NCBI RefSeq assembly: GCF_005885635.1
Contig: NZ_VATY01000001.1
Coordinates: 930,001 to 994,000 of the forward strand
Length of the DNA: 64,000 bases
DNA from: Maribacter algarum (ex Zhang et al. 2020)
GTDB lineage: Bacteria; Bacteroidota; Bacteroidia; Flavobacteriales; Flavobacteriaceae
Direction: 5' to 3'
Shown here: in pieces, positions 1 to 64,000 of the stretch
How positions within the stretch are numbered: the stretch's first letter is position 1
Layout of the letters: every line of letters starts with the position of its first letter
Notes under the pieces: generated by a model
Databases searched by the model: none
Told to the model about the DNA's origin: nothing
What the model saw: only the letters and a program-made list of their open reading frames with translations
Made by a program: the position numbers and the translations under genes

Positions 1-822
1 TTCCGGTTCTGGTTTTTTGGCCGTATGTACGACTAAAGGTTTACCTTCTATCAAGGGCCATTCTACCGATTTCTTAGATCCATATACTTCAAAACTTTCT
101 CGGTACTGACGGGCAACATCAAATAGCGAACGATGGACTTGTGCGCTTAAATCAGAATTACGGAATTTAATATGTGCCGTTTCCACCGCGAAAGGTGAGT
201 CATATTCTTTTATCAGTTCTTCTCTAATCCTTCCTGAACCAAAGCAGGAAACATATTCCGCTTCATCCCTAGTAAGGGCTAAAATAGGCCCTACACAATG
301 TGTTGCATAATGCATTGGCGGAAGTCCTGGCCAATAATTTGGCCAACCATCCATATCTTGTTGGTGGCTCGCTTTTAGAAATTGAATTTTTCCCAGTTCG
401 CCATTTTCATAAAGCTCTTTCATATATAAAAACTCCCGAGCATAGACTACGGTTTCCATCATCATATAGGTCAATCCAGTTTCCTTTACTAATTCTACAA
501 TTTGGCGGCATTCCTCAACTGTGGTTGCCATGGGCACTGTACAGGCAACATGTTTTCCTGCTTTCAATGCAGCAATTGATTGTTCTGCATGATTGGGAAT
601 TGGAGTATTGATATGAACTGCATCAATGTTAGGGTCTTTTAGCAATTCACTATAGACGGTATACCTTTTTTCTATTCCGTAAGTATCTCCTATTTCATCC
701 ATTTTAGATTTGTTCCGCTGACATATCGCATACATTTCAGCATTAGGATGCTTCAGGTAAATCGGTATAAACTCTGCCCCGAATCCGAGGCCCACGATGG
801 CAATTCTTATTTTCTTATTCAT
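1..822 (-). CDS. Gfo/Idh/MocA family oxidoreductase, C-terminus cut by window edge
   Basis: The reading frame starts at an ATG at 822 and runs open to base 1, giving 274 codons without a stop, so the C-terminus lies outside the window. Residues 11-16 (GLGFGA) form the N-terminal Rossmann nucleotide-binding loop and the region around H171/H175 (HYATH) resembles the family's C-terminal domain. Members usually oxidise or reduce sugars and polyols with NAD(P). The family's usual E-K-P motif, whose lysine is catalytic, reads T-V-P here (residues 95-97), as in a variant branch that I recognise only by pattern. It lies 27 bases downstream of the 1303-residue gene on the same strand and has no shared operator, so it is probably unrelated to the main regulon. 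Confidence 0.85.
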   Translation of the reverse strand, partial: MNKKIRIAIVGLGFGAEFIPIYLKHPNAEMYAICQRNKSKMDEIGDTYGIEKRYTVYSELLKDPNIDAVHINTPIPNHAEQSIAALKAGKHVACTVPMATTVEECRQIVELVKETGLTYMMMETVVYAREFLYMKELYENGELGKIQFLKASHQQDMDGWPNYWPGLPPMHYATHCVGPILALTRDEAEYVSCFGSGRIREELIKEYDSPFAVETAHIKFRNSDLSAQVHRSLFDVARQYRESFEVYGSKKSVEWPLIEGKPLVVHTAKKPEPE

Positions 823-849
823 TAGTCTAGAATTTGGTTCGGGAATGAA

Positions 850-3800
850 TTAGAGCGACACATTCAATTTTTCTGGAGGATTCAATTCTTTTAAATACGC
901 AACCAAATTTATAACCTCTTCATCAGTAAGATTGTTCAAAAGTCCATCTGGCATCATTGACTTTGTTGTTACTTCTCGATTTTGGATTTTTGAGGTGCTT
1001 ATGGAAATAGGATCCTGACCAACAACTCTCAAGGTTACATTCCTATCGTTTTCAGAAATGATATTTCCACTATACGTTCGTCCATCATTTGTGGTGATAA
1101 CAACGGTCTTATAATCGTTTTGAATGTCACCGTTAGGATTTAAAATATTACTTAAAAGATAAGCTGTATTGGTTCTGTTGGAGCCAGTCAAATCTGGTCC
1201 AATAACACCCCCTTCGCCGTGCATCATATGACAGGCTGAGCAAGTGCGCTGATAAATGGCTTCACCTTCAGTAAGATTTGCTTTTGAAATCGCAGCATCA
1301 CTAAGTAATCTTTGGTACTTACTGAAATGCCCCTGTTTATCGCCTGAAATCTCATCTATTGGCCCCCAGATTTCGACAAATCCATTCCCGACCACCCTTT
1401 TTAATTGCAGGGCTACATAGGCTGGAATATCTTTTTTAGGCATAGACCCATCCTTTATGGCAAGCGCCAAAGGCCAACCATAAACAGGTCTTGAAGCCAA
1501 GGTTTGAATCACTTCTTGCTTTTCTAAAACTGAGTAGTTGGGATATTCTTTCAATATAAGTTTACCCAAATCTTCATTGTTATAGGCAGCAATCGCTCTA
1601 ATAGCATCTAATCTTAATTTTGGATTTTGGAGCAATTTGGGTAAAATAGTTTCCAATTCTTTTCGCTGCTGCACGGCTAAGTTTTTGATGGCATTTTGCT
1701 GCTGTTCAACTTCTGCATTCGGGTTGTTTACAATCGCCATCATTTTTATGGCTGCCTCAACACTACCAAAACGTTGGGCAATTTCATCAGAGATTACTGC
1801 CAAATTTGAGTCGGATTGTAATTTCTTATAGGTCGCCGACCAATTCGATGGTTCTTTCAAATCAGCTCTACTCTCTAAGCCTGACAACATGCCATTCAAA
1901 AGATGTATTTGTTCTTTGGATTTTTCTGCTACTCCGGCAACTAGTTGTTCCAACTTTTCTCCATCGACAAGTCTTCGACCTATTTTTTCTATAATTGAGG
2001 GGATTTGACTTTGACCTGCCAATTCTAGTGCCTTTACAGGATCTTTAGCAATCAAAGGTTCAATACCGAACCAAAGCATCAACGGAATGTTTGGATCATC
2101 AATATCTTCTTTATGTTTTGCCAGCGATGTGGCAATAGACCAGCGATTTTCTTCACCAATACGTTGTAAGGCCGAGGCCAAGTAAAGTCTAACCACAGCC
2201 GACGATTCATTTTTCGCCAAAGCGGTCATCGCTTCAATTCCCTTTTGGGATGGTTGACCATCTTCTACCAAAAATTGTATTGCCCAGCCTCGAACATATT
2301 CTTGCTTATCCTTCATGAGCACGATCAGGTCATCAGAAGAAATGTTGTTGGTAACATGCAATGTCCACAAAGCGCGTAACCTTGTGTCTTCGTTCGAATT
2401 TTCCTTTAACAGTGCTTCTGCTTTTGAAATAGCAGCGGCATCCAAATCTCCTTTGTTCGCTCTGTTTTGTAAAATAACCCGTGCTCTTTGCGCATGCCAA
2501 TTGCTTTTGCTCAATTGCAATTCAACAAGTTCAGTATCACTCTTTTTGGTTAGGTCATCATATCTTCCAGTCCAATTTTCTGCCAAGGACTTTTCGGGCA
2601 TAATGCGGAATACCCTACCCGTATCTTTATTGATCACATCATTTCCACAGATATCGGCATCATGCCAGTCCAGGACGTAGAGTCCACCTTCGGGGCCTAC
2701 CTCCATACTGAACCCAATCCATTGTGCATTGTTGGCCATCATAAATTCGTCGCCATGACTCGCACTAAAACCTGAACCGTTCTTGTGCAGCACATCCGAC
2801 AACACGGCATGCTCATGAATGTTCGCCATAAAAACCTTACCATGATCTTCTTTGGGAAAGGCATCAGATTGATAAATTCGTGCTCCTCCATGTGCGGATC
2901 GATGCCGATGGTCGACAATAGTTTGAATATCTTCATAGGCATACGGATTAAAATGCTGACCTCCTTGTCTGTGATAGATTCCCCCTTGGATAATATGGAA
3001 CAAATGCGGAATCACACAGGCAGAAATAAGTAGCTGTCCTTTGGCATCATAATCTATTCCCCAAGGATTACTAAAGCCATGAGCCACGACCTCGAATTTT
3101 TTCTTAATGGGATGGTAACGCCATACACCTCCATTGATATCCACTCCATCAGCGTCTAACAAATCTTCCGGAAAAGCTTCCCGATGTTTGTAAATTTTAC
3201 CTTTTCCTTTTGGTTTTCTGATAACGGAAGGTGTCGCAAAGCCTTCCAATCCATATAGCCATCCATCAGGTCCCCAATGGAGACTATTAATGGTTTCGTG
3301 ACGATCACGAATTCCCCAACCTGTCAATAAAACTTCAATGTCATCCACATCCGCCTTATCATCTCCGTCCTTATCCGGTACAAAAAGCATATTTGGTGGG
3401 GCACCTAGAAACAGACCATCATGACCGATCGCTATTGCCGATGGAAACGGAATACCTTCTAAAAAAACCTTTCTGCTATCCACTACCCCGTCTCTATCCG
3501 TATCTTCAAGAATCAAAATGCGACTGTCCCCTGAATTGGAAAAACCTTCTTGGCGATTTTCATAATCACGGTTTTCAGCAATCCACATTCTGCCTCTGTC
3601 ATCCCAACAGAACGCCATGGGTTGTGTAATCATGGGTTCTGAAGCATAGGCATTGACCTGATAACCTTCTTTAATGGTCATGGCATCTACTGCCTCCTGC
3701 GGACTCAAAAGCTTTGCATCTCTTCCTTCTTGACGTGCAATATTCCAAAGCGAAGCGATTTTATAGAGTCCATCATCACCTGCATAATCGCCCCATAAAT

Positions 3801-4761
3801 CATTCATCTCAACTGGATTCAATTTGCCAGAATAGGCTACTATTTGGTGTTGGATTGTTTTGATTTCCCCTTTTTTGATATGCCAATCTCCCATTCTTGC
3901 TCCAACCGGACCTATACCTAATTGACCGTCGACACGCCAGGTCTGAGGAAAATTATCATTATCAGGGTGGTCAAAAATAGCGATGTGGCCCCATTCATCC
4001 AAGCCTTCAATTTCCATCCCCGCATCTACCCACATTGCCCTTTTACCTTCGGCCTTTTCATTTCGCTGGCGTGCAGCGTTCTCCACTTCTCCTTCAATAC
4101 CTTCTTTCCAGGGCATGCGCAGAAATAGTCCGCCGTAATCAAATTCATTGATTGAAATATCCGTTAGAGCCTCGCCCTGCCATTCTAAACTCAATAGATA
4201 TTTTCCTTCTTTTTCTTTAAAAGTCCAAATTTGTGTTTCTTTTAGAATGGGTGTTTTGTCAGAATCGAGCATGTTATAGACAGACTGCCATTTCACTTCG
4301 GGACCTTCCACAATTAGAACTTGGGTTGAAACTCTTTGCCAATACTCTGACCCTGGGTTATGAAAAAAATCACGACCAATTTTCTGCTGGATATCTTCAG
4401 GTTTGTTTTTATCGTAAAACCACTTCTTGAGCTCCGTTGAATCGGCTCCAGTGCCATTTACCCTAGTAAAACCCCAATACAAACCGGTTTGATGTGGATG
4501 ATGCCCAGGACTATATTGAGTCAATTCTACTTCGCTCTCCGGGGCAATAATTGGATGAATAAAAGGTCGAAAATCAGATTTCACATTTTGGGTTACCAAA
4601 GGCAATGATTCATCTTGTCTAAAAACCTTGATGAAGTCCCCACCTTTTTCAATCTTGAAATGTGGTACTTTCTCAGAAACCGAGGCGGTGGTTTTTTCCG
4701 TTTTGGATTTGCAGGCTAGCAGACATGTAAGTCCTATGAATACAATCACTATTCTCTTCAT
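850..4761 (-). CDS. Secreted PmoA-like / PVC-type dehydrogenase / cytochrome c fusion lipoprotein
   Basis: This 1303-residue lipoprotein has a lipobox ending at C17. Residues about 20-340 resemble the DUF6807 (PmoA-like) domain. From about residue 365 follows a beta-propeller of the membrane-bound dehydrogenase type, with motifs such as MWIAENRDYEN and WGPDGWLYG, then a helical HEAT-like stretch. A C-terminal cytochrome c has heme motif CSACH at 1174-1178 and a likely axial Met in MMPDG near 1268. The arrangement suggests an extracytoplasmic oxidation whose electrons go to the attached heme; the substrate (sugar, polyol or similar) is unknown. The adjoining Gfo/Idh/MocA gene is a common partner of such proteins. 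No shared operator lies upstream of it. Confidence 0.8.
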   Translation of the reverse strand: MKRIVIVFIGLTCLLACKSKTEKTTASVSEKVPHFKIEKGGDFIKVFRQDESLPLVTQNVKSDFRPFIHPIIAPESEVELTQYSPGHHPHQTGLYWGFTRVNGTGADSTELKKWFYDKNKPEDIQQKIGRDFFHNPGSEYWQRVSTQVLIVEGPEVKWQSVYNMLDSDKTPILKETQIWTFKEKEGKYLLSLEWQGEALTDISINEFDYGGLFLRMPWKEGIEGEVENAARQRNEKAEGKRAMWVDAGMEIEGLDEWGHIAIFDHPDNDNFPQTWRVDGQLGIGPVGARMGDWHIKKGEIKTIQHQIVAYSGKLNPVEMNDLWGDYAGDDGLYKIASLWNIARQEGRDAKLLSPQEAVDAMTIKEGYQVNAYASEPMITQPMAFCWDDRGRMWIAENRDYENRQEGFSNSGDSRILILEDTDRDGVVDSRKVFLEGIPFPSAIAIGHDGLFLGAPPNMLFVPDKDGDDKADVDDIEVLLTGWGIRDRHETINSLHWGPDGWLYGLEGFATPSVIRKPKGKGKIYKHREAFPEDLLDADGVDINGGVWRYHPIKKKFEVVAHGFSNPWGIDYDAKGQLLISACVIPHLFHIIQGGIYHRQGGQHFNPYAYEDIQTIVDHRHRSAHGGARIYQSDAFPKEDHGKVFMANIHEHAVLSDVLHKNGSGFSASHGDEFMMANNAQWIGFSMEVGPEGGLYVLDWHDADICGNDVINKDTGRVFRIMPEKSLAENWTGRYDDLTKKSDTELVELQLSKSNWHAQRARVILQNRANKGDLDAAAISKAEALLKENSNEDTRLRALWTLHVTNNISSDDLIVLMKDKQEYVRGWAIQFLVEDGQPSQKGIEAMTALAKNESSAVVRLYLASALQRIGEENRWSIATSLAKHKEDIDDPNIPLMLWFGIEPLIAKDPVKALELAGQSQIPSIIEKIGRRLVDGEKLEQLVAGVAEKSKEQIHLLNGMLSGLESRADLKEPSNWSATYKKLQSDSNLAVISDEIAQRFGSVEAAIKMMAIVNNPNAEVEQQQNAIKNLAVQQRKELETILPKLLQNPKLRLDAIRAIAAYNNEDLGKLILKEYPNYSVLEKQEVIQTLASRPVYGWPLALAIKDGSMPKKDIPAYVALQLKRVVGNGFVEIWGPIDEISGDKQGHFSKYQRLLSDAAISKANLTEGEAIYQRTCSACHMMHGEGGVIGPDLTGSNRTNTAYLLSNILNPNGDIQNDYKTVVITTNDGRTYSGNIISENDRNVTLRVVGQDPISISTSKIQNREVTTKSMMPDGLLNNLTDEEVINLVAYLKELNPPEKLNVSL

Positions 4762-4857
4762 ACTATAATATTCCTAAAAAATATTGGAAATAAAAAGTCT
4801 TAAGGCAAAGGAAGTCAACGAAATAGAAGCATTCATAGAACTTGTATAGGTTTTCAT

Positions 4858-4895
4858 ATCAAAAAATCATTCAATTTCTTGAAGGGTTTTTTGAT
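4858..4895 (-). terminator. Hairpin downstream of the mutase operon
   Basis: The arms ATCAAAAAA (4858-4866) and TTTTTTGAT (4887-4895) are perfect inverted repeats. An inner stem, TTCAA (4870-4874) with TTGAA (4879-4883), encloses a four-base loop. Read on the minus strand, the outer arm ends in a T run just past the mutase stop codon at 4925, as expected for an intrinsic terminator of the 12056-4925 operon. The stem is AT-rich and bulged, so efficiency is uncertain. Confidence 0.45.
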
Positions 4896-4924
4896 TATTA
4901 AAGCTTCGCATCTTGGGCTCGAAT

Positions 4925-7123
4925 CTATTCTTCTATTAAAATCTCCAACAACTGAATAGCTGCATCGCTAATTTTGGTCCCCGGACCAAAGACGGCCACC
5001 GCACCTGCGTCATATAAGAATTGATAATCCTGCTTTGGAATAACTCCGCCTACAATCACCATAATATCTTCGCGACCATAGTTCTTTAATTCTTCAATAA
5101 CTGCAGGTACTAAAGTCTTATGACCTGCGGCTAAAGAAGAAACGCCTAGTATATGGACATCATTTTCGATAGCTTGCTTTGCGGCTTCTTCAGGAGTCTG
5201 AAACAAAGGGCCAATATCTACATCAAAACCTAAATCGGCATATCCGGTAGCGACCACTTTTGCTCCTCTATCATGACCATCTTGCCCCATTTTGGCAATC
5301 ATGATACGCGGGCGACGACCATCTTGCTCCGCAAATTGGTCAGTCATGGCTTTTGCCTTTTCAAAACTTTTATCGTCTTTGATTTCTTTGGAGTACACGC
5401 CTGAAAATGAATTTATAACTGCTTTATGTCTGCCGAAAACTTCTTCCAAAGCTGAGCTAATCTCACCTAGAGTCGCTCTTAATCGTGCGGCATTTACAGC
5501 TAAAGCTAATAAATTTTTATCCGTAGGCAAGTTTTGGTCATCTGATTCCATTTTCAATTTTGCTGCTTCGGTCAGTTCACCCAAGGCCTTTTTAACTGCA
5601 GCTTCATCACGTGATTTTTTAATAGATGCTAAGCGCTCCAGTTGTTGTCTGCGCACTTCCTGATTGTCAACTTCAAGAATTTGCAAATCGTCCTCTTCTT
5701 CGAGTTGAAACTTATTCACGCCAACAATTACATCTTGCCCACTATCAATACGTGCTTGTTTTCTCGCCGCCGCTTGCTCGATGCGCATTTTCGGAATTCC
5801 AGCTTCAATCGCTTTGGTCATTCCACCCAATTCTTCTACTTCTTCTAGCAAAGCCAAAGCTTTTTGAGCCAATTGGTCGGTTAGATATTCTACATAATAA
5901 CTACCGGCCCAAGGGTCGACCGTCTTTGTGATTTTGGTTTCCTCTTGCAGGAATATCTGTGTCTCACGGGCTATTCTTGCGGAAAAATCAGTAGGTAAGG
6001 CGATAGCCTCATCCAAAGCATTCGTATGCAAACTCTGTGTGCCTCCTAAAGTAGCGGCCATAGCTTCAATGGTCGTCCGGGCCACATTATTGAAAGGGTC
6101 TTGCTCGGTTAAACTCCATCCACTAGTTTGACAGTGCGTTCGTAATGCCAATGATTTTTGATTCTTCGGATTGAACTGCTTTACCAATTTTGCCCACAAC
6201 ATTCGGGCCGCTCGCATTTTAGCAATCTCCATAAAATGGTTCATGCCTATTCCCCAGAAAAAGGATAAACGGGGAGCGAAATTATCGATCTCCAATCCGG
6301 CTTTAAGTCCGGTTTTGATGTATTCCAATCCATCGGCCAAAGTATATGCCAGTTCAATATCTGCGGATGCACCAGCTTCGTGCATATGGTATCCAGAGAT
6401 ACTAATACTGTTGAATTTCGGCATGAACTGACTCGTATATTCAAAAATATCCGCTACCAATTGCATAGAGGGTTTTGGTGGATAGATATAGGTATTCCTT
6501 ACCATAAACTCCTTTAGAATGTCATTTTGAATCGTTCCTGCTAGTAACGCTTGATCAACACCTTGCTCTTCAGCAGCAACGATATAAAATGCCATAATAG
6601 GAAGCACAGCTCCGTTCATTGTCATAGAAACGGACATCTTATCTAACGGAATTCCATCGAATAAAATCTTCATGTCCTCGACGGAATCAATAGCAACCCC
6701 TGCTTTACCAACATCGCCAACAACACGTTCGTGGTCACTATCATAACCTCTATGTGTTGGTAAATCGAAGGCAACGGAAAGTCCTTTTTGACCTCCTTTT
6801 AAGTTTCTTCTGTAAAATGCATTACTTTCTTCGGCGGTCGAAAATCCCGCATATTGCCGAATCGTCCAAGGTCTGCGAACGTACATTGTAGAATACGGTC
6901 CGCGCAGGTAGGGAGGGATTCCAGCAACGAAATCAAGATGTTCTGCGGAAGCTATGTCTTCTTTGCCGAAGGATGGTTTGATAACAATTTTTTCTGCGGT
7001 TTCAAAATTAGAGGTACGAGATATAAGGTTAGAAGTTTGAGTATTTTCATCATTTACCTCGTCCTTCGTACTTTGTACTTTGTACTTCAGTTTTAATTGT
7101 TGTACATCCTTCCTACTCATCAT
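4925..7123 (-). CDS. mutB: Methylmalonyl-CoA mutase, large (catalytic, B12-binding) subunit
   Basis: This subunit converts (R)-methylmalonyl-CoA to succinyl-CoA with adenosylcobalamin, the last step of propionyl-CoA catabolism, in the cytoplasm. The TIM-barrel part carries the conserved [19 protein letters not shown] stretch. The C-terminal B12 domain has the D-x-H-x-x-G signature as DGHDRG (D615, H617, G620), with H617 the expected cobalt ligand, and an SSL motif near 662. At 732 residues it is of normal length. The start is at 7123 or 7120 (two ATGs in a row), overlapping the small-subunit gene by 8-11 bases. Residues about 12-43 are encoded by a low-complexity interspersed repeat that replaces ordinary linker sequence. 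It is the last gene of the operon that begins at 12056. Confidence 0.97.
7004..7098 (-). repeat. Interspersed short-word repeat inside the mutB N-terminus
   Basis: On the minus strand the segment runs through iterated AAGTACAAAGTAC and GTACGAAGGACGAGG words and then their near-complement (CTTCTAACC..CTCGTACCTCTAAT), so it can fold back on itself. Similar word-repeats occur between genes in flavobacterial genomes, and a relative lies at 37561-37681. Here it is translated in frame as part of the region [11 protein letters not shown] to ISRTSNF of the mutase large subunit. Confidence 0.6.
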
Positions 7124-8480
7124 TCAATCTTTTTTGTTCTACTTCCTCGGCTAAACGTTTCTCTAGAATCGGTTGAATCAAAGTCTTTCGTGCATTTGTT
7201 TTTAAAAAGGGATACAATTCAATCGTATCTTTCATTTTATCATTCTCGTTTTGATAGCGATTTGTGCCGACCAAAACTTCATCTCCAGCATCGAAACGTG
7301 CTTGTTCTTTTTCGGCACTTTCTTGTATTTTTCGTTGAATGGTATGTGCTTTCAATTGCTTTAAAAACCCACCTCCACTTTCGATAGATTTAAATAAGAG
7401 CAATGCCTTCTCAGCCAATTGATTTGTAATACTTTCAATGTAGTATGAACCGTCGGCCGCATTATCAACTTTATCAAAGTAGCTTTCATTTTTCAACAAG
7501 AGCAACTGATTCAGGGAGATACGGTCTCCAAAATCATTGTCTTTATGATAAATAGCATCATAAGGCAAATTAAGCACTGCATTTGCCCCACCTAAAACCG
7601 CTGACATACATTCCGTGGTTGTTCGGAGCATGTTGGTGTTATAATCGTACAAGGTTTTGTTTCTTCTCGTGGGAACGGCTACGATATGACAGTTTTCTGA
7701 AACCCCATATTCTTTAGCTAATGTTATAAATAACAAGCGAATTGCACGAAGTTTAGCGATTTCAAAAAAGTAGTTAGTATCTATTGAGATTTTAAAAGAA
7801 ATTGTACTAGCCAGTCCCTTGTCCGACATATGATTCAAATACTCGTTAGCATGTGCTATCGCATAGGCTAATTGTTGTACTCGATTTGCTCCCGCATTCT
7901 GATATAATGAAATGTCGACACTTAAGCTATTTTGGTATTCGAGACTCAAAATCGTATCGAGTTCTTTGTAGTCTTTTTCAAAATTGAAAAACCAATTTCC
8001 CGTTCGGGCTAAATTGCCGATGGGATCTATATTCAAATACAGGTTTTCTTGAGCATCTCCTGCAAAATCAAGAACTGTTTTAAAATATCTACTTGATAAA
8101 AACTGTAACTCCAGATAAACTTTTGTATCCGCTAAGGTGACTCCGTCAAGCAGTTCTGAAATCTTAACATCCTCGGAAGTAATAATAAAATAGATAGCTT
8201 CAGCACCTTTCCTTAGAACTTCTTTTGCATTTTTATTTGCGGCTTTTGCATTTCCAGCATAAATAGATTGACCAACATTCCAACCGGAACCGCTGGTTAA
8301 ATTCCCAGGGGTACTTACTGCATCATCTGCATGATAGAATGGCTTTACTTTAATGCCTTCAGGAGATTCCCAAACTAAGGTTTCGTTATAATCTGCTCCC
8401 TTTAAATCAAATTGTATTTTCTGTTTCCACTCCTTAGCAGAAACGGACGAGAATTCTTGAAATAGTGGGTTTTTACTCAT
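7113..8480 (-). CDS. mutA: Methylmalonyl-CoA mutase, small subunit
   Basis: The 455-residue product aligns in character with the barrel region of the mutase small subunit: the N-terminus [19 protein letters not shown] and the region [19 protein letters not shown] are typical. It has no C-terminal DxHxxG cobalamin motif, so it should be the non-catalytic partner of the large subunit, as in other two-subunit mutases. It starts 13 bases after the carboxyltransferase stop and overlaps the large-subunit start, which implies co-translation. Expression should follow the operator at 12111-12131. Confidence 0.95.
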
Positions 8481-8492
8481 CTAATAAAAAAA

Positions 8493-10034
8493 TTACAACG
8501 GAATATTTCCGTGTTTTTTCTTTGGCAAGGTAGACACTTTGTTTTGAAGAGCACTATAGGCTTTTATTAATTTTCTTCGAGTATTCTTCGGAAGAATTAC
8601 CTCGTCGATAAATCCTCTTTGCGCGGCACTATATGGATTTGCAAAAAGGTCAGCATACTCAGCTTCTTTTTCTGCTAATTTGGCTTCAGGGTCTTTCGCC
8701 GCTTTGATTTCTTTTCTAAAGATAATCTCACTGGCGCCTTTCGCCCCCATCACCGCAATTTCTGCGCCAGGCCATGCGTAGTTAAAATCCGCCCCTATGT
8801 GTTTGGAGTTCATTACGTCATAAGCACCTCCGTATGCCTTTCTGGTAATTACCGTTACTTTTGGCACAGTAGCTTCACTTAAGGCATATAATAATTTTGC
8901 CCCATTGGTAATGATTCCGTTCCATTCTTGGTCGGTACCCGGCAAGAAACCTGGCACATCTACCAAGACCAAAAGTGGGATATTGAAACAATCACAAAAA
9001 CGTGTAAAACGTGCTGCTTTTTTCGAACTATCCACATCTAAAACTCCCGCCAGACTCATCGGCTGGTTGGCAACGATTCCGATACTTTTTCCTCCTAATC
9101 GTGCAAAACCTACAACAATATTGTCGGCATAGTCTTTATGTATTTCAAAAAATGTATCCGTGTCGATAATCCCATCAATTACATGACGCATATCGTAAGG
9201 TTGATTTGAGTTTTCGGGTACGATGCTTTCTAGTTCCTCTCGAATTTCATCGCCCATTTCAAAGGGAATATCCGCCGGTGTATCTTCACAATTCTGTGGC
9301 ATGTAACTTACCATCTGCTTGATTTGATTGATACATTGAATATCATTCGCAGCCGTTAAATGGGTTACTCCGGACTTGGTTGCATGTGTTGAAGCACCAC
9401 CCAATTCTTCGGAGGTCACTTCTTCATTTGTTACGGTTTTCACCACATTCGGACCAGTTACAAACATATAACTCGAATTCTCAACCATTAAAGTAAAATC
9501 GGTCATTGCCGGAGAATACACTGCACCACCAGCACAAGGTCCCATGATTGCTGAGATTTGAGGAATCACTCCTGATGCCATCACGTTTCTATGAAAAATA
9601 TCGGCATAACCTCCTAATGAACGAACCCCTTCTTGAATTCGGGCACCACCACTATCATTCAATCCGATTACGGGAACTCCTATTTTCATCGCCAAATCCA
9701 TAATCTTGCATATTTTCTCGGCATGGGTTTCGGAAAGTGCACCACCAAATACGGTAAAATCCTGCGCAAAAACACAAACTTGTTTCCCATTTATGGTTCC
9801 ATATCCAGTTACTACCCCATCCCCATAAAAGACTTGTTTTTCCATTCCAAAGTCCTTCGTACGATGGGTTACCAAGGCACCCATTTCTTCAAAAGAACCC
9901 TCATCTAAAAGAAAATGAACCCGCTCTCGAGCAGTTAATTTTCCTTTGGCGTGTTGTTTATCAATACGCTCTTGACCGCCCCCTAAATAGGCCTGTGCAA
10001 GTTTATCTTCAAGTATTTGTTTTTTATCCTTCAT
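8493..10034 (-). CDS. pccB: Propionyl-CoA carboxylase, carboxyltransferase (beta) subunit
   Basis: This 513-residue carboxyltransferase has the crotonase-like fold motifs of the acyl-CoA carboxylase beta family: [14 protein letters not shown] and [12 protein letters not shown] for the N-half oxyanion and CoA site, and the second-half segment [18 protein letters not shown]. It moves the carboxyl group from carboxybiotin to propionyl-CoA, giving (S)-methylmalonyl-CoA. The substrate assignment rests on its operon partners, the two mutase subunits downstream and the biotin proteins upstream; from sequence alone another short acyl-CoA is possible. Confidence 0.92.
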
Positions 10035-10061
10035 GCGCTATATCCAAATCAATTCGAAGTA

Positions 10062-11534
10062 TTACATTCTATTTTTTTGCCAATCCGTAGCAACGGCAGC
10101 AGGAGTTTTTAATGTTTTCTGATTTTCAAGGTACAATTGCAATGCCACCAGACCCGCAATTTTTCGTTCTTCGGCATATTGTTCTTCCAACTGTTCGGGA
10201 GAGTAATATTTCTTAACAAAGTGGGTGTCAAAATTTCCGGAAGTAAAAGCTTCATGTTCGCAAACGAACTTTCCGAAAGACAAGGTTGTTTCTACTCCTT
10301 CTACTTTGTAATCTTCGATGGCCTTAATCATCAACTGAATGGCTTCTGCCCTGTTCTTTCCGTACGTAATCAGTTTTGAAATCATTGGGTCATAGTAGAT
10401 AGGTACTTCCATACCTTCTTCAAAACCGTCATCAACACGAATTCCTTCTCCTACCGGAGTTTGATAGGTAGAAAGAGTTCCAATACTTGGAGAAAAGTTT
10501 GCCAAGGGGTCTTCAGCATATACGCGGACCTCTAGGGCGTGACCTTGAATTTTCAAATCATCTTGAGTGAATTCCAATTTTTCACCACGTGCAACCTTTA
10601 TTTGTTGTTCTACTAAATCTACTCCTGCGATAATTTCTGAAACAGGATGCTCAACTTGTAGCCTTGTATTCATTTCAAGGAAGTAGAAATTTTTATTTTC
10701 ATCCAAGAGGAATTCAACCGTACCCGCACCAACATAATCGCACGCCTTCGCTACTTTTATAGCGGCTTCTCCCATAGCTTTTCGAATCTCAGGCGTAAGC
10801 ACTGCCGATGGAGCTTCTTCTACTACTTTTTGATGTCTTCGTTGCACACTACATTCACGTTCAAAAAGGTGAACAATGTTTCCATGTGTATCTGCTAGAA
10901 CCTGAATCTCGATATGTCTTGGGGAGCCTACATATTTCTCTATGAAAACAGAACCGTCTCCAAAAGCTGCTTGCGCTTCACCAATGGCACGATCCATTTG
11001 TTCGGATACATCTTCTAATTTATCAACCACCCGCATTCCTTTTCCACCACCTCCAGCGGCAGCCTTTATAAGGATGGGAAAACCAATTTCCTTTGCTATT
11101 TTTTCTGCGAGTTTGACATCTGTAATGGCTTCTTCTATACCAGGCACCATAGGAATTTCATAATCACGAACCGCTTCTTTAGCAGCCAATTTATTCCCCA
11201 TCACTTCAATCGCATGGGGTTTAGGACCAATAAAGGTAATTCCTGCATCTTCCACCATTTGGGCAAAGACCGAATTCTCACTTAAGAATCCGTACCCAGG
11301 ATGAATACCTTCAGCACCTGTAGTTTTAGCAGCTTCAATAACTTTTTCCATCACCAGATACGACTCCGAAGATGGTGCGGGACCTAAAGGAACGGCCTCA
11401 TCGGCAAATTTTACATGGGGTGAATGTCGGTCTACCTCAGAATAAACCGCTACGGTTTTGATTCCCATTTTTTGAGCGGTTTTCATAACTCTCAAGGCAA
11501 TTTCACCTCGATTCGCAATTAGTATTTTTTTCAT
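10062..11534 (-). CDS. pccA: Biotin carboxylase subunit of propionyl-CoA carboxylase
   Basis: The 490-residue ATP-grasp enzyme begins MKKILIANRGEIALRVM, the usual start of biotin carboxylases. The glycine-rich ATP lid (AAAGGGGKGMRVV, near residue 165), the ERECSVQRRHQKVVEE segment and the FLEMNTRLQVEHPVSE metal/biotin-site motif are all present. It carboxylates the biotin of the separate carrier protein encoded 42 bases upstream. The short C-terminal tail after residue 450 lacks a biotinyl domain, so this is a three-piece enzyme (carrier, biotin carboxylase, carboxyltransferase). Confidence 0.93.
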   Translation of the reverse strand: MKKILIANRGEIALRVMKTAQKMGIKTVAVYSEVDRHSPHVKFADEAVPLGPAPSSESYLVMEKVIEAAKTTGAEGIHPGYGFLSENSVFAQMVEDAGITFIGPKPHAIEVMGNKLAAKEAVRDYEIPMVPGIEEAITDVKLAEKIAKEIGFPILIKAAAGGGGKGMRVVDKLEDVSEQMDRAIGEAQAAFGDGSVFIEKYVGSPRHIEIQVLADTHGNIVHLFERECSVQRRHQKVVEEAPSAVLTPEIRKAMGEAAIKVAKACDYVGAGTVEFLLDENKNFYFLEMNTRLQVEHPVSEIIAGVDLVEQQIKVARGEKLEFTQDDLKIQGHALEVRVYAEDPLANFSPSIGTLSTYQTPVGEGIRVDDGFEEGMEVPIYYDPMISKLITYGKNRAEAIQLMIKAIEDYKVEGVETTLSFGKFVCEHEAFTSGNFDTHFVKKYYSPEQLEEQYAEERKIAGLVALQLYLENQKTLKTPAAVATDWQKNRM

Positions 11535-11576
11535 TCAATACGTACTTTGTTGTCATCCTGTAAATACAGGCATTTT

Positions 11577-12056
11577 TTATTCCATTTCAATAATCAACTG
11601 TCCCTTTTCAACAGCATCATCCTTTTTAACTTCTATAGATTTCACAATACCATCTCCTTGAGAAAGAATGATATTCTCCATTTTCATGGCAGATAGAACA
11701 ATTAATGGCGTTCCTTCCGAAATCTCTTGACCCTCCGTCACCATCACATCAACAATAAGACCTGGCATAGGTGCTTTTATGGAATTTACTTTTTGCGCCG
11801 TAACAGCAAAAAGGCCCATTTCTTTCACCTGTTGGTCATATTCATCTTCAATTTTTACTTCGTAAGGATTTCCATTAACGGATAGTTTTACCGTCTTATT
11901 CAAAAAATCGGTAGCTAGTACTTCAACTTCGAAAGCTTTGTTATCTCGAAGTAAATGGAAGTTGGAAGAATCAATTGAAACCATATCCAAGGCTTCAACG
12001 GCGGTCTTTTCAACCTGTATTTCATCTTCGTTTACTGCAATTAAATAGTCCGACAT
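11577..12056 (-). CDS. Biotin carboxyl carrier protein of propionyl-CoA carboxylase
   Basis: The 159-residue protein ends in a biotinyl domain with the biotinylation motif SAMKMEN, so K125 should carry biotin. The hairpin motif IKAPMPGLIVDVMV precedes it. Residues 1-80 form a beta-rich region that probably docks to the other subunits. It is the first gene of the propionyl-CoA operon and lies 55 bases downstream of a perfect copy of the shared operator (12111-12131), which places propionyl-CoA metabolism under the regulon's control. Confidence 0.92.
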   Translation of the reverse strand: MSDYLIAVNEDEIQVEKTAVEALDMVSIDSSNFHLLRDNKAFEVEVLATDFLNKTVKLSVNGNPYEVKIEDEYDQQVKEMGLFAVTAQKVNSIKAPMPGLIVDVMVTEGQEISEGTPLIVLSAMKMENIILSQGDGIVKSIEVKKDDAVEKGQLIIEME

Positions 12057-12110
12057 CTGTAATGTATGATAAGGTGATTTTTTCTAATTTTTGCTAAAGG
12101 TATTGAAAAA

Positions 12111-12131
12111 TTAGTTAACTATGTTAACTAA
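12111..12131. promoter_or_regulatory. Shared operator, copy 1 (propionyl-CoA operon)
   Basis: This is a perfect 21-base palindrome of the form TTAGTTAAC-N3-GTTAACTAA, with GTTAAC boxes at 12114-12119 and 12123-12128, nine bases apart. It overlaps the last two codons and stop of the MDR reductase gene and precedes the biotin carrier gene, so it probably controls an internal promoter for the propionyl-CoA operon. Confidence 0.8.
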
Positions 12132-13134
12132 TTTTTACCAGTTGCTTTCCAACATTTTTTCGTTCGAATAACCTATTGAGCGCTATCGGCATATTTTCCA
12201 AGCCTTCTAAAACATCTTCTTGATAGGTCAGTTTTCCCTCTTTTATCCATTGTGCCATTTCCTTTTCCGCAGTTGGAAATTCCTTTTCAAAATCATAAAT
12301 AAAAAAACCTTCCATCTTTGAGCGAGTTCCGCCAATCTTATGCCAATTCTTTAAATAATAGTCTGTATTTTCTCTATCGGAATACTGTGAGATTCTTCCA
12401 CAGCATACTACTCTTGCATAGCGTCTTAATTTGGTCAAGGCGATATCCAATATTTCTGCCCCTACATTGTCAAAATACACATCTATTCCCTCAGGAAAGA
12501 AATGGTCAATACGCTCGGAAACATTATCCTTAGTGTAATTAATGGCGCCAATATAGCCTAATTTCTCTATTAACAATTGACACTTTTCATCTGTACTGGC
12601 AAGACCAACAGCTCTTGCTCCTTTAATATTTGTCAAATGACCCACATTGGAACCTACTCCCCCCGTGGCTGCCGAAACTAATACATTATCCCCTTCTTTC
12701 AACTCACCAATAGTATAGAGTCCGAAATATGAGGTAAAACCGGTCATACCTAAAACGCCCAATGCCGTTGAATAAGGCAGCCCCTGTTGATTCACCTTGT
12801 ACATCATATGATACGTACTACCATCACAAATCACATATTCTTGCCAACCGTGTTTCCCTTGCACAATATCCCCTACTTGAAAATCGGGGTTCTTGCTTTC
12901 CACAATTTCGCCAACACCGCGACCTCGCATGGTATCTCCAATTTGCATAGGATTTTCTATCCCCGCACCGTCTAACATATAAAATTTCATTACGGGAGCT
13001 ACGGATAGAAAAAGTGTTTTAATCAAAAACTCTCCGTCTTTGAGCGGTGGCAAATCATCAACTTCTAATTTGAAATCCGATTTTTTGATAAAGCTTCCTG
13101 GTCGGGTGGCCAAAGTGAGGCGTCTGTTTTTCAT
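12124..13134 (-). CDS. NADP-dependent MDR-family reductase (CurA/leukotriene B4 dehydrogenase-like)
   Basis: The 336-residue enzyme belongs to the zinc-independent medium-chain reductases. The start MKNRRLTLATRPGS is characteristic, and VLVSAATGGVGSNVGHL is the nucleotide-binding loop. Relatives reduce the C=C bond of enones or interconvert alcohol and ketone with NADPH. I chose the ATG at 13134; the longer frame begins with TTG at 13149 and adds five residues not typical of the family. It stands alone between operator copies 1 and 2, and its stop codon lies inside copy 1. Confidence 0.88.
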   Translation of the reverse strand: MKNRRLTLATRPGSFIKKSDFKLEVDDLPPLKDGEFLIKTLFLSVAPVMKFYMLDGAGIENPMQIGDTMRGRGVGEIVESKNPDFQVGDIVQGKHGWQEYVICDGSTYHMMYKVNQQGLPYSTALGVLGMTGFTSYFGLYTIGELKEGDNVLVSAATGGVGSNVGHLTNIKGARAVGLASTDEKCQLLIEKLGYIGAINYTKDNVSERIDHFFPEGIDVYFDNVGAEILDIALTKLRRYARVVCCGRISQYSDRENTDYYLKNWHKIGGTRSKMEGFFIYDFEKEFPTAEKEMAQWIKEGKLTYQEDVLEGLENMPIALNRLFERKNVGKQLVKIS

Positions 13135-13154
13135 GTTTCCAAAATACAAATAAA

Positions 13155-13190
13155 TTAGTTAACATAGTTAATCGTTAAATTAATTAACTA
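13155..13190. promoter_or_regulatory. Shared operator, copy 2 (divergent MDR reductase / amidohydrolase)
   Basis: Four boxes are present: GTTAAC 13158-13163, GTTAAT 13167-13172, GTTAAA 13174-13179 and ATTAAC 13183-13188, with start-to-start spacing 9-7-9. It lies about 20 bases upstream of the minus-strand MDR reductase and 87 bases upstream of the plus-strand amidohydrolase, so it may act on both. Confidence 0.75.
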
Positions 13191-13276
13191 TTTTTTAATG
13201 AAAACCTTTTACTTCCGCTTAAATTAGTTAGTTTTAAGGGATTTGTTCGTTTAAAGCACCTTTAATATTCCAACTA

Positions 13277-14731
13277 ATGAAGAATTTTTTTAAGATTTTT
13301 ACTGGTCTTTACATTTTATTTCTTGTTTCTTGTCAACCTAAAGAACTGATTTTCGAAGATTCCATTTGCATTCAAAATATAAGTACCATAGACCCCATGG
13401 ATGGTTTGAAAGAAAACCAAACGGTCATTATTACGAATGGAAAAATTCATAAAATAGGGAATACCGATTCTCTGCTATTATCTGCAGATAACAACATCAT
13501 TGACGGCACCGGCAAATATTTGATTCCCGGATTATGGGATGCCCACGTTCACTTTGCTTATATCGAAGAAATCGCACCACTGATGTTTGATATGTTTCTC
13601 AGCGCTGGAATTACGAGTGTTCGCGATACCGGCGGAAAAGTCGATTTTGTCAAATTATGGAAAGATAAGGCATTGACAAAACCAACCACGGCACCGCGAG
13701 TCATGATGGCCGGACCTTTACTTGATGGCGAACCCAATGTGTATGATGGAAGCGATGCCTCTCACCCTGAACTTTCCGTTGGTCTAAGCTCCGTTGAGGA
13801 TGTTATTTCTCAAATCGAAACTTTAATCAATAAAGATGTTGATTTATTAAAAGCGTACGAGATGCTTAGCCCTGAACAATTCAAAAAAGTTAATGAGTTG
13901 GCAAAGGCGAACGGCATAAAAGTCACCGGACATGTGCCATTGAGTATGGATGTTATATCCGCAGCCAATGCCGGATTAAACAGTATGGAACACCTCCGAA
14001 ATTTGGAGCTATCCTGCGCGTCAAATAGTGATGAACTTTTAGCAGAGCGACAAAAAATGCTCGCTGACGGAAATGACATGGCTGGCGGGAAATTAAGAAC
14101 CTCGATACACACAGCGCAACGTGAAAATGCCCTCAAGAATTATGATGAAACCAAAGCAGATGAAGTCTTGAATGTCTTAAAGGAAAAAAATGTTTGGCAA
14201 ATTCCAACATTGGCATTAAACACGTTTTTGTCCAATAAATACTTTGCCGATCCTGAGTATCAAAAAAGTTATTTGCAACTACCAGATTCTATTGCAAAAC
14301 ATTGGAAAAACCGTTCGAATGTACTAAAAGACTTTCCGATGTCGGAAGCCTTCGCAGCTCAAGTGGATTTTAATCTTAAAATGGTGAAAAAAGTCTACGA
14401 AAAAGGTATTCCCTTAATGGCCGGCACGGATACACCTATCGCTTACCTAACACCAGGATTGAGTTTACACGAAGAACTTGAAGCTTTGGTCAATACAGGT
14501 ATTCCTCCTTTGGAAGCACTAAAAACGGCTACTTATAATCCTGCTAAATATTTTAATATGGAGGGTGAGTTGGGTTCTATCAAGGAAAATATGTGGGCAG
14601 ATTTGGTGATTCTTAATACCAATCCTCTTGAGGATATTCAAAATACAAGAGATATTGAAGTCGTTATTAAAGAGGGGCAAATATATGTCTCGGAAGATAT
14701 GAAAGCGGACCTGAAAATTTTTAGAAATTAG
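13277..14731 (+). CDS. Exported amidohydrolase lipoprotein (imidazolonepropionase-like)
   Basis: The 484-residue protein has a lipoprotein signal ending at C19 (FLVSC). It has the metal-dependent amidohydrolase signature GLWDAHVHF, with metal ligands H90 and H92, later His residues in TGHVPL and MEHLRN, and the catalytic Asp in MAGTDTP. Relatives hydrolyse cyclic amides, peptides or imidazolones, and the lipoprotein signal places this one outside the cytoplasm. Its position in the regulon suggests a ring-opening or deacylating step on the incoming substrate. The exact substrate cannot be read from sequence. Confidence 0.85.
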   Translation: MKNFFKIFTGLYILFLVSCQPKELIFEDSICIQNISTIDPMDGLKENQTVIITNGKIHKIGNTDSLLLSADNNIIDGTGKYLIPGLWDAHVHFAYIEEIAPLMFDMFLSAGITSVRDTGGKVDFVKLWKDKALTKPTTAPRVMMAGPLLDGEPNVYDGSDASHPELSVGLSSVEDVISQIETLINKDVDLLKAYEMLSPEQFKKVNELAKANGIKVTGHVPLSMDVISAANAGLNSMEHLRNLELSCASNSDELLAERQKMLADGNDMAGGKLRTSIHTAQRENALKNYDETKADEVLNVLKEKNVWQIPTLALNTFLSNKYFADPEYQKSYLQLPDSIAKHWKNRSNVLKDFPMSEAFAAQVDFNLKMVKKVYEKGIPLMAGTDTPIAYLTPGLSLHEELEALVNTGIPPLEALKTATYNPAKYFNMEGELGSIKENMWADLVILNTNPLEDIQNTRDIEVVIKEGQIYVSEDMKADLKIFRN

Positions 14732-14799
14732 GTCAAAATGGGTATAATTTCATAATATCTCTATAATTATTGCTCTTTTCTTGGTAAGTAATTAAAATA

Positions 14800-14834
14800 T
14801 TAGTTAACTTTATTAACTATTAATGAATTAAACT
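14800..14834. promoter_or_regulatory. Shared operator, copy 3 (cytochrome c / amine oxidase operon)
   Basis: Boxes GTTAAC 14803-14808, ATTAAC 14812-14817 and ATTAAT 14819-14824 are clear, with a degenerate fourth (TTAAAC 14828-14833), keeping the 9-7-9 spacing. The site ends about eight bases before the cytochrome c start codon, a position that would block transcription or the start of the transcript. Confidence 0.75.
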
Positions 14835-14841
14835 ATTTTTA

Positions 14842-15321
14842 ATGAAAACACTTCCTTTTTTAGCGGCCCTGCTTTGTTTGACATTATTAAGCGTTTCTTG
14901 CGGCGGTGGAGAGAAAAAGAATCAGGAAGAAGTCAAGCCTGAATTTAACACAAAGAAAACCGAAAACACCTCAAAAGAGACCACCGCAGTGGCCTCCACA
15001 ATTCCCCAATCGGAAAACAAGTTGGGTAGGCGCGTATTTCTTTTATGTGCCGCATGCCACAACGTAGTCAAAGGCGAGCCCCATAAGGTAGGTCCAAACT
15101 TAAATGGATTCTTAGGTCAGAAAGCGGGAATGAAAGAGGACTTTGTATACTCCGAAGCTTTAAAAAACAAAGGTATTGTCTGGAGCGAGGAAACCATTCG
15201 GGAATGGTTAACCAACCCTGCGGGTTATGTGCCGGGCACAAAAATGGCCTTTGTAGGTGTGCAAAAGAAGGAACAACAAGACGCTTTAATTGCGTATCTA
15301 AAAGAGGTAACACAAGACTAA
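14842..15321 (+). CDS. Class I cytochrome c lipoprotein
   Basis: The 159-residue protein has a lipoprotein signal ending at C20 and a charged linker to about residue 60. It then has one cytochrome c domain with heme motif CAACH (69-73) and likely axial Met M135 in PGTKMAF, in the manner of mitochondrial-type cytochrome c (VGPNLNGFLGQKAG). It should sit on the periplasmic side of a membrane. It is the first gene of an operon with two exported flavin amine oxidases, so I infer it takes electrons from them. Confidence 0.93.
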   Translation: MKTLPFLAALLCLTLLSVSCGGGEKKNQEEVKPEFNTKKTENTSKETTAVASTIPQSENKLGRRVFLLCAACHNVVKGEPHKVGPNLNGFLGQKAGMKEDFVYSEALKNKGIVWSEETIREWLTNPAGYVPGTKMAFVGVQKKEQQDALIAYLKEVTQD

Positions 15322-15338
15322 TTCGTAAAAATATAGCT

Positions 15339-16844
15339 ATGAAAACGAACAGACGTAAATTTATTCAAGGTCTAGCTGGTGCTTCGGCGGGACTCATTAT
15401 TCCCGCAAGTTGTACGCCCAAGGCAGAATCCAAAACCGCCAATGTTGAAGCTCCGGCAATTCACTCGAAAAACAAACCTGTTAAAGCAAGTCATGATATC
15501 GTTGTGGTAGGTGCGGGACTTTCTGGTCTTCACGCCGCTATGCTTCTTGAAGAGCAAGGTTTTGACGTACAAGTCATAGAGGGTAGAAATCGATTGGGCG
15601 GCCGAGTTTATACCTTAAACGATGTTCCAGGTAAACCAGAAGCTGCAGGCGAATTTATTGGCGCAAATTATGCGCGAATGCGAAACACAGTAGAAAAACT
15701 TGGTCTTGAAATGTACACTCCTGATGCAGGAGGTGGTGCAAATCGCCCTTGGTTATATAATATTAAAGGAGAATATATTACTGCCAAGAACTGGGAGTCT
15801 CACAAATTTAATCCGTTAGAAGGAGATGATAGAACCTTACTTCCGCATCGCTATTTATCTACTATTTCACACCGTGACAATCCCCTTCAAGGTAAACCCT
15901 TAAATGCTTGGTTAGAACCAGAATATCATCAATATGATATTCCGCACGACCAATATTTACGTTCCAAAGGTGTAAATGAAGAGACGATAAAACTCATGAA
16001 TGTAATCATACATGCCGGTGGTATGCACAATACTTCGGCCATGAATGAATTACGTCGTTACCATGTGATGCATTTTAGTGATGGAAAAACGACTTTTCCT
16101 GATGGAACAGGTTGGAAAATGATTAAGGGAGGAAACTCGTTACTTCCTCAAGCCATGGCGGAAAGCATGAAAAATGAAGTACACTTGGGAAAAACTGTTA
16201 TTGGTTTTAAGGAAGAAGATGGAGTTGTTCAAGTAAGCTGTGCTGATGGTAGTGAGTATACTGCAAAACAAGTGGTTTGTAGCATCCCTATAACTGTTCT
16301 CAAAAATGTAACCTTTGAACCTGTAGTTCAGGGTGTCACCAAAGATGCTATCAACGAAATGGATTATGGATTATCTGTTCAGGCTCACTTCCTGATCACA
16401 GAACCTTTCTGGGAGCAAGATGGTATGGATGCTAATATGTGGACAGATGGTCCGCTTGAACGTTTTGCAGTTCGTACGAAAAAAGACCCAAGTGACCCAG
16501 ATGCTGGTTTGGCATTTATTAATGGGCCGGAATCATTGAAATTCCGTTTAATGAACGATGACCAGGTATTCACTTATGTGGAGAACAAACTAGCTGAAAT
16601 CAGACCTTCAACCAAAGGAAAATTGAAGCGTATTATGATTCAATCTTGCGAACGTGACATTCACGGTGCTGGTGATTGGGTATACTGGCAACCTGGACAA
16701 GTGAAAAAATATGCCAATCACATGCGTAAAAACCATGGTAATATCCACTTCTGCGGTGAACACACAGCCATTATGGAACGAGGCATGGAAGGTGCTTTCG
16801 AGTCTGGTGAACGTGCCGCATTGGATATCATCTTGAATGCATAG
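15339..16844 (+). CDS. Exported flavin amine oxidase-family oxidoreductase, copy 1
   Basis: The 501-residue flavoprotein starts at the ATG at 15339; the longer frame would begin inside the cytochrome gene. The N-terminus has a twin-arginine motif (NRRKFIQ, R5-R6) and a lipobox-like C25, suggesting folded export as a lipoprotein. The dinucleotide loop VVVGAGLSGLHAA is near residue 50, followed by GRNRLGGRV, and the C-terminal FAD segment reads FCGEHTAIMERGMEGA. The family includes amine oxidases, phytoene desaturases and protoporphyrinogen oxidases, so oxidation of a C-N or C-C bond are both possible. Two paralogues lie at 18829 and 40427. Confidence 0.9.
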   Translation: MKTNRRKFIQGLAGASAGLIIPASCTPKAESKTANVEAPAIHSKNKPVKASHDIVVVGAGLSGLHAAMLLEEQGFDVQVIEGRNRLGGRVYTLNDVPGKPEAAGEFIGANYARMRNTVEKLGLEMYTPDAGGGANRPWLYNIKGEYITAKNWESHKFNPLEGDDRTLLPHRYLSTISHRDNPLQGKPLNAWLEPEYHQYDIPHDQYLRSKGVNEETIKLMNVIIHAGGMHNTSAMNELRRYHVMHFSDGKTTFPDGTGWKMIKGGNSLLPQAMAESMKNEVHLGKTVIGFKEEDGVVQVSCADGSEYTAKQVVCSIPITVLKNVTFEPVVQGVTKDAINEMDYGLSVQAHFLITEPFWEQDGMDANMWTDGPLERFAVRTKKDPSDPDAGLAFINGPESLKFRLMNDDQVFTYVENKLAEIRPSTKGKLKRIMIQSCERDIHGAGDWVYWQPGQVKKYANHMRKNHGNIHFCGEHTAIMERGMEGAFESGERAALDIILNA

Positions 16845-16878
16845 CATAAACCGAAAGCTGTATTAAAAAAGAACACTT

Positions 16879-17889
16879 ATGAAAACCTTCCGCTTTTTTG
16901 CAATACTTCTTTTAGCATCGATTAGTTTCCAAACTACTCATGCCGCTATTATCGTAGACGATGGTGACCCCAACGTCCGAGACCTTGGCGTTTTAGCTAA
17001 ATGGTTTGAAGGTGAGTTTGACAACGATGAACAGTTATGGGTTGAAAGTAGGAGTGACTGGTGGGGTAAAGCCGACGAAAAGCACGGACGCATTCATGCA
17101 ACCCACAAAAGAATAAAAGCTGATAGCATCGGCAAATATGTTTTCTATATCGAGGAGTATATGGATGACGACCCAAGTAAAATTGGCAGACAACGAATCG
17201 TCTCTTTTGAAAGTCTCAGCGAGAAAAAACCTGGCATTGAGATGAAATTATATTTTCTAAAAGATGCGGAAAAATATCTAATCGGTTCTGATACTCATAA
17301 TGAGATGTTAGCCAATGTGACCATGGATGCGCTCTTCGGTCTTGATGGCTGCAATGTAATATTCCAGAGAAACGGACAACAATTTCATGGCAGTATGCGT
17401 GAGAAAGCATGTCAATTCGGAAAAGGAGATGAGCTTCGATATTCCGTTCATGATATGGTGGTTTCTGAGAAGGAGTATTGGCGTGTAGACCGTACTTTTT
17501 TGGTGAAAGATGATTCCTTTTTTAAAGGGCACCCGAACTCCGAACCTCATAAAATGCGAAAAGCTAAGGTGTATACTTGCGATGTTTCCTTCTATGAGAA
17601 AGCGTATTATTTACCTAGCGATAAAGACAAAAGTTACAAGGGATTAAAGGTACATGACCAAGGAGGAACTGCTTATGTTCTCAACCCAGTTGACGGCAAA
17701 ACCTATTTCGTGCAATTACGAAATAAGGAATATCCATTTTATGATTTAGAGGATTCTGATTTCTTCTTTTTGCGATTCAAGGAAAAAGAAGCACAAGCTT
17801 CTACCGCACTTGCTTTTGCTGAACCTAACGCAAAAAAAATAGGATTCCAAATGAACTGGGCATCTGCGGTTTGTGAATGTGAAGAATAG
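16879..17889 (+). CDS. Secreted CpcT/CpeT-like protein with C-terminal extension
   Basis: The 336-residue protein has a signal peptide (about residues 1-22). The body resembles CpcT/CpeT, the beta-barrel lyases that attach phycobilins to phycobiliproteins: LAKWFEGEFDNDEQ, YIEEYMDDDP and the paired GCNVIFQRNGQQFHG and KACQF segments. An extra C-terminal domain of about 120 residues (HDQGG, then IGFQMNWASAVC) is shared with the paralogue at 29202. There is no cyanobacterial context, so the fold probably serves to bind or process a pigment-like or hydrophobic ligand outside the cytoplasm. That function is inferred. Confidence 0.72.
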   Translation: MKTFRFFAILLLASISFQTTHAAIIVDDGDPNVRDLGVLAKWFEGEFDNDEQLWVESRSDWWGKADEKHGRIHATHKRIKADSIGKYVFYIEEYMDDDPSKIGRQRIVSFESLSEKKPGIEMKLYFLKDAEKYLIGSDTHNEMLANVTMDALFGLDGCNVIFQRNGQQFHGSMREKACQFGKGDELRYSVHDMVVSEKEYWRVDRTFLVKDDSFFKGHPNSEPHKMRKAKVYTCDVSFYEKAYYLPSDKDKSYKGLKVHDQGGTAYVLNPVDGKTYFVQLRNKEYPFYDLEDSDFFFLRFKEKEAQASTALAFAEPNAKKIGFQMNWASAVCECEE

Positions 17890-17932
17890 CTAAATAATAA
17901 GCTCAAAATATATGGAACAAAAAGAATATCTA

Positions 17933-18832
17933 ATGAAAAGCTACTTTCAAAACCTAAGTTCACTTTTGTCCATTGCACTGCTCGCAGCGAGCTGCAACTC
18001 TTCGGCACCATCAGAATCAGCAGAAAAAACAAGCTCGGAAAAGACTATAAAACAAGAGATTGCTTATGATTTAAACGACCCCAAAGATAAGCTCTTGATT
18101 TTCGAAAAAATGCAGGGAGACCTATCTGGGAAAATGACTTTTTCGTATTCGGAAGGAAGGGTTTTCGGGGTTCGACCTGATAGACCAGATAGCCTAAATG
18201 TTTTCGGAAAAGAAGTATTTCGGTATTCGGGCTGTGGAATGAAAATCATGCGATTACTTGACAATGGCAATGTGGAAACCAAATCAAAAGGTTGGCTGTT
18301 ATACAGAGACCCAAAAACTGATGAATTTCTTAGCGAAGTGAAAAATCCTTATACGGGTGATGTTGTTGAAGTACCGGCATTCCGAGCTGGAATAAGAGGA
18401 GGAATAATGACGTCAGAAGGTCCTGAAGTAGATGCAAGTTTCACCATGGAAAGTACAGCGATTGGCGCACCCTTAGATTTAGTATTTACCGATATGGGCG
18501 ATAAAATGCACATTACACGTCATGCATTTACCAAATGGTTCGAAAAGAAATCACAAACTTGGCGGACGGAAATGACTTTGGATACCTATGATGTAGAAAA
18601 AAAGTATTTATACGATAAATCATTAACTCATATTCCTGCGGATTATCATTGGACAAGTCAGACTTCTTGGTTGTCCCTATTAAAAATGGCTGGAACACCT
18701 GGTCATATGATTTGGACTTCCAGTGGTGGTACGTTCATGAGTAAAGATGACCTTCCTGCAGATTTTATAGCGGCTACAGAAGAAAAACAACCAGATGTAT
18801 TTGCAACACCTTTAACTTGGGACGAGGAATGA
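17933..18832 (+). CDS. DUF1838 family lipoprotein, copy 1
   Basis: I prefer the ATG at 17933, which gives 299 residues and puts a lipoprotein signal (MKSYFQNLSSLL to AASC) at the very N-terminus; an ATG at 17912 would add seven residues. The body matches DUF1838: GDLSGKMTFSYSEGRVFGV, FRYSGCGMKIMRLLDNG and the signature KNPYTGDVVEVP. The family has no established function that I know of. It overlaps the next gene by four bases (ATGA) and follows a CpcT-like gene, a pairing that recurs in this window. Paralogues lie at 27245 and 56335. Confidence 0.8.
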   Translation: MKSYFQNLSSLLSIALLAASCNSSAPSESAEKTSSEKTIKQEIAYDLNDPKDKLLIFEKMQGDLSGKMTFSYSEGRVFGVRPDRPDSLNVFGKEVFRYSGCGMKIMRLLDNGNVETKSKGWLLYRDPKTDEFLSEVKNPYTGDVVEVPAFRAGIRGGIMTSEGPEVDASFTMESTAIGAPLDLVFTDMGDKMHITRHAFTKWFEKKSQTWRTEMTLDTYDVEKKYLYDKSLTHIPADYHWTSQTSWLSLLKMAGTPGHMIWTSSGGTFMSKDDLPADFIAATEEKQPDVFATPLTWDEE

Positions 18833-20325
18833 AAAACGAAAAGAAAATCCAACAAAGCATCAACAGACGTGAGATGCTCAAAAAAAGTGGCCTAGCACTT
18901 GCAGCTGCTCCCTTTTATTTCGGACTAAACTCCTGTGTTAGTGGCGCAAAAAAAACAATGGATGCCGATGTTATTATTGTCGGCGCAGGGCTAGCTGGTT
19001 TAAATGCAGCGCTACTTTTTGAACAAGCGGGTTTTAAAGTGAAAATAGTTGAGGCTACCGATAGACTTGGTGGACGTGTACACACAGCGAAAGAAAGTGA
19101 TGTACCTGGTCACCCAGAATTAGGAGGTAACGGTATTGGTGGTGGTTACGCTAGAGTACTCGATGCAGCACAAAAGTATGGGGTCTCTATGGGGCCGATG
19201 CGACCAAGAACCGAAGCTCGAAAAGGAGAATTGGTTTATCGCATTAAGAACAATTTCATTCTTCCTGAGGAATGGCCAACCCATGACCTGAATACCCTAC
19301 CCGAAGGATATAGAAAGGGACTTCCTGCCTACGTTACCTGGGGTCACTTCGGAAAAATAAATCCATTGCCAGAAAATGATTTAGCAGCATGGCGCGACCC
19401 AAAATATAAGGACTGGGACAAGTCCACATACTCTGTTTTAAAAGATGAGGGTTTTTCAGATGATGACATCAAATTGGTGATGGGCACCAACTCTAGTTAT
19501 GGTGTTGATGCACAAAACATATCAATTATGATGTATTTTCAGATACTCACTTGGATTGGCCAACAAAATGCATCTACTGGAAAAGGAGGGGCCATTGTTG
19601 GCGGAAACCAACGTTTACCTGAAGCTATGGCAGCCGCTTTCAAACAAGACATTATGCTAAGCAGTCCCGTTAAAAGCATTGCCTCAGAAGCTGATGCTAC
19701 CACAATTACCTTGGACAATGGAAATACATTAAGAGCTCCCTATTGTTTGGTCACCTTACCGGCATCCGCACTACGTCGAATACAAATATCTCCGAGTGCC
19801 CAAGGCATACAACAAAAAGGATTTCAAAATTTAGATTATACACCGGTAGTGCAACTCCATTACGTTCCTAAGAAAAAATATTGGGAAGAAGATGGTTTAC
19901 CACCAAGCATGTGGTGTGATAATTTGGCTGGTCGATTTATGGCTTTGAAGAATGATTTACAAGACCCTGATAGAGTAACTAGTTGCGTGGCATTTTTAAA
20001 TAGCAATGTTGCCTTGGAAATAGATAAAATGAAGCAGGAAGATGCTATCGCTTTAGTTACCAAAACACTGGAAGACATACGGCCCAGTCTAAAAGGCGCA
20101 TTAGACTTTACCTATTATTGGACTTGGGTAAACAACCCCTATGCCGGTGGCGCTTACGCCTATTGGAAACCCGGTGAAATCACTGATTTCGCGAACAATC
20201 TTGCCGACCCCATCGGACGTATTCATTTTGCCGGAGAACATACCGCTGTTATGAATAGAGGTATGGAAGGTGCCATGGAATCAGGGGAGCGTGCCGCTTT
20301 TGAATTAATGGATTTACTAGGGTAA
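18829..20325 (+). CDS. Exported flavin amine oxidase-family oxidoreductase, copy 2
   Basis: The 498-residue protein begins at the ATG at 18829, which overlaps the upstream stop. A twin-arginine motif (NRREMLKKSG) and a Cys at the end of the hydrophobic stretch (FGLNSC) suggest Tat export and lipid anchoring. The FAD loop reads VIIVGAGLAGLNAALLFEQAG, continuing ATDRLGGRVHT, and the C-terminal FAD motif is FAGEHTAVMNRGMEGAMESG. It is clearly a paralogue of the 15339 gene but divergent in the substrate-facing middle. Cytochrome c in the same operon is the likely electron acceptor. Confidence 0.9.
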   Translation: MKNEKKIQQSINRREMLKKSGLALAAAPFYFGLNSCVSGAKKTMDADVIIVGAGLAGLNAALLFEQAGFKVKIVEATDRLGGRVHTAKESDVPGHPELGGNGIGGGYARVLDAAQKYGVSMGPMRPRTEARKGELVYRIKNNFILPEEWPTHDLNTLPEGYRKGLPAYVTWGHFGKINPLPENDLAAWRDPKYKDWDKSTYSVLKDEGFSDDDIKLVMGTNSSYGVDAQNISIMMYFQILTWIGQQNASTGKGGAIVGGNQRLPEAMAAAFKQDIMLSSPVKSIASEADATTITLDNGNTLRAPYCLVTLPASALRRIQISPSAQGIQQKGFQNLDYTPVVQLHYVPKKKYWEEDGLPPSMWCDNLAGRFMALKNDLQDPDRVTSCVAFLNSNVALEIDKMKQEDAIALVTKTLEDIRPSLKGALDFTYYWTWVNNPYAGGAYAYWKPGEITDFANNLADPIGRIHFAGEHTAVMNRGMEGAMESGERAAFELMDLLG

Positions 20326-20334
20326 TAAAAAGCA

Positions 20335-21330
20335 ATGGGTAGCATCAAACACAACCTCAACTTCTCAGAAAAGGATTCCAATATCAAGGGATTTCAAGAG
20401 GTCGTTTTTAGTGTTGCTGATATGAATCGATGGATAGACTTCTTTCAACGCAATTGTGGTTGGAAACTCATTAGTACCGAAAAAAGTTCTGGTGCATTAA
20501 AAAATATTTGGTCACTGGATGATTCAGTAGAATGGGAAGAAGCAATCCTTCACAACGATCGTGACCATGAAGGATTTGTTCGTTTAATACAATTTAAAAA
20601 TGTGGAACAACGACAAATACGTTCCGCAACCAATGTTTGGGATACGGGCGGTATTTTCGATGTCAACATGCGCACGCCCGATATGGATTCGTGGTATCGA
20701 GAATTGCAAGATGAGGGCTGGAATGGTGTCTCAGAACCCAAACGTTATGTTTTTGGTCAATATGATGTGTCTGAAGTTTTAATGAAAGGTCCTGATGGAA
20801 TTGTCATTGCCTTTATGCAACGTTTTAATCCTCCCTTGGTTGATTTCGACCATATGAAGAAAACGAGTCGTATTTTCAATTCTTCGGTTATTGTCAGTGA
20901 TATGGAAGCATCCCACGATTTTTACATCAACAAATTGGGGTTCAAAATGTTTTTTCAAACCCCAGGTTTAGATAGGGCTTCGGGACACAACGTTATCGGT
21001 ATTCCGCCCAGTGTAAATCATGAAATTACAGTTCCTATTGACATTGTACGACCAGATATTGACAATTTTGGCTCCATAGAATACTTAAAAACCAATGAAC
21101 TCAAAGGACGGGACTGTGCCGAATTTGCAAAACCACCCAACTTAGGAATCCTAATGTATCGTTTTCCTGTTCGTGATGCGGGTGCCTATGCAACAGAACT
21201 TAAGAGTAAAGGAGTACAACTAAACTCTGAGGTACAAATGGCCACTGTAGCTCCCTATGGAAATTTAAAAATCTTCTCGGTTCTTTCGCCTGATGGTGTT
21301 TGGATTGAATTTATAGAATTAATCAACTAG
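20335..21330 (+). CDS. Two-domain VOC family protein
   Basis: The 331-residue protein holds two vicinal-oxygen-chelate (glyoxalase/dioxygenase fold) units, one beginning at FQEVVFSVADMNRW and a second near SSVIVSDMEASHDFYINKLGF. It has no signal peptide and so is cytoplasmic. Its middle (IRSATNVWDTGGIFDVNMR) closely resembles the VOC protein at 28155, making the two paralogues. VOC enzymes use a divalent metal for ring cleavage, isomerisation or lyase reactions; which one applies is not readable here. It is nine bases downstream of amine oxidase copy 2. Confidence 0.82.
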   Translation: MGSIKHNLNFSEKDSNIKGFQEVVFSVADMNRWIDFFQRNCGWKLISTEKSSGALKNIWSLDDSVEWEEAILHNDRDHEGFVRLIQFKNVEQRQIRSATNVWDTGGIFDVNMRTPDMDSWYRELQDEGWNGVSEPKRYVFGQYDVSEVLMKGPDGIVIAFMQRFNPPLVDFDHMKKTSRIFNSSVIVSDMEASHDFYINKLGFKMFFQTPGLDRASGHNVIGIPPSVNHEITVPIDIVRPDIDNFGSIEYLKTNELKGRDCAEFAKPPNLGILMYRFPVRDAGAYATELKSKGVQLNSEVQMATVAPYGNLKIFSVLSPDGVWIEFIELIN

Positions 21331-21334
21331 AATT

Positions 21335-21769
21335 ATGTCACTTTTATACAAAAGAATTACGCTTTGTGTTGCCGATTTAGACCGTTCACTTCAGGTGTAT
21401 CGTGATATCTTAGGATTTACCATTAATTACATTCAACCTTCAGAAAAGGATTCATTTTCATATCCGGTATTCAATATTCCGAATGAGGCAGATTTGAATT
21501 TCGCCACCTTGGATAGTCCGACCCAAGAGCGCACCTTCGCCCTAACGGAAATTAAGGGTGTTCCCTTACCCAAACAAGAAGGCATTCATATGACCGCCTC
21601 GGTTATCAAAGTAGATTATTTGGCCGACGTTATCACTAAAATAAAAGCGTTAGGACTTAAAACTACGGATGTCAAAACCGATGAAAATGAATACTCCACA
21701 TTTATCGAACAGGCCTTTGTAGATTTTGATGGACATTTGATTGTGCTCTACCAATTGATGAAAAAGTAA
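21335..21769 (+). CDS. Single-domain VOC family protein, tandem copy A
   Basis: The 144-residue glyoxalase-fold protein (LYKRITLCVADLDRSLQVY at the start, FVDFDGHLIVLYQ at the end) is of the usual length for one VOC unit and should dimerise. It shares the segment LDSPTQERTFALTEIKG exactly with the next gene, showing a recent tandem duplication. The start lies four bases after the preceding stop. Confidence 0.82.
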   Translation: MSLLYKRITLCVADLDRSLQVYRDILGFTINYIQPSEKDSFSYPVFNIPNEADLNFATLDSPTQERTFALTEIKGVPLPKQEGIHMTASVIKVDYLADVITKIKALGLKTTDVKTDENEYSTFIEQAFVDFDGHLIVLYQLMKK

Positions 21770-22210
21770 ATGCATTTCATGGCCCTTGAATACAAACGAA
21801 ATACGTTGGTGGTTGCCGACTATAAAAAGTCGCTAAAAATCTATTGTGATATTTTGGGCTTTTCGGTGAACTATATTAATATATCCGCTGCGGATTCGTA
21901 TTCCTACCCCGTTTTTAATATTCCACCTGAGGCGACTGCCACTTTCGTAGCTTTGGACAGTCCAACTCAAGAACGCACTTTTGCCCTTACGGAAATTAAA
22001 GGGATTAAATTGCCTAAGAAGACTGAGCCACGTATGTCGGTCTCGGTCATCAAAGTGGATGATTTAAAAGGTATAATTGCCAAAATCAAGACTTTGGGTT
22101 TAGAAGTTTTAGTCCCATATGAAGACAATACGGATGGGATTAGCTATATCGAACAAGGCTTCGTTGATTTTGATGGCCATCTTATATTGCTCTACCAAGT
22201 CTTGGAATAA
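21770..22210 (+). CDS. Single-domain VOC family protein, tandem copy B
   Basis: The start codon follows the previous stop directly; a second in-frame ATG at 21779 (MALEYKRNT) gives the more usual VOC N-terminus, so the true product may be 143 residues. It is the last gene of the plus-strand operon that starts at 14842 and converges with the MFS gene at 22220. The partner copy A may form a heterodimer with it; that is inference from the duplication. Confidence 0.82.
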   Translation: MHFMALEYKRNTLVVADYKKSLKIYCDILGFSVNYINISAADSYSYPVFNIPPEATATFVALDSPTQERTFALTEIKGIKLPKKTEPRMSVSVIKVDDLKGIIAKIKTLGLEVLVPYEDNTDGISYIEQGFVDFDGHLILLYQVLE

Positions 22211-22219
22211 ACTTCCCTT

Positions 22220-23455
22220 TTATTGGACAACCTCGGTTGTCTCTTTGGAGACAATAGGCTTAATAAAGAAACTAATTACAAAAGCGATGGTCAGCAATAC
22301 TACAATCAACCAAAAACTTGCATTGTACGAACCTGTTTGGTCAGAAATATAAGCCGTCAACCACATTCCCAATCCTGACCCGACGCCTTCAAAGAAAGAA
22401 ATGGCACCCCCAATTTTTCCTGCTGATTTAACCCCAAATGTGGTAATGATGATGTAGTTGAATAAGGTATAGAGTCCGCCCCAGCCAAGTCCGACAGCAA
22501 CTAATGATGGCCATACCAAAGCTGGCGTACCTATTGCCAGACCTACAGTACCCAAAGTCATCATCGCCAATTGAATTTTAAACAATCGATGTTCATTGAT
22601 AAGTTCAGCTATGGCTCCCGAAGCCAATTTCGCAACCAAAATTATTGCGAAGAAAATACTCAGCGCATTACTTGCATATTTTACCGAGAAATCCATTTCT
22701 CGTAAGTGCAAGAATAGATTACTGATAATCCCCAAAATACTATAGAAACAAAATACCCCAGCGAAGCTAATCGCCCAAAACACGGGGGATTTTATAGCTG
22801 CCGAAAATGACAGCTCTACCAACCCAGTTTCCTCATCCTTAACCGCCTTGTCGTCTGCCTTCTTGGTGTACTTAATCGGCTTGATAAAAATGAGCAATAC
22901 TACCATTACGATTAGTGGTATAATCGCTTCAAATTGAAAGGCAGCGCGCCAACCGTAATTTTCCAATAACGGCCTTGCGATTTGGGGTATAATAATTCCT
23001 CCTAGAGAAGTACCTGCAAGGGCTATTCCTAAAGCGAGTCCTCTTCGTTTGACAACCCTTTGTGATACCATGATTACCGTAGCTAAAGTACCGGCTCCTG
23101 ATACCGCAAAGGCTAATAACAAGTGAATCCCATAAATATGCCAAGCGGATTGAATATAGGAATACAAATAGTACATGGCCGCGAGCAATACCAATCCTAA
23201 TACCATCATTTTTTTAACGCCGTACTTATCAATGACCGCTCCTAAAAAGGGAAGAATGACCGAGGCAGCAACCATATTGATTAAATCTCGAAGTTTCAAT
23301 TCGGACTTCGTCCAACCGAAATCGGATAAAATGGCTTCGTCAAAAATGGTAATTCCCGAATAGGTCATACCATTGGTTACAATTAAAAGAATAGTACCTA
23401 AAATGGCGATTCCAAGTACTTTTAAAAAAGTTTCGTCTGTTTGTTTTGTATCCAA
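22220..23455 (-). CDS. MFS transporter
   Basis: The 411-residue protein has the hydrophobicity of a 12-helix major facilitator. A charged loop near residues 200-215 lies between the two six-helix halves. The start is TTG at 23455: an in-frame stop lies four codons further upstream, and the first ATG (residue 25) would cut through helix 1. It is the last gene of the minus-strand operon from 29111 and probably imports substrate or exports an intermediate across the inner membrane. The substrate is unknown. Confidence 0.85.
   Translation of the reverse strand: MDTKQTDETFLKVLGIAILGTILLIVTNGMTYSGITIFDEAILSDFGWTKSELKLRDLINMVAASVILPFLGAVIDKYGVKKMMVLGLVLLAAMYYLYSYIQSAWHIYGIHLLLAFAVSGAGTLATVIMVSQRVVKRRGLALGIALAGTSLGGIIIPQIARPLLENYGWRAAFQFEAIIPLIVMVVLLIFIKPIKYTKKADDKAVKDEETGLVELSFSAAIKSPVFWAISFAGVFCFYSILGIISNLFLHLREMDFSVKYASNALSIFFAIILVAKLASGAIAELINEHRLFKIQLAMMTLGTVGLAIGTPALVWPSLVAVGLGWGGLYTLFNYIIITTFGVKSAGKIGGAISFFEGVGSGLGMWLTAYISDQTGSYNASFWLIVVLLTIAFVISFFIKPIVSKETTEVVQ
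22226..22254. other. Two overlapping, mutually exclusive hairpins at a convergent gene end
   Basis: GACAACC (22226-22232) pairs with GGTTGTC (22235-22241), while TTGTCTC (22237-22243) pairs with GAGACAA (22248-22254), so forming one breaks the other. Both lie in the last codons of the MFS gene, just beyond the stop of the VOC gene at 22210. Either could slow convergent transcripts, although neither is followed by a clear T run. Confidence 0.35.
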
Positions 23456-23475
23456 AATCGCTAGGTTTTAAAAAA

Positions 23476-24039
23476 TTATTCAATCTTTATATAATCAATT
23501 GGCGTGTCATAAGGTGTTAGTTTCACCCCATCTTGGCGAACCAATTCCATGACGGACAAATGTCCATCAGAAAGTGTTTCTATAAGTTGAAAGGTCATTC
23601 CATTTCCTATATCACCAATGTGATTTACTGTAAATTGGTCGGTTACTTGCAGCGTGTATTCAGCAGCACCGAAAGGACCAACTTCCAACTTAGTATAATC
23701 CAATATCAAATCGTCATTGGCATTGGTAATCGTTTTCGGGTCTAAATGAGGTGCCTTTATCGATTCTAAAAACACTTTGCTTTTACCATCGGAGCGCAGA
23801 TAAAAAATAAGCGGTTTGATATCCATTGCTTTTCCCGGGTAGGTATAATAACTTTCCTCAAGCACGTAAATACCTTCATGCCCTTCAGGGCGATTAATCA
23901 CTTTATGATTACAGATATCGGTCACATGTTTCGCATATGGATGTACCTGCTTGCCTTCAGCCCGCTCCTTATCTACTTGTGCCTGATTATCAAGTGTACC
24001 GCACAAAATATCGGTAAATCGTTTTAATACTTTGTCCAT
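23476..24039 (-). CDS. CpcT/CpeT-like small cytoplasmic protein
   Basis: The ATG at 24039 shares one base with the upstream stop (TAATG), giving 187 residues; a longer TTG frame from 24093 runs into the preceding gene. The opening FTDILCGTLDNQAQVDKER and later IYVLEESYYTYPGK match the spacing of the CpcT/CpeT pattern (a short helix with N-x-x-Q, then a YVEE-type strand), but the central GC..C motif of the other copies is missing. It lacks a signal peptide, unlike the three exported copies. Family membership is likely but weaker than theirs. Confidence 0.5.
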   Translation of the reverse strand: MDKVLKRFTDILCGTLDNQAQVDKERAEGKQVHPYAKHVTDICNHKVINRPEGHEGIYVLEESYYTYPGKAMDIKPLIFYLRSDGKSKVFLESIKAPHLDPKTITNANDDLILDYTKLEVGPFGAAEYTLQVTDQFTVNHIGDIGNGMTFQLIETLSDGHLSVMELVRQDGVKLTPYDTPIDYIKIE

Positions 24040-25040
24040 TAGTTCGCTTGAAAAATTTCTACGTAAAATCCGTTTGGTGTTTCTAAAAGGCAAGCTTTAC
24101 CGTCACCATGAATGTAGTCTGAAACTTGTTGTATTTCTGAAATCACCTTTATATTCTTGCCTTTGGCATTCGCCCTTACTTTTTCGATATCTTTGGTATG
24201 TAACGTATACATGCCCAAACCTTGATTTGGCACACAACTTTGTACGCCAGTATCAATCATATTGCCGTCTTTAAAATCTAAGAGCAAGTAATGGTTTTGT
24301 TGTGCTTCTTTTGCATAAATGCCGCAGAAACGGAATGGAGTTCCGGTATTAACACCCAAAGCACCTTCGTCAGCAGCTTCCCAAACCGAATCAAACAAAA
24401 TATAATGTTCTAAAACATCGGTAAAAAAAGCAACCTCAGCATCGGAATCTTTGGCTACAAATGCTGAATACCCAGGACCACCAAAACCATCAGCAGGGTC
24501 ACAAGGTGCTAGCTGCGGATAGTTTACACGCTCAATTCCCACGCAATGTAAATAATCGGGACCTTGATAAATGGTTTCTAAATAATGTCCTTTGTCTCCA
24601 TTAGCGCGAACGATATCACCCAATTGCATCGGAGCCATCGCTTTGACACCGTACTCTTGCATGCGTTTATCCATTCCTTTTGCATCCGAAGTAGGGAATC
24701 CCAAAGAAAAAGAACCGAGTTCATAAGAACTATAGCTATTGTGAATCTGAGGTGTTGGTGTTTTCAAATGCAGAATTCGCAACTGAATCAAACTGGGTAC
24801 GGTCGCCCGATAACAATGGTATAGGTCGTAGTCGATATCTGAAGGAATATTCCAAAACGCTTTTTGCTTCTCTTTTTCTTCATCGGTCAAAGTTACTGCA
24901 TCGATTTGCATCTTCATTACCTCGCCATAAAAGTGCTTGTAGGTATCTAAATCGACCGTACAAAGGGTGGCCGTATGAATGTAACTCGTTAAAGCACCTT
25001 CACCGATTCCATTGGGAATATTTAATTGTGTTTTCTCCAT
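24039..25040 (-). CDS. VOC family protein, two domains
   Basis: The 333-residue protein has VOC-like strands at YIHTATLCTVDLDTYKHFYGE and again near GGPGYSAFVAKDSDAEVAFFTDVL, ending with the family's GDGKACLLETPNGFYVEIF. It has no signal peptide. It is not a close paralogue of the 20335 or 28155 proteins and represents a third VOC subtype in the regulon. It lies between a CpcT-like lipoprotein gene and the small CpcT-like gene, and it is translationally coupled to the latter. Confidence 0.78.
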   Translation of the reverse strand: MEKTQLNIPNGIGEGALTSYIHTATLCTVDLDTYKHFYGEVMKMQIDAVTLTDEEKEKQKAFWNIPSDIDYDLYHCYRATVPSLIQLRILHLKTPTPQIHNSYSSYELGSFSLGFPTSDAKGMDKRMQEYGVKAMAPMQLGDIVRANGDKGHYLETIYQGPDYLHCVGIERVNYPQLAPCDPADGFGGPGYSAFVAKDSDAEVAFFTDVLEHYILFDSVWEAADEGALGVNTGTPFRFCGIYAKEAQQNHYLLLDFKDGNMIDTGVQSCVPNQGLGMYTLHTKDIEKVRANAKGKNIKVISEIQQVSDYIHGDGKACLLETPNGFYVEIFQAN

Positions 25041-25055
25041 TTTCTCTTTTCTTTT

Positions 25056-25778
25056 TTATTCCATTCGGTCGAGGTTGTGATAGGCATAATCTGCTGCGGT
25101 TGTTACTAGTTCACCAGTATCTAACAGAGTAATTTTATCGCGATAGGCAAAGACATCTTTAGTCAATCGTACTTGGTAGTTAAAGACTTTGTTACCAAAA
25201 GCGCAATCTTTGCCGTTCATGTTCATATCGTAGGCCTCGCCATCTTTTGCCACTATCAAGTCACATTTATCTGGATAGGCGCTGATTTCTTCAGCAGTAA
25301 TGTTTTTTAATACTTCTGGATTTCTCCATGCACCTACATACTTTTTCTTATCCTTAAAAGGCCACATTTTCACACGAATAGTTTCCGTAGAATCAATGTC
25401 TAAAGTGTAAATACGTTGACGATACGTACTATCGGGTTGATGGTTGCGGTACTCCTCAACGTACAAAACGTTATCCCCAATTGCAGGGTTATCCACTTTG
25501 ATGTAATGTGACTCTACCTGTAGCCAGCCACCTTCGCCTGTATCATCAAACATCCAAACTTCTCCGCCAGCTTCTTTTGCTTTGGCGATTTGTTTGTCAT
25601 TGTTGAATTTTCCAGGCCAAAACTCCATGATTTCAGCTAATTGTTCTTCGGGAGTCGTTGCCACTTTTACTACTTCTTCAGCTTGCGCTGGGGCTTCTGT
25701 TTTTTTCTCTTCCTTGCAACTCATAACCAAAGCCATCAAGGTTACTGCAAATACTGCTTTTTTCAATGTAATTTTCAT
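25056..25778 (-). CDS. CpcT/CpeT-like lipoprotein
   Basis: The 240-residue lipoprotein (lipobox ending VMSCKEE, C21) carries the CpcT/CpeT pattern: MEFWPGKFNNDKQ, LYVEEYRNHQPDSTYRQRIY, then DKCDLIVAKDGEAYDMNMNGKDCAFG with two conserved Cys. It lacks the C-terminal extension of the 16879 and 29202 proteins, so it represents the minimal form. Lipidation and the absence of phycobiliproteins argue for a ligand-binding or processing job in the envelope and not for phycobilisome assembly. Confidence 0.7.
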   Translation of the reverse strand: MKITLKKAVFAVTLMALVMSCKEEKKTEAPAQAEEVVKVATTPEEQLAEIMEFWPGKFNNDKQIAKAKEAGGEVWMFDDTGEGGWLQVESHYIKVDNPAIGDNVLYVEEYRNHQPDSTYRQRIYTLDIDSTETIRVKMWPFKDKKKYVGAWRNPEVLKNITAEEISAYPDKCDLIVAKDGEAYDMNMNGKDCAFGNKVFNYQVRLTKDVFAYRDKITLLDTGELVTTAADYAYHNLDRME

Positions 25779-25799
25779 AATTGCTATTTTACGATTTCC

Positions 25800-26750
25800 T
25801 TATTTCTTTACTTCTGCGGCCACTCTAAAGCCTAGCATAAAACTTTTGTAGTCGGCACCATCACGAGAGCGAACCGCTGCCCTGCTCCACGCAACTCCAC
25901 TTATCCAGCTTCCGCCTTTTGGGGTTCTTGCATCACATTCATTATTCTCATTATCTGTCCAAGCCGAGCCATCGACTGGGGCATTGGTCAAATCATTTTG
26001 GAAGCAATCATTGGTCCATTCCCAAGCATTACCAACCATATCATAAAGCCCAAATTTATTTGGTTTGAATCTACCGACCCTTGTTGTAAATACATATCCA
26101 TCAGTACAAGGAAAAGAGGCTCTGGTAGGAAATTTATCTGCGAATGCGGTATCTCCAATATTCGCATATTCACAAGCCTCCTCAGGATTAGTCCCCCAAT
26201 ACCAAGGTGTGGAACTTCCTGCACGTGAGGCATACTCAAATTCGACTGCGGATGGAACACGATACGTACGCCCTGTTTTTTTACTCAACCATTGGGCATA
26301 GGCGTCGGCATCCGTCCAACTTACACAAACAACAGGGTCTGTATCGCGTTGCGGGTATCCAGGATTCTTCCAGTTATGCTCGGCTATATACCCATAACTT
26401 TTTCCATCAAAATAATTACATCCAACTAAAGGTTCGCCTTTGTAGAAGGCTTGATTGGATTTGTATTTGGTCTCTTCCATAAAAGCACGGTATTGCGCTA
26501 AGGTCACTTCGTTCTTGGCCATAGCGAAGGATTTTTCTATGGTCGCTTTTACGCGTTTACGCTCTCCCTTTTTTCTTCCTATTTCTTCTTCATAAGAACC
26601 TATATAAACTGAGCCCGAAGGAATGACCACCATTTCAGGACAACCTTTACAATCCGTGAACGTTTTTATCTCTTCTTGGGTGTCGGGTTTGTTCCCCACA
26701 GCTACCACAAAAAAGAGGGCAAATGCTAGAAATTTGATTGCTTTTTTCAT
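25800..26750 (-). CDS. SUMF1/formylglycine-generating-enzyme-like secreted protein
   Basis: The 316-residue protein has an N-terminal signal peptide and a C-type-lectin-like SUMF1 fold: MVVIPSGSVYIGSYEEE, KNEVTLAQYRAFMEET, RVPSAVEFEYASRAG, GLYDMVGNAWEWTND and the ending FMLGFRVA. The two catalytic cysteines of true formylglycine-generating enzymes sit in a G-G-S-Y-M-C-H-R-S-Y-C stretch; here it reads GGSWISGVAWS, with no Cys, so sulfatase activation is unlikely. An oxidoreductase-like (EgtB/PvdO-type) or structural role is more plausible. PvdO acts on the pyoverdine chromophore in the periplasm, an intriguing parallel. Confidence 0.82.
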   Translation of the reverse strand: MKKAIKFLAFALFFVVAVGNKPDTQEEIKTFTDCKGCPEMVVIPSGSVYIGSYEEEIGRKKGERKRVKATIEKSFAMAKNEVTLAQYRAFMEETKYKSNQAFYKGEPLVGCNYFDGKSYGYIAEHNWKNPGYPQRDTDPVVCVSWTDADAYAQWLSKKTGRTYRVPSAVEFEYASRAGSSTPWYWGTNPEEACEYANIGDTAFADKFPTRASFPCTDGYVFTTRVGRFKPNKFGLYDMVGNAWEWTNDCFQNDLTNAPVDGSAWTDNENNECDARTPKGGSWISGVAWSRAAVRSRDGADYKSFMLGFRVAAEVKK

Positions 26751-26756
26751 GACGTT

Positions 26757-27230
26757 CTATTCATTTAAACTATTGAGCGTATTTGTGATATTTTCAAAAC
26801 TTGGTAATGATTTTCCATCTGTAGTTTCCGCATAGCGAACCACTCCTTCACCATCGATTACAAAAGCAGAACGCATAGAGAAGCCCGTCATACCAGCAAA
26901 GTCACCATCGAACAACACACCGTAATCTTTACTTACCTGTCTATTAAAATCTGAACCTAAGTGAAAATCCAAACTGTTTTCCTTTGCGAATTTATCCAAG
27001 ACAAAAGGAGAATCAACAGACACTCCGACCACTTCGGCATTTAGCGAAGTATAATCATTATTATCGCCATTAGCGGTACACAGTTGTTCGGTACAAACGC
27101 TGGTAAATGCCAACGGAAAAAAATGAAGTATTAGATTTTTGCCTTTGTAATCACTTAATTGAATTGGTTCTAAATCGGTACCAACCAATTTGAAATCTGG
27201 AGCCTTTTGCCCCACGGTTAATGCTGCCAT
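26757..27230 (-). CDS. Peroxiredoxin (AhpE/AhpC-TSA type)
   Basis: The 157-residue thioredoxin-fold protein has the peroxidatic motif P-x-x-x-T-x-x-C (P39, T43, C46) in FPLAFTSVCTEQLC, with a second Cys at C51 that could resolve it. Family members reduce peroxides. It lies six bases downstream of the DUF1838 stop side and six bases upstream of the SUMF1-like gene, so it is co-transcribed with the catabolic genes. Removal of peroxide made by flavoprotein oxidation is a reasonable inference. Confidence 0.92.
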   Translation of the reverse strand: MAALTVGQKAPDFKLVGTDLEPIQLSDYKGKNLILHFFPLAFTSVCTEQLCTANGDNNDYTSLNAEVVGVSVDSPFVLDKFAKENSLDFHLGSDFNRQVSKDYGVLFDGDFAGMTGFSMRSAFVIDGEGVVRYAETTDGKSLPSFENITNTLNSLNE

Positions 27231-27244
27231 TTTTGTGCTTAGTT

Positions 27245-28144
27245 TTATTCTTTATCGGTTTTCTCCATTTTCGCTTTTTCCGCCATATACTTTTTATAAA
27301 CCGTCCAGGACGTTTCATTTTCCCTTTTATCATCCTTTGCAGGAGGATTCATATAAAGAGGGTAGCGCTCTTCAAGTATTTTTTGAATTCGAGGCCATAT
27401 TTTGTCTTTGTCTAAAACACTTTCGCCTGTTGAATTTACTACCATAATACCTTGCTTTCCTCCCATATTCATCCATGGCAACCATTGCGCAATACGCGAC
27501 CATGAGATACTTGATGTCTTGAGGTCTCTAATTTTAGGGTTTGTCAATTCTTCAGTGGAGTAATACGTATTAAATATTTCCATAGCGTGATATTTACCAC
27601 CAACTGCATTTTGATATTCGCCTCCTAAAGGGTTATTATAAAAAAGTGGATATTCATAAGAAGTAACAGCTACATCACCATACTGTCGGAATGAAAAGGT
27701 AGCTCTATCCTCGCCTTTATCATCCTTTTCGTAAATGTAGCTACGAAGACTTACAGGGTCGTTTGCTACATGAAGTACCTCAACGGTTTCACCTGTCCAT
27801 GGGTTTTCCCAAGTATCTAAAATTTCATTGGTTTCCGGGTCTAAATACATCATGATTTCACGACCTACGCTACGAAATCCTTGTCCTTTTATATCATCTT
27901 CCACACAATCACATTGACGGACGTTAATTCCCACAACATTAAAAATATTCTTGTCCTTTTCGCCCTCGATGCGACTGTACATGCGACCTTCCCACATGCC
28001 ATAAACCGGCTTTCCCTCTTCAAGAGTATTACAAACCGTTTTTTGTAACATTTGTAAGGCTTCGAGTCCTTTGAATTCTTTTTTCTGTGCTTGTAACGTT
28101 ATCACGAATACGACGCTTAATAAGAGTGTGATTTTTGTTTTCAT
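27245..28144 (-). CDS. DUF1838 family secreted protein, copy 2
   Basis: The 299-residue protein has a signal peptide (MKTKITLLLSVVFVITLQAQ) without a lipobox. DUF1838 signatures are GKPVYGMWEGRMYSRIEGEK, the region around QCDCVEDDIKGQGFRSV and the stretch YLDPETNEILDTWENPWTG. It is the second gene after the promoter at 29111-29186 and is followed by the peroxiredoxin gene. A VOC gene precedes it. Function is not known. Confidence 0.8.
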   Translation of the reverse strand: MKTKITLLLSVVFVITLQAQKKEFKGLEALQMLQKTVCNTLEEGKPVYGMWEGRMYSRIEGEKDKNIFNVVGINVRQCDCVEDDIKGQGFRSVGREIMMYLDPETNEILDTWENPWTGETVEVLHVANDPVSLRSYIYEKDDKGEDRATFSFRQYGDVAVTSYEYPLFYNNPLGGEYQNAVGGKYHAMEIFNTYYSTEELTNPKIRDLKTSSISWSRIAQWLPWMNMGGKQGIMVVNSTGESVLDKDKIWPRIQKILEERYPLYMNPPAKDDKRENETSWTVYKKYMAEKAKMEKTDKE

Positions 28145-28154
28145 TGTTCTGGTA

Positions 28155-29111
28155 TTAATTGTTCATTTCTAAAAATTCCCACCAAACCCCATCAGGACTT
28201 AGTAGTGCAAAGCAATTTACTTTGCCATATGGTTCTATTGTAATTTCTTGTAATGGTTGATGCATTTGAATACCTTTTTCCAAAAGTGAATCGTAATACG
28301 CTTCCACATTTTCAACCTCGCAACGATACATCAACAAGCCTCTATTTGGGGGAATCGCAAGGCTTGAAAAATCTTTTCCGGTTACTCCCTCAAATTCACA
28401 AGCTTGAAACATGACATCACGGGTTCCATCCAAAGAAAAAATGTTGGCTTTACAGGTGATATCCTCAATCATATTCATGGGGATATTGAACATATTCTCA
28501 ATGGGAGCGTCTTTCTTTACCTCATATTCGTTCAAAAGTGAAAACCCTAATTTATTGACATAAAAGTCTTGGGTTTCTTCCAAATTCTTTACGGTGAGGG
28601 AAGAATTATATACATGCGAAGGAATTTTATACCCTTCGGGAAGTTCTAAAGGCGGCTGTACCCTATGCGTAAAAGCGATGATGATATCATCGTAGCCTTT
28701 CATTAAAATATCATACAGTTCAAAGGGACCCATTTTTTGCAACAAAGGGTCGCTAAGCCCATGCCAGCCCAAATCACGTATTTCATCAAAAGTCTGGGCT
28801 ACTTCAGGAACGCGCAGGTTGATATCCATTATTCCACCAATATCCCATGGATTTTGAGAAGAACGAATGTGCTTTTGTTCTGTGTTATGATATTTTACCA
28901 AACGCAAGGAACCTGCTTTATGGTCTGCAAAACGAATCAATTTTTCGGATGCAGAAACGGAACTATCAAGTTTCCAGAAGTTCAAAACACTTCGGTCAGA
29001 TTCATAATCACCCACAACGTCAAGTCCGCCGTAATCACAGAAAAAGCTTTTTACTTTTTCCATGTCACCAACGCTATAAACGACTTCTATTATGGTTTTC
29101 AGTTGATACAA
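28155..29111 (-). CDS. Two-domain VOC family protein (TTG start)
   Basis: The 318-residue protein is a paralogue of the 20335 VOC protein (HIRSSQNPWDIGGIMDINLR in both, with small changes). The start is most likely TTG at 29111: no in-frame ATG lies upstream before a stop six codons away, a purine-rich AAAGGAAAAG ribosome site precedes it, and the next ATG (residue 18) would remove the first strand of the VOC fold. It is the first gene of the operon that runs to 22220 and sits behind operator copy 4. Confidence 0.82.
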   Translation of the reverse strand: MYQLKTIIEVVYSVGDMEKVKSFFCDYGGLDVVGDYESDRSVLNFWKLDSSVSASEKLIRFADHKAGSLRLVKYHNTEQKHIRSSQNPWDIGGIMDINLRVPEVAQTFDEIRDLGWHGLSDPLLQKMGPFELYDILMKGYDDIIIAFTHRVQPPLELPEGYKIPSHVYNSSLTVKNLEETQDFYVNKLGFSLLNEYEVKKDAPIENMFNIPMNMIEDITCKANIFSLDGTRDVMFQACEFEGVTGKDFSSLAIPPNRGLLMYRCEVENVEAYYDSLLEKGIQMHQPLQEITIEPYGKVNCFALLSPDGVWWEFLEMNN

Positions 29112-29150
29112 AAGTGTTCTTTTCCTTTATAGATTGAAAAGATACAAAAA

Positions 29151-29186
29151 ATAGTTAACTATGTTAACTATTAATTTAATTAATCT
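29151..29186. promoter_or_regulatory. Shared operator, copy 4 (29111-22220 operon)
   Basis: Two perfect GTTAAC boxes (29154-29159, 29163-29168) and two ATTAAT boxes (29170-29175, 29179-29184) keep the 9-7-9 spacing. It lies 40 bases upstream of the VOC start and 16 bases past the stop of the CpcT-like gene at 29202, marking an internal promoter between two same-strand operons. Confidence 0.8.
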
Positions 29187-29201
29187 TATTGAAATATAGT
29201 A

Positions 29202-30293
29202 TCAGGAGCCAGGTCGCAACTCTTGCTGCATCTTCACGTTCCGGTCTGTTTTTAAATCGCATTGCGCGCGAATCCATCCGGGATTAAAACCGATTCTATC
29301 CGCTCCAGGATTTCCCCATGAATAAATTAATGTTTTCTGTGTCGCTTTATCGACAATATATATCACAAAGGTTTCGCGGTGCATTCCGAACGACCAGGTA
29401 TTCCGCATACCAAAATGCATTTGGCGACCATCTGGATACTCAAATTCAAAAGAACCGCCTTGGTCGTAGATATCTATATAGTGTTTGGTAACCGTGGGAC
29501 GACCGTTAGTATCGTTGGGGAAATCGAGCATGCAAGTAAAGCAGCGTGCTTTTTCCATATGGTAAGCACTTACTTGTTTATTGTCAGCCATACGTTTACC
29601 AGATTGGTAGATAATCTCTTGAAAACCAAAACTTTCTTCTGTAATACTGAATTGGTAATCTATGTTTTGTTTACCATCGGCACTTTTGTTGCAACTCTTA
29701 TCTATGGTTTTTGCTAAAAATCCATTACCATTTCGTCGTAATATCATTTCACAACCTTCAACTAAGGCTTCTGATTCTGCAGTCAAGCTAGCGATTCCAT
29801 CAAAAGACTTGCCTGCCGCCAAGACCGCTTTTTTATCCTTAAAATGGAAAACTTTTACTCGAATGGCCTTTTCGTTATCATCAGGAAATAATTGATACAC
29901 ACATTTTCTAGCGATGTTAGTTGGGTCATCTTTTCGATACTCTTCAACATATACCGCCCCTACTCCGAAGTTGGAATTCTGAAATTGCCGCACTGAAGCA
30001 TGTACGCGTTCATGCGGTGCAACCTCACCTTCTTTCAATTGAATTTTGTCGAAATCGAGCTGTTCGACATTGTCATACTCCCCCTCCCAAATGTGCATCA
30101 AATAATCTAGTTCTCGCTCAGGATAGGTAAATTTTCGATTTGGTTCGACGGTTGATGCTAGTCGTTTTTGAGCAGTTACAGAAGATTTTCCCATTTCTGG
30201 AGAGCTAGCGGACGGTTTGTTTTTTTCTTGACTTTGGCATGCTAAAAAACCCATTAAAAAAATGGTTAGTATTATTTTCTTAATGGGTTCCAT
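29202..30293 (-). CDS. CpcT/CpeT-like lipoprotein with C-terminal extension
   Basis: The 363-residue lipoprotein (lipobox FLACQSQ, C19) has the CpcT/CpeT region at about residues 65-260: YLMHIWEGEYDNVEQ, YVEEYRKDDPTNIARK and VEGCEMILRRNGNGFLAK. A C-terminal region (YDQGGSFEF, then RIGFNPGWIRAQC) matches that of the 16879 protein, so the two form a subfamily. It is the last gene of the operon starting at 33919. The repeated occurrence of this family, each time exported, suggests several related ligands or sequential steps. Confidence 0.72.
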   Translation of the reverse strand: MEPIKKIILTIFLMGFLACQSQEKNKPSASSPEMGKSSVTAQKRLASTVEPNRKFTYPERELDYLMHIWEGEYDNVEQLDFDKIQLKEGEVAPHERVHASVRQFQNSNFGVGAVYVEEYRKDDPTNIARKCVYQLFPDDNEKAIRVKVFHFKDKKAVLAAGKSFDGIASLTAESEALVEGCEMILRRNGNGFLAKTIDKSCNKSADGKQNIDYQFSITEESFGFQEIIYQSGKRMADNKQVSAYHMEKARCFTCMLDFPNDTNGRPTVTKHYIDIYDQGGSFEFEYPDGRQMHFGMRNTWSFGMHRETFVIYIVDKATQKTLIYSWGNPGADRIGFNPGWIRAQCDLKTDRNVKMQQELRPGS

Positions 30294-30309
30294 ATATATA
30301 GTGGTTTGA

Positions 30310-30735
30310 TTATTTATCTTTTTTTAGCCAATCTCCAACTCCGTATGGGTCTGGGTGCGCCTCAGAAACATGCTCGTGTCTGATTTTCCAATCACCATCT
30401 ATTTTTTTCATTACAAAAGACGAGCGAAAGGTCGTCATGATTTCTTTATCTCCTATGGAAATGTATAAGTCAGTTACACCACCAATCCATCCCATATCGC
30501 CCACGATTTCCTCGTACGGGCCCTCGGTCCAAATAATTTTATCTAATGAAATGGAGGAAGTAACAAAATCACCCCATCCTTTCATAATCATACTAAAACC
30601 TTTGGTGGCTAAACGTGGCCCTTCTAAAACTACATAGGTGTCTTCATCTGGGCAGTATCCGTTTCTGATTTCATCCATATCACGTTCCGATATGGCATTC
30701 CAAAATTTTCGAATTCTTTGTTGAAGTATACTCAT
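30310..30735 (-). CDS. SnoaL/NTF2-like protein
   Basis: The 141-residue protein has the size and pattern of a SnoaL-like cone-fold domain (FWNAISERDMDEIRNGYCPDED at the start, FVMKKIDGDWKIRHEHVSEAHPDP at the end). Such proteins act as small isomerases, cyclases or hydratases or as binding proteins. It overlaps the stop of the preceding gene by one base (TAATG), so translation is probably coupled. A catalytic residue set cannot be assigned. Confidence 0.72.
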   Translation of the reverse strand: MSILQQRIRKFWNAISERDMDEIRNGYCPDEDTYVVLEGPRLATKGFSMIMKGWGDFVTSSISLDKIIWTEGPYEEIVGDMGWIGGVTDLYISIGDKEIMTTFRSSFVMKKIDGDWKIRHEHVSEAHPDPYGVGDWLKKDK

Positions 30736-31097
30736 TACATCTCGTTGATATCGTTCGCAATTTCTTCCAACGATTTATCAGGATTCTCCAATTCTTCTTG
30801 CTCTTGCTGTACAATTCGAAGTACTCGGCTAATATACTCGGCATGCCATGTTTGGCGCTGCTCCTCCTGCTCTTTGGTCTCAGGAACAAAAGTTTCGATT
30901 TCCTCGCGGGTCACCGTTCCTTTTTTCTCTAATAGACGTTCAATACTGTCCATGCGCTCACGCATTACGGCAAGCTCTCCGGCTATGGCCATGGTAATAT
31001 TCAAAACACGTTCCACCGCAGGGTCGTCATGAAAATAAGGACGTTTTCCCTTGGGCTTGTTTGAAGCTAATTTTATATAATCTATTTTTTCTTCCAT
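30735..31097 (-). CDS. Small acidic coiled-coil protein of unknown function
   Basis: The 120-residue protein is not a family that I can name with certainty. It begins with a basic segment (NKPKGKRPYFHDDPAVERV), has a helical middle with heptad-like spacing (MAIAGELAVMRERMDSIERLLEKK) and ends in an acidic helix. There are no Cys or membrane segments. It sits tightly between the methyltransferase (3 bases upstream) and the SnoaL-like gene (overlapping), so it may be an accessory subunit of one of them. Confidence 0.7.
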   Translation of the reverse strand: MEEKIDYIKLASNKPKGKRPYFHDDPAVERVLNITMAIAGELAVMRERMDSIERLLEKKGTVTREEIETFVPETKEQEEQRQTWHAEYISRVLRIVQQEQEELENPDKSLEEIANDINEM

Positions 31098-31100
31098 CTT

Positions 31101-32288
31101 CTAGTTTTTAATAGCACCAAATACATTCCAAATTGGTGAACGACCATGATCTTCTGGTTCATCCGCTTTTTGCGAACCATCGTCCAAATCGTTTTCCGCT
31201 TTAGCGCCAATTTGCATAAAATCTTCTTCTCTAAATCCTGAAGATTTCATCAAATCAATAGGCTCAATATCATGCATTTTTGACCAATAGGGTTCATTGT
31301 TATAAAGTGCATCCCAATCACGGATGAACTTTTCAAATAAGCTCATATCATCAGTATACTGAGGTTGCTCAATGTGTAAGGTCAAACCTTTTGGTTTCAG
31401 TACGCGGTAAACCTCATTCATGATGTTATAAATTGATTTTCCACCAGTTTCATGAAAGAACATAGTAGATTGTACCCAATCAAAAGATTCATCCTCGAAG
31501 GTAGTTTGCGCGGCATCCATTTGCATGAACTTTACGTTAGTAATACCTAAATCCATTGCTCGTGCATGCGCATATCGTAACATTGGTGCACCTGTATCTA
31601 TTCCGATAACCTCAGCATCAGGAAATGCTTTTGCAATCGGCAATACATTATGACCCATACCACAACCGATATCTAAAATACGTTTCGGACTGAAATCAGG
31701 GTAAGTTTTCTTAACCCAACTAACAATAGCTTTTCCTCCACCATCACTGTAGCGACCTAAAAGTCCCGCAGTAGTTACGAAAAGTCCGGTATCATAATTT
31801 GCAGCCGGCGTTACATCCTCCTCAATAAGTTCGGTATGATAACTACCAGGCATGATGTGATTGTCACATGCCAACAAATAAGGGGGCACCTCCACACTTT
31901 CATCAAGTATCAAGGAATCTTTACCTTCATTCAGAGCTTTTACTTTATCACGTAATTCCGCTGCCTGACGCAAAACGATAGAACGCCCAGCTTGCTGACG
32001 CATTTCCATTGTACTTCTTCTTAAGGAAGACCAAACTTGGTAATGGGAGTCTTTGCTTATCGCTTCTTTTAGTTCTTCGGTGGATGCTATTTTTCTACCG
32101 TGTTCTTTCTCAAATTTAGGTTCTACCCTATTTTCAAAAGCCACTTTGTTACCGGTAGATACGTGCGCTAAATGCTTGTTCAAATTCGCCAAGAAATTAT
32201 ATCTAGCTCTTTCATCATGGTTCATCTCGGGAAAAACAGCATGTTGTGCTATTTTATTATATACCGGAGGTAAGTTTCGTACGCTCAT
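31101..32288 (-). CDS. Class I SAM-dependent methyltransferase with long N-terminal region
   Basis: The 395-residue protein has a Rossmann methyltransferase domain from about residue 200: motif I is ILDIGCGMGHNV (204-215), followed by VIGIDTGAPML and the later stretch FDWVQSTMFFHETGG. The 200-residue N-terminal part is helical and of unknown role; it may form a substrate lid. The last third resembles ubiquinone/menaquinone-type methyltransferases. Methylation in a catabolic regulon is unusual, so it could protect or activate an intermediate. It follows the hydantoinase B gene by 11 bases. Confidence 0.85.
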   Translation of the reverse strand: MSVRNLPPVYNKIAQHAVFPEMNHDERARYNFLANLNKHLAHVSTGNKVAFENRVEPKFEKEHGRKIASTEELKEAISKDSHYQVWSSLRRSTMEMRQQAGRSIVLRQAAELRDKVKALNEGKDSLILDESVEVPPYLLACDNHIMPGSYHTELIEEDVTPAANYDTGLFVTTAGLLGRYSDGGGKAIVSWVKKTYPDFSPKRILDIGCGMGHNVLPIAKAFPDAEVIGIDTGAPMLRYAHARAMDLGITNVKFMQMDAAQTTFEDESFDWVQSTMFFHETGGKSIYNIMNEVYRVLKPKGLTLHIEQPQYTDDMSLFEKFIRDWDALYNNEPYWSKMHDIEPIDLMKSSGFREEDFMQIGAKAENDLDDGSQKADEPEDHGRSPIWNVFGAIKN

Positions 32289-32299
32289 AACTTTCTTTT

Positions 32300-33919
32300 T
32301 TAACTAATATATCCTAAAATTTTATCTTCTGCTATTGCAGCTTTATCCCTATCCGCGGGGTTGCCGTATCCAGCACCTCCAGGGAGTGTTAATATCAATT
32401 CTTCACCTGGAAATAATTTTCCCAATCCTTTGGATGGAAATTCACGTTCAGGTACAATTTTTACTGAGCCCATGGACCCATCTTCACCACCCAGAATTCC
32501 TTTGGAAGCAGTTACCGTTTTCTCTGCAACCATGGAAACGTTGATTGGTTTTTCACCGATATTCTTAAAGCTAAAACGTTGTCCCAGTCCACCTCTAAAC
32601 TCTCCGTTTCCGGCCGAGTTAGGCAGTAAAGATTTTTCAGTAACCAAAACTGCAACATCGGTTTCCAGTACTTCGATAGGCACATTCGCCACGTTGGTAG
32701 GAAAACTTAAAACATGTTCCCCATCCATAGTCGGTCTTGCACCGTAGCCTCCATTTAGAAAGAAGTACTCGACAAACTCTTTTCCTTTATGTTCCCCGTT
32801 TAGCACAATACACCAACATGCACTACCACAGTCCGCTTGCACTTGATTCGGTACGGCTTTTGCCAAAGCCCCGAATACCACGGAGTGCAACATGTTTCCG
32901 GTAACGTTTCTAGCTCCAAGCGGGGAAGGTTTTTGAGCGTTTACAAGACATCCTTTCGGCGCGGTAACCGTGATGGGATAAAATGACCCATCATTATTTG
33001 GCACATCTGGACTGAAAGCACATTTAATCGGATATGCCGTATATGCAAAAGCATAGTTCAGTACAGCATTGATACTCATATAATGTGCACCCGAAGTACC
33101 GGTATAATCGGCAACTACCTTATCACCTTTAATCGTAATTGTAATTTCAAAATGACAGCCTACACCTCTTCCATCTCCGTCTGTATCATATGCATAATGA
33201 TAACTGCCATCTGGTGCTGCTGATAAGGCTTCACGCATTGCTTTTTCAGATGCGTTTATCACGGCATCCGATAAATCTTGAAGGTCTTCCAAATCATTTT
33301 CTTCCATCAACTTCATCAAAGATTTGATGCCTTGGTCATTAGCGGCAACCTGTGCACGGATATCACCAACCGTTTGGTCAGCAGCCCGAACGTTATGTTC
33401 CAATATGTTGAATAAAGTCTCATTGGGCTCTCCTTGCGACATCAATTTCGTTGGTGGCACCATTAATCCTTCTTCATACAAATCACGAGTACCTGCACCC
33501 CAAAGTTGACCGCCCATATCAGGAGAGTGTGCAATGGTTCCAATAAAACCAATAATATAACCCTTATAGAAAATCGGAGAGACAATACCAATATCAGGTT
33601 TATGACCTGCACATAACCAAGGGTCATTGGTCATGACTACATCACCTTCTTTCCAAGTATCTAATGGAAAATAATCTTTCAATAAAGCCTTTGTCAAAAT
33701 GGGTAAAACGCCCAAAAACGAGGGAACTGAAACACTTGACTGTGCTATAGAACGCCCTTTTTTATCCATCAATACGACGGCAAAATCATTACTCTCACGC
33801 GTTACCGTTGAAAAGGAGGTACGCTGTAATGTTGTTCCTGCCTCATCAACTATACTTATTAATCTTGACCATAGAATACTAAGGGCTATCGGGTCAAAAG
33901 TTGTTGCTGTTTGCTGCAT
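32300..33919 (-). CDS. Hydantoinase B/oxoprolinase family subunit
   Basis: The 539-residue protein has the hallmarks of the HyuB family: DPIALSILWSRLISIVDEAG at the N-terminus, then VVMTNDPWLCAGHKPDIG, IAHSPDMGGQ and LLPNSAGNGEFRGGLGQ. With HyuA it forms ATP-dependent enzymes that open five-membered cyclic amides (5-oxoproline, N-methylhydantoin) or carboxylate ketones (acetone carboxylase). Its partner HyuA is encoded in a different operon at 35485, and both lie behind the shared operator. This gene is first in its operon; its ATG lies nine bases from operator copy 5. Confidence 0.93.
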   Translation of the reverse strand: MQQTATTFDPIALSILWSRLISIVDEAGTTLQRTSFSTVTRESNDFAVVLMDKKGRSIAQSSVSVPSFLGVLPILTKALLKDYFPLDTWKEGDVVMTNDPWLCAGHKPDIGIVSPIFYKGYIIGFIGTIAHSPDMGGQLWGAGTRDLYEEGLMVPPTKLMSQGEPNETLFNILEHNVRAADQTVGDIRAQVAANDQGIKSLMKLMEENDLEDLQDLSDAVINASEKAMREALSAAPDGSYHYAYDTDGDGRGVGCHFEITITIKGDKVVADYTGTSGAHYMSINAVLNYAFAYTAYPIKCAFSPDVPNNDGSFYPITVTAPKGCLVNAQKPSPLGARNVTGNMLHSVVFGALAKAVPNQVQADCGSACWCIVLNGEHKGKEFVEYFFLNGGYGARPTMDGEHVLSFPTNVANVPIEVLETDVAVLVTEKSLLPNSAGNGEFRGGLGQRFSFKNIGEKPINVSMVAEKTVTASKGILGGEDGSMGSVKIVPEREFPSKGLGKLFPGEELILTLPGGAGYGNPADRDKAAIAEDKILGYIS

Positions 33920-33928
33920 TATTCAAAA

Positions 33929-33949
33929 TTAGTTAACTAAGTTAACTAA
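33929..33949. promoter_or_regulatory. Shared operator, copy 5 (hydantoinase B operon)
   Basis: This is a perfect 21-base palindrome with GTTAAC boxes at 33932-33937 and 33941-33946. It ends nine bases before the hydantoinase B start codon, so it must overlap the 5' end of the transcript or the ribosome-binding region. Confidence 0.8.
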
Positions 33950-34055
33950 TTTTTGCGTTTAAACGAATTCTCATTTAGAAAATCTTAACCTAAAACGGTG
34001 ATATTTCCTTAAAAATCGGTGTGTTACACAAAAATTAGTGTATAGATTGTTTTAT

Positions 34056-35483
34056 TTATGATAAGGTTCTCCCTAAAATTCTTCCAAAGCCTAAGGCTGG
34101 TGTAATTGCCATTCCACTACAAAATGAACTACCGCTTGTAGCTCCTAGTCCTAAAACTTCTCCTGCGGCATAAATACCTGACATGGGCTCACCCTGGGTA
34201 TCTAATACTTGTAAATCTTTATTTACCTTAATACCTCCAAAAGTTACCAATACTGAAGCATGTACTTTCAATGCGTAAAAAGGAGCTGTCTTAATGGGGT
34301 CTTCTAAATAAGCACGACCAAAATCAGGATCGGACTTTGTTTCAACCATTTTATTATAACTAGAAATTGTTTCTAATAAGTTCGCTTCTGGGAGTCCGGT
34401 TTTCGATGCCAGTTCTTCAATAGAATTTGCCATACACAAAGCATTTTCTTTCGCCGCCTCGGCTTTCATTTCTTCCACAGAACGACCGATTATTATCGGA
34501 TTATGATTTCCATTTTCATCCGAAGCATTCAAAGCGGTTTCATCAAAAATCACCCAAAAACACCAATCAGGTTGCTGCATTGTAGTGAGTTCTCTAGTCT
34601 CAGGACTTATTTCATCTTCCTTAATAAATCGTTTTCCATGAGCATTTACATAGATATCGCGAGGCTGTCTATATATTGATGTTAAGACCATTGCCCAGGC
34701 CTTATTGAAATCAACACGACCGCTACCTTCAACTTCTTCCATTCCGCCTAAACTTGGCAAATGAAATTCTCCAAACCGGAATTGCCCACCCTGATTTTCT
34801 AAAATCACATGGCCATCAGCTGTCGCCGAGGGATAGGCTGAACTTACCAGAGGGATATCTTTATGTTTTTGCTGAAAATATGCAGGGTTGCTTCCATATC
34901 CTCCAGAAGTAATCACAATGTTCTTTCCTTTATACTCACGTTGCCCATTAGCAGTGCTACAAATAATTGTATCAAAACGGCCATTCGATTTATCTAAACC
35001 TATAAACGAATTTTCAAAATGACATTCTATATTTCCGTTGGCAACTTGTTCCTTCCATTCCGGAAGTAAAACTTTATAAATACTCATTGCCTTTTCAGGT
35101 CCGTAAATTGTGCGAGCCTTATCATAGGCCACATGCCCATAAATAATTCGCGGACATTCAGGAGCCCACTCCATTCCCAATTCATCTAACCATTGGATGG
35201 TCTTCGGAGCTTCATAAACTGCCTTCTCTATTAGGTCTAAATCACCAGACTTACCGTTTATACGATAAATATCAGCTAGATGTTTTTCTGGGGAATCTTC
35301 AATTCCCTTTTCCTTTTGCAAGTGTGTCCCGCCTGCGCTCATGTGACCACCGGACCAATGCATCGCTCCACCGACATGGTCAGACTTCTCCACAACCCCA
35401 ACTTTTAGTCCACGTTGGGCAGCGGTAATTGCACAGCTCATTCCCGCTGTACCTGCACCCACTATGAGAATATCGTATTTCAT
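34056..35483 (-). CDS. FAD-dependent oxidoreductase (fumarate reductase/3-ketosteroid dehydrogenase-like)
   Basis: I chose the ATG at 35483 (MKYDILIVGAGTAGMSCAITA), one base after the preceding stop; a longer frame from 35525 overlaps the hydantoinase A gene. The 475-residue flavoprotein has the FAD_binding_2 fold: the N-terminal GAGTAG loop, SGGYGSNPAYF, and the C-terminal GIYAAGEVLGLGATSGSSFCSG. Relatives reduce or introduce C=C bonds beside carbonyl groups. It lacks a signal peptide and a cytochrome or FMN domain, so it is a soluble cytoplasmic enzyme. It ends the operon that starts at 39614. Confidence 0.88.
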   Translation of the reverse strand: MKYDILIVGAGTAGMSCAITAAQRGLKVGVVEKSDHVGGAMHWSGGHMSAGGTHLQKEKGIEDSPEKHLADIYRINGKSGDLDLIEKAVYEAPKTIQWLDELGMEWAPECPRIIYGHVAYDKARTIYGPEKAMSIYKVLLPEWKEQVANGNIECHFENSFIGLDKSNGRFDTIICSTANGQREYKGKNIVITSGGYGSNPAYFQQKHKDIPLVSSAYPSATADGHVILENQGGQFRFGEFHLPSLGGMEEVEGSGRVDFNKAWAMVLTSIYRQPRDIYVNAHGKRFIKEDEISPETRELTTMQQPDWCFWVIFDETALNASDENGNHNPIIIGRSVEEMKAEAAKENALCMANSIEELASKTGLPEANLLETISSYNKMVETKSDPDFGRAYLEDPIKTAPFYALKVHASVLVTFGGIKVNKDLQVLDTQGEPMSGIYAAGEVLGLGATSGSSFCSGMAITPALGFGRILGRTLS

Positions 35484-35484
35484 A

Positions 35485-37557
35485 CTATAGGTGTAAATCG
35501 ATGAGTATATTTTTATTTTTATCAACCTGAATGGTGGTATTCACTCCAATAACCGTCGTACTTTCTGTCTCTTCAATTATGGCCGGACCGTCGAATTTTT
35601 CATCTGGTTTTAGCGCATATCTATTATAAACAGGACAATCTAAATACCCCGTTTCTTCAAAGTACACTTTTCGTGTGCCTTTAAAGGCGTCTTCTTCGCC
35701 AACTTGTGTGGTAAATTGTTTTACTTTCATTTCCGGAGTTGGGCCCTCCACAACCACGCGCCATGTTACCATTTCCATCCGCATACCCTCAATAGAACGA
35801 TTGTAACGGAACTCGTATTCTTTTACAAAACGTGCTTGGATTTCAGCAACATCACTATCGCTTAATTTACCTTCTGGTAAATCAATGGTAATTTCATGTC
35901 CCTGACCATAATAGCGCATTTCAACAACACGACTGATAATCGCATCTTTTCTATCGATATTGGATTTCTCTAGGAATTTATAACCATCCTCTTCCATATC
36001 TGATAAGAAGTTATTCACTTCGTTCCAGTCTAGGGTTTTCAGTTCAGAAATATGACTATGTATTTTTTCGCTTGCTACTGGAGACACTAAGAAACCAATC
36101 GCAGAAGTTACCCCTGCACCTACAGGAATAATCAAGCGCTTTGTATTTAATAACCTCGCTACGCCAAAAGAATGCACAGGCCCGGCACCCCCAAAACCTA
36201 TCATATTGAAATGTCTTGGATCCATTCCTTTTTCAAGTACATGAACGCGTGCTGCATTAGCCATGTTTTCATTCACAATTCTGTGAACCCCCATTGCTGC
36301 TTCTTCTATTGAAATACCCATTGGTTTTGCCAATTTGTTTTCAATCGCTTTTCTTGCAGCTTCCACACTCAATTTCATTTCGCCACCCAAGAAATAGTCC
36401 GCATTTAAATAGCCTAATACCAAATCTGCATCTGTAACCGTTGGGTCCTCACCACCTAAATTATAGCAAGCAGGACCCGGAGTAGACGAAGCACTATCGG
36501 GACCAACAGTTAGCAGTCCAATATTGTTTACACGAGCAATACTTCCACCACCTGCACCAATTTCAATCAAATCGATAACCGGGATACGAACCGGAAGTCC
36601 ACTACCTTTTTTAAATCTTTTTACACGACCTGCCTCGAAATGATTTGTAATTTCTGGTTTTCCTTCATAGATAACACAAGCTTTTGCAGTCGTACCACCC
36701 ATATCAAAACATAACAGGTTCTCTTCTTGCAAATGCTTCCCATAGAAAACACCTGCCATTGCCCCACCCGCAGGACCTGATTCCAATAAATGTATAGGTG
36801 ATTTACGAGCTCCGTCAATAGTGGTTAATCGGCCACTGGAAATCATAATATTGATATTGCCCTCGAAACCTGCTGTTCTCAATTGCGTTTCAAAATCCTT
36901 TAAATATTTATCCGTAATTGGCTGCACGTATGCATTCATCGCTGTGGCAGAACTGCGTTCGTACTCCCGAATTTCAGGCATGATTTCCGAGGATAGACTA
37001 TAGTACATATCTGGAACATTCTTCGACAAATAATCCCCCAATGTTTTTTCATGGGATGTATTTGCAAAAGAATTCAGCAAACAAACGCCAACAGCTTCAA
37101 TACCGTTCTCTTTTAGCGTATTTGCAAGGGATTTTAAAGCTCCCTCATCCAAAGGAGTTACAACATTACCTTCGATATCGACACGCTCAGAAATACCCAT
37201 TCGTAAATTTCGAGGAACCAAAGGCTTCGGCATCGTCAAGAATATATCGTAGATATCATAACGCATTTCGCGACCGATTTCCAATACATCTTCAAAACCT
37301 TTTGTAGTAATGAAAGCTGTTTTAGCACCTTTACGCTCTATAACGGCATTGGTCACTAATGTCGTTCCATGAACGATACCATCCATGTTCTTAACTGGAA
37401 AGTTGAACTTATCCTCTATTTCCTTCACCCCATTGAAAATACCAATGGTAGGGTCAGGGTAGGTCGTCAATGTCTTTGCAAAATACAATTGATTGCTATT
37501 GTTGTCGAACAATACAAAATCTGTAAATGTTCCTCCGATGTCTATTCCTAGTTTCAT
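35485..37557 (-). CDS. Hydantoinase A/oxoprolinase family subunit (ATP-binding)
   Basis: The 690-residue protein has the actin-like ATPase features of HyuA: the N-terminal phosphate loop GIDIGGTFTDFVLFD, VHGTTLVTNAVIERKGAKT, and the second phosphate loop LLCFDMGGTTAKACVIYEG. GFGGAGPVHSFGVA is also conserved. With the HyuB protein at 32300 it should drive an ATP-dependent cyclic-amide opening or a carboxylation. The two genes are usually adjacent; here they are split across operons. A repeat-containing 125-base gap separates it from the SDR gene upstream. Confidence 0.93.
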   Translation of the reverse strand: MKLGIDIGGTFTDFVLFDNNSNQLYFAKTLTTYPDPTIGIFNGVKEIEDKFNFPVKNMDGIVHGTTLVTNAVIERKGAKTAFITTKGFEDVLEIGREMRYDIYDIFLTMPKPLVPRNLRMGISERVDIEGNVVTPLDEGALKSLANTLKENGIEAVGVCLLNSFANTSHEKTLGDYLSKNVPDMYYSLSSEIMPEIREYERSSATAMNAYVQPITDKYLKDFETQLRTAGFEGNINIMISSGRLTTIDGARKSPIHLLESGPAGGAMAGVFYGKHLQEENLLCFDMGGTTAKACVIYEGKPEITNHFEAGRVKRFKKGSGLPVRIPVIDLIEIGAGGGSIARVNNIGLLTVGPDSASSTPGPACYNLGGEDPTVTDADLVLGYLNADYFLGGEMKLSVEAARKAIENKLAKPMGISIEEAAMGVHRIVNENMANAARVHVLEKGMDPRHFNMIGFGGAGPVHSFGVARLLNTKRLIIPVGAGVTSAIGFLVSPVASEKIHSHISELKTLDWNEVNNFLSDMEEDGYKFLEKSNIDRKDAIISRVVEMRYYGQGHEITIDLPEGKLSDSDVAEIQARFVKEYEFRYNRSIEGMRMEMVTWRVVVEGPTPEMKVKQFTTQVGEEDAFKGTRKVYFEETGYLDCPVYNRYALKPDEKFDGPAIIEETESTTVIGVNTTIQVDKNKNILIDLHL

Positions 37558-37560
37558 TTC

Positions 37561-37681
37561 TTAAATTTCAAATTCAAGTGTCAAATACAGATTCAATTTC
37601 TCCACTAGACTTTTGAATTTGATTTTTGCATTTAGTTTTATCTTTTTTTACTTCGCACTTCTAATTTCGTACCTCGAACTT
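37561..37681. repeat. Interspersed short-word repeat between SDR and hydantoinase A genes
   Basis: The gap is made of low-complexity words. TTCGCACTTCTAATTTCG and TACCTCGAACTT at 37651-37680 match in style the TACGAAGGACGAGG and CTCGTACCTCTAAT words of the repeat at 7004-7098, and an inverted ATTCAA/TTGAAT pair lies in the left half (37591-37618). No gene or operator is seen here, so the downstream genes probably rely on read-through from 39614. Confidence 0.5.
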
Positions 37682-37682
37682 T

Positions 37683-38516
37683 TTAATGGTATTCTTCCCC
37701 TCCCGAGACATTCATTGCCTCGCCAGTAATATAATCTGCTTGGTCGGAAGCTAAGAAGGCTACTGCTTTGGCAATATCTTCTACAAGTCCGGTTCTTTTT
37801 AATGGGTTTTTATCAACTATAGCTTGCAGGTAATCATCGTAATCTTGACCTAATTTTTCGCTAAAAAATTTGTTTTGCCAATGCCCTAATCCTGTAGTGA
37901 TATGATTCGGACAAACCGCATTCACACGTATTTTATGCGCTCCTAATTCTACAGCGTTTGAACGTGTCAAGCCAATCATACCATGCTTGGAAGCCGTATA
38001 AGCAGCCGCAAATGGAAATCCTGATTTGGCCGCTTGACTTGCAATATTGATTATCGCTCCACCTTTGCCTTGGTCAATCATAGCGATTGCGGCATGCTTG
38101 GAACATAAAAAAGCACCTTTAAGGTTGACATCTAAAACGGCATCCCAACTCTTCTCTTTGAATTCCTGAAACGGCTCCATTATATAACCTACTCCAGCAT
38201 TGTTCACCATGATATCAACACTACCAAAAGAATCTCTTGTCTTTTTAACTAAATCTGCTACTTGGTCTTCAAACCGAATATCACAAACAATGGCTGTGGC
38301 ATTTACGCCTTTATTCTTTGCTTTTTTGACAATGGTTTCCATATCATCTGTAGTGCCGATATGCTCTTCACTAAAGTTCTCACCTTGCGCAACACCAATA
38401 TCTGAAATAACTACATTACAACCTTGTTCGGCAAGTTTTAAAACAATGGCTTCGCCAATACCATCGATTCTTCCAGAACCAGTTACAATAGCAGTTTTTC
38501 CTTTTAAGTTGTACAT
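37683..38516 (-). CDS. SDR family NAD(P)-dependent oxidoreductase
   Basis: The 277-residue short-chain dehydrogenase has the nucleotide loop TGSGRIDGIGEA (12-23), NNAG at 105-108, and catalytic Ser160, Tyr173 and Lys177 in the order S-Y-x3-K. The ending GEAMNVSGGEEYH is normal. It should oxidise an alcohol or reduce a ketone. The gene follows the HapK-like gene by two bases and precedes hydantoinase A, in an operon with the aldolase. Confidence 0.93.
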   Translation of the reverse strand: MYNLKGKTAIVTGSGRIDGIGEAIVLKLAEQGCNVVISDIGVAQGENFSEEHIGTTDDMETIVKKAKNKGVNATAIVCDIRFEDQVADLVKKTRDSFGSVDIMVNNAGVGYIMEPFQEFKEKSWDAVLDVNLKGAFLCSKHAAIAMIDQGKGGAIINIASQAAKSGFPFAAAYTASKHGMIGLTRSNAVELGAHKIRVNAVCPNHITTGLGHWQNKFFSEKLGQDYDDYLQAIVDKNPLKRTGLVEDIAKAVAFLASDQADYITGEAMNVSGGEEYH

Positions 38517-38518
38517 GA

Positions 38519-38830
38519 TTATGCTATTTGTTCTGAAATAATAAACATTGGATTATCTGCAAATGATTGGAACTGTGTGGCTACTTTTTGCATAGCCTTT
38601 GAACCTGCTTCTTCGCCAAGCTTGTTCATATCATTTATCTGCAATACCTCGCAATATTGATAAGGCGAAGGATTTTCTGTACCCATTACATTTCCTAATC
38701 TGAAGACTTTAAAATCGTCTACACAGCTCATTTGAGAAGCTGTAGGAACATCGGTTTCTTTAGCCCATTGTTCATAAGCATCTCTGGCAGACTCATCTTT
38801 CAGGTTGAATAGTACTACTAGTGCTGACAT
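38519..38830 (-). CDS. HapK/REDY-like small protein
   Basis: The 103-residue protein resembles the REDY-like HapK family by pattern: ALVVLFNLKDESARDAYEQWAKETDVPT, then FKVFRLGNVMGTENPSPYQYCEVLQIND and a GSKAMQKVATQF tail, predicting a ferredoxin-like dimeric alpha/beta barrel. HapK/REDY members are named from prodigiosin-type tripyrrole pigment clusters. Here the protein sits between an aldolase and an SDR gene in a catabolic setting. The family call is by memory of sequence style and would benefit from a profile search; a generic Dabb-type barrel protein is the alternative. Confidence 0.6.
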   Translation of the reverse strand: MSALVVLFNLKDESARDAYEQWAKETDVPTASQMSCVDDFKVFRLGNVMGTENPSPYQYCEVLQINDMNKLGEEAGSKAMQKVATQFQSFADNPMFIISEQIA

Positions 38831-38852
38831 AGTTTTTTCTTTTTATTTGAAT

Positions 38853-39614
38853 TTACTTTCTTGCTTGTAAAAATGCATTCCCAGAGGTTTTAATCAAACC
38901 TTGAACGGAATTCATTACCATCGAAGCCCCTTTTTCAATGAGCGCTTCGGCTCCAGCTGCATTACCTGCTACCGTTCCAAACCATTTTCCTGAATCCAAA
39001 ATTGTGGCAAAGATTTCATCCAGGACTTTCTTCACCTCATCATGTCCGGGACCATCATAAAAGCCCATCGACATAGCCAAATCACGCGGACCGATTATAA
39101 ATCCGTCGACACCCTCAATCTTACACAATTGAGGAAGGTTTTTTACACATTCCATAGTTTCTATCTGCGGCATAACTAAAGTCTGTTCATTGGCAAAACT
39201 GACATACTCTTCTTGGCTCATAGGACCTTGCATATAATCAGAAGCCCTTACTGGACCTAAACCTCTTTTACCAAAAGGGGGATATTTTATGGCTTCTACT
39301 AATGTTTTTATATCATCCGCATTATCGATGGTTGGCATCATGACCCCCATGATACCTGCATCCATATATTGTAAAATCAATTTGGCATCAATACTTCTAA
39401 TTCTAGCTAGAGGTGTTGTATTTCTCAACTCACAAGCACGGACCATATTTGTCACATCAGAAGCCGTTATGGCTCCATGCTCACCATCAATCATGTAAAA
39501 GTCCATTCCCAAGAGGCCTATGTATTCACAAATGGTTGGGTCGATGGTTGGAGAAATTACCCCAAGTCCAGCTTTGCCTGACTCAATTCTCTTTTTAAGT
39601 TGGTTTTCTTTCAT
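38853..39614 (-). CDS. HpcH/HpaI-type aldolase
   Basis: The 253-residue class II pyruvate aldolase has MIDGEHGAI (E45, H46), catalytic-type R71 in PLARI, and the metal-ligand motifs PQIETMEC (E152) and GPRDLAMSMG (D178). Family members split 4-hydroxy-2-oxo acids or related malyl compounds into pyruvate plus an aldehyde or acid. It opens the operon with the HapK-like, SDR, hydantoinase A and flavoprotein genes, about 108 bases behind operator copy 6. Pyruvate formation would agree with co-regulated AceEF. Confidence 0.92.
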   Translation of the reverse strand: MKENQLKKRIESGKAGLGVISPTIDPTICEYIGLLGMDFYMIDGEHGAITASDVTNMVRACELRNTTPLARIRSIDAKLILQYMDAGIMGVMMPTIDNADDIKTLVEAIKYPPFGKRGLGPVRASDYMQGPMSQEEYVSFANEQTLVMPQIETMECVKNLPQLCKIEGVDGFIIGPRDLAMSMGFYDGPGHDEVKKVLDEIFATILDSGKWFGTVAGNAAGAEALIEKGASMVMNSVQGLIKTSGNAFLQARK

Positions 39615-39721
39615 GTGTTATGCTATTGTTAGGTTGTGCAACTATGATTAAGAAAAAGTACACCGTGAATTTTCACCCTTGTTGAAAACGATTTTCCTAA
39701 TCTTGGAACAATTTAATAAAA

Positions 39722-39757
39722 ATAGTTAACATAATTAACAATTAACATAGTTAATCA
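39722..39757. promoter_or_regulatory. Shared operator, copy 6 (aldolase / hydantoinase A operon)
   Basis: Four boxes, GTTAAC 39725-39730, ATTAAC 39734-39739, ATTAAC 39741-39746 and GTTAAT 39750-39755, keep the 9-7-9 spacing and make the whole site nearly symmetrical. It lies 108 bases upstream of the aldolase start, further than the other copies. The rest of the 272-base gap (39615-39887) shows no gene. Confidence 0.8.
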
Positions 39758-39849
39758 TTCAAAATTAAACGTATTTTAAGAAATACAGCCTTATTTTACG
39801 GAAAACTCACCCGAATCGAGCTCTGAATTAGAAAAGTACACTTATTCCA

Positions 39850-39903
39850 AGAGCTATTCAAAAGATTATAAAAAGAACTCTAAACAATTATTGAATAGGC
39901 TCT
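39850..39903 (-). terminator. Inverted repeat at the end of the aconitase-like operon
   Basis: AGAGCTATTCAA (39850-39861) pairs with TTGAATAGGCTCT (39891-39903) with one bulged base, around a 29-base loop. It covers the last codons and stop of the small-subunit gene. It could stop the 43627-39888 transcript, but the loop is long and the T run is poor. Confidence 0.35.
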
Positions 39904-40415
39904 CCTTTGGCAATTTTATCGCGAACGAAATTCATTAATCCGCCTGCTTCAGACACTTCAGAAACAAATGGCGCCACTGGGACGGAAGTAAACTCGGTGC
40001 CTTTGGTAATATTTTTGATAATGCCTTTAGCCGCATCATATTCCAATTCGTCACCCGTTTCGCATCCTAAGTGCATATCATCATCAGAAGTTAAAAAAGG
40101 GAGTCCGTAGTTGATAGCATTCCTGAATTGTAATCGGGCAAAACTTGTCGCGAAAACTGCTTTAATTCCAGCTCCCATTAGTCCTGTAATCACGTGTTCT
40201 ATAGATTTTCCCCCACCGGCAAAATTATGATTCGCCACGATGAAAGTGAAACCCCTGTCTTTAAAAGCATTCTCTTTGCTGAATTCCTCTTTCACGCCTG
40301 ACATTACGATTTTACTATTTTCTTCAGGGTCAATTGGTGAAGTCCAATGTTCTGAAGTTATAATATCGTAAGCCATTACATAGTCATCTGCTACCCAACA
40401 AGTTCCTTTTATCAT
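39888..40415 (-). CDS. Aconitase-family (3-isopropylmalate dehydratase-like) small subunit
   Basis: The 175-residue swivel-domain protein has the LeuD-like pattern GTCWVADDYVMAYDIIT near the start and GIKAVFATSFARLQFRNAINYGLPFL. The family's active-site signature, normally G-C-G-S-S-R-E-H, reads GGGKSIEH (67-74): Lys replaces the catalytic-region Ser and Ile replaces the substrate-carboxylate Arg. The substrate is therefore probably not isopropylmalate or citrate. Its large subunit is encoded at 41789, with an amine oxidase gene between. Confidence 0.85.
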   Translation of the reverse strand: MIKGTCWVADDYVMAYDIITSEHWTSPIDPEENSKIVMSGVKEEFSKENAFKDRGFTFIVANHNFAGGGKSIEHVITGLMGAGIKAVFATSFARLQFRNAINYGLPFLTSDDDMHLGCETGDELEYDAAKGIIKNITKGTEFTSVPVAPFVSEVSEAGGLMNFVRDKIAKGEPIQ

Positions 40416-40426
40416 GATTTAAATTT

Positions 40427-41779
40427 TTAGGTCATTAATTCGTTATAAACTCTTCTTGCCGATTCTGCGGCAGCCTCCATCCCTCTGGATTCATGTGCCG
40501 TATGTTCACCAGCAAAGTGCATATTGCCCGCAGGTTTTATCATGTCTTCAAACCAAGCGGCCTGACCAACACCAAACTCCACATAAGCACCTTTGTTGTA
40601 TTTATATTTCCCCCAATTCTGTTGGCCTAAGTACTCTATTTTTCCAACAGTCGAAGGACGGATTTCATTTATCTTTTTAATCGTATAATCTGCAACTTCT
40701 TTTTCGGACATCTTATCAAAAAAAGCTGTTCCCAAACCATTCACCCAACAAGCCAGTTCTTTCTCAGTAGGAGAAGAACTCATATTCATGATACGCTCCA
40801 AAGGAGTATCAGTCCACATATCAAACGGCATTTCATCTTGCTCCCAAAAAGGCTCTGTATGCTGTAAATGTATTTGTGTGATATCAGTATAGTCTAATTC
40901 GTTGATGGCCCTTTTTTGATTTCCGTTGAACGAAGTATTCATTTTTACATCCCGTAAGGTTGTAAAGGGCATTGTAGAAACTACTTTCTTCGCCCTATAT
41001 ATCGAATCATCTGCACATTTGACCACAACTTCTTTTCCATTATCATCTATGGTGTTTACCATTTTATCGGTCAAAACAGGATTTTTAAGACTGTTGGCTA
41101 TTGCATTTATAAAATGGTGCGAACCGCCTTTAAAATTTAGGACTCTTTCTGAGCCATTGAACTTACGGAAGGCAGAACTATGATATGCATTTATAGCAGA
41201 TGTTTCTCTTATATCATTATAATTGGCACTAATGTTGGCCAAATCTATTTGCTCTTCGGAAAGTCCGTTTCGCTTTAATAGTTCGCTATAGGTTTCGTCT
41301 AATTCCGGTTTTTGATACCATTGATTTAGCGCGGTTAATTGGGGAGATTTTCCAAAAGCGGAAAACTGTAAATACGCAGGATTCGTTTTCGGGTCAGGCC
41401 ATTTGTCATATAATTTACCCTCCAAATAAATCGCTGATGGAGAGCGCATATAATCTGTAATGTCAATCATTTCAGTATTGAACTCCTTAACCAATTTCAT
41501 GACCTCGGAATATTTATCACCGATACCTCTACCACCAACTTCACGCCCAATATCTTCTCGTGAAAACATTCGACCACCTATTCTATTGCTTCCCTCTAGG
41601 ACTAAATAATCTTTACCCGCTTTATCTAAAAGATATGCTAAATACAGGCCTGAAAGTCCCCCACCTAAAATTAGGATTTCCGCATCAAGCTTTGGCGCTG
41701 GTTCAGCACATGCCAATGGCATAAAACTGAAGGCAAGACCAGCAGCACTTGATTGCTGTATGAACTTTCTTCTTTTCAT
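40427..41779 (-). CDS. Exported flavin amine oxidase-family oxidoreductase, copy 3
   Basis: The 450-residue flavoprotein has a twin-arginine-like start (KRRKFIQQSS) and a Cys at the end of the hydrophobic stretch (MPLAC, C24), suggesting export as a lipoprotein. The FAD loop is ILILGGGLSGLYLAYLLDKAG with SNRIGGRMFSRE, and the end reads FAGEHTAHESRGMEAAAES. It is about 50 residues shorter than copies 1 and 2. It sits between the two aconitase-like subunit genes with 9-11 base gaps, so all three are co-expressed although the flavoprotein is exported and the dehydratase should be cytoplasmic. Confidence 0.9.
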   Translation of the reverse strand: MKRRKFIQQSSAAGLAFSFMPLACAEPAPKLDAEILILGGGLSGLYLAYLLDKAGKDYLVLEGSNRIGGRMFSREDIGREVGGRGIGDKYSEVMKLVKEFNTEMIDITDYMRSPSAIYLEGKLYDKWPDPKTNPAYLQFSAFGKSPQLTALNQWYQKPELDETYSELLKRNGLSEEQIDLANISANYNDIRETSAINAYHSSAFRKFNGSERVLNFKGGSHHFINAIANSLKNPVLTDKMVNTIDDNGKEVVVKCADDSIYRAKKVVSTMPFTTLRDVKMNTSFNGNQKRAINELDYTDITQIHLQHTEPFWEQDEMPFDMWTDTPLERIMNMSSSPTEKELACWVNGLGTAFFDKMSEKEVADYTIKKINEIRPSTVGKIEYLGQQNWGKYKYNKGAYVEFGVGQAAWFEDMIKPAGNMHFAGEHTAHESRGMEAAAESARRVYNELMT

Positions 41780-41788
41780 TTGAATTCT

Positions 41789-43057
41789 TTAAATATCAAA
41801 TGTTCTTGGATCTGTAATTTCTCCGGTTATCGCAGATGCGGCTACGACTGATGGTGACGTCAAGTAGACTTGTGCATTACGACTACCCATACGACCTGTC
41901 ATATTTCTATTTCCTGCACTTAAAACAATATCGCCATCGCCGGCAACACCTGTATGTAAACCTGCGCATGAAGCACAACTTGGGGTATCAATAGCAACCC
42001 CTGCTTTGATCAAAGTTTCTAAATGACCTTCTTGTAATGCCTCTAAATACACATCTGTACTTGCAGGTACCAAAATCATATTTACATCACGATGCACTTG
42101 CTTGTCTTTCATGATTTCAGCCATGGTAGCGATATCTTCTAATCTTCCATTCGTACAAGTCCCTACAAAGGCTTTATTGAATTTTGTGCCAAGTAGTTTG
42201 TCTACGGTAACTGTATTATCTAGTTTTCCTGGCATCGCAATTGTCGGTGCCAAATCGGAAATATCAATGTCGTACACCATATCATATACGGCATCTTCAT
42301 CGCTCTTTACAAAATCCCATTTATCAGTTGTGCGCCGTCTCAAATATCTTTCGGTGATTACATCTGGTGCGACAATTCCATTTTTCGCTCCCAAATCAAC
42401 CGTCATATTACAAAGGGTCATACGTCCTGCCATACTCATGCTCTCAATCGCAGGACCTGTAAATTCTAGAGATTTATAAAGCAAATGACCGTTCCAATGC
42501 ATCATCCCCATAATATGAAGACTCAAATCTTTGGCCATTACCCAAGGTTGCCACTTACCAGTGATATTGAATTTCACAGATTTCGGTATTCTAAACCAAG
42601 CTTTGCCCGTCGCCATTGCAACGGCGGCATCAGTTACACCAATAGCATTACCCATTGCGCCAACAGCACCATAAGTGTTTGCGTGCGAATCCGTACCAAT
42701 ACTTATAGTTCCGGGTAGTACATGGCCTTTTTCAACCATAATCTGATGAGCAATACCCTGACGACCCAAGTCATAGAAGTTGGTAATATCATGTTGTTTT
42801 ACCACCTCACGCCATTCGTTCAACATATTGGCAAATCGTTGTGTTGGAGGAGGCACCAAATGGTCAGAAACACAAATAACTTTGTTTTTATCAAAAACTT
42901 CGGTTTTTCCCAAAGACCTAAATTTATCGAAGCACTGTCTTCCCAAAAAGTCCATTGTCATGACCGAATGTATATCAGTCCAAACCAATTCACCTGGAGT
43001 TACAATGTCTCTGCCGCTACTGCGGGCCATAATCTTTTCTGTAATGGTCATTCCCAT
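41789..43057 (-). CDS. Aconitase-family (3-isopropylmalate dehydratase-like) large subunit
   Basis: The 422-residue protein has the three cysteines expected to ligate a [4Fe-4S] cluster: C301 in FVGTCTNGR and C361/C364 in SCASCAG. GTDSHANTYGAVGA near residue 121 is the other family signature. The length fits the shorter LeuC branch, which includes isopropylmalate, homoaconitate and dimethylmaleate-type hydratases. Regulon membership and the odd small subunit argue for a catabolic hydratase on a substituted maleate or similar diacid and not for leucine synthesis. Confidence 0.9.
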   Translation of the reverse strand: MGMTITEKIMARSSGRDIVTPGELVWTDIHSVMTMDFLGRQCFDKFRSLGKTEVFDKNKVICVSDHLVPPPTQRFANMLNEWREVVKQHDITNFYDLGRQGIAHQIMVEKGHVLPGTISIGTDSHANTYGAVGAMGNAIGVTDAAVAMATGKAWFRIPKSVKFNITGKWQPWVMAKDLSLHIMGMMHWNGHLLYKSLEFTGPAIESMSMAGRMTLCNMTVDLGAKNGIVAPDVITERYLRRRTTDKWDFVKSDEDAVYDMVYDIDISDLAPTIAMPGKLDNTVTVDKLLGTKFNKAFVGTCTNGRLEDIATMAEIMKDKQVHRDVNMILVPASTDVYLEALQEGHLETLIKAGVAIDTPSCASCAGLHTGVAGDGDIVLSAGNRNMTGRMGSRNAQVYLTSPSVVAASAITGEITDPRTFDI

Positions 43058-43108
43058 ACTGAGAGGTGTTTTTTAAAGTTTAGTTTTGAAAAGTCCTAAA
43101 TGATAATC

Positions 43109-43627
43109 CTAGTTATCAGACCTTGATTTTTGTCCGTTGGTTCTGTTCTTTGGAAGGTCAACCCAAAATTGAGGATCAATACCCTCTTTTCCACAAACTT
43201 TACGCTCTTCTATCATCGTAATTCCATTAAACACATCACCATCAGACCATTTCCAAACACGAATGCGATGGTCGTCATTGCCAATAAGGTCGATTTGTTC
43301 AAACAACATCATTCCAGGCCGGTGTTTGTATTCCCATATAAGGACAACACTTCTTCCGGTCTCCCAAGCTTTTCCGCTTAATCTCGGGTTTTCGAAAATC
43401 AATTCGTTTTTTTCATTGAAAGGGCATACTCCAAAGTCAAGGCATTCTTTAAAGCCGTCATCCCACATATATTCATTTACCTGATGGTACTTGTTGTCAG
43501 GAAGCAAGACGCACGTCAAACGACTTTTCCATTGGTCAATTAGGACACCATCAGCACCTATCCTCTTGTATGTTCCTTCCCAAATACCTTCGTGTTTGGG
43601 AAATAATTTTAATTCGGGCCTACTCAT
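43109..43627 (-). CDS. DUF3598-like (lipocalin-type) protein
   Basis: The 172-residue protein begins LKLFPKHEGIWEGTYKRIGADG and continues WKSRLTCVLLPDNKYHQVNEY, a pattern that I associate with DUF3598 and related lipocalin-like barrels, a fold group close to the CpcS/CpeS bilin lyases. It has no signal peptide. It is the first gene of the operon with the aconitase-like pair and amine oxidase copy 3, 43 bases from operator copy 7. A binding role for a hydrophobic or pigment-like ligand is inference. Confidence 0.6.
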   Translation of the reverse strand: MSRPELKLFPKHEGIWEGTYKRIGADGVLIDQWKSRLTCVLLPDNKYHQVNEYMWDDGFKECLDFGVCPFNEKNELIFENPRLSGKAWETGRSVVLIWEYKHRPGMMLFEQIDLIGNDDHRIRVWKWSDGDVFNGITMIEERKVCGKEGIDPQFWVDLPKNRTNGQKSRSDN

Positions 43628-43669
43628 TACTATCTATTTATTGGGTTTCTTTTTATTCGATTCTCTAAA

Positions 43670-43705
43670 ATAGTTAATTTAATTAATAATTAACATTATT
43701 AATCA
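43670..43705. promoter_or_regulatory. Shared operator, copy 7 (aconitase-like operon)
   Basis: Boxes GTTAAT 43673-43678, ATTAAT 43682-43687, ATTAAC 43689-43694 and ATTAAT 43698-43703 again keep 9-7-9 spacing, though with weaker cores. It lies 43 bases upstream of the minus-strand DUF3598-like gene and about 240 bases upstream of the plus-strand MFS gene. Confidence 0.75.
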
Positions 43706-43945
43706 TTAAATTTATGAATAATTTTGAATTTAAAGTAGGTTATTGGTAAGATATAAATCGCTCTAAGAGCCTATTAAATATGACTTTTTTATGGGTTTTA
43801 TAATAACCGATTTGGTAAAGTTTTACTCATCATAAAGAAGCACTTTACCTGAAATATCGATTTTCTTTCACTAAATTGTTGCGAGAAGATACTCAAATTG
43901 AACAAATGTACCATCTCAAATTAACCAAGTCCAAACAAAAAAATA
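43706..43945. other. Remainder of the 318-base divergent intergenic region
   Basis: The gap from 43628 to 43945 separates divergent operons. Beyond operator copy 7 it holds a short palindrome GCTCTAAGAGC (around 43761-43771) and AT-rich sequence that should contain the promoter of the MFS genes. I see no gene, RNA or second operator in it. Confidence 0.5.
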
Positions 43946-45226
43946 ATGAATTTTAAAAACCTTAAAGAATTTAAATTTGGATGGCCTGTCATCCTATCAT
44001 CAACTTTTGGCATAGGCTTAGGCATGTCGCCTTTACCCTTTTACACTATAGGTGTATTTGCCATTCCGTTGACAAAAAATTTTGGCTGGGGTATGGATAC
44101 GGTTATGGCAGCCATGCCTGTTTTTACCATTGGAGCAGTATTTTGCGGCCCTTTGGTAGGGTATATTGCAGACAAAATTGGAGCAAGAAAAACTGCATTA
44201 ATATCAGTTCTGTTGTTTGGTTTGGCCTTTATGGCCTTCAGTTTAAATAATGGTTCTAAAACACTGTATCTTATTCTGTGGGGAATTTTAGCCATTGCCG
44301 GTGCAGGTACTTTACCCATGACATGGACTAGGGCAATTAATAATTGGTTCAATGAAAATAGGGGACTTGCTCTTGGTCTCTCCCTCCTAGGCACAGGAAT
44401 ATTTGGTTCTTTAGCAAAGCTTTTTGCATCTGGTTTAATTGACAACTTCGGATGGCAAATGGCGTACATCGGCGTTGCAGCATTACCGCTTGTCATAGCA
44501 TTACCACTGGCATATTTTTTCTTTAGGGATACCGACGACCCAAAAGTCGCAGATAAAGTGGCAAAATTGAGAAAGGAGGTACCTGGTTATGAAAATAGCA
44601 ATACTGCTGGAATGACTGTAAAGCAGGCCCTAGCAGATTGGCGTTTTTGGCTGTTATCAATCTGTTTTTTAATAATCTCCTTTGCTGTGGGAGGTCCGAT
44701 ACCAAATTTGGAGAAAATGTTAAGTTCTAAAGGTTTTGATACTGGTGATGCCATATTATTGGCTAGTTTTCTAGGATACGCAGTTGTCGTAGGCAGGCTA
44801 GTTGGGGGTTATCTTTTGGACAGGTTTTGGGCGCCTGCTGTTGCCTTTGTACTATTGAGTATCCCAGCTATTTCTTGTTTCATGTTACAATCAGCTGATT
44901 TGAGCTATACGAATGCCATGATTTCTGTTTGTATATTAGGTTTTGGAGCGGGAGTAGAATATGACCTTTTAGCATATTTGGTTTCCAAATACTTTGGTAT
45001 GAAAAACTATGCTGCAATTTATGGTTTCTTATATGCCTTTTTTGGTCTTGGCGCTGGTTTTGGCCCATTCATTTTCGGAAAATTCTTCACCAGCACAGGA
45101 AGTTATGACACCATCTTAGGGTATGCTACAATCGCCTTTTTAGTTGGCTCGTTTCCCTTATTATTACTGGGGAAATACAGGACTTTTGAAACTGAAAACG
45201 TATTCGTGCAAAAAAAACAGACATAG
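43946..45226 (+). CDS. MFS transporter, OFA-like
   Basis: The 426-residue protein has a 12-helix profile. The first half carries GPLVGYIADKIGARKTALIS, the MFS loop 2-3 motif, and TRAINNWFNENRGLALGLSLLGTG resembles oxalate/formate and monocarboxylate transporters. It probably moves an organic acid. It is the first gene of a plus-strand operon with a second MFS gene ten bases on. Its promoter lies in the divergent region with operator copy 7. Confidence 0.87.
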   Translation: MNFKNLKEFKFGWPVILSSTFGIGLGMSPLPFYTIGVFAIPLTKNFGWGMDTVMAAMPVFTIGAVFCGPLVGYIADKIGARKTALISVLLFGLAFMAFSLNNGSKTLYLILWGILAIAGAGTLPMTWTRAINNWFNENRGLALGLSLLGTGIFGSLAKLFASGLIDNFGWQMAYIGVAALPLVIALPLAYFFFRDTDDPKVADKVAKLRKEVPGYENSNTAGMTVKQALADWRFWLLSICFLIISFAVGGPIPNLEKMLSSKGFDTGDAILLASFLGYAVVVGRLVGGYLLDRFWAPAVAFVLLSIPAISCFMLQSADLSYTNAMISVCILGFGAGVEYDLLAYLVSKYFGMKNYAAIYGFLYAFFGLGAGFGPFIFGKFFTSTGSYDTILGYATIAFLVGSFPLLLLGKYRTFETENVFVQKKQT

Positions 45227-45235
45227 TCTTAATCC

Positions 45236-46510
45236 ATGGTGCAAAAAACCAAAAACATACGTTGGTGGATTGCAGGCAGTATTTTTCTAGCCACCACCAT
45301 CAACTATATTGACCGACAAGCTCTTTCGGTTGCGGCACCCGTTATTCGCGAAGATTTAAGATTATCCAACGAGCAATACGGTTGGATTGTTAGTGCATTT
45401 CTTCTAGCCTATGCCATCATGCAGATGGTTTCTGGTCGTTTGATTGATAGTCTTGGCACCAAAAAAGGATTTTCCATTGCGGTTATTTGGTGGTCCATTG
45501 CCAATATGCTACATGCGTTTAGTAAGGGGATGATAAGCTTGGGAGCTTTCCGTTTTCTGTTGGGTATCGGAGAAGCCGCAAACTATCCTGCTGCCATGAA
45601 GGCCATATCAGAGTGGTTTCCAAAGGAAGAACGAACCAAAGCAGTTGGCATTTTGAATATGGGCCCAGGCTTAGGTGCTATCATCGCCCCACCTCTTATG
45701 GCTTGGTTAATTACTGATTTTGGTTGGAAAATGGCTTTCGTTATTACCGGCGCAATCGGTTTTTTCTGGCTCTTACTTTGGCGATGGATATATTACGAAC
45801 CTGAAAAACATCCGCGAATATCATCCGAAGAATTAGCGCTTATACAAGCATCACAAAAAGAAGAGAACCTAGAAAAAATGCCTTGGTTGAGCTACTTCAA
45901 ATACAAAGAAGTTTGGGGCTTGACCTTATCTCGTTTCGTTTCCGATGGTGCTTTTTACTTCTTCGTTTTCTGGCTACCCTCTTGGTTGGCAGATGTAAAA
46001 GGATTTAGTTTACTAGAAATAGGAATGTTTGCATGGATTCCATTTTTACTATCGGATATCGGAAGTTTTGTCGGTGGATGGACCGGCGGGCAATTAATGA
46101 AAAACGGCATGTCTTTGGATGCTTCCCGAAAATGGGTCATTTGGGTAGGTGCAATTTTGGTAATTCCAGTTTTGGGATGTCTTTATATTGAATCCCCTTA
46201 TTGGGCTATTGCATTGATTAGCCTTTCATTATTTGCCACTCAGTTCAAACAAGCTTCCTTATTTACTTTGCCGATTGATTTATTCGGAAAGAAAGATGCT
46301 GCTTCTATTTGGGGTATTTCCGGGTCTGCTGGAAGTTTTGGCGCCATGTTATTTACGCCCCTAATTGGTTGGTTGGTTGACACGATTTCTTATTCGCCCG
46401 TATTCGTCATCGTCTCAATTTTACATATCATTTCCGCACTATTGGTTATGGTATTTATTCCAAAAATAAAACTCGTCTCAAGAGCAGACAACTTAAAAAT
46501 CAAAACATGA
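45236..46510 (+). CDS. MFS transporter, anion:cation symporter (hexuronate-like) type
   Basis: The 424-residue protein begins RWWIAGSIFLATTINYIDRQALSVAAP, typical of the ACS group that includes hexuronate and aromatic-acid permeases, with RFLLGIGEAANYPAAMKAISEWFP in helix 4-5. It is of normal length. It overlaps the next lipoprotein gene by four bases (ATGA). A carboxylated substrate is expected from the family; the actual one is unknown. Confidence 0.9.
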   Translation: MVQKTKNIRWWIAGSIFLATTINYIDRQALSVAAPVIREDLRLSNEQYGWIVSAFLLAYAIMQMVSGRLIDSLGTKKGFSIAVIWWSIANMLHAFSKGMISLGAFRFLLGIGEAANYPAAMKAISEWFPKEERTKAVGILNMGPGLGAIIAPPLMAWLITDFGWKMAFVITGAIGFFWLLLWRWIYYEPEKHPRISSEELALIQASQKEENLEKMPWLSYFKYKEVWGLTLSRFVSDGAFYFFVFWLPSWLADVKGFSLLEIGMFAWIPFLLSDIGSFVGGWTGGQLMKNGMSLDASRKWVIWVGAILVIPVLGCLYIESPYWAIALISLSLFATQFKQASLFTLPIDLFGKKDAASIWGISGSAGSFGAMLFTPLIGWLVDTISYSPVFVIVSILHIISALLVMVFIPKIKLVSRADNLKIKT

Positions 46511-47271
46511 AACAAGCAGTTTTCCTGGTAACATTTTGCATAGCAACACTCTTTGGATGTAAAGATAAGAGCACACAAAAAGAAATTCAAAAAGCGCTAA
46601 CAGCTACTCAAATCATGAAAAAAGCGCATGAAAAAGCGGGTGGTGCATTCTGGCAGAAACCAAAAAGCCTCGCCATGAAGGGACATGCTATTTTTTACCG
46701 AGATGGAAAAGTCAGCAAGCACGAAACACATAATATGTGGCGTGTATTTGAGAGCACCAAAGAAGATGCCCATGTAGCCAATGGTAAAGTCCGCATAGAA
46801 TCTTTTAAAGATTCCACGCCCGTTTTTATCGTAAGCTTTGATGGTGAACATACATATGACTTAAGAGGAAAACAAGGCAAATCGGATGCCGATGCACGTT
46901 GGGCATCAAACTTTGGGTACGGGGCGATTCGCCATGCTTTAGACGCAGGTTATACTTTAAAATTAGTCGAGGACGACATGGTAAAAACAAAACCCGCATA
47001 CACCATACAAGTTACCGACCCCAATAAAGGAGAAACCTTTTTCGGTATTGATAAAGAGGATTTTAAAATCGTAAAGGTCGCTTTTCAAACGCCCCAAGGT
47101 TGGCATCATCGTGAATATTCAGCATTCTTTTCCAAGGAGAAATATTCCTGGTTACAATCCGGTCGAGTGGAACTGTTCTACGACGGCAAAATATCGAATG
47201 AAGTTTTTTGGACTGATTTTGAAGTAAACGAAACGCTACCTGATAGCTTATTTGTACTTGAGTCAAATTAA
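46507..47271 (+). CDS. Lipoprotein of unknown function
   Basis: The 254-residue lipoprotein has a lipobox ending at C18 (LFGCKDK). The body is beta-rich with repeated strand-turn patterns (KSLAMKGHAIFYRDGKVSKHE, VRIESFKDSTPVFIVSFDGE), reminiscent of LolA/LppX-type half-barrels that bind lipophilic molecules, but I do not recognise a specific family. Its overlap with an ACS-type transporter gene suggests a linked role in uptake. Confidence 0.7.
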   Translation: MKQAVFLVTFCIATLFGCKDKSTQKEIQKALTATQIMKKAHEKAGGAFWQKPKSLAMKGHAIFYRDGKVSKHETHNMWRVFESTKEDAHVANGKVRIESFKDSTPVFIVSFDGEHTYDLRGKQGKSDADARWASNFGYGAIRHALDAGYTLKLVEDDMVKTKPAYTIQVTDPNKGETFFGIDKEDFKIVKVAFQTPQGWHHREYSAFFSKEKYSWLQSGRVELFYDGKISNEVFWTDFEVNETLPDSLFVLESN

Positions 47272-47276
47272 TTAGT

Positions 47277-48281
47277 ATGCGAAACAAACAATTGGTTATT
47301 TCCAAATTCTCCGATGACATAAAAGACGCAAGTGAAATCATCACATCTCCTATACGAATGTTAGGGGATAATGAAATCTTAGTCCAAAATAAATACATTG
47401 GTATTAATGCGCTCTATGACCGAGAACTGTACCGTGGTCGAGTACCTTACATTGATGTGCAGTTTCCTTATATCTTTGGCGTGGAAGCCGTAGGAGTCGT
47501 CGTAGAAACTGGCAAGAATGTTGAAAAAGTCAATGTGGGAGATGCATTATCCACCGTCAAAGTAGGCACTGCTTATCAAGAATATCAAATTATTTCTGAT
47601 AACGATGCTATTAAAATTCCTGAGGCCACCGCTGAATATCTCACTATCAATCCCACAGGTGTCTCGGGTTATTTAGCTCTTAAAAATACTGCGGAGTTAA
47701 AAGAAGGTGAAACCATTGTGGTTTCCGCGGCTTCGGGAGGACTGGGTCATATTGTGGTTCAACTGGCCAAAAGGAAAAACTGTCATGTGGTTGGCATTTG
47801 CGGAAAACCGGAAAAAGTAGAACTACTCAAAAAATTAAACGTTTGTGACCGTATTATCAATTACCGTGAAGAAGATATTGCAGATGTTTTAAATAACGAA
47901 TATGCAAATAAAATCAATGTTGGTTTCGACTCGGTTGGCAGTTACATGTTCGATGCTTTTTTAGCTAATATAGCACCGTTGGGAAGACTTGTTGTCAGCG
48001 GATTAGCCACTGAATTGACCGCTGCACAATTTGAGCAGATTACAGGACCTCGTGTATATGAAAGTATCTATTGGAAAGGTGCTTCTGTACGTTGCTTTAT
48101 GAATCACCTGTTCAGAGAACAACAACAGGAAGGTAGGGAGTTCTTATTCGATTTATACCAAAAAGGAGCGCTTCAAGTAAAAGTCGACGCAACTTCATTT
48201 GAGGGAATAGAATCTATAGTAAATGCTTCGGAATATCTATTAGCGGGGCAAAGTTGTGGAAAAGTAGTGGTGAAGATATAA
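47277..48281 (+). CDS. Quinone oxidoreductase-like MDR protein
   Basis: The 334-residue medium-chain reductase lacks the zinc-site residues of alcohol dehydrogenases and has the nucleotide loop VSAASGGLGHIVVQLAKRKNC, followed by VVGICGKPEKVELLKKL. Relatives reduce quinones or enones with NADPH. It is the last gene of the plus-strand operon, followed by an intrinsic terminator. It is a different subtype from the CurA-like reductase at 12124. Confidence 0.88.
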   Translation: MRNKQLVISKFSDDIKDASEIITSPIRMLGDNEILVQNKYIGINALYDRELYRGRVPYIDVQFPYIFGVEAVGVVVETGKNVEKVNVGDALSTVKVGTAYQEYQIISDNDAIKIPEATAEYLTINPTGVSGYLALKNTAELKEGETIVVSAASGGLGHIVVQLAKRKNCHVVGICGKPEKVELLKKLNVCDRIINYREEDIADVLNNEYANKINVGFDSVGSYMFDAFLANIAPLGRLVVSGLATELTAAQFEQITGPRVYESIYWKGASVRCFMNHLFREQQQEGREFLFDLYQKGALQVKVDATSFEGIESIVNASEYLLAGQSCGKVVVKI

Positions 48282-48284
48282 GAC

Positions 48285-48306
48285 CCCTATAGTTACTAGG
48301 GTTTTT
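48285..48306 (+). terminator. Intrinsic terminator of the 43946-48281 operon
   Basis: CCCTA (48285-48289) pairs with TAGGG (48297-48301) and is followed directly by five T (48302-48306). It lies four bases past the MDR stop codon, between convergent genes. Confidence 0.6.
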
Positions 48307-49324
48307 CTTTCAAATTACATTGGTCCATATAATATGAGTGTGGCCCTACTCGTCCATCGGCCTGTACCATCTCGATATTGAAATCTTCCGGTAATTTGAA
48401 CGCTGAAAAGGTGTATACCGTTGGTTTGCCTTTGTAAATATACTTTTGAGGTTGAAAAATTGGAGAATACCCATTTTTCTCTGCCTCATTCGCAGCGGAT
48501 TTTACATCTTCATATAAAAAACCCAAATGGTCTAAGCCCGTTCTAATCGTACCTTTAGCAAGTCTTGAAGAAACATCTTTGGGATTGATTCCCAAAGCCT
48601 TTGGTTCGGATAAAATCAGTTTGGCATCAGCGACCATAAGACCAACGGTTTCTGGTTGACTTTCAAGCTGTTTCGCCGCAAACACTTTTTCAACTTGTTC
48701 TTGTGTAGCATGAACATCCTTTACGAGAAATTGAATGTGGTCAATAGCGTACTTGGCATCTCCGAAATCGTATTCTGGTCGCTCAACGATAATTATTTCA
48801 AAACCGTCTGGCCCGTAAATACTGAATGCTGGGGTTTTTGGTTCTAAAGGAAGTGATACATCATTTTCTGAAATTTCCACACCTGCTGCCAGAAGTTCTG
48901 AACGTGATTTATCAAGGGATGAAGTTGAAATAGCCAACCACTTGGCTCCATAAACAGGTTTGGTTTTTTCAGATTTAGGGACTATAATTTCGGCATCCAA
49001 CCAACGCTGATTCCGTTCTGGTGGTAAATCCGCGTAGGGTCCTATCGGTGTAATGGTAATTGTCGGACCTTGCCATTTCAATGAAATAAAACGCACTAAA
49101 TCGAATCGTTCTCCAGGATGTGCCATTTCTCGGCCGCCAAAATGCTTTGTAAAAAACGCAACTGCTTCCTCTTCATCGGTTACTATAAAATGGATGTCAT
49201 CTAAATGAATCGGTTCTATTTTATTTGAACTTGTGCTGGAAAATGAAATAGATGTAACGGCACAAATCAGAATAATAATTTTAAGCCAGGTATTGTGTAG
49301 TAAAGGTTTCATGTACGATTTCAT
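48296..49324 (-). CDS. Exported VOC family protein
   Basis: I use the ATG at 49324, which gives 342 residues; ATGs at 49366 and 49312 are alternatives, the latter giving the shortest signal peptide. A hydrophobic segment (WLKIIILICAVTSISFSS) precedes two VOC units, IEPIHLDDIHFIVTDEEEAVAFF and YAIDHIQFLVKDVHATQEQVE, the second with RTGLDHLGFLYEDV. Exported VOC proteins are uncommon, and this one fits the envelope location of the amine oxidases and CpcT-like proteins. It is the last gene of the operon from 55226. Confidence 0.78.
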   Translation of the reverse strand: MKSYMKPLLHNTWLKIIILICAVTSISFSSTSSNKIEPIHLDDIHFIVTDEEEAVAFFTKHFGGREMAHPGERFDLVRFISLKWQGPTITITPIGPYADLPPERNQRWLDAEIIVPKSEKTKPVYGAKWLAISTSSLDKSRSELLAAGVEISENDVSLPLEPKTPAFSIYGPDGFEIIIVERPEYDFGDAKYAIDHIQFLVKDVHATQEQVEKVFAAKQLESQPETVGLMVADAKLILSEPKALGINPKDVSSRLAKGTIRTGLDHLGFLYEDVKSAANEAEKNGYSPIFQPQKYIYKGKPTVYTFSAFKLPEDFNIEMVQADGRVGPHSYYMDQCNLKEKP

Positions 49325-49371
49325 TACTGAAGTATCTAGTGAATATTTTGCTGCGCACCGTTTCATAGGTT

Positions 49372-50097
49372 TTATGTATTGAAATACTCAATACTTTCAA
49401 GCTCGTAATGCGTTTGCATGTATCCTGCAGCACTAGCCTTTAAAAATAAGTAATCATCATCAGCAGTAACCCAGACATGGTATGGAGGATGTTCTTCCAA
49501 CAAACTTCCGGCAGTATCGCCGACTGCAAAATGTCTTGACTGAAAAGTTCCTGCAGCTACTGTAATTTCTTCTTCCCCCATATACTCAATACTCATCTGC
49601 TTCATTTTAAAAAGCATTGGACCAGTAGCCCCTCTATGGTCTGGTGAGGTCAACATGAAGTCCTTGAGCATTTGTTTGCCTTTTCCTTTGGACAAATCGT
49701 AACATTTCATCAGTAATCCGTCTCCAACAATCGGATGAGCCTGTAACCAAGGGACAGTTTTTTTCGTCTTTATTTTTTGGGTAATACGACCGTCTTTTCG
49801 ATTATACATTTCACATTCTACCTCATCTTCGTCAAAACGAAACCAACCTGTTCCTTCAAATTGGTCTCCAACAGACAATCGCACACTGCAATCCAATGGA
49901 GTAGCATCTTTTTTCATGGCAACAACAACATCGCGAATAACATTCGGTTCATCATCTATTTCGCAATGTGCATCCATCACAACCACATCATCAATCTGGG
50001 TGGTAATCGTAAAAAATTCACGCCCGCGTTCTTGGTCTAAACGCTCTGGTTTTTTACTCGTATATCTAATGTAACCTCGTATTGTTTTATGTTTCAT
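49372..50097 (-). CDS. Conserved protein, DUF3108-like beta-rich fold
   Basis: The 241-residue protein has no signal peptide or membrane segment. It begins HKTIRGYIRYTSKKPERLDQ and has a late MSIEYMGEEEITVAAGTFQSRHFAVGD segment, similar in spirit to DUF3108 proteins in which a lipid-like ligand is held in a beta-barrel. The call is tentative. It lies between a membrane protein gene (88 bases upstream) and the exported VOC gene. Confidence 0.55.
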   Translation of the reverse strand: MKHKTIRGYIRYTSKKPERLDQERGREFFTITTQIDDVVVMDAHCEIDDEPNVIRDVVVAMKKDATPLDCSVRLSVGDQFEGTGWFRFDEDEVECEMYNRKDGRITQKIKTKKTVPWLQAHPIVGDGLLMKCYDLSKGKGKQMLKDFMLTSPDHRGATGPMLFKMKQMSIEYMGEEEITVAAGTFQSRHFAVGDTAGSLLEEHPPYHVWVTADDDYLFLKASAAGYMQTHYELESIEYFNT

Positions 50098-50185
50098 CTG
50101 TACTTATCTATTTCTTATTTCGGTCAGATGTAATTCGCCATTAATTCTTACTCATGTTACACGCAACAGAGCGGCTCATTTCATC

Positions 50186-50851
50186 TTATCCTATTAGGTG
50201 AAGTCCAAGTGCTGCACATGCAATGGTGCCTACCCATATTCCATATACATAAGGCATGCAATTATCCATCTTTTTTTTCAAGATAGCATTTGTATCCGGT
50301 TTTTCATTACCAGTTACCAAATCGACAAAAGCAGGAGTGAATTTTGAAAGTTGTTGGCGGATGGCAAGTCCGCATAAAATCAATCCACAAAGCACTAATA
50401 ACTTATAATTTAAAAAAGGAGCCATTAAATGTGTAGGATGCATCAGATTATAAATTGCTACCGCTCCAATACCTATTACGAGGATTGGTCGAATCCAAAA
50501 ATCAATGGTTTTCAACTTTTTCTTTAGTCCCTCGTTTTTACTAAAATGAGCAGCCAATACCAATACCAGCCATAAAATACTAACGGCCCAGATACCAGCC
50601 AAAGCTCCATCGCTAATCTTAGCTATCCCCATCAAACTAGCCATGTGCAATCCTGTTGGAGTGACCAAAGGCATTGCAATACGAGGTCCTAAATCACACC
50701 CTAATAAGATATTTAGTGCCGTGGTTCGTTGTCCGGCTGTAAGTTTCGGATTCACCACAAACTTACTTGAATAATAGGTGCCCATATCTGTACCAAGCCA
50801 AAAGGCAAAAAGCAAAACATGGATTAATTTTAGAAAAAGATACGTATTCAT
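50186..50851 (-). CDS. Integral membrane protein of unknown function
   Basis: The 221-residue protein has about five or six hydrophobic segments (LKLIHVLLFAFWLGTDMG, ALAGIWAVSILWLVLVLAAHF, ILVIGIGAVAIYNLMHP, LLVLCGLILCGLAI, MPYVYGIWVGTIACAALGLHL). The His in the first segment and its spacing recall CopD-like and haem-binding membrane proteins, but no confident family can be given. It follows aceF by 38 bases in the same operon. Confidence 0.7.
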   Translation of the reverse strand: MNTYLFLKLIHVLLFAFWLGTDMGTYYSSKFVVNPKLTAGQRTTALNILLGCDLGPRIAMPLVTPTGLHMASLMGIAKISDGALAGIWAVSILWLVLVLAAHFSKNEGLKKKLKTIDFWIRPILVIGIGAVAIYNLMHPTHLMAPFLNYKLLVLCGLILCGLAIRQQLSKFTPAFVDLVTGNEKPDTNAILKKKMDNCMPYVYGIWVGTIACAALGLHLIG

Positions 50852-50889
50852 AATTTGGATTTATTTGGTCTGGTTTCTTGTTTCAAAAT

Positions 50890-52524
50890 CTACAACTTCC
50901 ACATAAACCAGTCTTCCAATAGGGTTTTGACATGTTTTAGAAAACGAGCTGCATCTGCGCCATTGATTATTCTATGGTCGAAACCTATCGTTAAAGGCAT
51001 GATTAATCTAGGCTGAAATTGACCGTCAATATGAACGGCTTCCGTTTGACTTCCGGCAACTCCTAAGATAGCTACCTGTGGAAAACTAACTAAAGGAAAG
51101 ATAGCACTTGTTCCTATTCCCCCTAAATTAGAAATGGTAAAGGTTCCGCCATCAAGGTCATCCATACCGATTTTCTTGCTTTTTACTTTTTCAGCCAAGT
51201 TCCCCAATTCATATGAAATATCGGTAATACTTTTCTCATTTGCATTTTTAAGTACGGGCACCATCAAACCTCTGTCACTATCAACAGCAACGCCTACGTT
51301 AATGTAATCTTTATATACAATCGCTGAATTTTGAGTGTCGATGCTAGCATTGAAGATAGGGAAATCCTCAAGGGCCTTTGCCACCACTTTTACCAAAATT
51401 CCCGTAATGGTAAGGGAACTTCCTTTCGCTTTGAAAGCACCTTTGTGTGCTTGTCGCTTTTGTTCTAAATAGGTGATATCGACCTTTTCTTGCAACCAAG
51501 CGTGGGGAATGTTGCTCCAAGAAGTCGTCATGTTTTTGCTGGTCGCCTGCATGATTCCTGTCATCGCTTCGCTTCGAATCGCCCCCCATTTACTTAAATC
51601 TGGTAAAGTGGCCATTGCCATCGCCGCACCGCCACCAGAAGCTCTATTCTGATTCAATGCTTTGGCATAGTTCTTTACATCTTGAACGGAAATACGATTG
51701 CTGCCTGATTTTAAAGGCATGGTGGCAATATCGATTCCTATTTCGCGGGCAACCTTCTTTGCTAAGGGAGAAGCTCTAAACCTACCATTGCGTTTAGCAT
51801 CATTTTTCGCTAGTGGCGTAGTTTCAACGTTAACGGGAATTTCCACTTTAACAACCTCCTTCACTTCCACCGCCTTTTCCTCAACTACGGGAGCAACAGG
51901 CTCTTCTTCTGCAACTTCAGAAGCCCCACTGGAAATTTTTATAATCGGAGTTCCTTCTCCTACTTCATCGCCAATCTTTACTAATATTTCCGTTATCTCT
52001 CCAGCAAAATCAGCGGGAACCTCAACTACAACTTTATCGGTTTCCACCTCCATCAAAGTCTGTTCTGCAGCAATGGTATCACCCTCCGCTACATGAATGG
52101 CAATGATGGTACCGTTTTCGATACCTTCCCCTAAAGAAGGTAATTTTATTTCGGAAACAGCGGCTTTCTTCGAGGTAGTTTTATTTACAACTTCCGTCTT
52201 CACTTGAGCCTCTTGAACCAGCACAGCTGTATCTGACTCTGCAACTTTAATTTCGGCAACTTCAGGTGTTTCCATTTCTTGAGCAGTATCACCACCTTGT
52301 AAACGAATGATGGGTGTGCCTTGAGAAATCTGGTCGCCCGTATTCACTAAAATCTCGGTCACTACGCCTTCGGCGTCAGAAGGGACTTCGACAACCACCT
52401 TGTCTGTTTCGACTTCCATTAGCGACTGCTCTAAAGTTATCGTATCACCAACAGCAACCATAATATTAATCACAGTGCCACTTTCGATACCTTCGCCCAA
52501 TTCAGGTAATTTCAACTCGGTCAT
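50890..52524 (-). CDS. aceF: Pyruvate dehydrogenase E2, dihydrolipoyl acetyltransferase
   Basis: The 544-residue protein has two lipoyl domains (residues about 1-75 and 122-197, each with VETDKVVVEVP, the Lys being lipoylated). A peripheral-subunit-binding domain (RASPLAKKVAREIGIDI) comes next. The acetyltransferase core ends in the catalytic DHRIINGADAARFLKHV. It takes acetyl groups from the E1 encoded 26 bases upstream. Its operon lies behind operator copy 8, so this complex probably serves pyruvate made by the regulon. Confidence 0.95.
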   Translation of the reverse strand: MTELKLPELGEGIESGTVINIMVAVGDTITLEQSLMEVETDKVVVEVPSDAEGVVTEILVNTGDQISQGTPIIRLQGGDTAQEMETPEVAEIKVAESDTAVLVQEAQVKTEVVNKTTSKKAAVSEIKLPSLGEGIENGTIIAIHVAEGDTIAAEQTLMEVETDKVVVEVPADFAGEITEILVKIGDEVGEGTPIIKISSGASEVAEEEPVAPVVEEKAVEVKEVVKVEIPVNVETTPLAKNDAKRNGRFRASPLAKKVAREIGIDIATMPLKSGSNRISVQDVKNYAKALNQNRASGGGAAMAMATLPDLSKWGAIRSEAMTGIMQATSKNMTTSWSNIPHAWLQEKVDITYLEQKRQAHKGAFKAKGSSLTITGILVKVVAKALEDFPIFNASIDTQNSAIVYKDYINVGVAVDSDRGLMVPVLKNANEKSITDISYELGNLAEKVKSKKIGMDDLDGGTFTISNLGGIGTSAIFPLVSFPQVAILGVAGSQTEAVHIDGQFQPRLIMPLTIGFDHRIINGADAARFLKHVKTLLEDWFMWKL

Positions 52525-52550
52525 TTTCTTCGGATTAAAGGGGTTGGCGA

Positions 52551-55226
52551 TTACGCCATCGGATTAATTTTACTGTTATCTATCTTATGCTTCTTGATGA
52601 AGTCCTTCACTTCTTTTGCCGTGGCTGCACCTTCTTCGCGCAACAATTGTAAAGCGGCCAAAGCGATGAATTTCGGACTGATTTCAAAGTGGTCTCTCAA
52701 ATCTTCCCTTGCTTCGCTCAATCCGTAGCCATCGGTACCTAATACATGATATGCTTTTGGCATCCACTTGGCGATTCCGTTTGCCCACTGTTTTACATAA
52801 TCAGAGACGGAAACAAATACTCCAGTCTCTTTTTCCAACAATTCTTCCACATAAGCTTTCGGTCTTTTACCATCTGTAGAAAGTAATGCCTGGCGCTCCA
52901 CTTCTTGTGCATCACGATGTAATTCCGTGTAGCTAGTCACACTCCAGATATCGGTGGAAATACCCATTTCTTCCAACATTCTTTTGGCTTCAACAACTTG
53001 CATCATTATCGACCCACTGCCCATCAAGTGTGCTTTTCTGCCTTTCGCTATTTTTTTCGTTGATTTTTCATAGCGATACATTCCTTTAATCACTCCTTCT
53101 TCAACACCTTCGGGCATTATCGGCATCGGATAATTTTCGTTCGTTACCGTTATATAATAGAATATCTTTTCTTGCAATTCATACATTCTATGGATTCCGT
53201 CTTTGACAATCAATGCCAATTCGAAGGCAAATGAAGGGTCATAACTTTTCATATTCGGAACAATACTGGAAAGAATATGCGAGTGACCATCTTGGTGTTG
53301 AACGCCTTCTCCGTTCAAAGTTGTTCTTCCAGAAGTACCGCCGATTAGAAAGCCTTTACACATCATATCACCACAAGCCCAAATCATATCACCCACTCTT
53401 TGGAAACCAAAAATGGAATAGAAAACATAAAAAGGAATCATGGGTACACCATGCATAGAATAGGCAGAACCAGCAGCCATAAAGGAAGCAATTGCACCCG
53501 CTTCACAAATACCTTCCTGAAGAATTTGCCCGTCAGCACTTTCTCTATAATAGGAAATGCTATCGGCGTCGACTGGTTTATACAATTGACCTTTGGGCTG
53601 ATAGATTCCCGCGTAGCGGAACAATCCGTCTAAACCAAATGTCCGGGCCTCATCAGGAATAATCGGAACAACATATTCTTTGATGCCATCTTGACGCAAG
53701 AGTTTGGTAATGATTCGCACCAAAACCATAGTAGTAGAAACTGACCTACCTTCAGTACCTGTAAAAAATTCTCCCCAAAGTTCTTCACCTGGAGTTTTTA
53801 TAGCTGGCGCTTCATCTTTACGTTCTGGCAGGTAACCTCCGAGCTCATATCTTTTCTTCTTTAAATATGTAATCTCAGGACTATCTTCAGCAGGCACATA
53901 AAATTTTGCCTTCGCTGCATCTTCTTCACTCATTGGAATACCGAAACGTTTCGCTGCTGCAATACGTTCATCTGCATTCATATTCTTTTTCTGATGCGTT
54001 GTATTCTTACCTTCACCAGAATCACCCATTCCATACCCTTTAAGTGTCTTCATTAGAATCACACTAGGTTTTCCGTTGGGTTTAGCCGCCTTATCAAAAG
54101 CAGCATATATCTTTTTATAATCGTGTCCACCTCGTTTTATGGTACGAATTTCTTCGTCTGACAAAGAGTGCATCAACTTCTCTAATTCCGGATTATCTTT
54201 CACCCAATGCTTCCTTACCTCGTCACCAGGGAGCACTGAATACATCTGGTAGTCGCCATCAAGCGCTTTGTTCATTCTATCTACCAAAATGCCTTTTTGG
54301 TCGCGTTCTAAAAGGGCATCCCACTCGCTACCCCAAATAACTTTAGTCACATTCCATCCAGCACCTAAAAAGCTACGTTCCAATTCTTGAATTACTTTTC
54401 CGTTACCTCGCACAGGCCCATCCAGACGTTGGAGGTTGCAATTGACCACTAAGACAAGATTATCCAATTGCTCACGTACGGCAATGTTTAATGTCCCCAG
54501 TGTTTCTGGTTCATCCATTTCACCATCACCTACGAATGCCCATATTTTACCGCCGTTCTTTTCTTTGAGTCCTCGATTTTCCAGATACTTTTTAAATCGT
54601 GCCTGATAAATTGCGCTGACACCGATAAGTCCCATCGAGGCAGATGGTATCTCCCAAAACTCAGGTAATCTTCTCGGGTGCGGATATGAAGGCAAACCAC
54701 CTCCAGGTTGCAATTCACGTCTAAAGTTTTTCAGATTTGTTTCTGTTAATCTTCCTTCCAAAAGCGCTCTTGCGTAAACTCCCGGAGCGGCATGAGGTTG
54801 AAGGGAAACTAAATCACCTCCATAATTGGCGGATTTTTTTCTAAAAAAGTGATTGAAGCCCACTTCATACATACTGGCCGCAGAAGCGTAAGTAGCAATA
54901 TGGCCACCAACACCTTCACCACTATCGTAACCTTGTAACACCATGGCCATGGCATTCCATCGGTTGATGTTTTCAATTTTATTTTCAATAACCGTATTGC
55001 CTGGATAAGGTGGTTGATGTTTTGCATTAATAGTGTTGATGTAGGGGGAATTCAATGCTTCACCAGCTAACTTCACTCCTTTCCGAATCGCCAAGGCACG
55101 TAATTCTCTAATGAGGTCGGCAGCTTGCTCATCCCCCTGGTCTTCGATAACCTCTTCGATAGAAGCTATCCATTCTTGTAATTCTATCTGCCACTCTTGG
55201 CTTTTTTCAACAGCAATTGTATTCAT
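52551..55226 (-). CDS. aceE: Pyruvate dehydrogenase E1, homodimeric type
   Basis: The 891-residue protein is of the single-chain AceE type: YPGNTVIENKIENINRW near the start, the thiamine-diphosphate motif VGDGEMDEPETLG with NCNLQRLDGPVRGN, and the late FIGGTSGRTTLNGEGVQHQDGH-type region. Bacteroidota more often use two-chain E1 enzymes, so this dedicated copy stands out. It decarboxylates pyruvate and passes acetyl groups to AceF. It is the first gene after operator copy 8. Confidence 0.95.
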   Translation of the reverse strand: MNTIAVEKSQEWQIELQEWIASIEEVIEDQGDEQAADLIRELRALAIRKGVKLAGEALNSPYINTINAKHQPPYPGNTVIENKIENINRWNAMAMVLQGYDSGEGVGGHIATYASAASMYEVGFNHFFRKKSANYGGDLVSLQPHAAPGVYARALLEGRLTETNLKNFRRELQPGGGLPSYPHPRRLPEFWEIPSASMGLIGVSAIYQARFKKYLENRGLKEKNGGKIWAFVGDGEMDEPETLGTLNIAVREQLDNLVLVVNCNLQRLDGPVRGNGKVIQELERSFLGAGWNVTKVIWGSEWDALLERDQKGILVDRMNKALDGDYQMYSVLPGDEVRKHWVKDNPELEKLMHSLSDEEIRTIKRGGHDYKKIYAAFDKAAKPNGKPSVILMKTLKGYGMGDSGEGKNTTHQKKNMNADERIAAAKRFGIPMSEEDAAKAKFYVPAEDSPEITYLKKKRYELGGYLPERKDEAPAIKTPGEELWGEFFTGTEGRSVSTTMVLVRIITKLLRQDGIKEYVVPIIPDEARTFGLDGLFRYAGIYQPKGQLYKPVDADSISYYRESADGQILQEGICEAGAIASFMAAGSAYSMHGVPMIPFYVFYSIFGFQRVGDMIWACGDMMCKGFLIGGTSGRTTLNGEGVQHQDGHSHILSSIVPNMKSYDPSFAFELALIVKDGIHRMYELQEKIFYYITVTNENYPMPIMPEGVEEGVIKGMYRYEKSTKKIAKGRKAHLMGSGSIMMQVVEAKRMLEEMGISTDIWSVTSYTELHRDAQEVERQALLSTDGKRPKAYVEELLEKETGVFVSVSDYVKQWANGIAKWMPKAYHVLGTDGYGLSEAREDLRDHFEISPKFIALAALQLLREEGAATAKEVKDFIKKHKIDNSKINPMA

Positions 55227-55273
55227 AGTAATGGAATTATGTATCTCTAATACAGCACTAATGTAATTAAAAA

Positions 55274-55310
55274 TTAGTTAATATTATTAATCATTAATAT
55301 AATTAACTAT
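55274..55310. promoter_or_regulatory. Shared operator, copy 8 (aceE operon / alpha-beta hydrolase)
   Basis: Boxes GTTAAT 55277-55282, ATTAAT 55286-55291, ATTAAT 55293-55298 and ATTAAC 55302-55307, spacing 9-7-9, lie between divergent aceE (48 bases) and the plus-strand hydrolase (80 bases). Both may be controlled. Confidence 0.75.
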
Positions 55311-55389
55311 ATTTATAATGAATAAAAATTGCCTTTTAGCGTCCTTTATTAAGCTAAATTTCATTCCTTAAAACATTGAATATAAAATT

Positions 55390-56217
55390 ATGAGTGACAA
55401 ACTATTATATCGTACAACATCAAATCCACAACTAAAAAGAGGGTATGTAGATACTGCTGACGGACAGATTCACTTTGGTACCGCAGGAGAAGGACCCGCC
55501 TTAGTTTTGATACATCAATCCTCTTCTTCAATGGAAGAGTATGCGGCCCTCGTCCCGTATTTATTTGAAAAATACCAACTCATCATGTTCGATTTGCCAG
55601 GTCATGGTTTATCGAGTGACCCTAGTAGCGAACCTGGTGTTGAGGAGTTCACTGATGTAGCTTTAGCAGTAGTCAACCATTTGAATGTTGAAAAATGCAG
55701 TGTTCTAGGACATCACGGTGGTGCCTTGATGACGATGAATTTTGCCTATCGCTTTCCCGAACGTACCGAAAAAGTTATTCTATCGGGAACAAGTGGTATA
55801 AAGTCAGAGGAAGAGAAAGTTGAATTTTCTAAGTCTCTTGAAAACAAGAAAAAAGTAGGTCTTGGAAAAGATGGGCAATCCTTATTATTAGCATGGCAGC
55901 GCTATGTTGCGTATATGCCCGATGCGGAAATCAACGATGTACTTCGCCCTTTTCTAAATAGTGTAATCACACGTATGCGACCTTATGACGCACACCATTC
56001 CGTTCTTAAATGGGATAGACAACCAGCGCTAGAAAATCTGAAAGTTCCCGTTTTACTGTTACAGGGACTGTTAGACGAATTCGTAAGTCACCAAGAAAAC
56101 TTATTGGATATTATTCCAAATGCCGAGCGGCAAGTCATCGAAGATGGAGGTGCTTTCTTATTTTTCGATAAGGCAAAAAAATGCGCCAAAATCATCGACA
56201 CATTTCTTAGTAAATAA
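55390..56217 (+). CDS. Alpha/beta hydrolase-fold protein lacking the usual Ser and His
   Basis: The 275-residue protein has the alpha/beta hydrolase fold: VLIHQSSSSMEEYAALVP as the oxyanion region, FDLPGHGLSSDP and LGHHGGALMTMNFAYRFPE at the nucleophile elbow. The elbow normally reads G-x-S-x-G; here it is GHHGG (107-111) with His109 in place of Ser. The usual catalytic His in the last helix-loop is Ala255 (DGGAF). D-containing LLDEFVS remains. It is therefore either a non-hydrolytic enzyme or one with an altered mechanism. It is monocistronic behind operator copy 8. Confidence 0.85.
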   Translation: MSDKLLYRTTSNPQLKRGYVDTADGQIHFGTAGEGPALVLIHQSSSSMEEYAALVPYLFEKYQLIMFDLPGHGLSSDPSSEPGVEEFTDVALAVVNHLNVEKCSVLGHHGGALMTMNFAYRFPERTEKVILSGTSGIKSEEEKVEFSKSLENKKKVGLGKDGQSLLLAWQRYVAYMPDAEINDVLRPFLNSVITRMRPYDAHHSVLKWDRQPALENLKVPVLLLQGLLDEFVSHQENLLDIIPNAERQVIEDGGAFLFFDKAKKCAKIIDTFLSK

Positions 56218-56221
56218 CCTT

Positions 56222-56326
56222 AGGGCAAGCCCACGAGGCGTTAGAACGAAAATTAACATTGATTTCGACGCAAGCGTCGGAGCGTTTTAAACCTGCCCGT
56301 CCGGCAGGCGGGTCTCGATTATCGAG
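56222..56326. repeat. GC-rich REP-like element with several hairpins
   Basis: Between convergent genes lie, in order, GGGC-AA-GCCC (56223-56232), CGACGC-AA-GCGTCG (56266-56279), CCTGCC/GGCAGG (56292-56308) and CTCGAT-T-ATCGAG (56314-56326). The set is far more GC-rich than its surroundings and looks like an interspersed palindromic repeat that also ends both convergent transcripts. Confidence 0.6.
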
Positions 56327-56334
56327 CAAATAAT

Positions 56335-57216
56335 TTATCGCCCCCAGCCGGCTCCAGCTTCACCTTTTTGTAAAGCCCTGACTTCGGCAATATCTTTGGG
56401 CGGATTTAGCCATTTCGGCTTATCCTTTTTTGCCCATGTTAACAGTTTTTCAGGGAATTCATCATGACTTTCCACACGCCAAGAGTGCAATTGTATGACC
56501 GCTTTTTTATCTGGCATTCCCGCCCAAGGTGGAAGTGCCCCATAACGTTCCCATGCCATTTGGTGTGGTTCGTCGACGCTTCCCTCAGGGTGAATAAAGA
56601 AATCATAGTTTTCCCATGCTTGATATTGTCTTCCACCTGGAAGCGGAAAATCTAAATATACCTGTGCATTATATATGTAACTACTCCCCATTTTTCGATA
56701 GGGTATTCCGTCTTCCGATTTGATAACTTGAACGCGTTCGCCAACACCTTGCTCAACATCACCATAAATTCTATCGTTCTCAAGGCGATAGGTTATCATT
56801 TGATAAGGATAGGCAATCGGCGTTACCGGTTGACCATTATATTCAGTAAGCACCTCGCCGGTCTCAGGATCTGTATAGGCAAATGTCTTTCTAGTCAAAT
56901 GCGTTACTTTTCCATCAGCCTCATCAGGCCAAATGATGGTCGAACTATCGAAACCAATCATTCCGAAAAGTTTTTTTCCCGAAGGATATTCATATACAGC
57001 ACCATCTGCCACCCAATGCACGGGTTCGCCAGTTCCTGCTCTTGCATCAACCCAATTCTTTAAAACCTCCGGTGCACTCTGATAAGAAGCTTTATCCGCC
57101 CAAGGATGCGCAACTTCAGTAATCGCGTCTTCTGCTTTTTCAACAGTTTCAATTTTCATGTTCTCTCCGCATCCGAAAAGAATTACGACTATTAATAAGG
57201 ATAGTAATTGCTTCAT
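56335..57216 (-). CDS. DUF1838 family lipoprotein, copy 3
   Basis: The 293-residue lipoprotein has a lipobox ending at C16 (LFGCGEN). DUF1838-like signatures are EPVHWVADGAVYEYPSGKKLFGM, KTFAYTDPETGEVLTEY and the late ALPPWAGMPDKKAVIQLHSWRVES. It is more distant from copies 1 and 2 than they are from each other. It is divergently transcribed from the quinone reductase across operator copy 9. Confidence 0.76.
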   Translation of the reverse strand: MKQLLSLLIVVILFGCGENMKIETVEKAEDAITEVAHPWADKASYQSAPEVLKNWVDARAGTGEPVHWVADGAVYEYPSGKKLFGMIGFDSSTIIWPDEADGKVTHLTRKTFAYTDPETGEVLTEYNGQPVTPIAYPYQMITYRLENDRIYGDVEQGVGERVQVIKSEDGIPYRKMGSSYIYNAQVYLDFPLPGGRQYQAWENYDFFIHPEGSVDEPHQMAWERYGALPPWAGMPDKKAVIQLHSWRVESHDEFPEKLLTWAKKDKPKWLNPPKDIAEVRALQKGEAGAGWGR

Positions 57217-57270
57217 AGTTTCTCTTTTAAATAGTGGACTTTAAAATTTCAGAAACTAAATATACTTAAA

Positions 57271-57291
57271 TTAGTTAACTTTATTAACTAA
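57271..57291. promoter_or_regulatory. Shared operator, copy 9 (DUF1838 / quinone reductase)
   Basis: GTTAAC 57274-57279 and ATTAAC 57283-57288, nine bases apart, lie in a palindromic frame (TTAGTTAAC-N3-ATTAACTAA) between divergent genes, 55 bases from the DUF1838 start and 20 bases from the reductase ATG. Confidence 0.8.
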
Positions 57292-57310
57292 TTTTTAATT
57301 GTACCTATAT

Positions 57311-57958
57311 ATGAATGTATTGATTGTACATGCACACGAGAATACCGATTCATTTTCAAGTGCTCTTGCTAGAACCGTGAAAAGTTTTTTTGAAGAAAAT
57401 GGACACCAAGTCACTATTTCAGATTTGTACGGAAAGGGATTCAATCCCGTCGGCGGCATACACGATTTCAAAAATCTTACCAATAGCGACTACTACAAAT
57501 ATGCTGTTGAACAAATAAATGCTGTCAAAGAGAATTCATTTTCCGAAGATGTCTTCACGGAAATGAAACTACTTGAAGAAGCCGATGTGCTCATTTTGAA
57601 CTTTCCGCTATGGTGGTTTGGCATGCCTGCGATATTAAAAGGTTGGGTAGATCGTGTATTGGCCTACGGTTTTGCCTATGGAGGTGAATACGGTTTATAT
57701 AAGGAAGGAAGATTTCAAGGAAAAAAAGCATTTTTAAGCATAACAACCGGAAGCCCCAATACATTCTATACAGAGGAAGGTACTCACGGAAGGTCACTTG
57801 AAAATATTCTATTAAATATAAATGAAGGTATCATAGGCTTGGTGGGTTTCGATGTACTTCAACCCTATATTGCCTATTCCGTATCCCGCATTTCAGAGGA
57901 GAAACGAAAAAAATATATCGAAGACTATCACTCATTTCTTATCAAAAATTTTGGGTAA
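57311..57958 (+). CDS. NAD(P)H:quinone oxidoreductase (flavodoxin-like fold)
   Basis: The ATG at 57311 starts a 215-residue protein (MNVLIVHAHENTDSFSSAL); a TTG frame at 57299 would add four residues. The NQO1/MdaB-type pattern is clear, with LNFPLWWFGMPAILKGWVDRVLAYGFAYG lining the flavin and quinone site. It passes two electrons at once from NAD(P)H to quinones or other acceptors. In this regulon it may reduce a quinone-like or methine-bridged intermediate, which is inference. Confidence 0.92.
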   Translation: MNVLIVHAHENTDSFSSALARTVKSFFEENGHQVTISDLYGKGFNPVGGIHDFKNLTNSDYYKYAVEQINAVKENSFSEDVFTEMKLLEEADVLILNFPLWWFGMPAILKGWVDRVLAYGFAYGGEYGLYKEGRFQGKKAFLSITTGSPNTFYTEEGTHGRSLENILLNINEGIIGLVGFDVLQPYIAYSVSRISEEKRKKYIEDYHSFLIKNFG

Positions 57959-58086
57959 ATCTGCTTGGGAATCCTTAAAAGATTTGCCGATACTTTAGGA
58001 ATCATATAAGTCTATACTAACCTACGTTGATAAAATCCTTAAAATATTTTCAAAAACATATGGAAATGAAAAAAATTCAAAAAAAA

Positions 58087-58122
58087 ATAGTTAATTATAT
58101 TAACCATTAACATAATTAATTA
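58087..58122. promoter_or_regulatory. Shared operator, copy 10 (TonB-dependent receptor)
   Basis: GTTAAT 58090-58095, ATTAAC 58099-58104, ATTAAC 58106-58111 and ATTAAT 58115-58120, spacing 9-7-9, lie 115 bases upstream of the receptor gene. The remaining leader to 58237 holds no gene. Confidence 0.78.
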
Positions 58123-58237
58123 TTATATTGGTTGCAGATTTAAACATTATTTAGCTAAAAAAACAAGACAATATGCGGCCTAAAGTCTTTAAAAATGGGC
58201 AAAAGAGAACTAATTCTAAACCAGTAATTCAAACCTT

Positions 58238-60895
58238 ATGAGAACTAAGAAAATTATGAATTTGGTCTGTTTGTTCAGTTTTTTACTCTGTTCTGCGGGA
58301 GTTTTTGCCCAGGGCACAGTAACAGGAACAGTGACAGATGACAACAATCTCCCCATCTTGGGAGCAACGGTACAAGTAAAAGGCACCTCCAACGGTGTTG
58401 TAACCGATGATAATGGAACGTATAGTATTCAAGCCTCTAACGGAGATATTCTTGTCGTTTCTTATATTGGTTTCGGACGAAAAGAAATAACAGTAACGGG
58501 AGCTACGGCGAATGTACAACTTCAAGAAGACGTAAGTCTTTTAAATGAAGTAGTTGTTTCTTCAACAAGAAAACCTGTAAGAAAACTACAGACGACAACA
58601 TCAGTTAATAGTGTTGGTATTGCTGAGCTTGAGACCATTAAGCCTGAATCTTTTTCAGAGGCACTTCAAAATACCCCTGGCGTCACAATTGATGAATCAC
58701 AAGGTAGAAAAGGCGGATTCAACATAAGAGGATTTCCAGGAGGTAACTTTGTAACTACTTTGATAGATGGTATGCCTGTTTCAGGTATTGCAGGTCAATC
58801 AGGTGGGACTCAGGAGTTTTTTGGCTTAGATCCCAATGTTGAACGAATCGAAGTGGTTCGCGGTGCCGCTGCTACACTCTTTGGGCGATCTTCAGCAGCA
58901 GGTGCACTAAATATCATATCAAAGACCGGTGGAACCGAACATAAGGGTTCATTCTCCATCACTAAATACAACAATACGGCCAATGATGGACATATATACG
59001 ATGGAGATTTGGACTACAGGGCTGATTTCAACCTCAATGGTCCACTATCGGATAAGCTTCGTTACAATGTTGGAGGATATGTAATAAATGATTCAGGGGT
59101 AAAAGAACAAGCAAACAAAGACAAAGGCTTCCAAGTAAGAGCAAATGTCGATTGGTTGATTTCCGATAAAAGCAGTATAAGATTCTATGCAGGTTATTTC
59201 AATAATCAATTCCAAAATATAATTGGTACGGTTTGGGATATGCAGAATGAAAGTTTAGCTGAAGGGTGGAATGCCCGAAGTACTTTTTATAATGATCCCT
59301 TAGGATCTACAGTATTAAACCAAGACCTTGGTGTAAGACAGGCTTTCTTCAATCCTACACCAGTGACCAATGCTGCAGGTGGCGGTGCATTGACTTGGAA
59401 TCCCGCAGAAAGTATAGAAAGAGCTAAAGGTATTAATTTCGGTGTGGATGCAACTTTCCATTTAGGTAATGATTGGTACTTTTCTGAAAAGATAAGGTAC
59501 AATGACTTCTTTCTTCGTGACATTAATGATTTGAACCTTACGACGATTTTCGAAATTGGCGATACTACTACAAGGTTAAATGCCAATGCACTCAATCAAA
59601 ATAGGGATTTATTGACAGAGACAAGATTTAGCAAATTAATCAAAGGAGAATCTTCTGAACACAATCTAACCTTAGGACTCTATTACAGTGATGCTAAAAG
59701 AGATCGCTTAGGCTTTAATTACTTTTACGGATCTAATGTGAGTCCTAGACCTACTTTTACTACTTTATTCGGTTTTGGTAGCGGTTCTTTTAGCGATCCT
59801 ACTCTTCCGCAAACTGTTTACATTTCAAATACTTCTTCGCACAGAGAGGAGACTGCCACAGGTTTGTTCATTGGAGATGAAATGGTATTTAATGATAAAT
59901 TAAGTGTCAATGCTGGTTTCCGTTACGATTGGCAGAAAGGATTTATCAATAATAATCCAGAAGAAATAAGGGAGAAGTCTATTGATTTCGATCCAGGTAT
60001 GGAGGAAGAGAATGAAATTAAGCTTTCAGATTATTCATTCTCTATTGGAGCCAATTATTTAACGGGTGAGACATCTGCGGTTTACGCAAACTTTACACGT
60101 TCCTTTACTTTTCAAACAGTCGATGAGGTAGATGATGAATTTTTAGATAACGAATTAGTGAAAAATTTTGAAATAGGATATAGAGCTGGTCTTGGAGATA
60201 TAACAGTTGATGCGACTTATTTTAATACCAATATCGATAATAGTGTGTCTACTGTTTTTGATAATGATGTAGGTGGTTTTGTAGATCGACCCGCTGGTTC
60301 ATACAAAATTAATGGAGCTGAAATTGCGCTCGCTTATACGCCTAAAATGGTTAAAGGTTTATTATTGAGCGGTAGTTTTACACTCCAAAATTCAGAATTT
60401 GATGATTTCATTGAAGGTATTGATGATGCTACTGTTACGGCCATCAATGATGCTGGAAATCCTCTTGATTTAAATCTAGTTAATCAAGGTGGCGCTACTG
60501 CACTAGACCTTTCTGGGAATCAGGTAAGACAACAACCCAAGACCATTTTTAATCTTAATCTCGCTTACAATGGTAAGAATTGGGGAGCTAATTTCGGTGG
60601 ATTCACCTATACCGGACTTTACTATGATAATGCTAACATTTACGCGTCGCAAAATCTTTCCATTTATAATACAGGTGCCTACGTTAAATTTCCTTTAGGA
60701 GATGATGAACTTAGGCTTTCAATACTTGTAAAGAATATTTTTGATGGCACAAATGCACAGAATATATTCACTGCAGGTGGTTTAGATGAGGTAATTCAGT
60801 CTACAATTGTCGATTCAAACTACACAAATCAGCTCGCTTTTGCAGTAAATCAAAATCCAAAAAGGGTTTTGTTCACAGTTGGATATAGTTTCTAA
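58238..60895 (+). CDS. TonB-dependent outer-membrane receptor
   Basis: The 885-residue receptor has a signal peptide to about residue 25, then a carboxypeptidase-regulatory-like domain (GTVTGTVTDDNNLPILGATV). The plug follows (LQNTPGVTIDESQGRKGGFNIRGFPG, then VERIEVVRGAAATLFGRSSAAG), then a 22-strand-type barrel ending in the aromatic C-terminus VGYSF. No SusD partner is present, so it resembles receptors for siderophores, cofactors or other small rigid molecules and not glycans. With its own operator copy 10, it is the likely port for the regulon's substrate. Confidence 0.95.
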   Translation: MRTKKIMNLVCLFSFLLCSAGVFAQGTVTGTVTDDNNLPILGATVQVKGTSNGVVTDDNGTYSIQASNGDILVVSYIGFGRKEITVTGATANVQLQEDVSLLNEVVVSSTRKPVRKLQTTTSVNSVGIAELETIKPESFSEALQNTPGVTIDESQGRKGGFNIRGFPGGNFVTTLIDGMPVSGIAGQSGGTQEFFGLDPNVERIEVVRGAAATLFGRSSAAGALNIISKTGGTEHKGSFSITKYNNTANDGHIYDGDLDYRADFNLNGPLSDKLRYNVGGYVINDSGVKEQANKDKGFQVRANVDWLISDKSSIRFYAGYFNNQFQNIIGTVWDMQNESLAEGWNARSTFYNDPLGSTVLNQDLGVRQAFFNPTPVTNAAGGGALTWNPAESIERAKGINFGVDATFHLGNDWYFSEKIRYNDFFLRDINDLNLTTIFEIGDTTTRLNANALNQNRDLLTETRFSKLIKGESSEHNLTLGLYYSDAKRDRLGFNYFYGSNVSPRPTFTTLFGFGSGSFSDPTLPQTVYISNTSSHREETATGLFIGDEMVFNDKLSVNAGFRYDWQKGFINNNPEEIREKSIDFDPGMEEENEIKLSDYSFSIGANYLTGETSAVYANFTRSFTFQTVDEVDDEFLDNELVKNFEIGYRAGLGDITVDATYFNTNIDNSVSTVFDNDVGGFVDRPAGSYKINGAEIALAYTPKMVKGLLLSGSFTLQNSEFDDFIEGIDDATVTAINDAGNPLDLNLVNQGGATALDLSGNQVRQQPKTIFNLNLAYNGKNWGANFGGFTYTGLYYDNANIYASQNLSIYNTGAYVKFPLGDDELRLSILVKNIFDGTNAQNIFTAGGLDEVIQSTIVDSNYTNQLAFAVNQNPKRVLFTVGYSF

Positions 60896-60933
60896 AAACT
60901 GATTAAGTTTTAGTTTGAGTTAGTTTAAGTGCT

Positions 60934-60963
60934 AAAGGGAATGACTTATTAGTTATTCCCTTT
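60934..60963 (+). terminator. Intrinsic terminator of the TonB receptor gene
   Basis: AAAGGGAAT (60934-60942) and ATTCCCTTT (60955-60963) form a strong nine-base stem around a twelve-base loop, followed by a T-rich stretch, 38 bases past the stop codon. The gap to 61113 shows no gene. Confidence 0.65.
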
Positions 60964-61113
60964 CCTTCATTTAGAACTATATTAAATAAACCATCTAAGG
61001 AAAGAGTAGCTGAATGATATTACTAGAGATAGTATTTTTAGATGAATTACATCAAGTAACGCTCCATATACCAGGACTGAAAACCACATTCGACTACTAG
61101 AATATTTTTACTC

Positions 61114-62778
61114 TCAATTCTTCTTTTCCTCTATCAATTCTATAAACTCCCCTGCTGGCCCTTTAACAATGACCATTCTATTACCATCATAACCCAATCC
61201 CGGCAGTATAATTGGAGAGTTAATAAACAAACTTGAATCTATCAAATCGAGATTGCTTACCGTAAATGAGGCCATAGACACTCCTGGAGGGAGTTCTCCT
61301 TCCTCTGTTCCCCGAAGTTTCGCATTTTCAGAATACCCATCAATTTCAATGGAGTTACTAAAAGCTCCCAATCGCACTAACCCGAGAGCGAACTTATAAT
61401 CTTTGGTCAAATTCTGAGCTGAGGCAATTAACGGAATAGGTGTCTCCATAAAAAAAGCTTCTTTTGCGTTGAAAATATTTACATAAAAATCGGTCATAAC
61501 TCTGGCATCAGGTCCCGCAGCCACCATAATAAAGGGTCGGTCGATGGCGCTTCTAGCCTTCAGTAAAGTAGATTCTTCATTATGTCCCATATCCGCAGTA
61601 AAATAAAATACTTCCCCTGAAGGTCCTTTAAATTGAACTGCACGGATAGAAGATAAACCGTCACCTAAGTTTTCAGGACCTCCAATATGTACAAATGGAC
61701 TCTTACTCAATTTCTCATAAACTTCATCTGGGTTTTCCACAATGAGCTCAATGGCATTCCATCCGTATGTTGTCATTGCCTTGTAGTCTTTGGGTACCGT
61801 CCCCTCGACAACCCTTAAGTAGACATCATCTCCACTTTTGGGTTGTAGCAAAGCGAAGGGTTTTTCGTTCATTTTTGGAGTACCCCATCCATTTGCCATT
61901 TCTTTAGAAATTTTCCCTTCATCAGCCAACTTATAATCCAACCAGCCAGTATATAGTTTTTTCGTTGTCTTTATATCTTTTACGACTACCGTTGCCATCT
62001 TAATTCGTTCAATAATCGGCAGAATTACGTCATTTGAATCTTCCTGAATCTTGTACGACTTCAAATCAGGGGCAACCAATCGATTTATAATTTCATTCCC
62101 GTTTTTTAAAATTATGAAACGGGCAGAGGCTTTTACCACCCCTACATTTTTTGCATGATGATATACATTGATTGATTTTGCTTCGGTTCCTCTCCCTAAA
62201 TCCCAATAGGTATCAAATTCGATACGCAAACAATCTTTATAATTTCCCGAAGGGACAATGACATCTTCCGTTCTGCTAATTTGTTGTGTTATCGAAAAAA
62301 TACCTTTTTGCTTTCGCCCGTCTTTGAAAAAACGGATATAGTTTCGTTCTGCGTTTAAGGTATCCCCTACTGTTTCTATAGGAGCAAACCAGTGTATCGG
62401 CTTCTCAAAAACAGCGATACTTCCATCACTAGAAAAGGTTTCTCCGTGATAAAGAATTCCATTTTCTCCTACGGAAAGTAGCTTTGAAGCTTTCGTCGCA
62501 TCGTAGTGTCGAAAAGTTTTGGCATTTTTTGCAATTTGAAACAGGCCTTTTCCATCCTCATTTTGTATTGAATCAAAAAGTGACAAAAATCCTTTTGGAA
62601 TCGCAACAATCTTAGAAACATAGTCCCCATCTTTCCATCCTTCAGGCGCAGTATACCGCCATTCGTTTTGGTCTGCAATAGGATAATAATCATGTACGGA
62701 AAATGTATTTTGACTGGACGCAGTATACCAACACAGAAAAAAAAGAGTAATTGTAAGGGTAGTATTTTTGAGATGCAT
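61114..62778 (-). CDS. Secreted protein with beta-rich N-domain and two VOC-like units
   Basis: The 554-residue protein has a signal peptide (MHLKNTTLTITLFFLCWYTASSQ). Residues about 25-240 form a beta-rich domain (FSVHDYYPIADQNEWRYTAPEG to RFIILKNGNEI) that I cannot name. From about residue 260, IKMATVVVKDIKTTKKLYTGW and, near 405, FIMVAAGPDARVMTDFYVNIFNA start two VOC-like units, the second ending VKGPAGEFIELIEE. It follows the aldehyde dehydrogenase gene by 11 bases. No operator copy is visible nearby, so its link to the regulon is uncertain. Confidence 0.72.
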   Translation of the reverse strand: MHLKNTTLTITLFFLCWYTASSQNTFSVHDYYPIADQNEWRYTAPEGWKDGDYVSKIVAIPKGFLSLFDSIQNEDGKGLFQIAKNAKTFRHYDATKASKLLSVGENGILYHGETFSSDGSIAVFEKPIHWFAPIETVGDTLNAERNYIRFFKDGRKQKGIFSITQQISRTEDVIVPSGNYKDCLRIEFDTYWDLGRGTEAKSINVYHHAKNVGVVKASARFIILKNGNEIINRLVAPDLKSYKIQEDSNDVILPIIERIKMATVVVKDIKTTKKLYTGWLDYKLADEGKISKEMANGWGTPKMNEKPFALLQPKSGDDVYLRVVEGTVPKDYKAMTTYGWNAIELIVENPDEVYEKLSKSPFVHIGGPENLGDGLSSIRAVQFKGPSGEVFYFTADMGHNEESTLLKARSAIDRPFIMVAAGPDARVMTDFYVNIFNAKEAFFMETPIPLIASAQNLTKDYKFALGLVRLGAFSNSIEIDGYSENAKLRGTEEGELPPGVSMASFTVSNLDLIDSSLFINSPIILPGLGYDGNRMVIVKGPAGEFIELIEEKKN

Positions 62779-62789
62779 CCGTTGTAATA

Positions 62790-64000
62790 TTAAGATGAGC
62801 TTTCCTCAAAATGCGCCATAGTTTCTGGGTGTGCTGTCTGAATCAACAAGGCCTTCTTCCTGAAAAAACGTAAAAAGCCAGCGTCTCCCATCCGGGAACC
62901 ATTAATTCCCGATTCTTTAAAGGAATTCTTTTCGGCATCGTATACTTTGTTTGTCAAACTACCATCATTGATACTGATGGCACCAGCTTCAATATGGGAG
63001 GCAATTTCAATAGCTTTATCTCTGTCTTTTGAGAAAACGGAAGCCGACAAACCAAAAATACTGTCATTGGCCCAATCCAAAGCCTGCTCTTCCGTACTAA
63101 ATGACATGATAGGAATGAGAGGTCCAAACGTTTCATCAACCATCACATCCATATCGTGATTCACGTCGGTTAATACAGTAGGGGCGCACCATAGTCCCCC
63201 ATTGATGTTTTCTACTTTTCCACCAGTCAAAACCTTTGCGCCTTTTGATACCGCATCGTCAATTTGTTCTTGAATTTTTTCAGCCTGTTTTTCAAATATA
63301 AGTGGACCCATTTGTCCTTCATCAGGGTTTGTTGTCAAGGTAACAGCCGTTGCTTTCTTCACAATCTGTTCCACAAAACTATCATAGATATTTTCATGAA
63401 CATAAATACGTTCCAACGATTGACAAGCTTGTCCTGTGGCTCCTACACAACTTCTCAATACGGCATCTGTTGCCACTTCCAAATCGGCATCTTCTAAAAC
63501 AATTGCTGGGTCTTTTCCACCCAATTCCAAAAAGGCAGGTATAAAACGCTCAGCACAAGCCGCTCCAATTTTCTTACCTGTTGGCACGCTACCCGTAAAG
63601 CAAATAGCATCAGAATTATTCACAACAGCCTTACCAGCTTCTGCCCCACCACGCACCAGTTTTAATACCGCCGCCAATTCAGGAACTGCAGCAATGCTCT
63701 TCTCTAGTCCGTCCATAAAACGGGGTGTAACTTCACTCGGTTTCAGCAATACACCACAACCTGCAAGTAAGGCAGGAATGGTATCGATTAAGGCTAATAG
63801 TAATGGAAAATTCCAAGGACTAATAACGCCTACTACACCATAAGGCACCCATTGTTGTCCGATTTGAACAGTCGTAGCCGAGGCGGAAGGTCGTTCTGCT
63901 GGCGGATTATATAACTGTGGCCCACGATAGCTCCATGCCTGCATCAAACCAATGATACCACCAGTCTCAACTTTGGCAATTCTTTTTCGTGCGGTATCAA
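62790..64000 (-). CDS. Aldehyde dehydrogenase, N-terminus cut by window edge
   Basis: The frame runs open through base 64000 (D-T-A-R-K-R-I-A before the internal ATG at 63947), so the true start lies outside. Visible motifs are the substrate-loop NFPLLLALIDTIPALLAGC, the NAD site FTGSVPTGKKIG, the general base region LELGGKDPAIVLED, and the catalytic Cys in GATGQACQS. It should oxidise an aldehyde to the acid with NAD(P). The sequence resembles coniferyl-aldehyde and succinate-semialdehyde-type enzymes. A role for an aldehyde made by the HpcH/HpaI aldolase is possible. Confidence 0.92.
   Translation of the reverse strand, partial: DTARKRIAKVETGGIIGLMQAWSYRGPQLYNPPAERPSASATTVQIGQQWVPYGVVGVISPWNFPLLLALIDTIPALLAGCGVLLKPSEVTPRFMDGLEKSIAAVPELAAVLKLVRGGAEAGKAVVNNSDAICFTGSVPTGKKIGAACAERFIPAFLELGGKDPAIVLEDADLEVATDAVLRSCVGATGQACQSLERIYVHENIYDSFVEQIVKKATAVTLTTNPDEGQMGPLIFEKQAEKIQEQIDDAVSKGAKVLTGGKVENINGGLWCAPTVLTDVNHDMDVMVDETFGPLIPIMSFSTEEQALDWANDSIFGLSASVFSKDRDKAIEIASHIEAGAISINDGSLTNKVYDAEKNSFKESGINGSRMGDAGFLRFFRKKALLIQTAHPETMAHFEESSS

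Follow-up and report, generated by a model that had tools for sequence, protein, structure and literature searches.

The ten palindromic sites found in the window, the whole stretch of 64,000 nucleotides of Maribacter algarum DNA analysed here, are genuine and non-random, and all of them represent one operator that occurs in two forms. As judged from sequence comparison, these palindromes very probably serve as operators for one repressor of the MarR family, whose gene closes the cluster in which they lie.

One operator in two forms

The first form is a 21-bp palindrome (WTAGTTAAYNNNRTTAACTAW), the second a compound palindrome of 37 bp in which two 21-mers overlap, their centres offset by 16 bp. 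The motif was present at all ten coordinates for which the initial annotation had claimed a palindromic operator. The claim of one shared motif thus stood, with two forms rather than one, and with 14 sites in the cluster plus two exact ones outside it. A degenerate scan of the window (up to three mismatches, one pattern orientation) returned the same ten places, with four further rows overlapping them and no independent 11th site; scanning both strands with at most one mismatch revealed no site beyond the ten either. When the strict 21-mer was applied with up to three mismatches, five of the ten sites fitted, compared with 0.04 expected from 100 dinucleotide shuffles. The sites at 13155, 39722, 43670, 55274, and 58087 fitted poorly because they are built as the 37-bp form. 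The 21-mer alone was therefore rejected as a description of the motif, as it fails for these five sites, which the 37-bp form accounts for.

Other parts of the 5.11-Mb genome do not contain the motif at equal frequency. The 37-mer (up to three mismatches) occurred at eight places, all of them inside one 63-kb stretch (C1:943155-1006188) and seven of them in the window, and the reversed-pattern control gave none genome-wide at the same threshold. Exact 21-mers numbered 10, with 8 in the cluster; the degenerate pattern, run on both strands with at most one mismatch, resulted in 13 places versus 0 for the reversed control. At three mismatches, the reversed control of the strict 21-mer (19 matches) exceeded the real pattern (11 matches), which means that loose 21-mer matches carry little weight, and such genome scans were dropped as evidence.

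Sites and genes of the cluster

The cluster spans 75 kb and contains 70 ORFs and 14 operators, eight of which are of the 37-bp compound form; it extends from window position 4925 to 16 kb past the right end of the window, and every one of its 12 same-strand gene runs starts at an operator. All 70 ORFs were compared with protein families or solved structures, and for six of them no family match was found. As far as the start calls hold, distances from the window sites to the closest gene start range from 5 to 114 bp. Nine of the ten window sites are wholly intergenic. The exception is the leftmost 21-bp operator (12111-12131), which overlaps gene 12124-13149 (−) at its 3′ end by 8 bp. It is located 54 bp upstream of the propionyl-CoA carboxylase/methylmalonyl-CoA mutase genes (4925-12056, −), whose predicted products (methylmalonyl-CoA mutase subunits, carboxyltransferase, biotin carboxylase, and biotin carrier protein) would convert propionyl-CoA to succinyl-CoA, and it has an exact orthologous counterpart in four other genomes (G215, G026, G334, and G152).

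A 37-bp operator at 13155-13191, placed by the 37-mer scan and cross-genome comparison, separates the divergent genes 12124-13149 (−) and 13277-14731 (+). In the operators at 14800-14836 and 29151-29187, the first 21-mer is exact and the second half degenerate. The former precedes 14842-22210 (+), encoding cytochrome c-like, CpeT-family, DUF1838, and glyoxalase-superfamily proteins and two FAD amine-oxidase-like enzymes; the latter precedes 22220-29111 (−), encoding an MFS transporter, glyoxalase-superfamily proteins (one just below the cut-off), and CpeT-family, formylglycine-enzyme-like, peroxiredoxin, and DUF1838 proteins. The region 29202-39614 (−), which encodes CpeT-family, methyltransferase, HyuB-type, flavocytochrome c-type, HyuA-type (N-methylhydantoinase/5-oxoprolinase family), SDR, and HapK-like proteins and an HpcH/HpaI aldolase, bears two operators: a 21-bp one (33929-33949) 9 bp upstream of 29202-33919, and a 37-bp one (39722-39758) upstream of 34056-39614, for which an orthologous site exists in G215 only and none in G026 or G334.

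Further to the right, the 37-bp operator 43670-43706 lies between 39888-43627 (−; small and large aconitase-superfamily subunits, a third FAD amine-oxidase-like enzyme, and a DUF3598 match just below the cut-off) and 43946-48281 (+; two MFS transporters, one protein without assignment, and an alcohol dehydrogenase-type oxidoreductase). The stretch 48296-57958, with genes on both strands, encodes a glyoxalase-superfamily protein, two proteins without assignment, E2 and E1 (aceE type) of PDH, an α/β hydrolase, a DUF1838 protein, and an NAD(P)H oxidoreductase. It is served by a 37-bp operator (55274-55310) between the PDH E1/E2 genes (48296-55226, −) and 55390-56217 (+), and by a 21-bp operator (57271-57291) between 56335-57216 (−) and 57299-57958 (+). 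The last site in the window (58087-58123, 37 bp) is upstream of the gene for a SusC-like TonB-dependent receptor (58238-60895, +). The right-hand unit (61114-64000, −) had been taken to lack the operator, which is true inside the window; its first gene, however, runs on to C1:994205, with operators 16 and 70 bp upstream of it at 64222 and 64276 of the window frame. This unit belongs to the proposed regulon, which the window edge had cut.

What the cluster might degrade

With low confidence, the gene content suggests a substrate of the tetrapyrrole or cyclic-imide type. Spelled out in full, one MarR repressor would, through single and stacked-dimer operators, run a 75-kb flavobacterial cluster importing tetrapyrrole pigments (bilins/chlorophyll products), to be degraded with substituted maleimides and methylated maleates/malates as intermediates and propionyl-CoA and pyruvate as products, a tentative and rather doubtful scheme. 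If it were true, algal or cyanobacterial pigments would be a source of both carbon and nitrogen. It is fairly likely that the substrate is instead another N-heterocycle (a hydantoin, ureide, lactam, or alkaloid) not derived from tetrapyrroles, as HyuA/HyuB and the PuuE allantoinase-type, N-carbamoylsarcosine amidohydrolase-type, and amidase-type enzymes would suit any cyclic amide, and one FAD enzyme resembles amine oxidases; ureides, however, would create no obvious need for three to four proteins of the CpeT/CpcT bilin-lyase family per cluster, nor for a disposal route for propionyl-CoA plus pyruvate.

Members of the CpeT family were detected in 29 genomes out of 397. Among these, the four with the cluster have 3, 3, 3, and 4 divergent copies, all in-cluster, and the other 25 have one copy each, scoring better against the family profile; G152 was not among the matches. 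CpeT did not hold up as a marker specific to the cluster. Nothing on this system was found among the open-access entries listed on DUF1838, on dimethylmaleate hydratase, on CpeT in Flavobacteriaceae, on cyclic imides, and on the catabolism of bilins or tetrapyrroles/maleimides.

The candidate regulator

The MarR-family gene (G000:C1:1009479-1009991) is the last of the cluster, 15.5 kb to the right of the window, and the only gene for a DNA-binding regulator recognised among the 70 ORFs. Its product matches the Pfam profiles MarR_2 (43.1 bits; cut-off 27) and MarR (41.1 bits; cut-off 24.6). Foldseek matches listed for the AlphaFold model of an orthologue (L088) comprise MarR, SlyA, MepR, HpaR, MexR, HosA, ZitR, and similar proteins of the MarR type. 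Because the model is weak (mean pLDDT 61), no residue-level claims on DNA contacts are made.

In 27 of 28 genomes, a site (up to two mismatches) precedes the start of the MarR gene by 1104-1151 bp; in G152, only a half-site is found upstream of the MarR gene itself. The −7 promoter consensus, TAnnTTTG, was taken from PMC9723704 and sought at the 24 MarR-operon sites. At 22 of these, a box within one mismatch accompanied the downstream end of the operator, starting inside that end at 17 sites and just past it at five; the box was exact in 9/24 and inexact in 15/24. On the other side of the operator, the corresponding numbers were 4/24 and 0/24, and shuffling of the flanks gave 33% within one mismatch and 1.6% exact. 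A site overlapping or abutting the −7 box would be in a repressing position in the MarR operon, and its location upstream of the MarR gene suggests autorepression. This position argues against the MarR protein being an activator or dual regulator at these sites, which is unlikely despite the facts that the distance to the gene start exceeds 100 bp for some operators (39722 and 58087) and that activation is known for some MarR proteins.

Distribution of operator and regulator

A MarR orthologue is encoded in 5 of 397 Flavobacteriaceae genomes, containing 10, 8, 7, 7, and 2 exact 21-mers, and exactly these five have at least two. As they are related, two of them belonging to one genus, the counts are not independent. 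Single exact 21-mers in two of the 392 MarR-minus genomes (G345 and G113) were taken as chance, the reversed control occurring once each in 9/397; so was one 37-mer place (up to three mismatches) in eight MarR-minus genomes, compared with the reversed control in six. In two MarR-minus congeners, no 21-mer was found at one mismatch or less.

In G152, the MarR gene and the propionyl-CoA module have stayed neighbours, the module with its exact operator, and the genome has two exact operators in total; no catabolic cluster was found in 95 kb around the MarR gene, and no HyuA or CpeT relative genome-wide. G152 thereby resembles a natural reduction of the system to MarR and the propionyl-CoA module. 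Both this genome and the codistribution of operator and MarR gene over the 397 genomes render it quite improbable that another regulator, encoded elsewhere, reads the operators and that the MarR gene is a mere target. Its unit does bear an operator, as expected of any target, and the six ORFs without family match may include a further regulator; no second one was recognised among the 70.

In the three syntenic genomes, 39 of 42 orthologous operator positions are kept which, together with the association with one MarR gene, sustains the initial proposal of one regulon over linked catabolic genes. The 26 orthologue loci (492 kb) contain 54 21-mers and 33 37-mers, and neither form appeared in one Markov shuffle each; as the exact 21-mer is also missing from 390/397 genomes of the family, and both forms are palindromic with the offset fixed at 16 bp, it is most improbable that this AT-rich motif, for which the reversed control gives as many loose matches, is not an operator bound by protein but a dispersed repeat or an element of promoter or DNA structure.

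Outside the cluster, an exact site precedes the same cysteine desulfurase gene in three of the five MarR-containing genomes and is absent in the other two and in two MarR-minus congeners. A site near an aminotransferase gene (C1:1267335) is not conserved upstream of the G026 orthologue, and G152 has no orthologue of that gene at E ≤ 1e-80.

Proposed mechanism and significance

Each 21-mer would be occupied by a MarR dimer which, covering or adjoining the −7 box, would block RNA polymerase; on the 37-mer, two dimers about 1.5 helical turns apart would, judging by the spacing, occupy roughly opposite faces of the DNA. An effector derived from the substrate, speculatively an intermediate formed when a cyclic imide/lactam compound, tetrapyrrole-derived or other, is broken down, would free the DNA of the repressor. 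The release of the repressor would switch together the whole cluster, the uptake receptor, the disposal modules for propionyl-CoA and pyruvate, and the operon encoding the repressor itself.

Some 70 genes, many of them not assigned to any pathway, are joined into one regulated unit, a block of breakdown genes apparently under one small repressor, which offers a handle on what the block digests. The candidate regulator is named and open to purification and testing, and it could act as a biosensor for identifying the substrate. The operator is a sequence signature marking pathway genes anywhere in these genomes, such as that for cysteine desulfurase, and the 37-bp two-dyad form is a way into graded repression inside one regulon. 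To our knowledge, local MarR regulators governing so many promoters are few.

Comparison with known systems

YetL, MepR, SlyA, and HpaR are among the best solved relatives of the MarR protein, by sequence or Foldseek, being 17-30% identical to it in the fold alignments listed; they control other genes than those of this cluster. HpaR is a MarR-family catabolic repressor, as are HcaR, CouR, and PcaV (reviewed in PMC5487221). What that review sets out of them is paralleled by the family, the promoter palindromes, and the putative autoregulation, control of a catabolic pathway, and release by an early intermediate. Unlike in those systems, as far as described there, 14 sites serve 12 same-strand gene runs across 75 kb, and 8/14 are 37-bp compounds of two overlapping palindromes. 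An open-access text search with the operator half-sites gave, by title, no bacterial regulator of such kind among the matches listed, and listings of open-access literature on MarR regulons in Flavobacteriaceae and on bilin/tetrapyrrole catabolism described no such system.

In anaerobic nicotinate breakdown, the dimethylmaleate hydratase/dimethylmalate lyase branch combines an aconitase-superfamily hydratase with C-C cleavage to propionate and pyruvate. The gene set of the cluster, its activities predicted from family membership, would allow a route of this type; unlike in the nicotinate pathway, none of the 70 ORFs was recognised as encoding an upstream nicotinate enzyme. Stacked or overlapping-dimer operators are known from DtxR/MntR, a different protein family, and the 37-mer with two dimers on roughly opposite DNA faces, as its spacing suggests, would be the analogue of these operators in a MarR-type regulon.

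Two forms of the operator and the extent of the cluster

The motif of the initial annotation was present at all ten positions that it had listed in the window. The strict 21-mer given for it held for half of these: five sites fit with ≤3 mismatches (0.04 expected from shuffles), whereas the other five fit poorly and, on side-by-side reading, revealed a longer form of 37 bp, WTAGTTAAY-NNN-RTTAAYNATTAAY-NNN-RTTAAYTAW. This 37-mer is palindromic as a whole and corresponds to two 21-mers with centres 16 bp apart. Seven of the ten window sites have the 37-bp form, its second half being degenerate at 14800 and 29151; single 21-mers are located at 12111, 33929, and 57271. When the 5.11-Mb genome (the window being bases 930001–994000 of contig C1) was scanned for the motif elsewhere, which had been proposed as a check, the 37-mer (≤3 mismatches) was found at eight places, every one within C1:943155–1006188, and its reversed control at none. 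A degenerate 21-mer pattern with ≤1 mismatch matched 13 places versus none for the reversed control, which matched once each in the relatives G026, G215, and G334 and the congener G270, and not at all in G152 and the congener G050. Loose 21-mer matches (three mismatches) were discarded as evidence because the reversed control was higher (19 versus 11).

A scan of 224 kb around the window added four cluster operators to its right (C1:994222, 994276, 1006152, and 1008356). Left of C1:942111, the sole match was one with three mismatches at 863902; another such match lies within the cluster at C1:1002003. The cluster (C1:934925–1009991) comprises 70 ORFs of ≥90 aa, in 12 same-strand runs by our own count, all 12 headed by an operator ≤239 bp from the first gene. 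Thirteen of the 14 cluster sites are fully intergenic, and that at 942111 overlaps the 3′ end of the neighboring gene by 8 bp. Two units of the window had been considered site-free. This did not hold for 61114–64000: its last gene is the 3′ part of C1:992790–994205 (minus strand), which has two operators directly upstream, just beyond the window edge, so the unit would be under operator control. The members of this pair, only 54 bp apart, lie between divergent operons, and both are kept in G215, G026, and G334. The left-end gene (850–4761) indeed has no site; in G215 and G026, the 20 kb examined to the left of the cluster contained neither a match to this gene nor an operator with ≤2 mismatches, and the gene is counted out of the predicted regulon.

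Across the three relatives with a syntenic cluster (G215, G026, and G334), an operator was present at 39 of 42 positions orthologous to the 14 sites (≤320 bp from the orthologue start; 37-mer with ≤4 or 21-mer with ≤2 mismatches), with one site standing for both 994222 and 994276, which a separate scan showed to be present individually. No site was recorded for 969722 in two of the genomes (G026 and G334) and for 944800 in one (G026). In the latter case, the orthologue search fell on a relocated gene; a 37-mer at 1080845 of G026 precedes the DUF1838 gene of the 944800 operon. Before 987271, M. algarum and G215 have a single 21-mer, whereas the G026 site is closer to the 37-bp form, as is, weakly, that of G334 (three mismatches).

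Co-occurrence of a MarR-family gene with the operator

Downstream of the rightmost operator (C1:1008356) come a gene of nitrilase fold and then a MarR-family gene (C1:1009479–1009991). Comparison of 69 of the 70 ORFs with NCBIfam or Pfam, and of the remaining one with solved structures only, revealed no DNA-binding regulator other than this MarR-family protein. Six ORFs had no family match (window 23476–24093, 30735–31097, 46507–47271, 49372–50097, and 50186–50851; L016:13224–14294). The nearest solved proteins by sequence include YetL, a MepR-like protein, and MepR; the Foldseek matches listed are MarR-type regulators, for a query model of only moderate confidence (mean pLDDT 61). The stretches compared from the relatives extend ≥3.8 kb beyond the MarR gene and contained no counterpart of the genes that follow it in M. 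algarum; as far as seen, the conserved block thus ends there.

A MarR orthologue (E ≤ 1e-15) was found in 5 of 397 Flavobacteriaceae genomes, which carry 10, 8, 7, 7, and 2 exact copies of the 21-mer. The exact 21-mer occurred once each in 2 of the 392 MarR-minus genomes, and its reversed control once each in 9 of the 397. The hypergeometric probability of 5/5 versus 2/392 is ∼3e-10 (hand arithmetic), a value that ignores relatedness, two of the five sharing a genus. The 37-mer (≤3 mismatches, forward count) was found at 8, 8, 10, and 8 places in four of the five, at one place each in eight MarR-minus genomes, and, reversed, in six genomes. A separate genome collection contained 26 orthologue loci, all from Flavobacteriaceae (including the marine genera Croceitalea, Maribacter, Aquimarina, and Muricauda). 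These loci (492 kb) contained 54 21-mers (≤1 mismatch) and 33 37-mers (≤3 mismatches), one Markov-shuffled copy of each containing neither. When M. algarum and G215 were added, 27 of 28 genomes had a site (≤2 mismatches) upstream of the nitrilase gene, at a distance of 1,104–1,151 bp from the MarR start.

The exception, G152, kept a half-site there, which resembles a deletion scar. At this locus (L102; G152:C9:143152–163652), the MarR gene adjoins a methylmalonyl-CoA mutase/propionyl-CoA carboxylase module that retains its exact operator. Within the 95 kb examined, none of the catabolic genes was well matched (best, a 25% partial TonB receptor match); genome-wide, neither a HyuA relative (E ≤ 1e-50) nor a CpeT protein was found, and the 37-mer was not found in G152.

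The concentration of sites in the cluster, their positional conservation, and co-occurrence with the MarR gene support the single regulon originally proposed, with the motif now sharpened to 14 cluster sites of two forms.

Promoter overlap

The −7 box of the main flavobacterial promoter is TAnnTTTG, according to PMC9723704. It was sought at 24 of the 27 MarR-operon sites, the three left out being L092 and L094 (listed among the 37-mers) and L111 (two mismatches). On the downstream side, 22 of 24 had the box with ≤1 mismatch and 9 exactly; on the upstream side, 4 and none, respectively; after shuffling of the flanks, the proportions were 33% and 1.6%. The best box begins just past the operator (position 27–28) at five of these 22 sites (L095, L097, L098, L099, and G334). 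A −7 box at the downstream operator end argues for promoter occlusion: an occupied operator would occlude the promoter, and the MarR operon would be autorepressed. By extension, the remaining sites may also mediate repression. On the 37-mer, where the 16-bp dyad offset amounts to ∼1.5 helical turns, two dimers would probably sit on roughly opposite faces of the DNA.

Possible targets outside the cluster

Two exact 21-mers of M. algarum lie outside the cluster. One (C1:1267335) is upstream of a class I aminotransferase-like gene, at a start-to-start distance of 43 bp; the other (C15:399754) is 41 bp upstream of a cysteine desulfurase-like gene (both names are our own reading of the sequences). 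In G334 and G152, this cysteine desulfurase gene is likewise preceded by an exact operator, but at −90 (L113:3164 and L114:3805); none was found before it in G215, G026, and the MarR-minus congeners G050 and G270 (best, 6–7 mismatches). Because the distances differ (−41 versus −90), the gene may have been recruited more than once, unless the difference reflects a shift by insertion or deletion. The enzyme might supply sulfur for aconitase-type iron-sulfur enzymes.

Possible function of the cluster

By gene family, the cluster appears equipped for import (a TonB receptor and transporters of the MFS and bile-acid types), oxidation (FAD amine-oxidase-like enzymes and a cytochrome c-like protein), cyclic-amide ring opening (HyuA/HyuB of the hydantoinase/5-oxoprolinase family, two PuuE allantoinase-type proteins), amide hydrolysis (N-carbamoylsarcosine amidohydrolase and amidase types), and further conversion by two hydratases of the aconitase superfamily (for one of them, isopropylmalate/citramalate isomerase is the nearest relative), an HpcH/HpaI aldolase, pyruvate dehydrogenase, and a propionyl-CoA route. 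Three amine-oxidase-like enzymes are encoded at window 15204–20325 and 40427–41779, two of them adjoining a cytochrome c-like gene; by eye, all three N-termini look like Tat or lipoprotein signals. Oxidation may thus take place in the periplasm. Three DUF1838 proteins fall within the one predicted regulon (17912–18832, 27245–28144, and 56335–57216).

Three divergent proteins of the CpeT/CpcT bilin lyase family (16879–17889, 25056–25778, and 29202–30293), one with weak similarity (E 3e-5) to CpcT, a phycocyanobilin lyase of solved structure, and a HapK/REDY-like small protein (38519–38830), of a family named from prodigiosin-type pathways, suggest pyrrole pigments. The cluster might then degrade tetrapyrroles via substituted maleimides, whose methylated acids would yield propionate and pyruvate. 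We consider this improbable because CpeT is found beyond cluster-bearing genomes (29 of 397 genomes); the 25 without the cluster have a single copy each, with a better profile score. The dimethylmaleate branch of nicotinate breakdown yields propionate and pyruvate, the same outcome as the route proposed here. Judged from sequence, the system is a putative MarR-family catabolic regulon, which would differ from known MarR catabolic regulons in its unusually large size and its compound operator.
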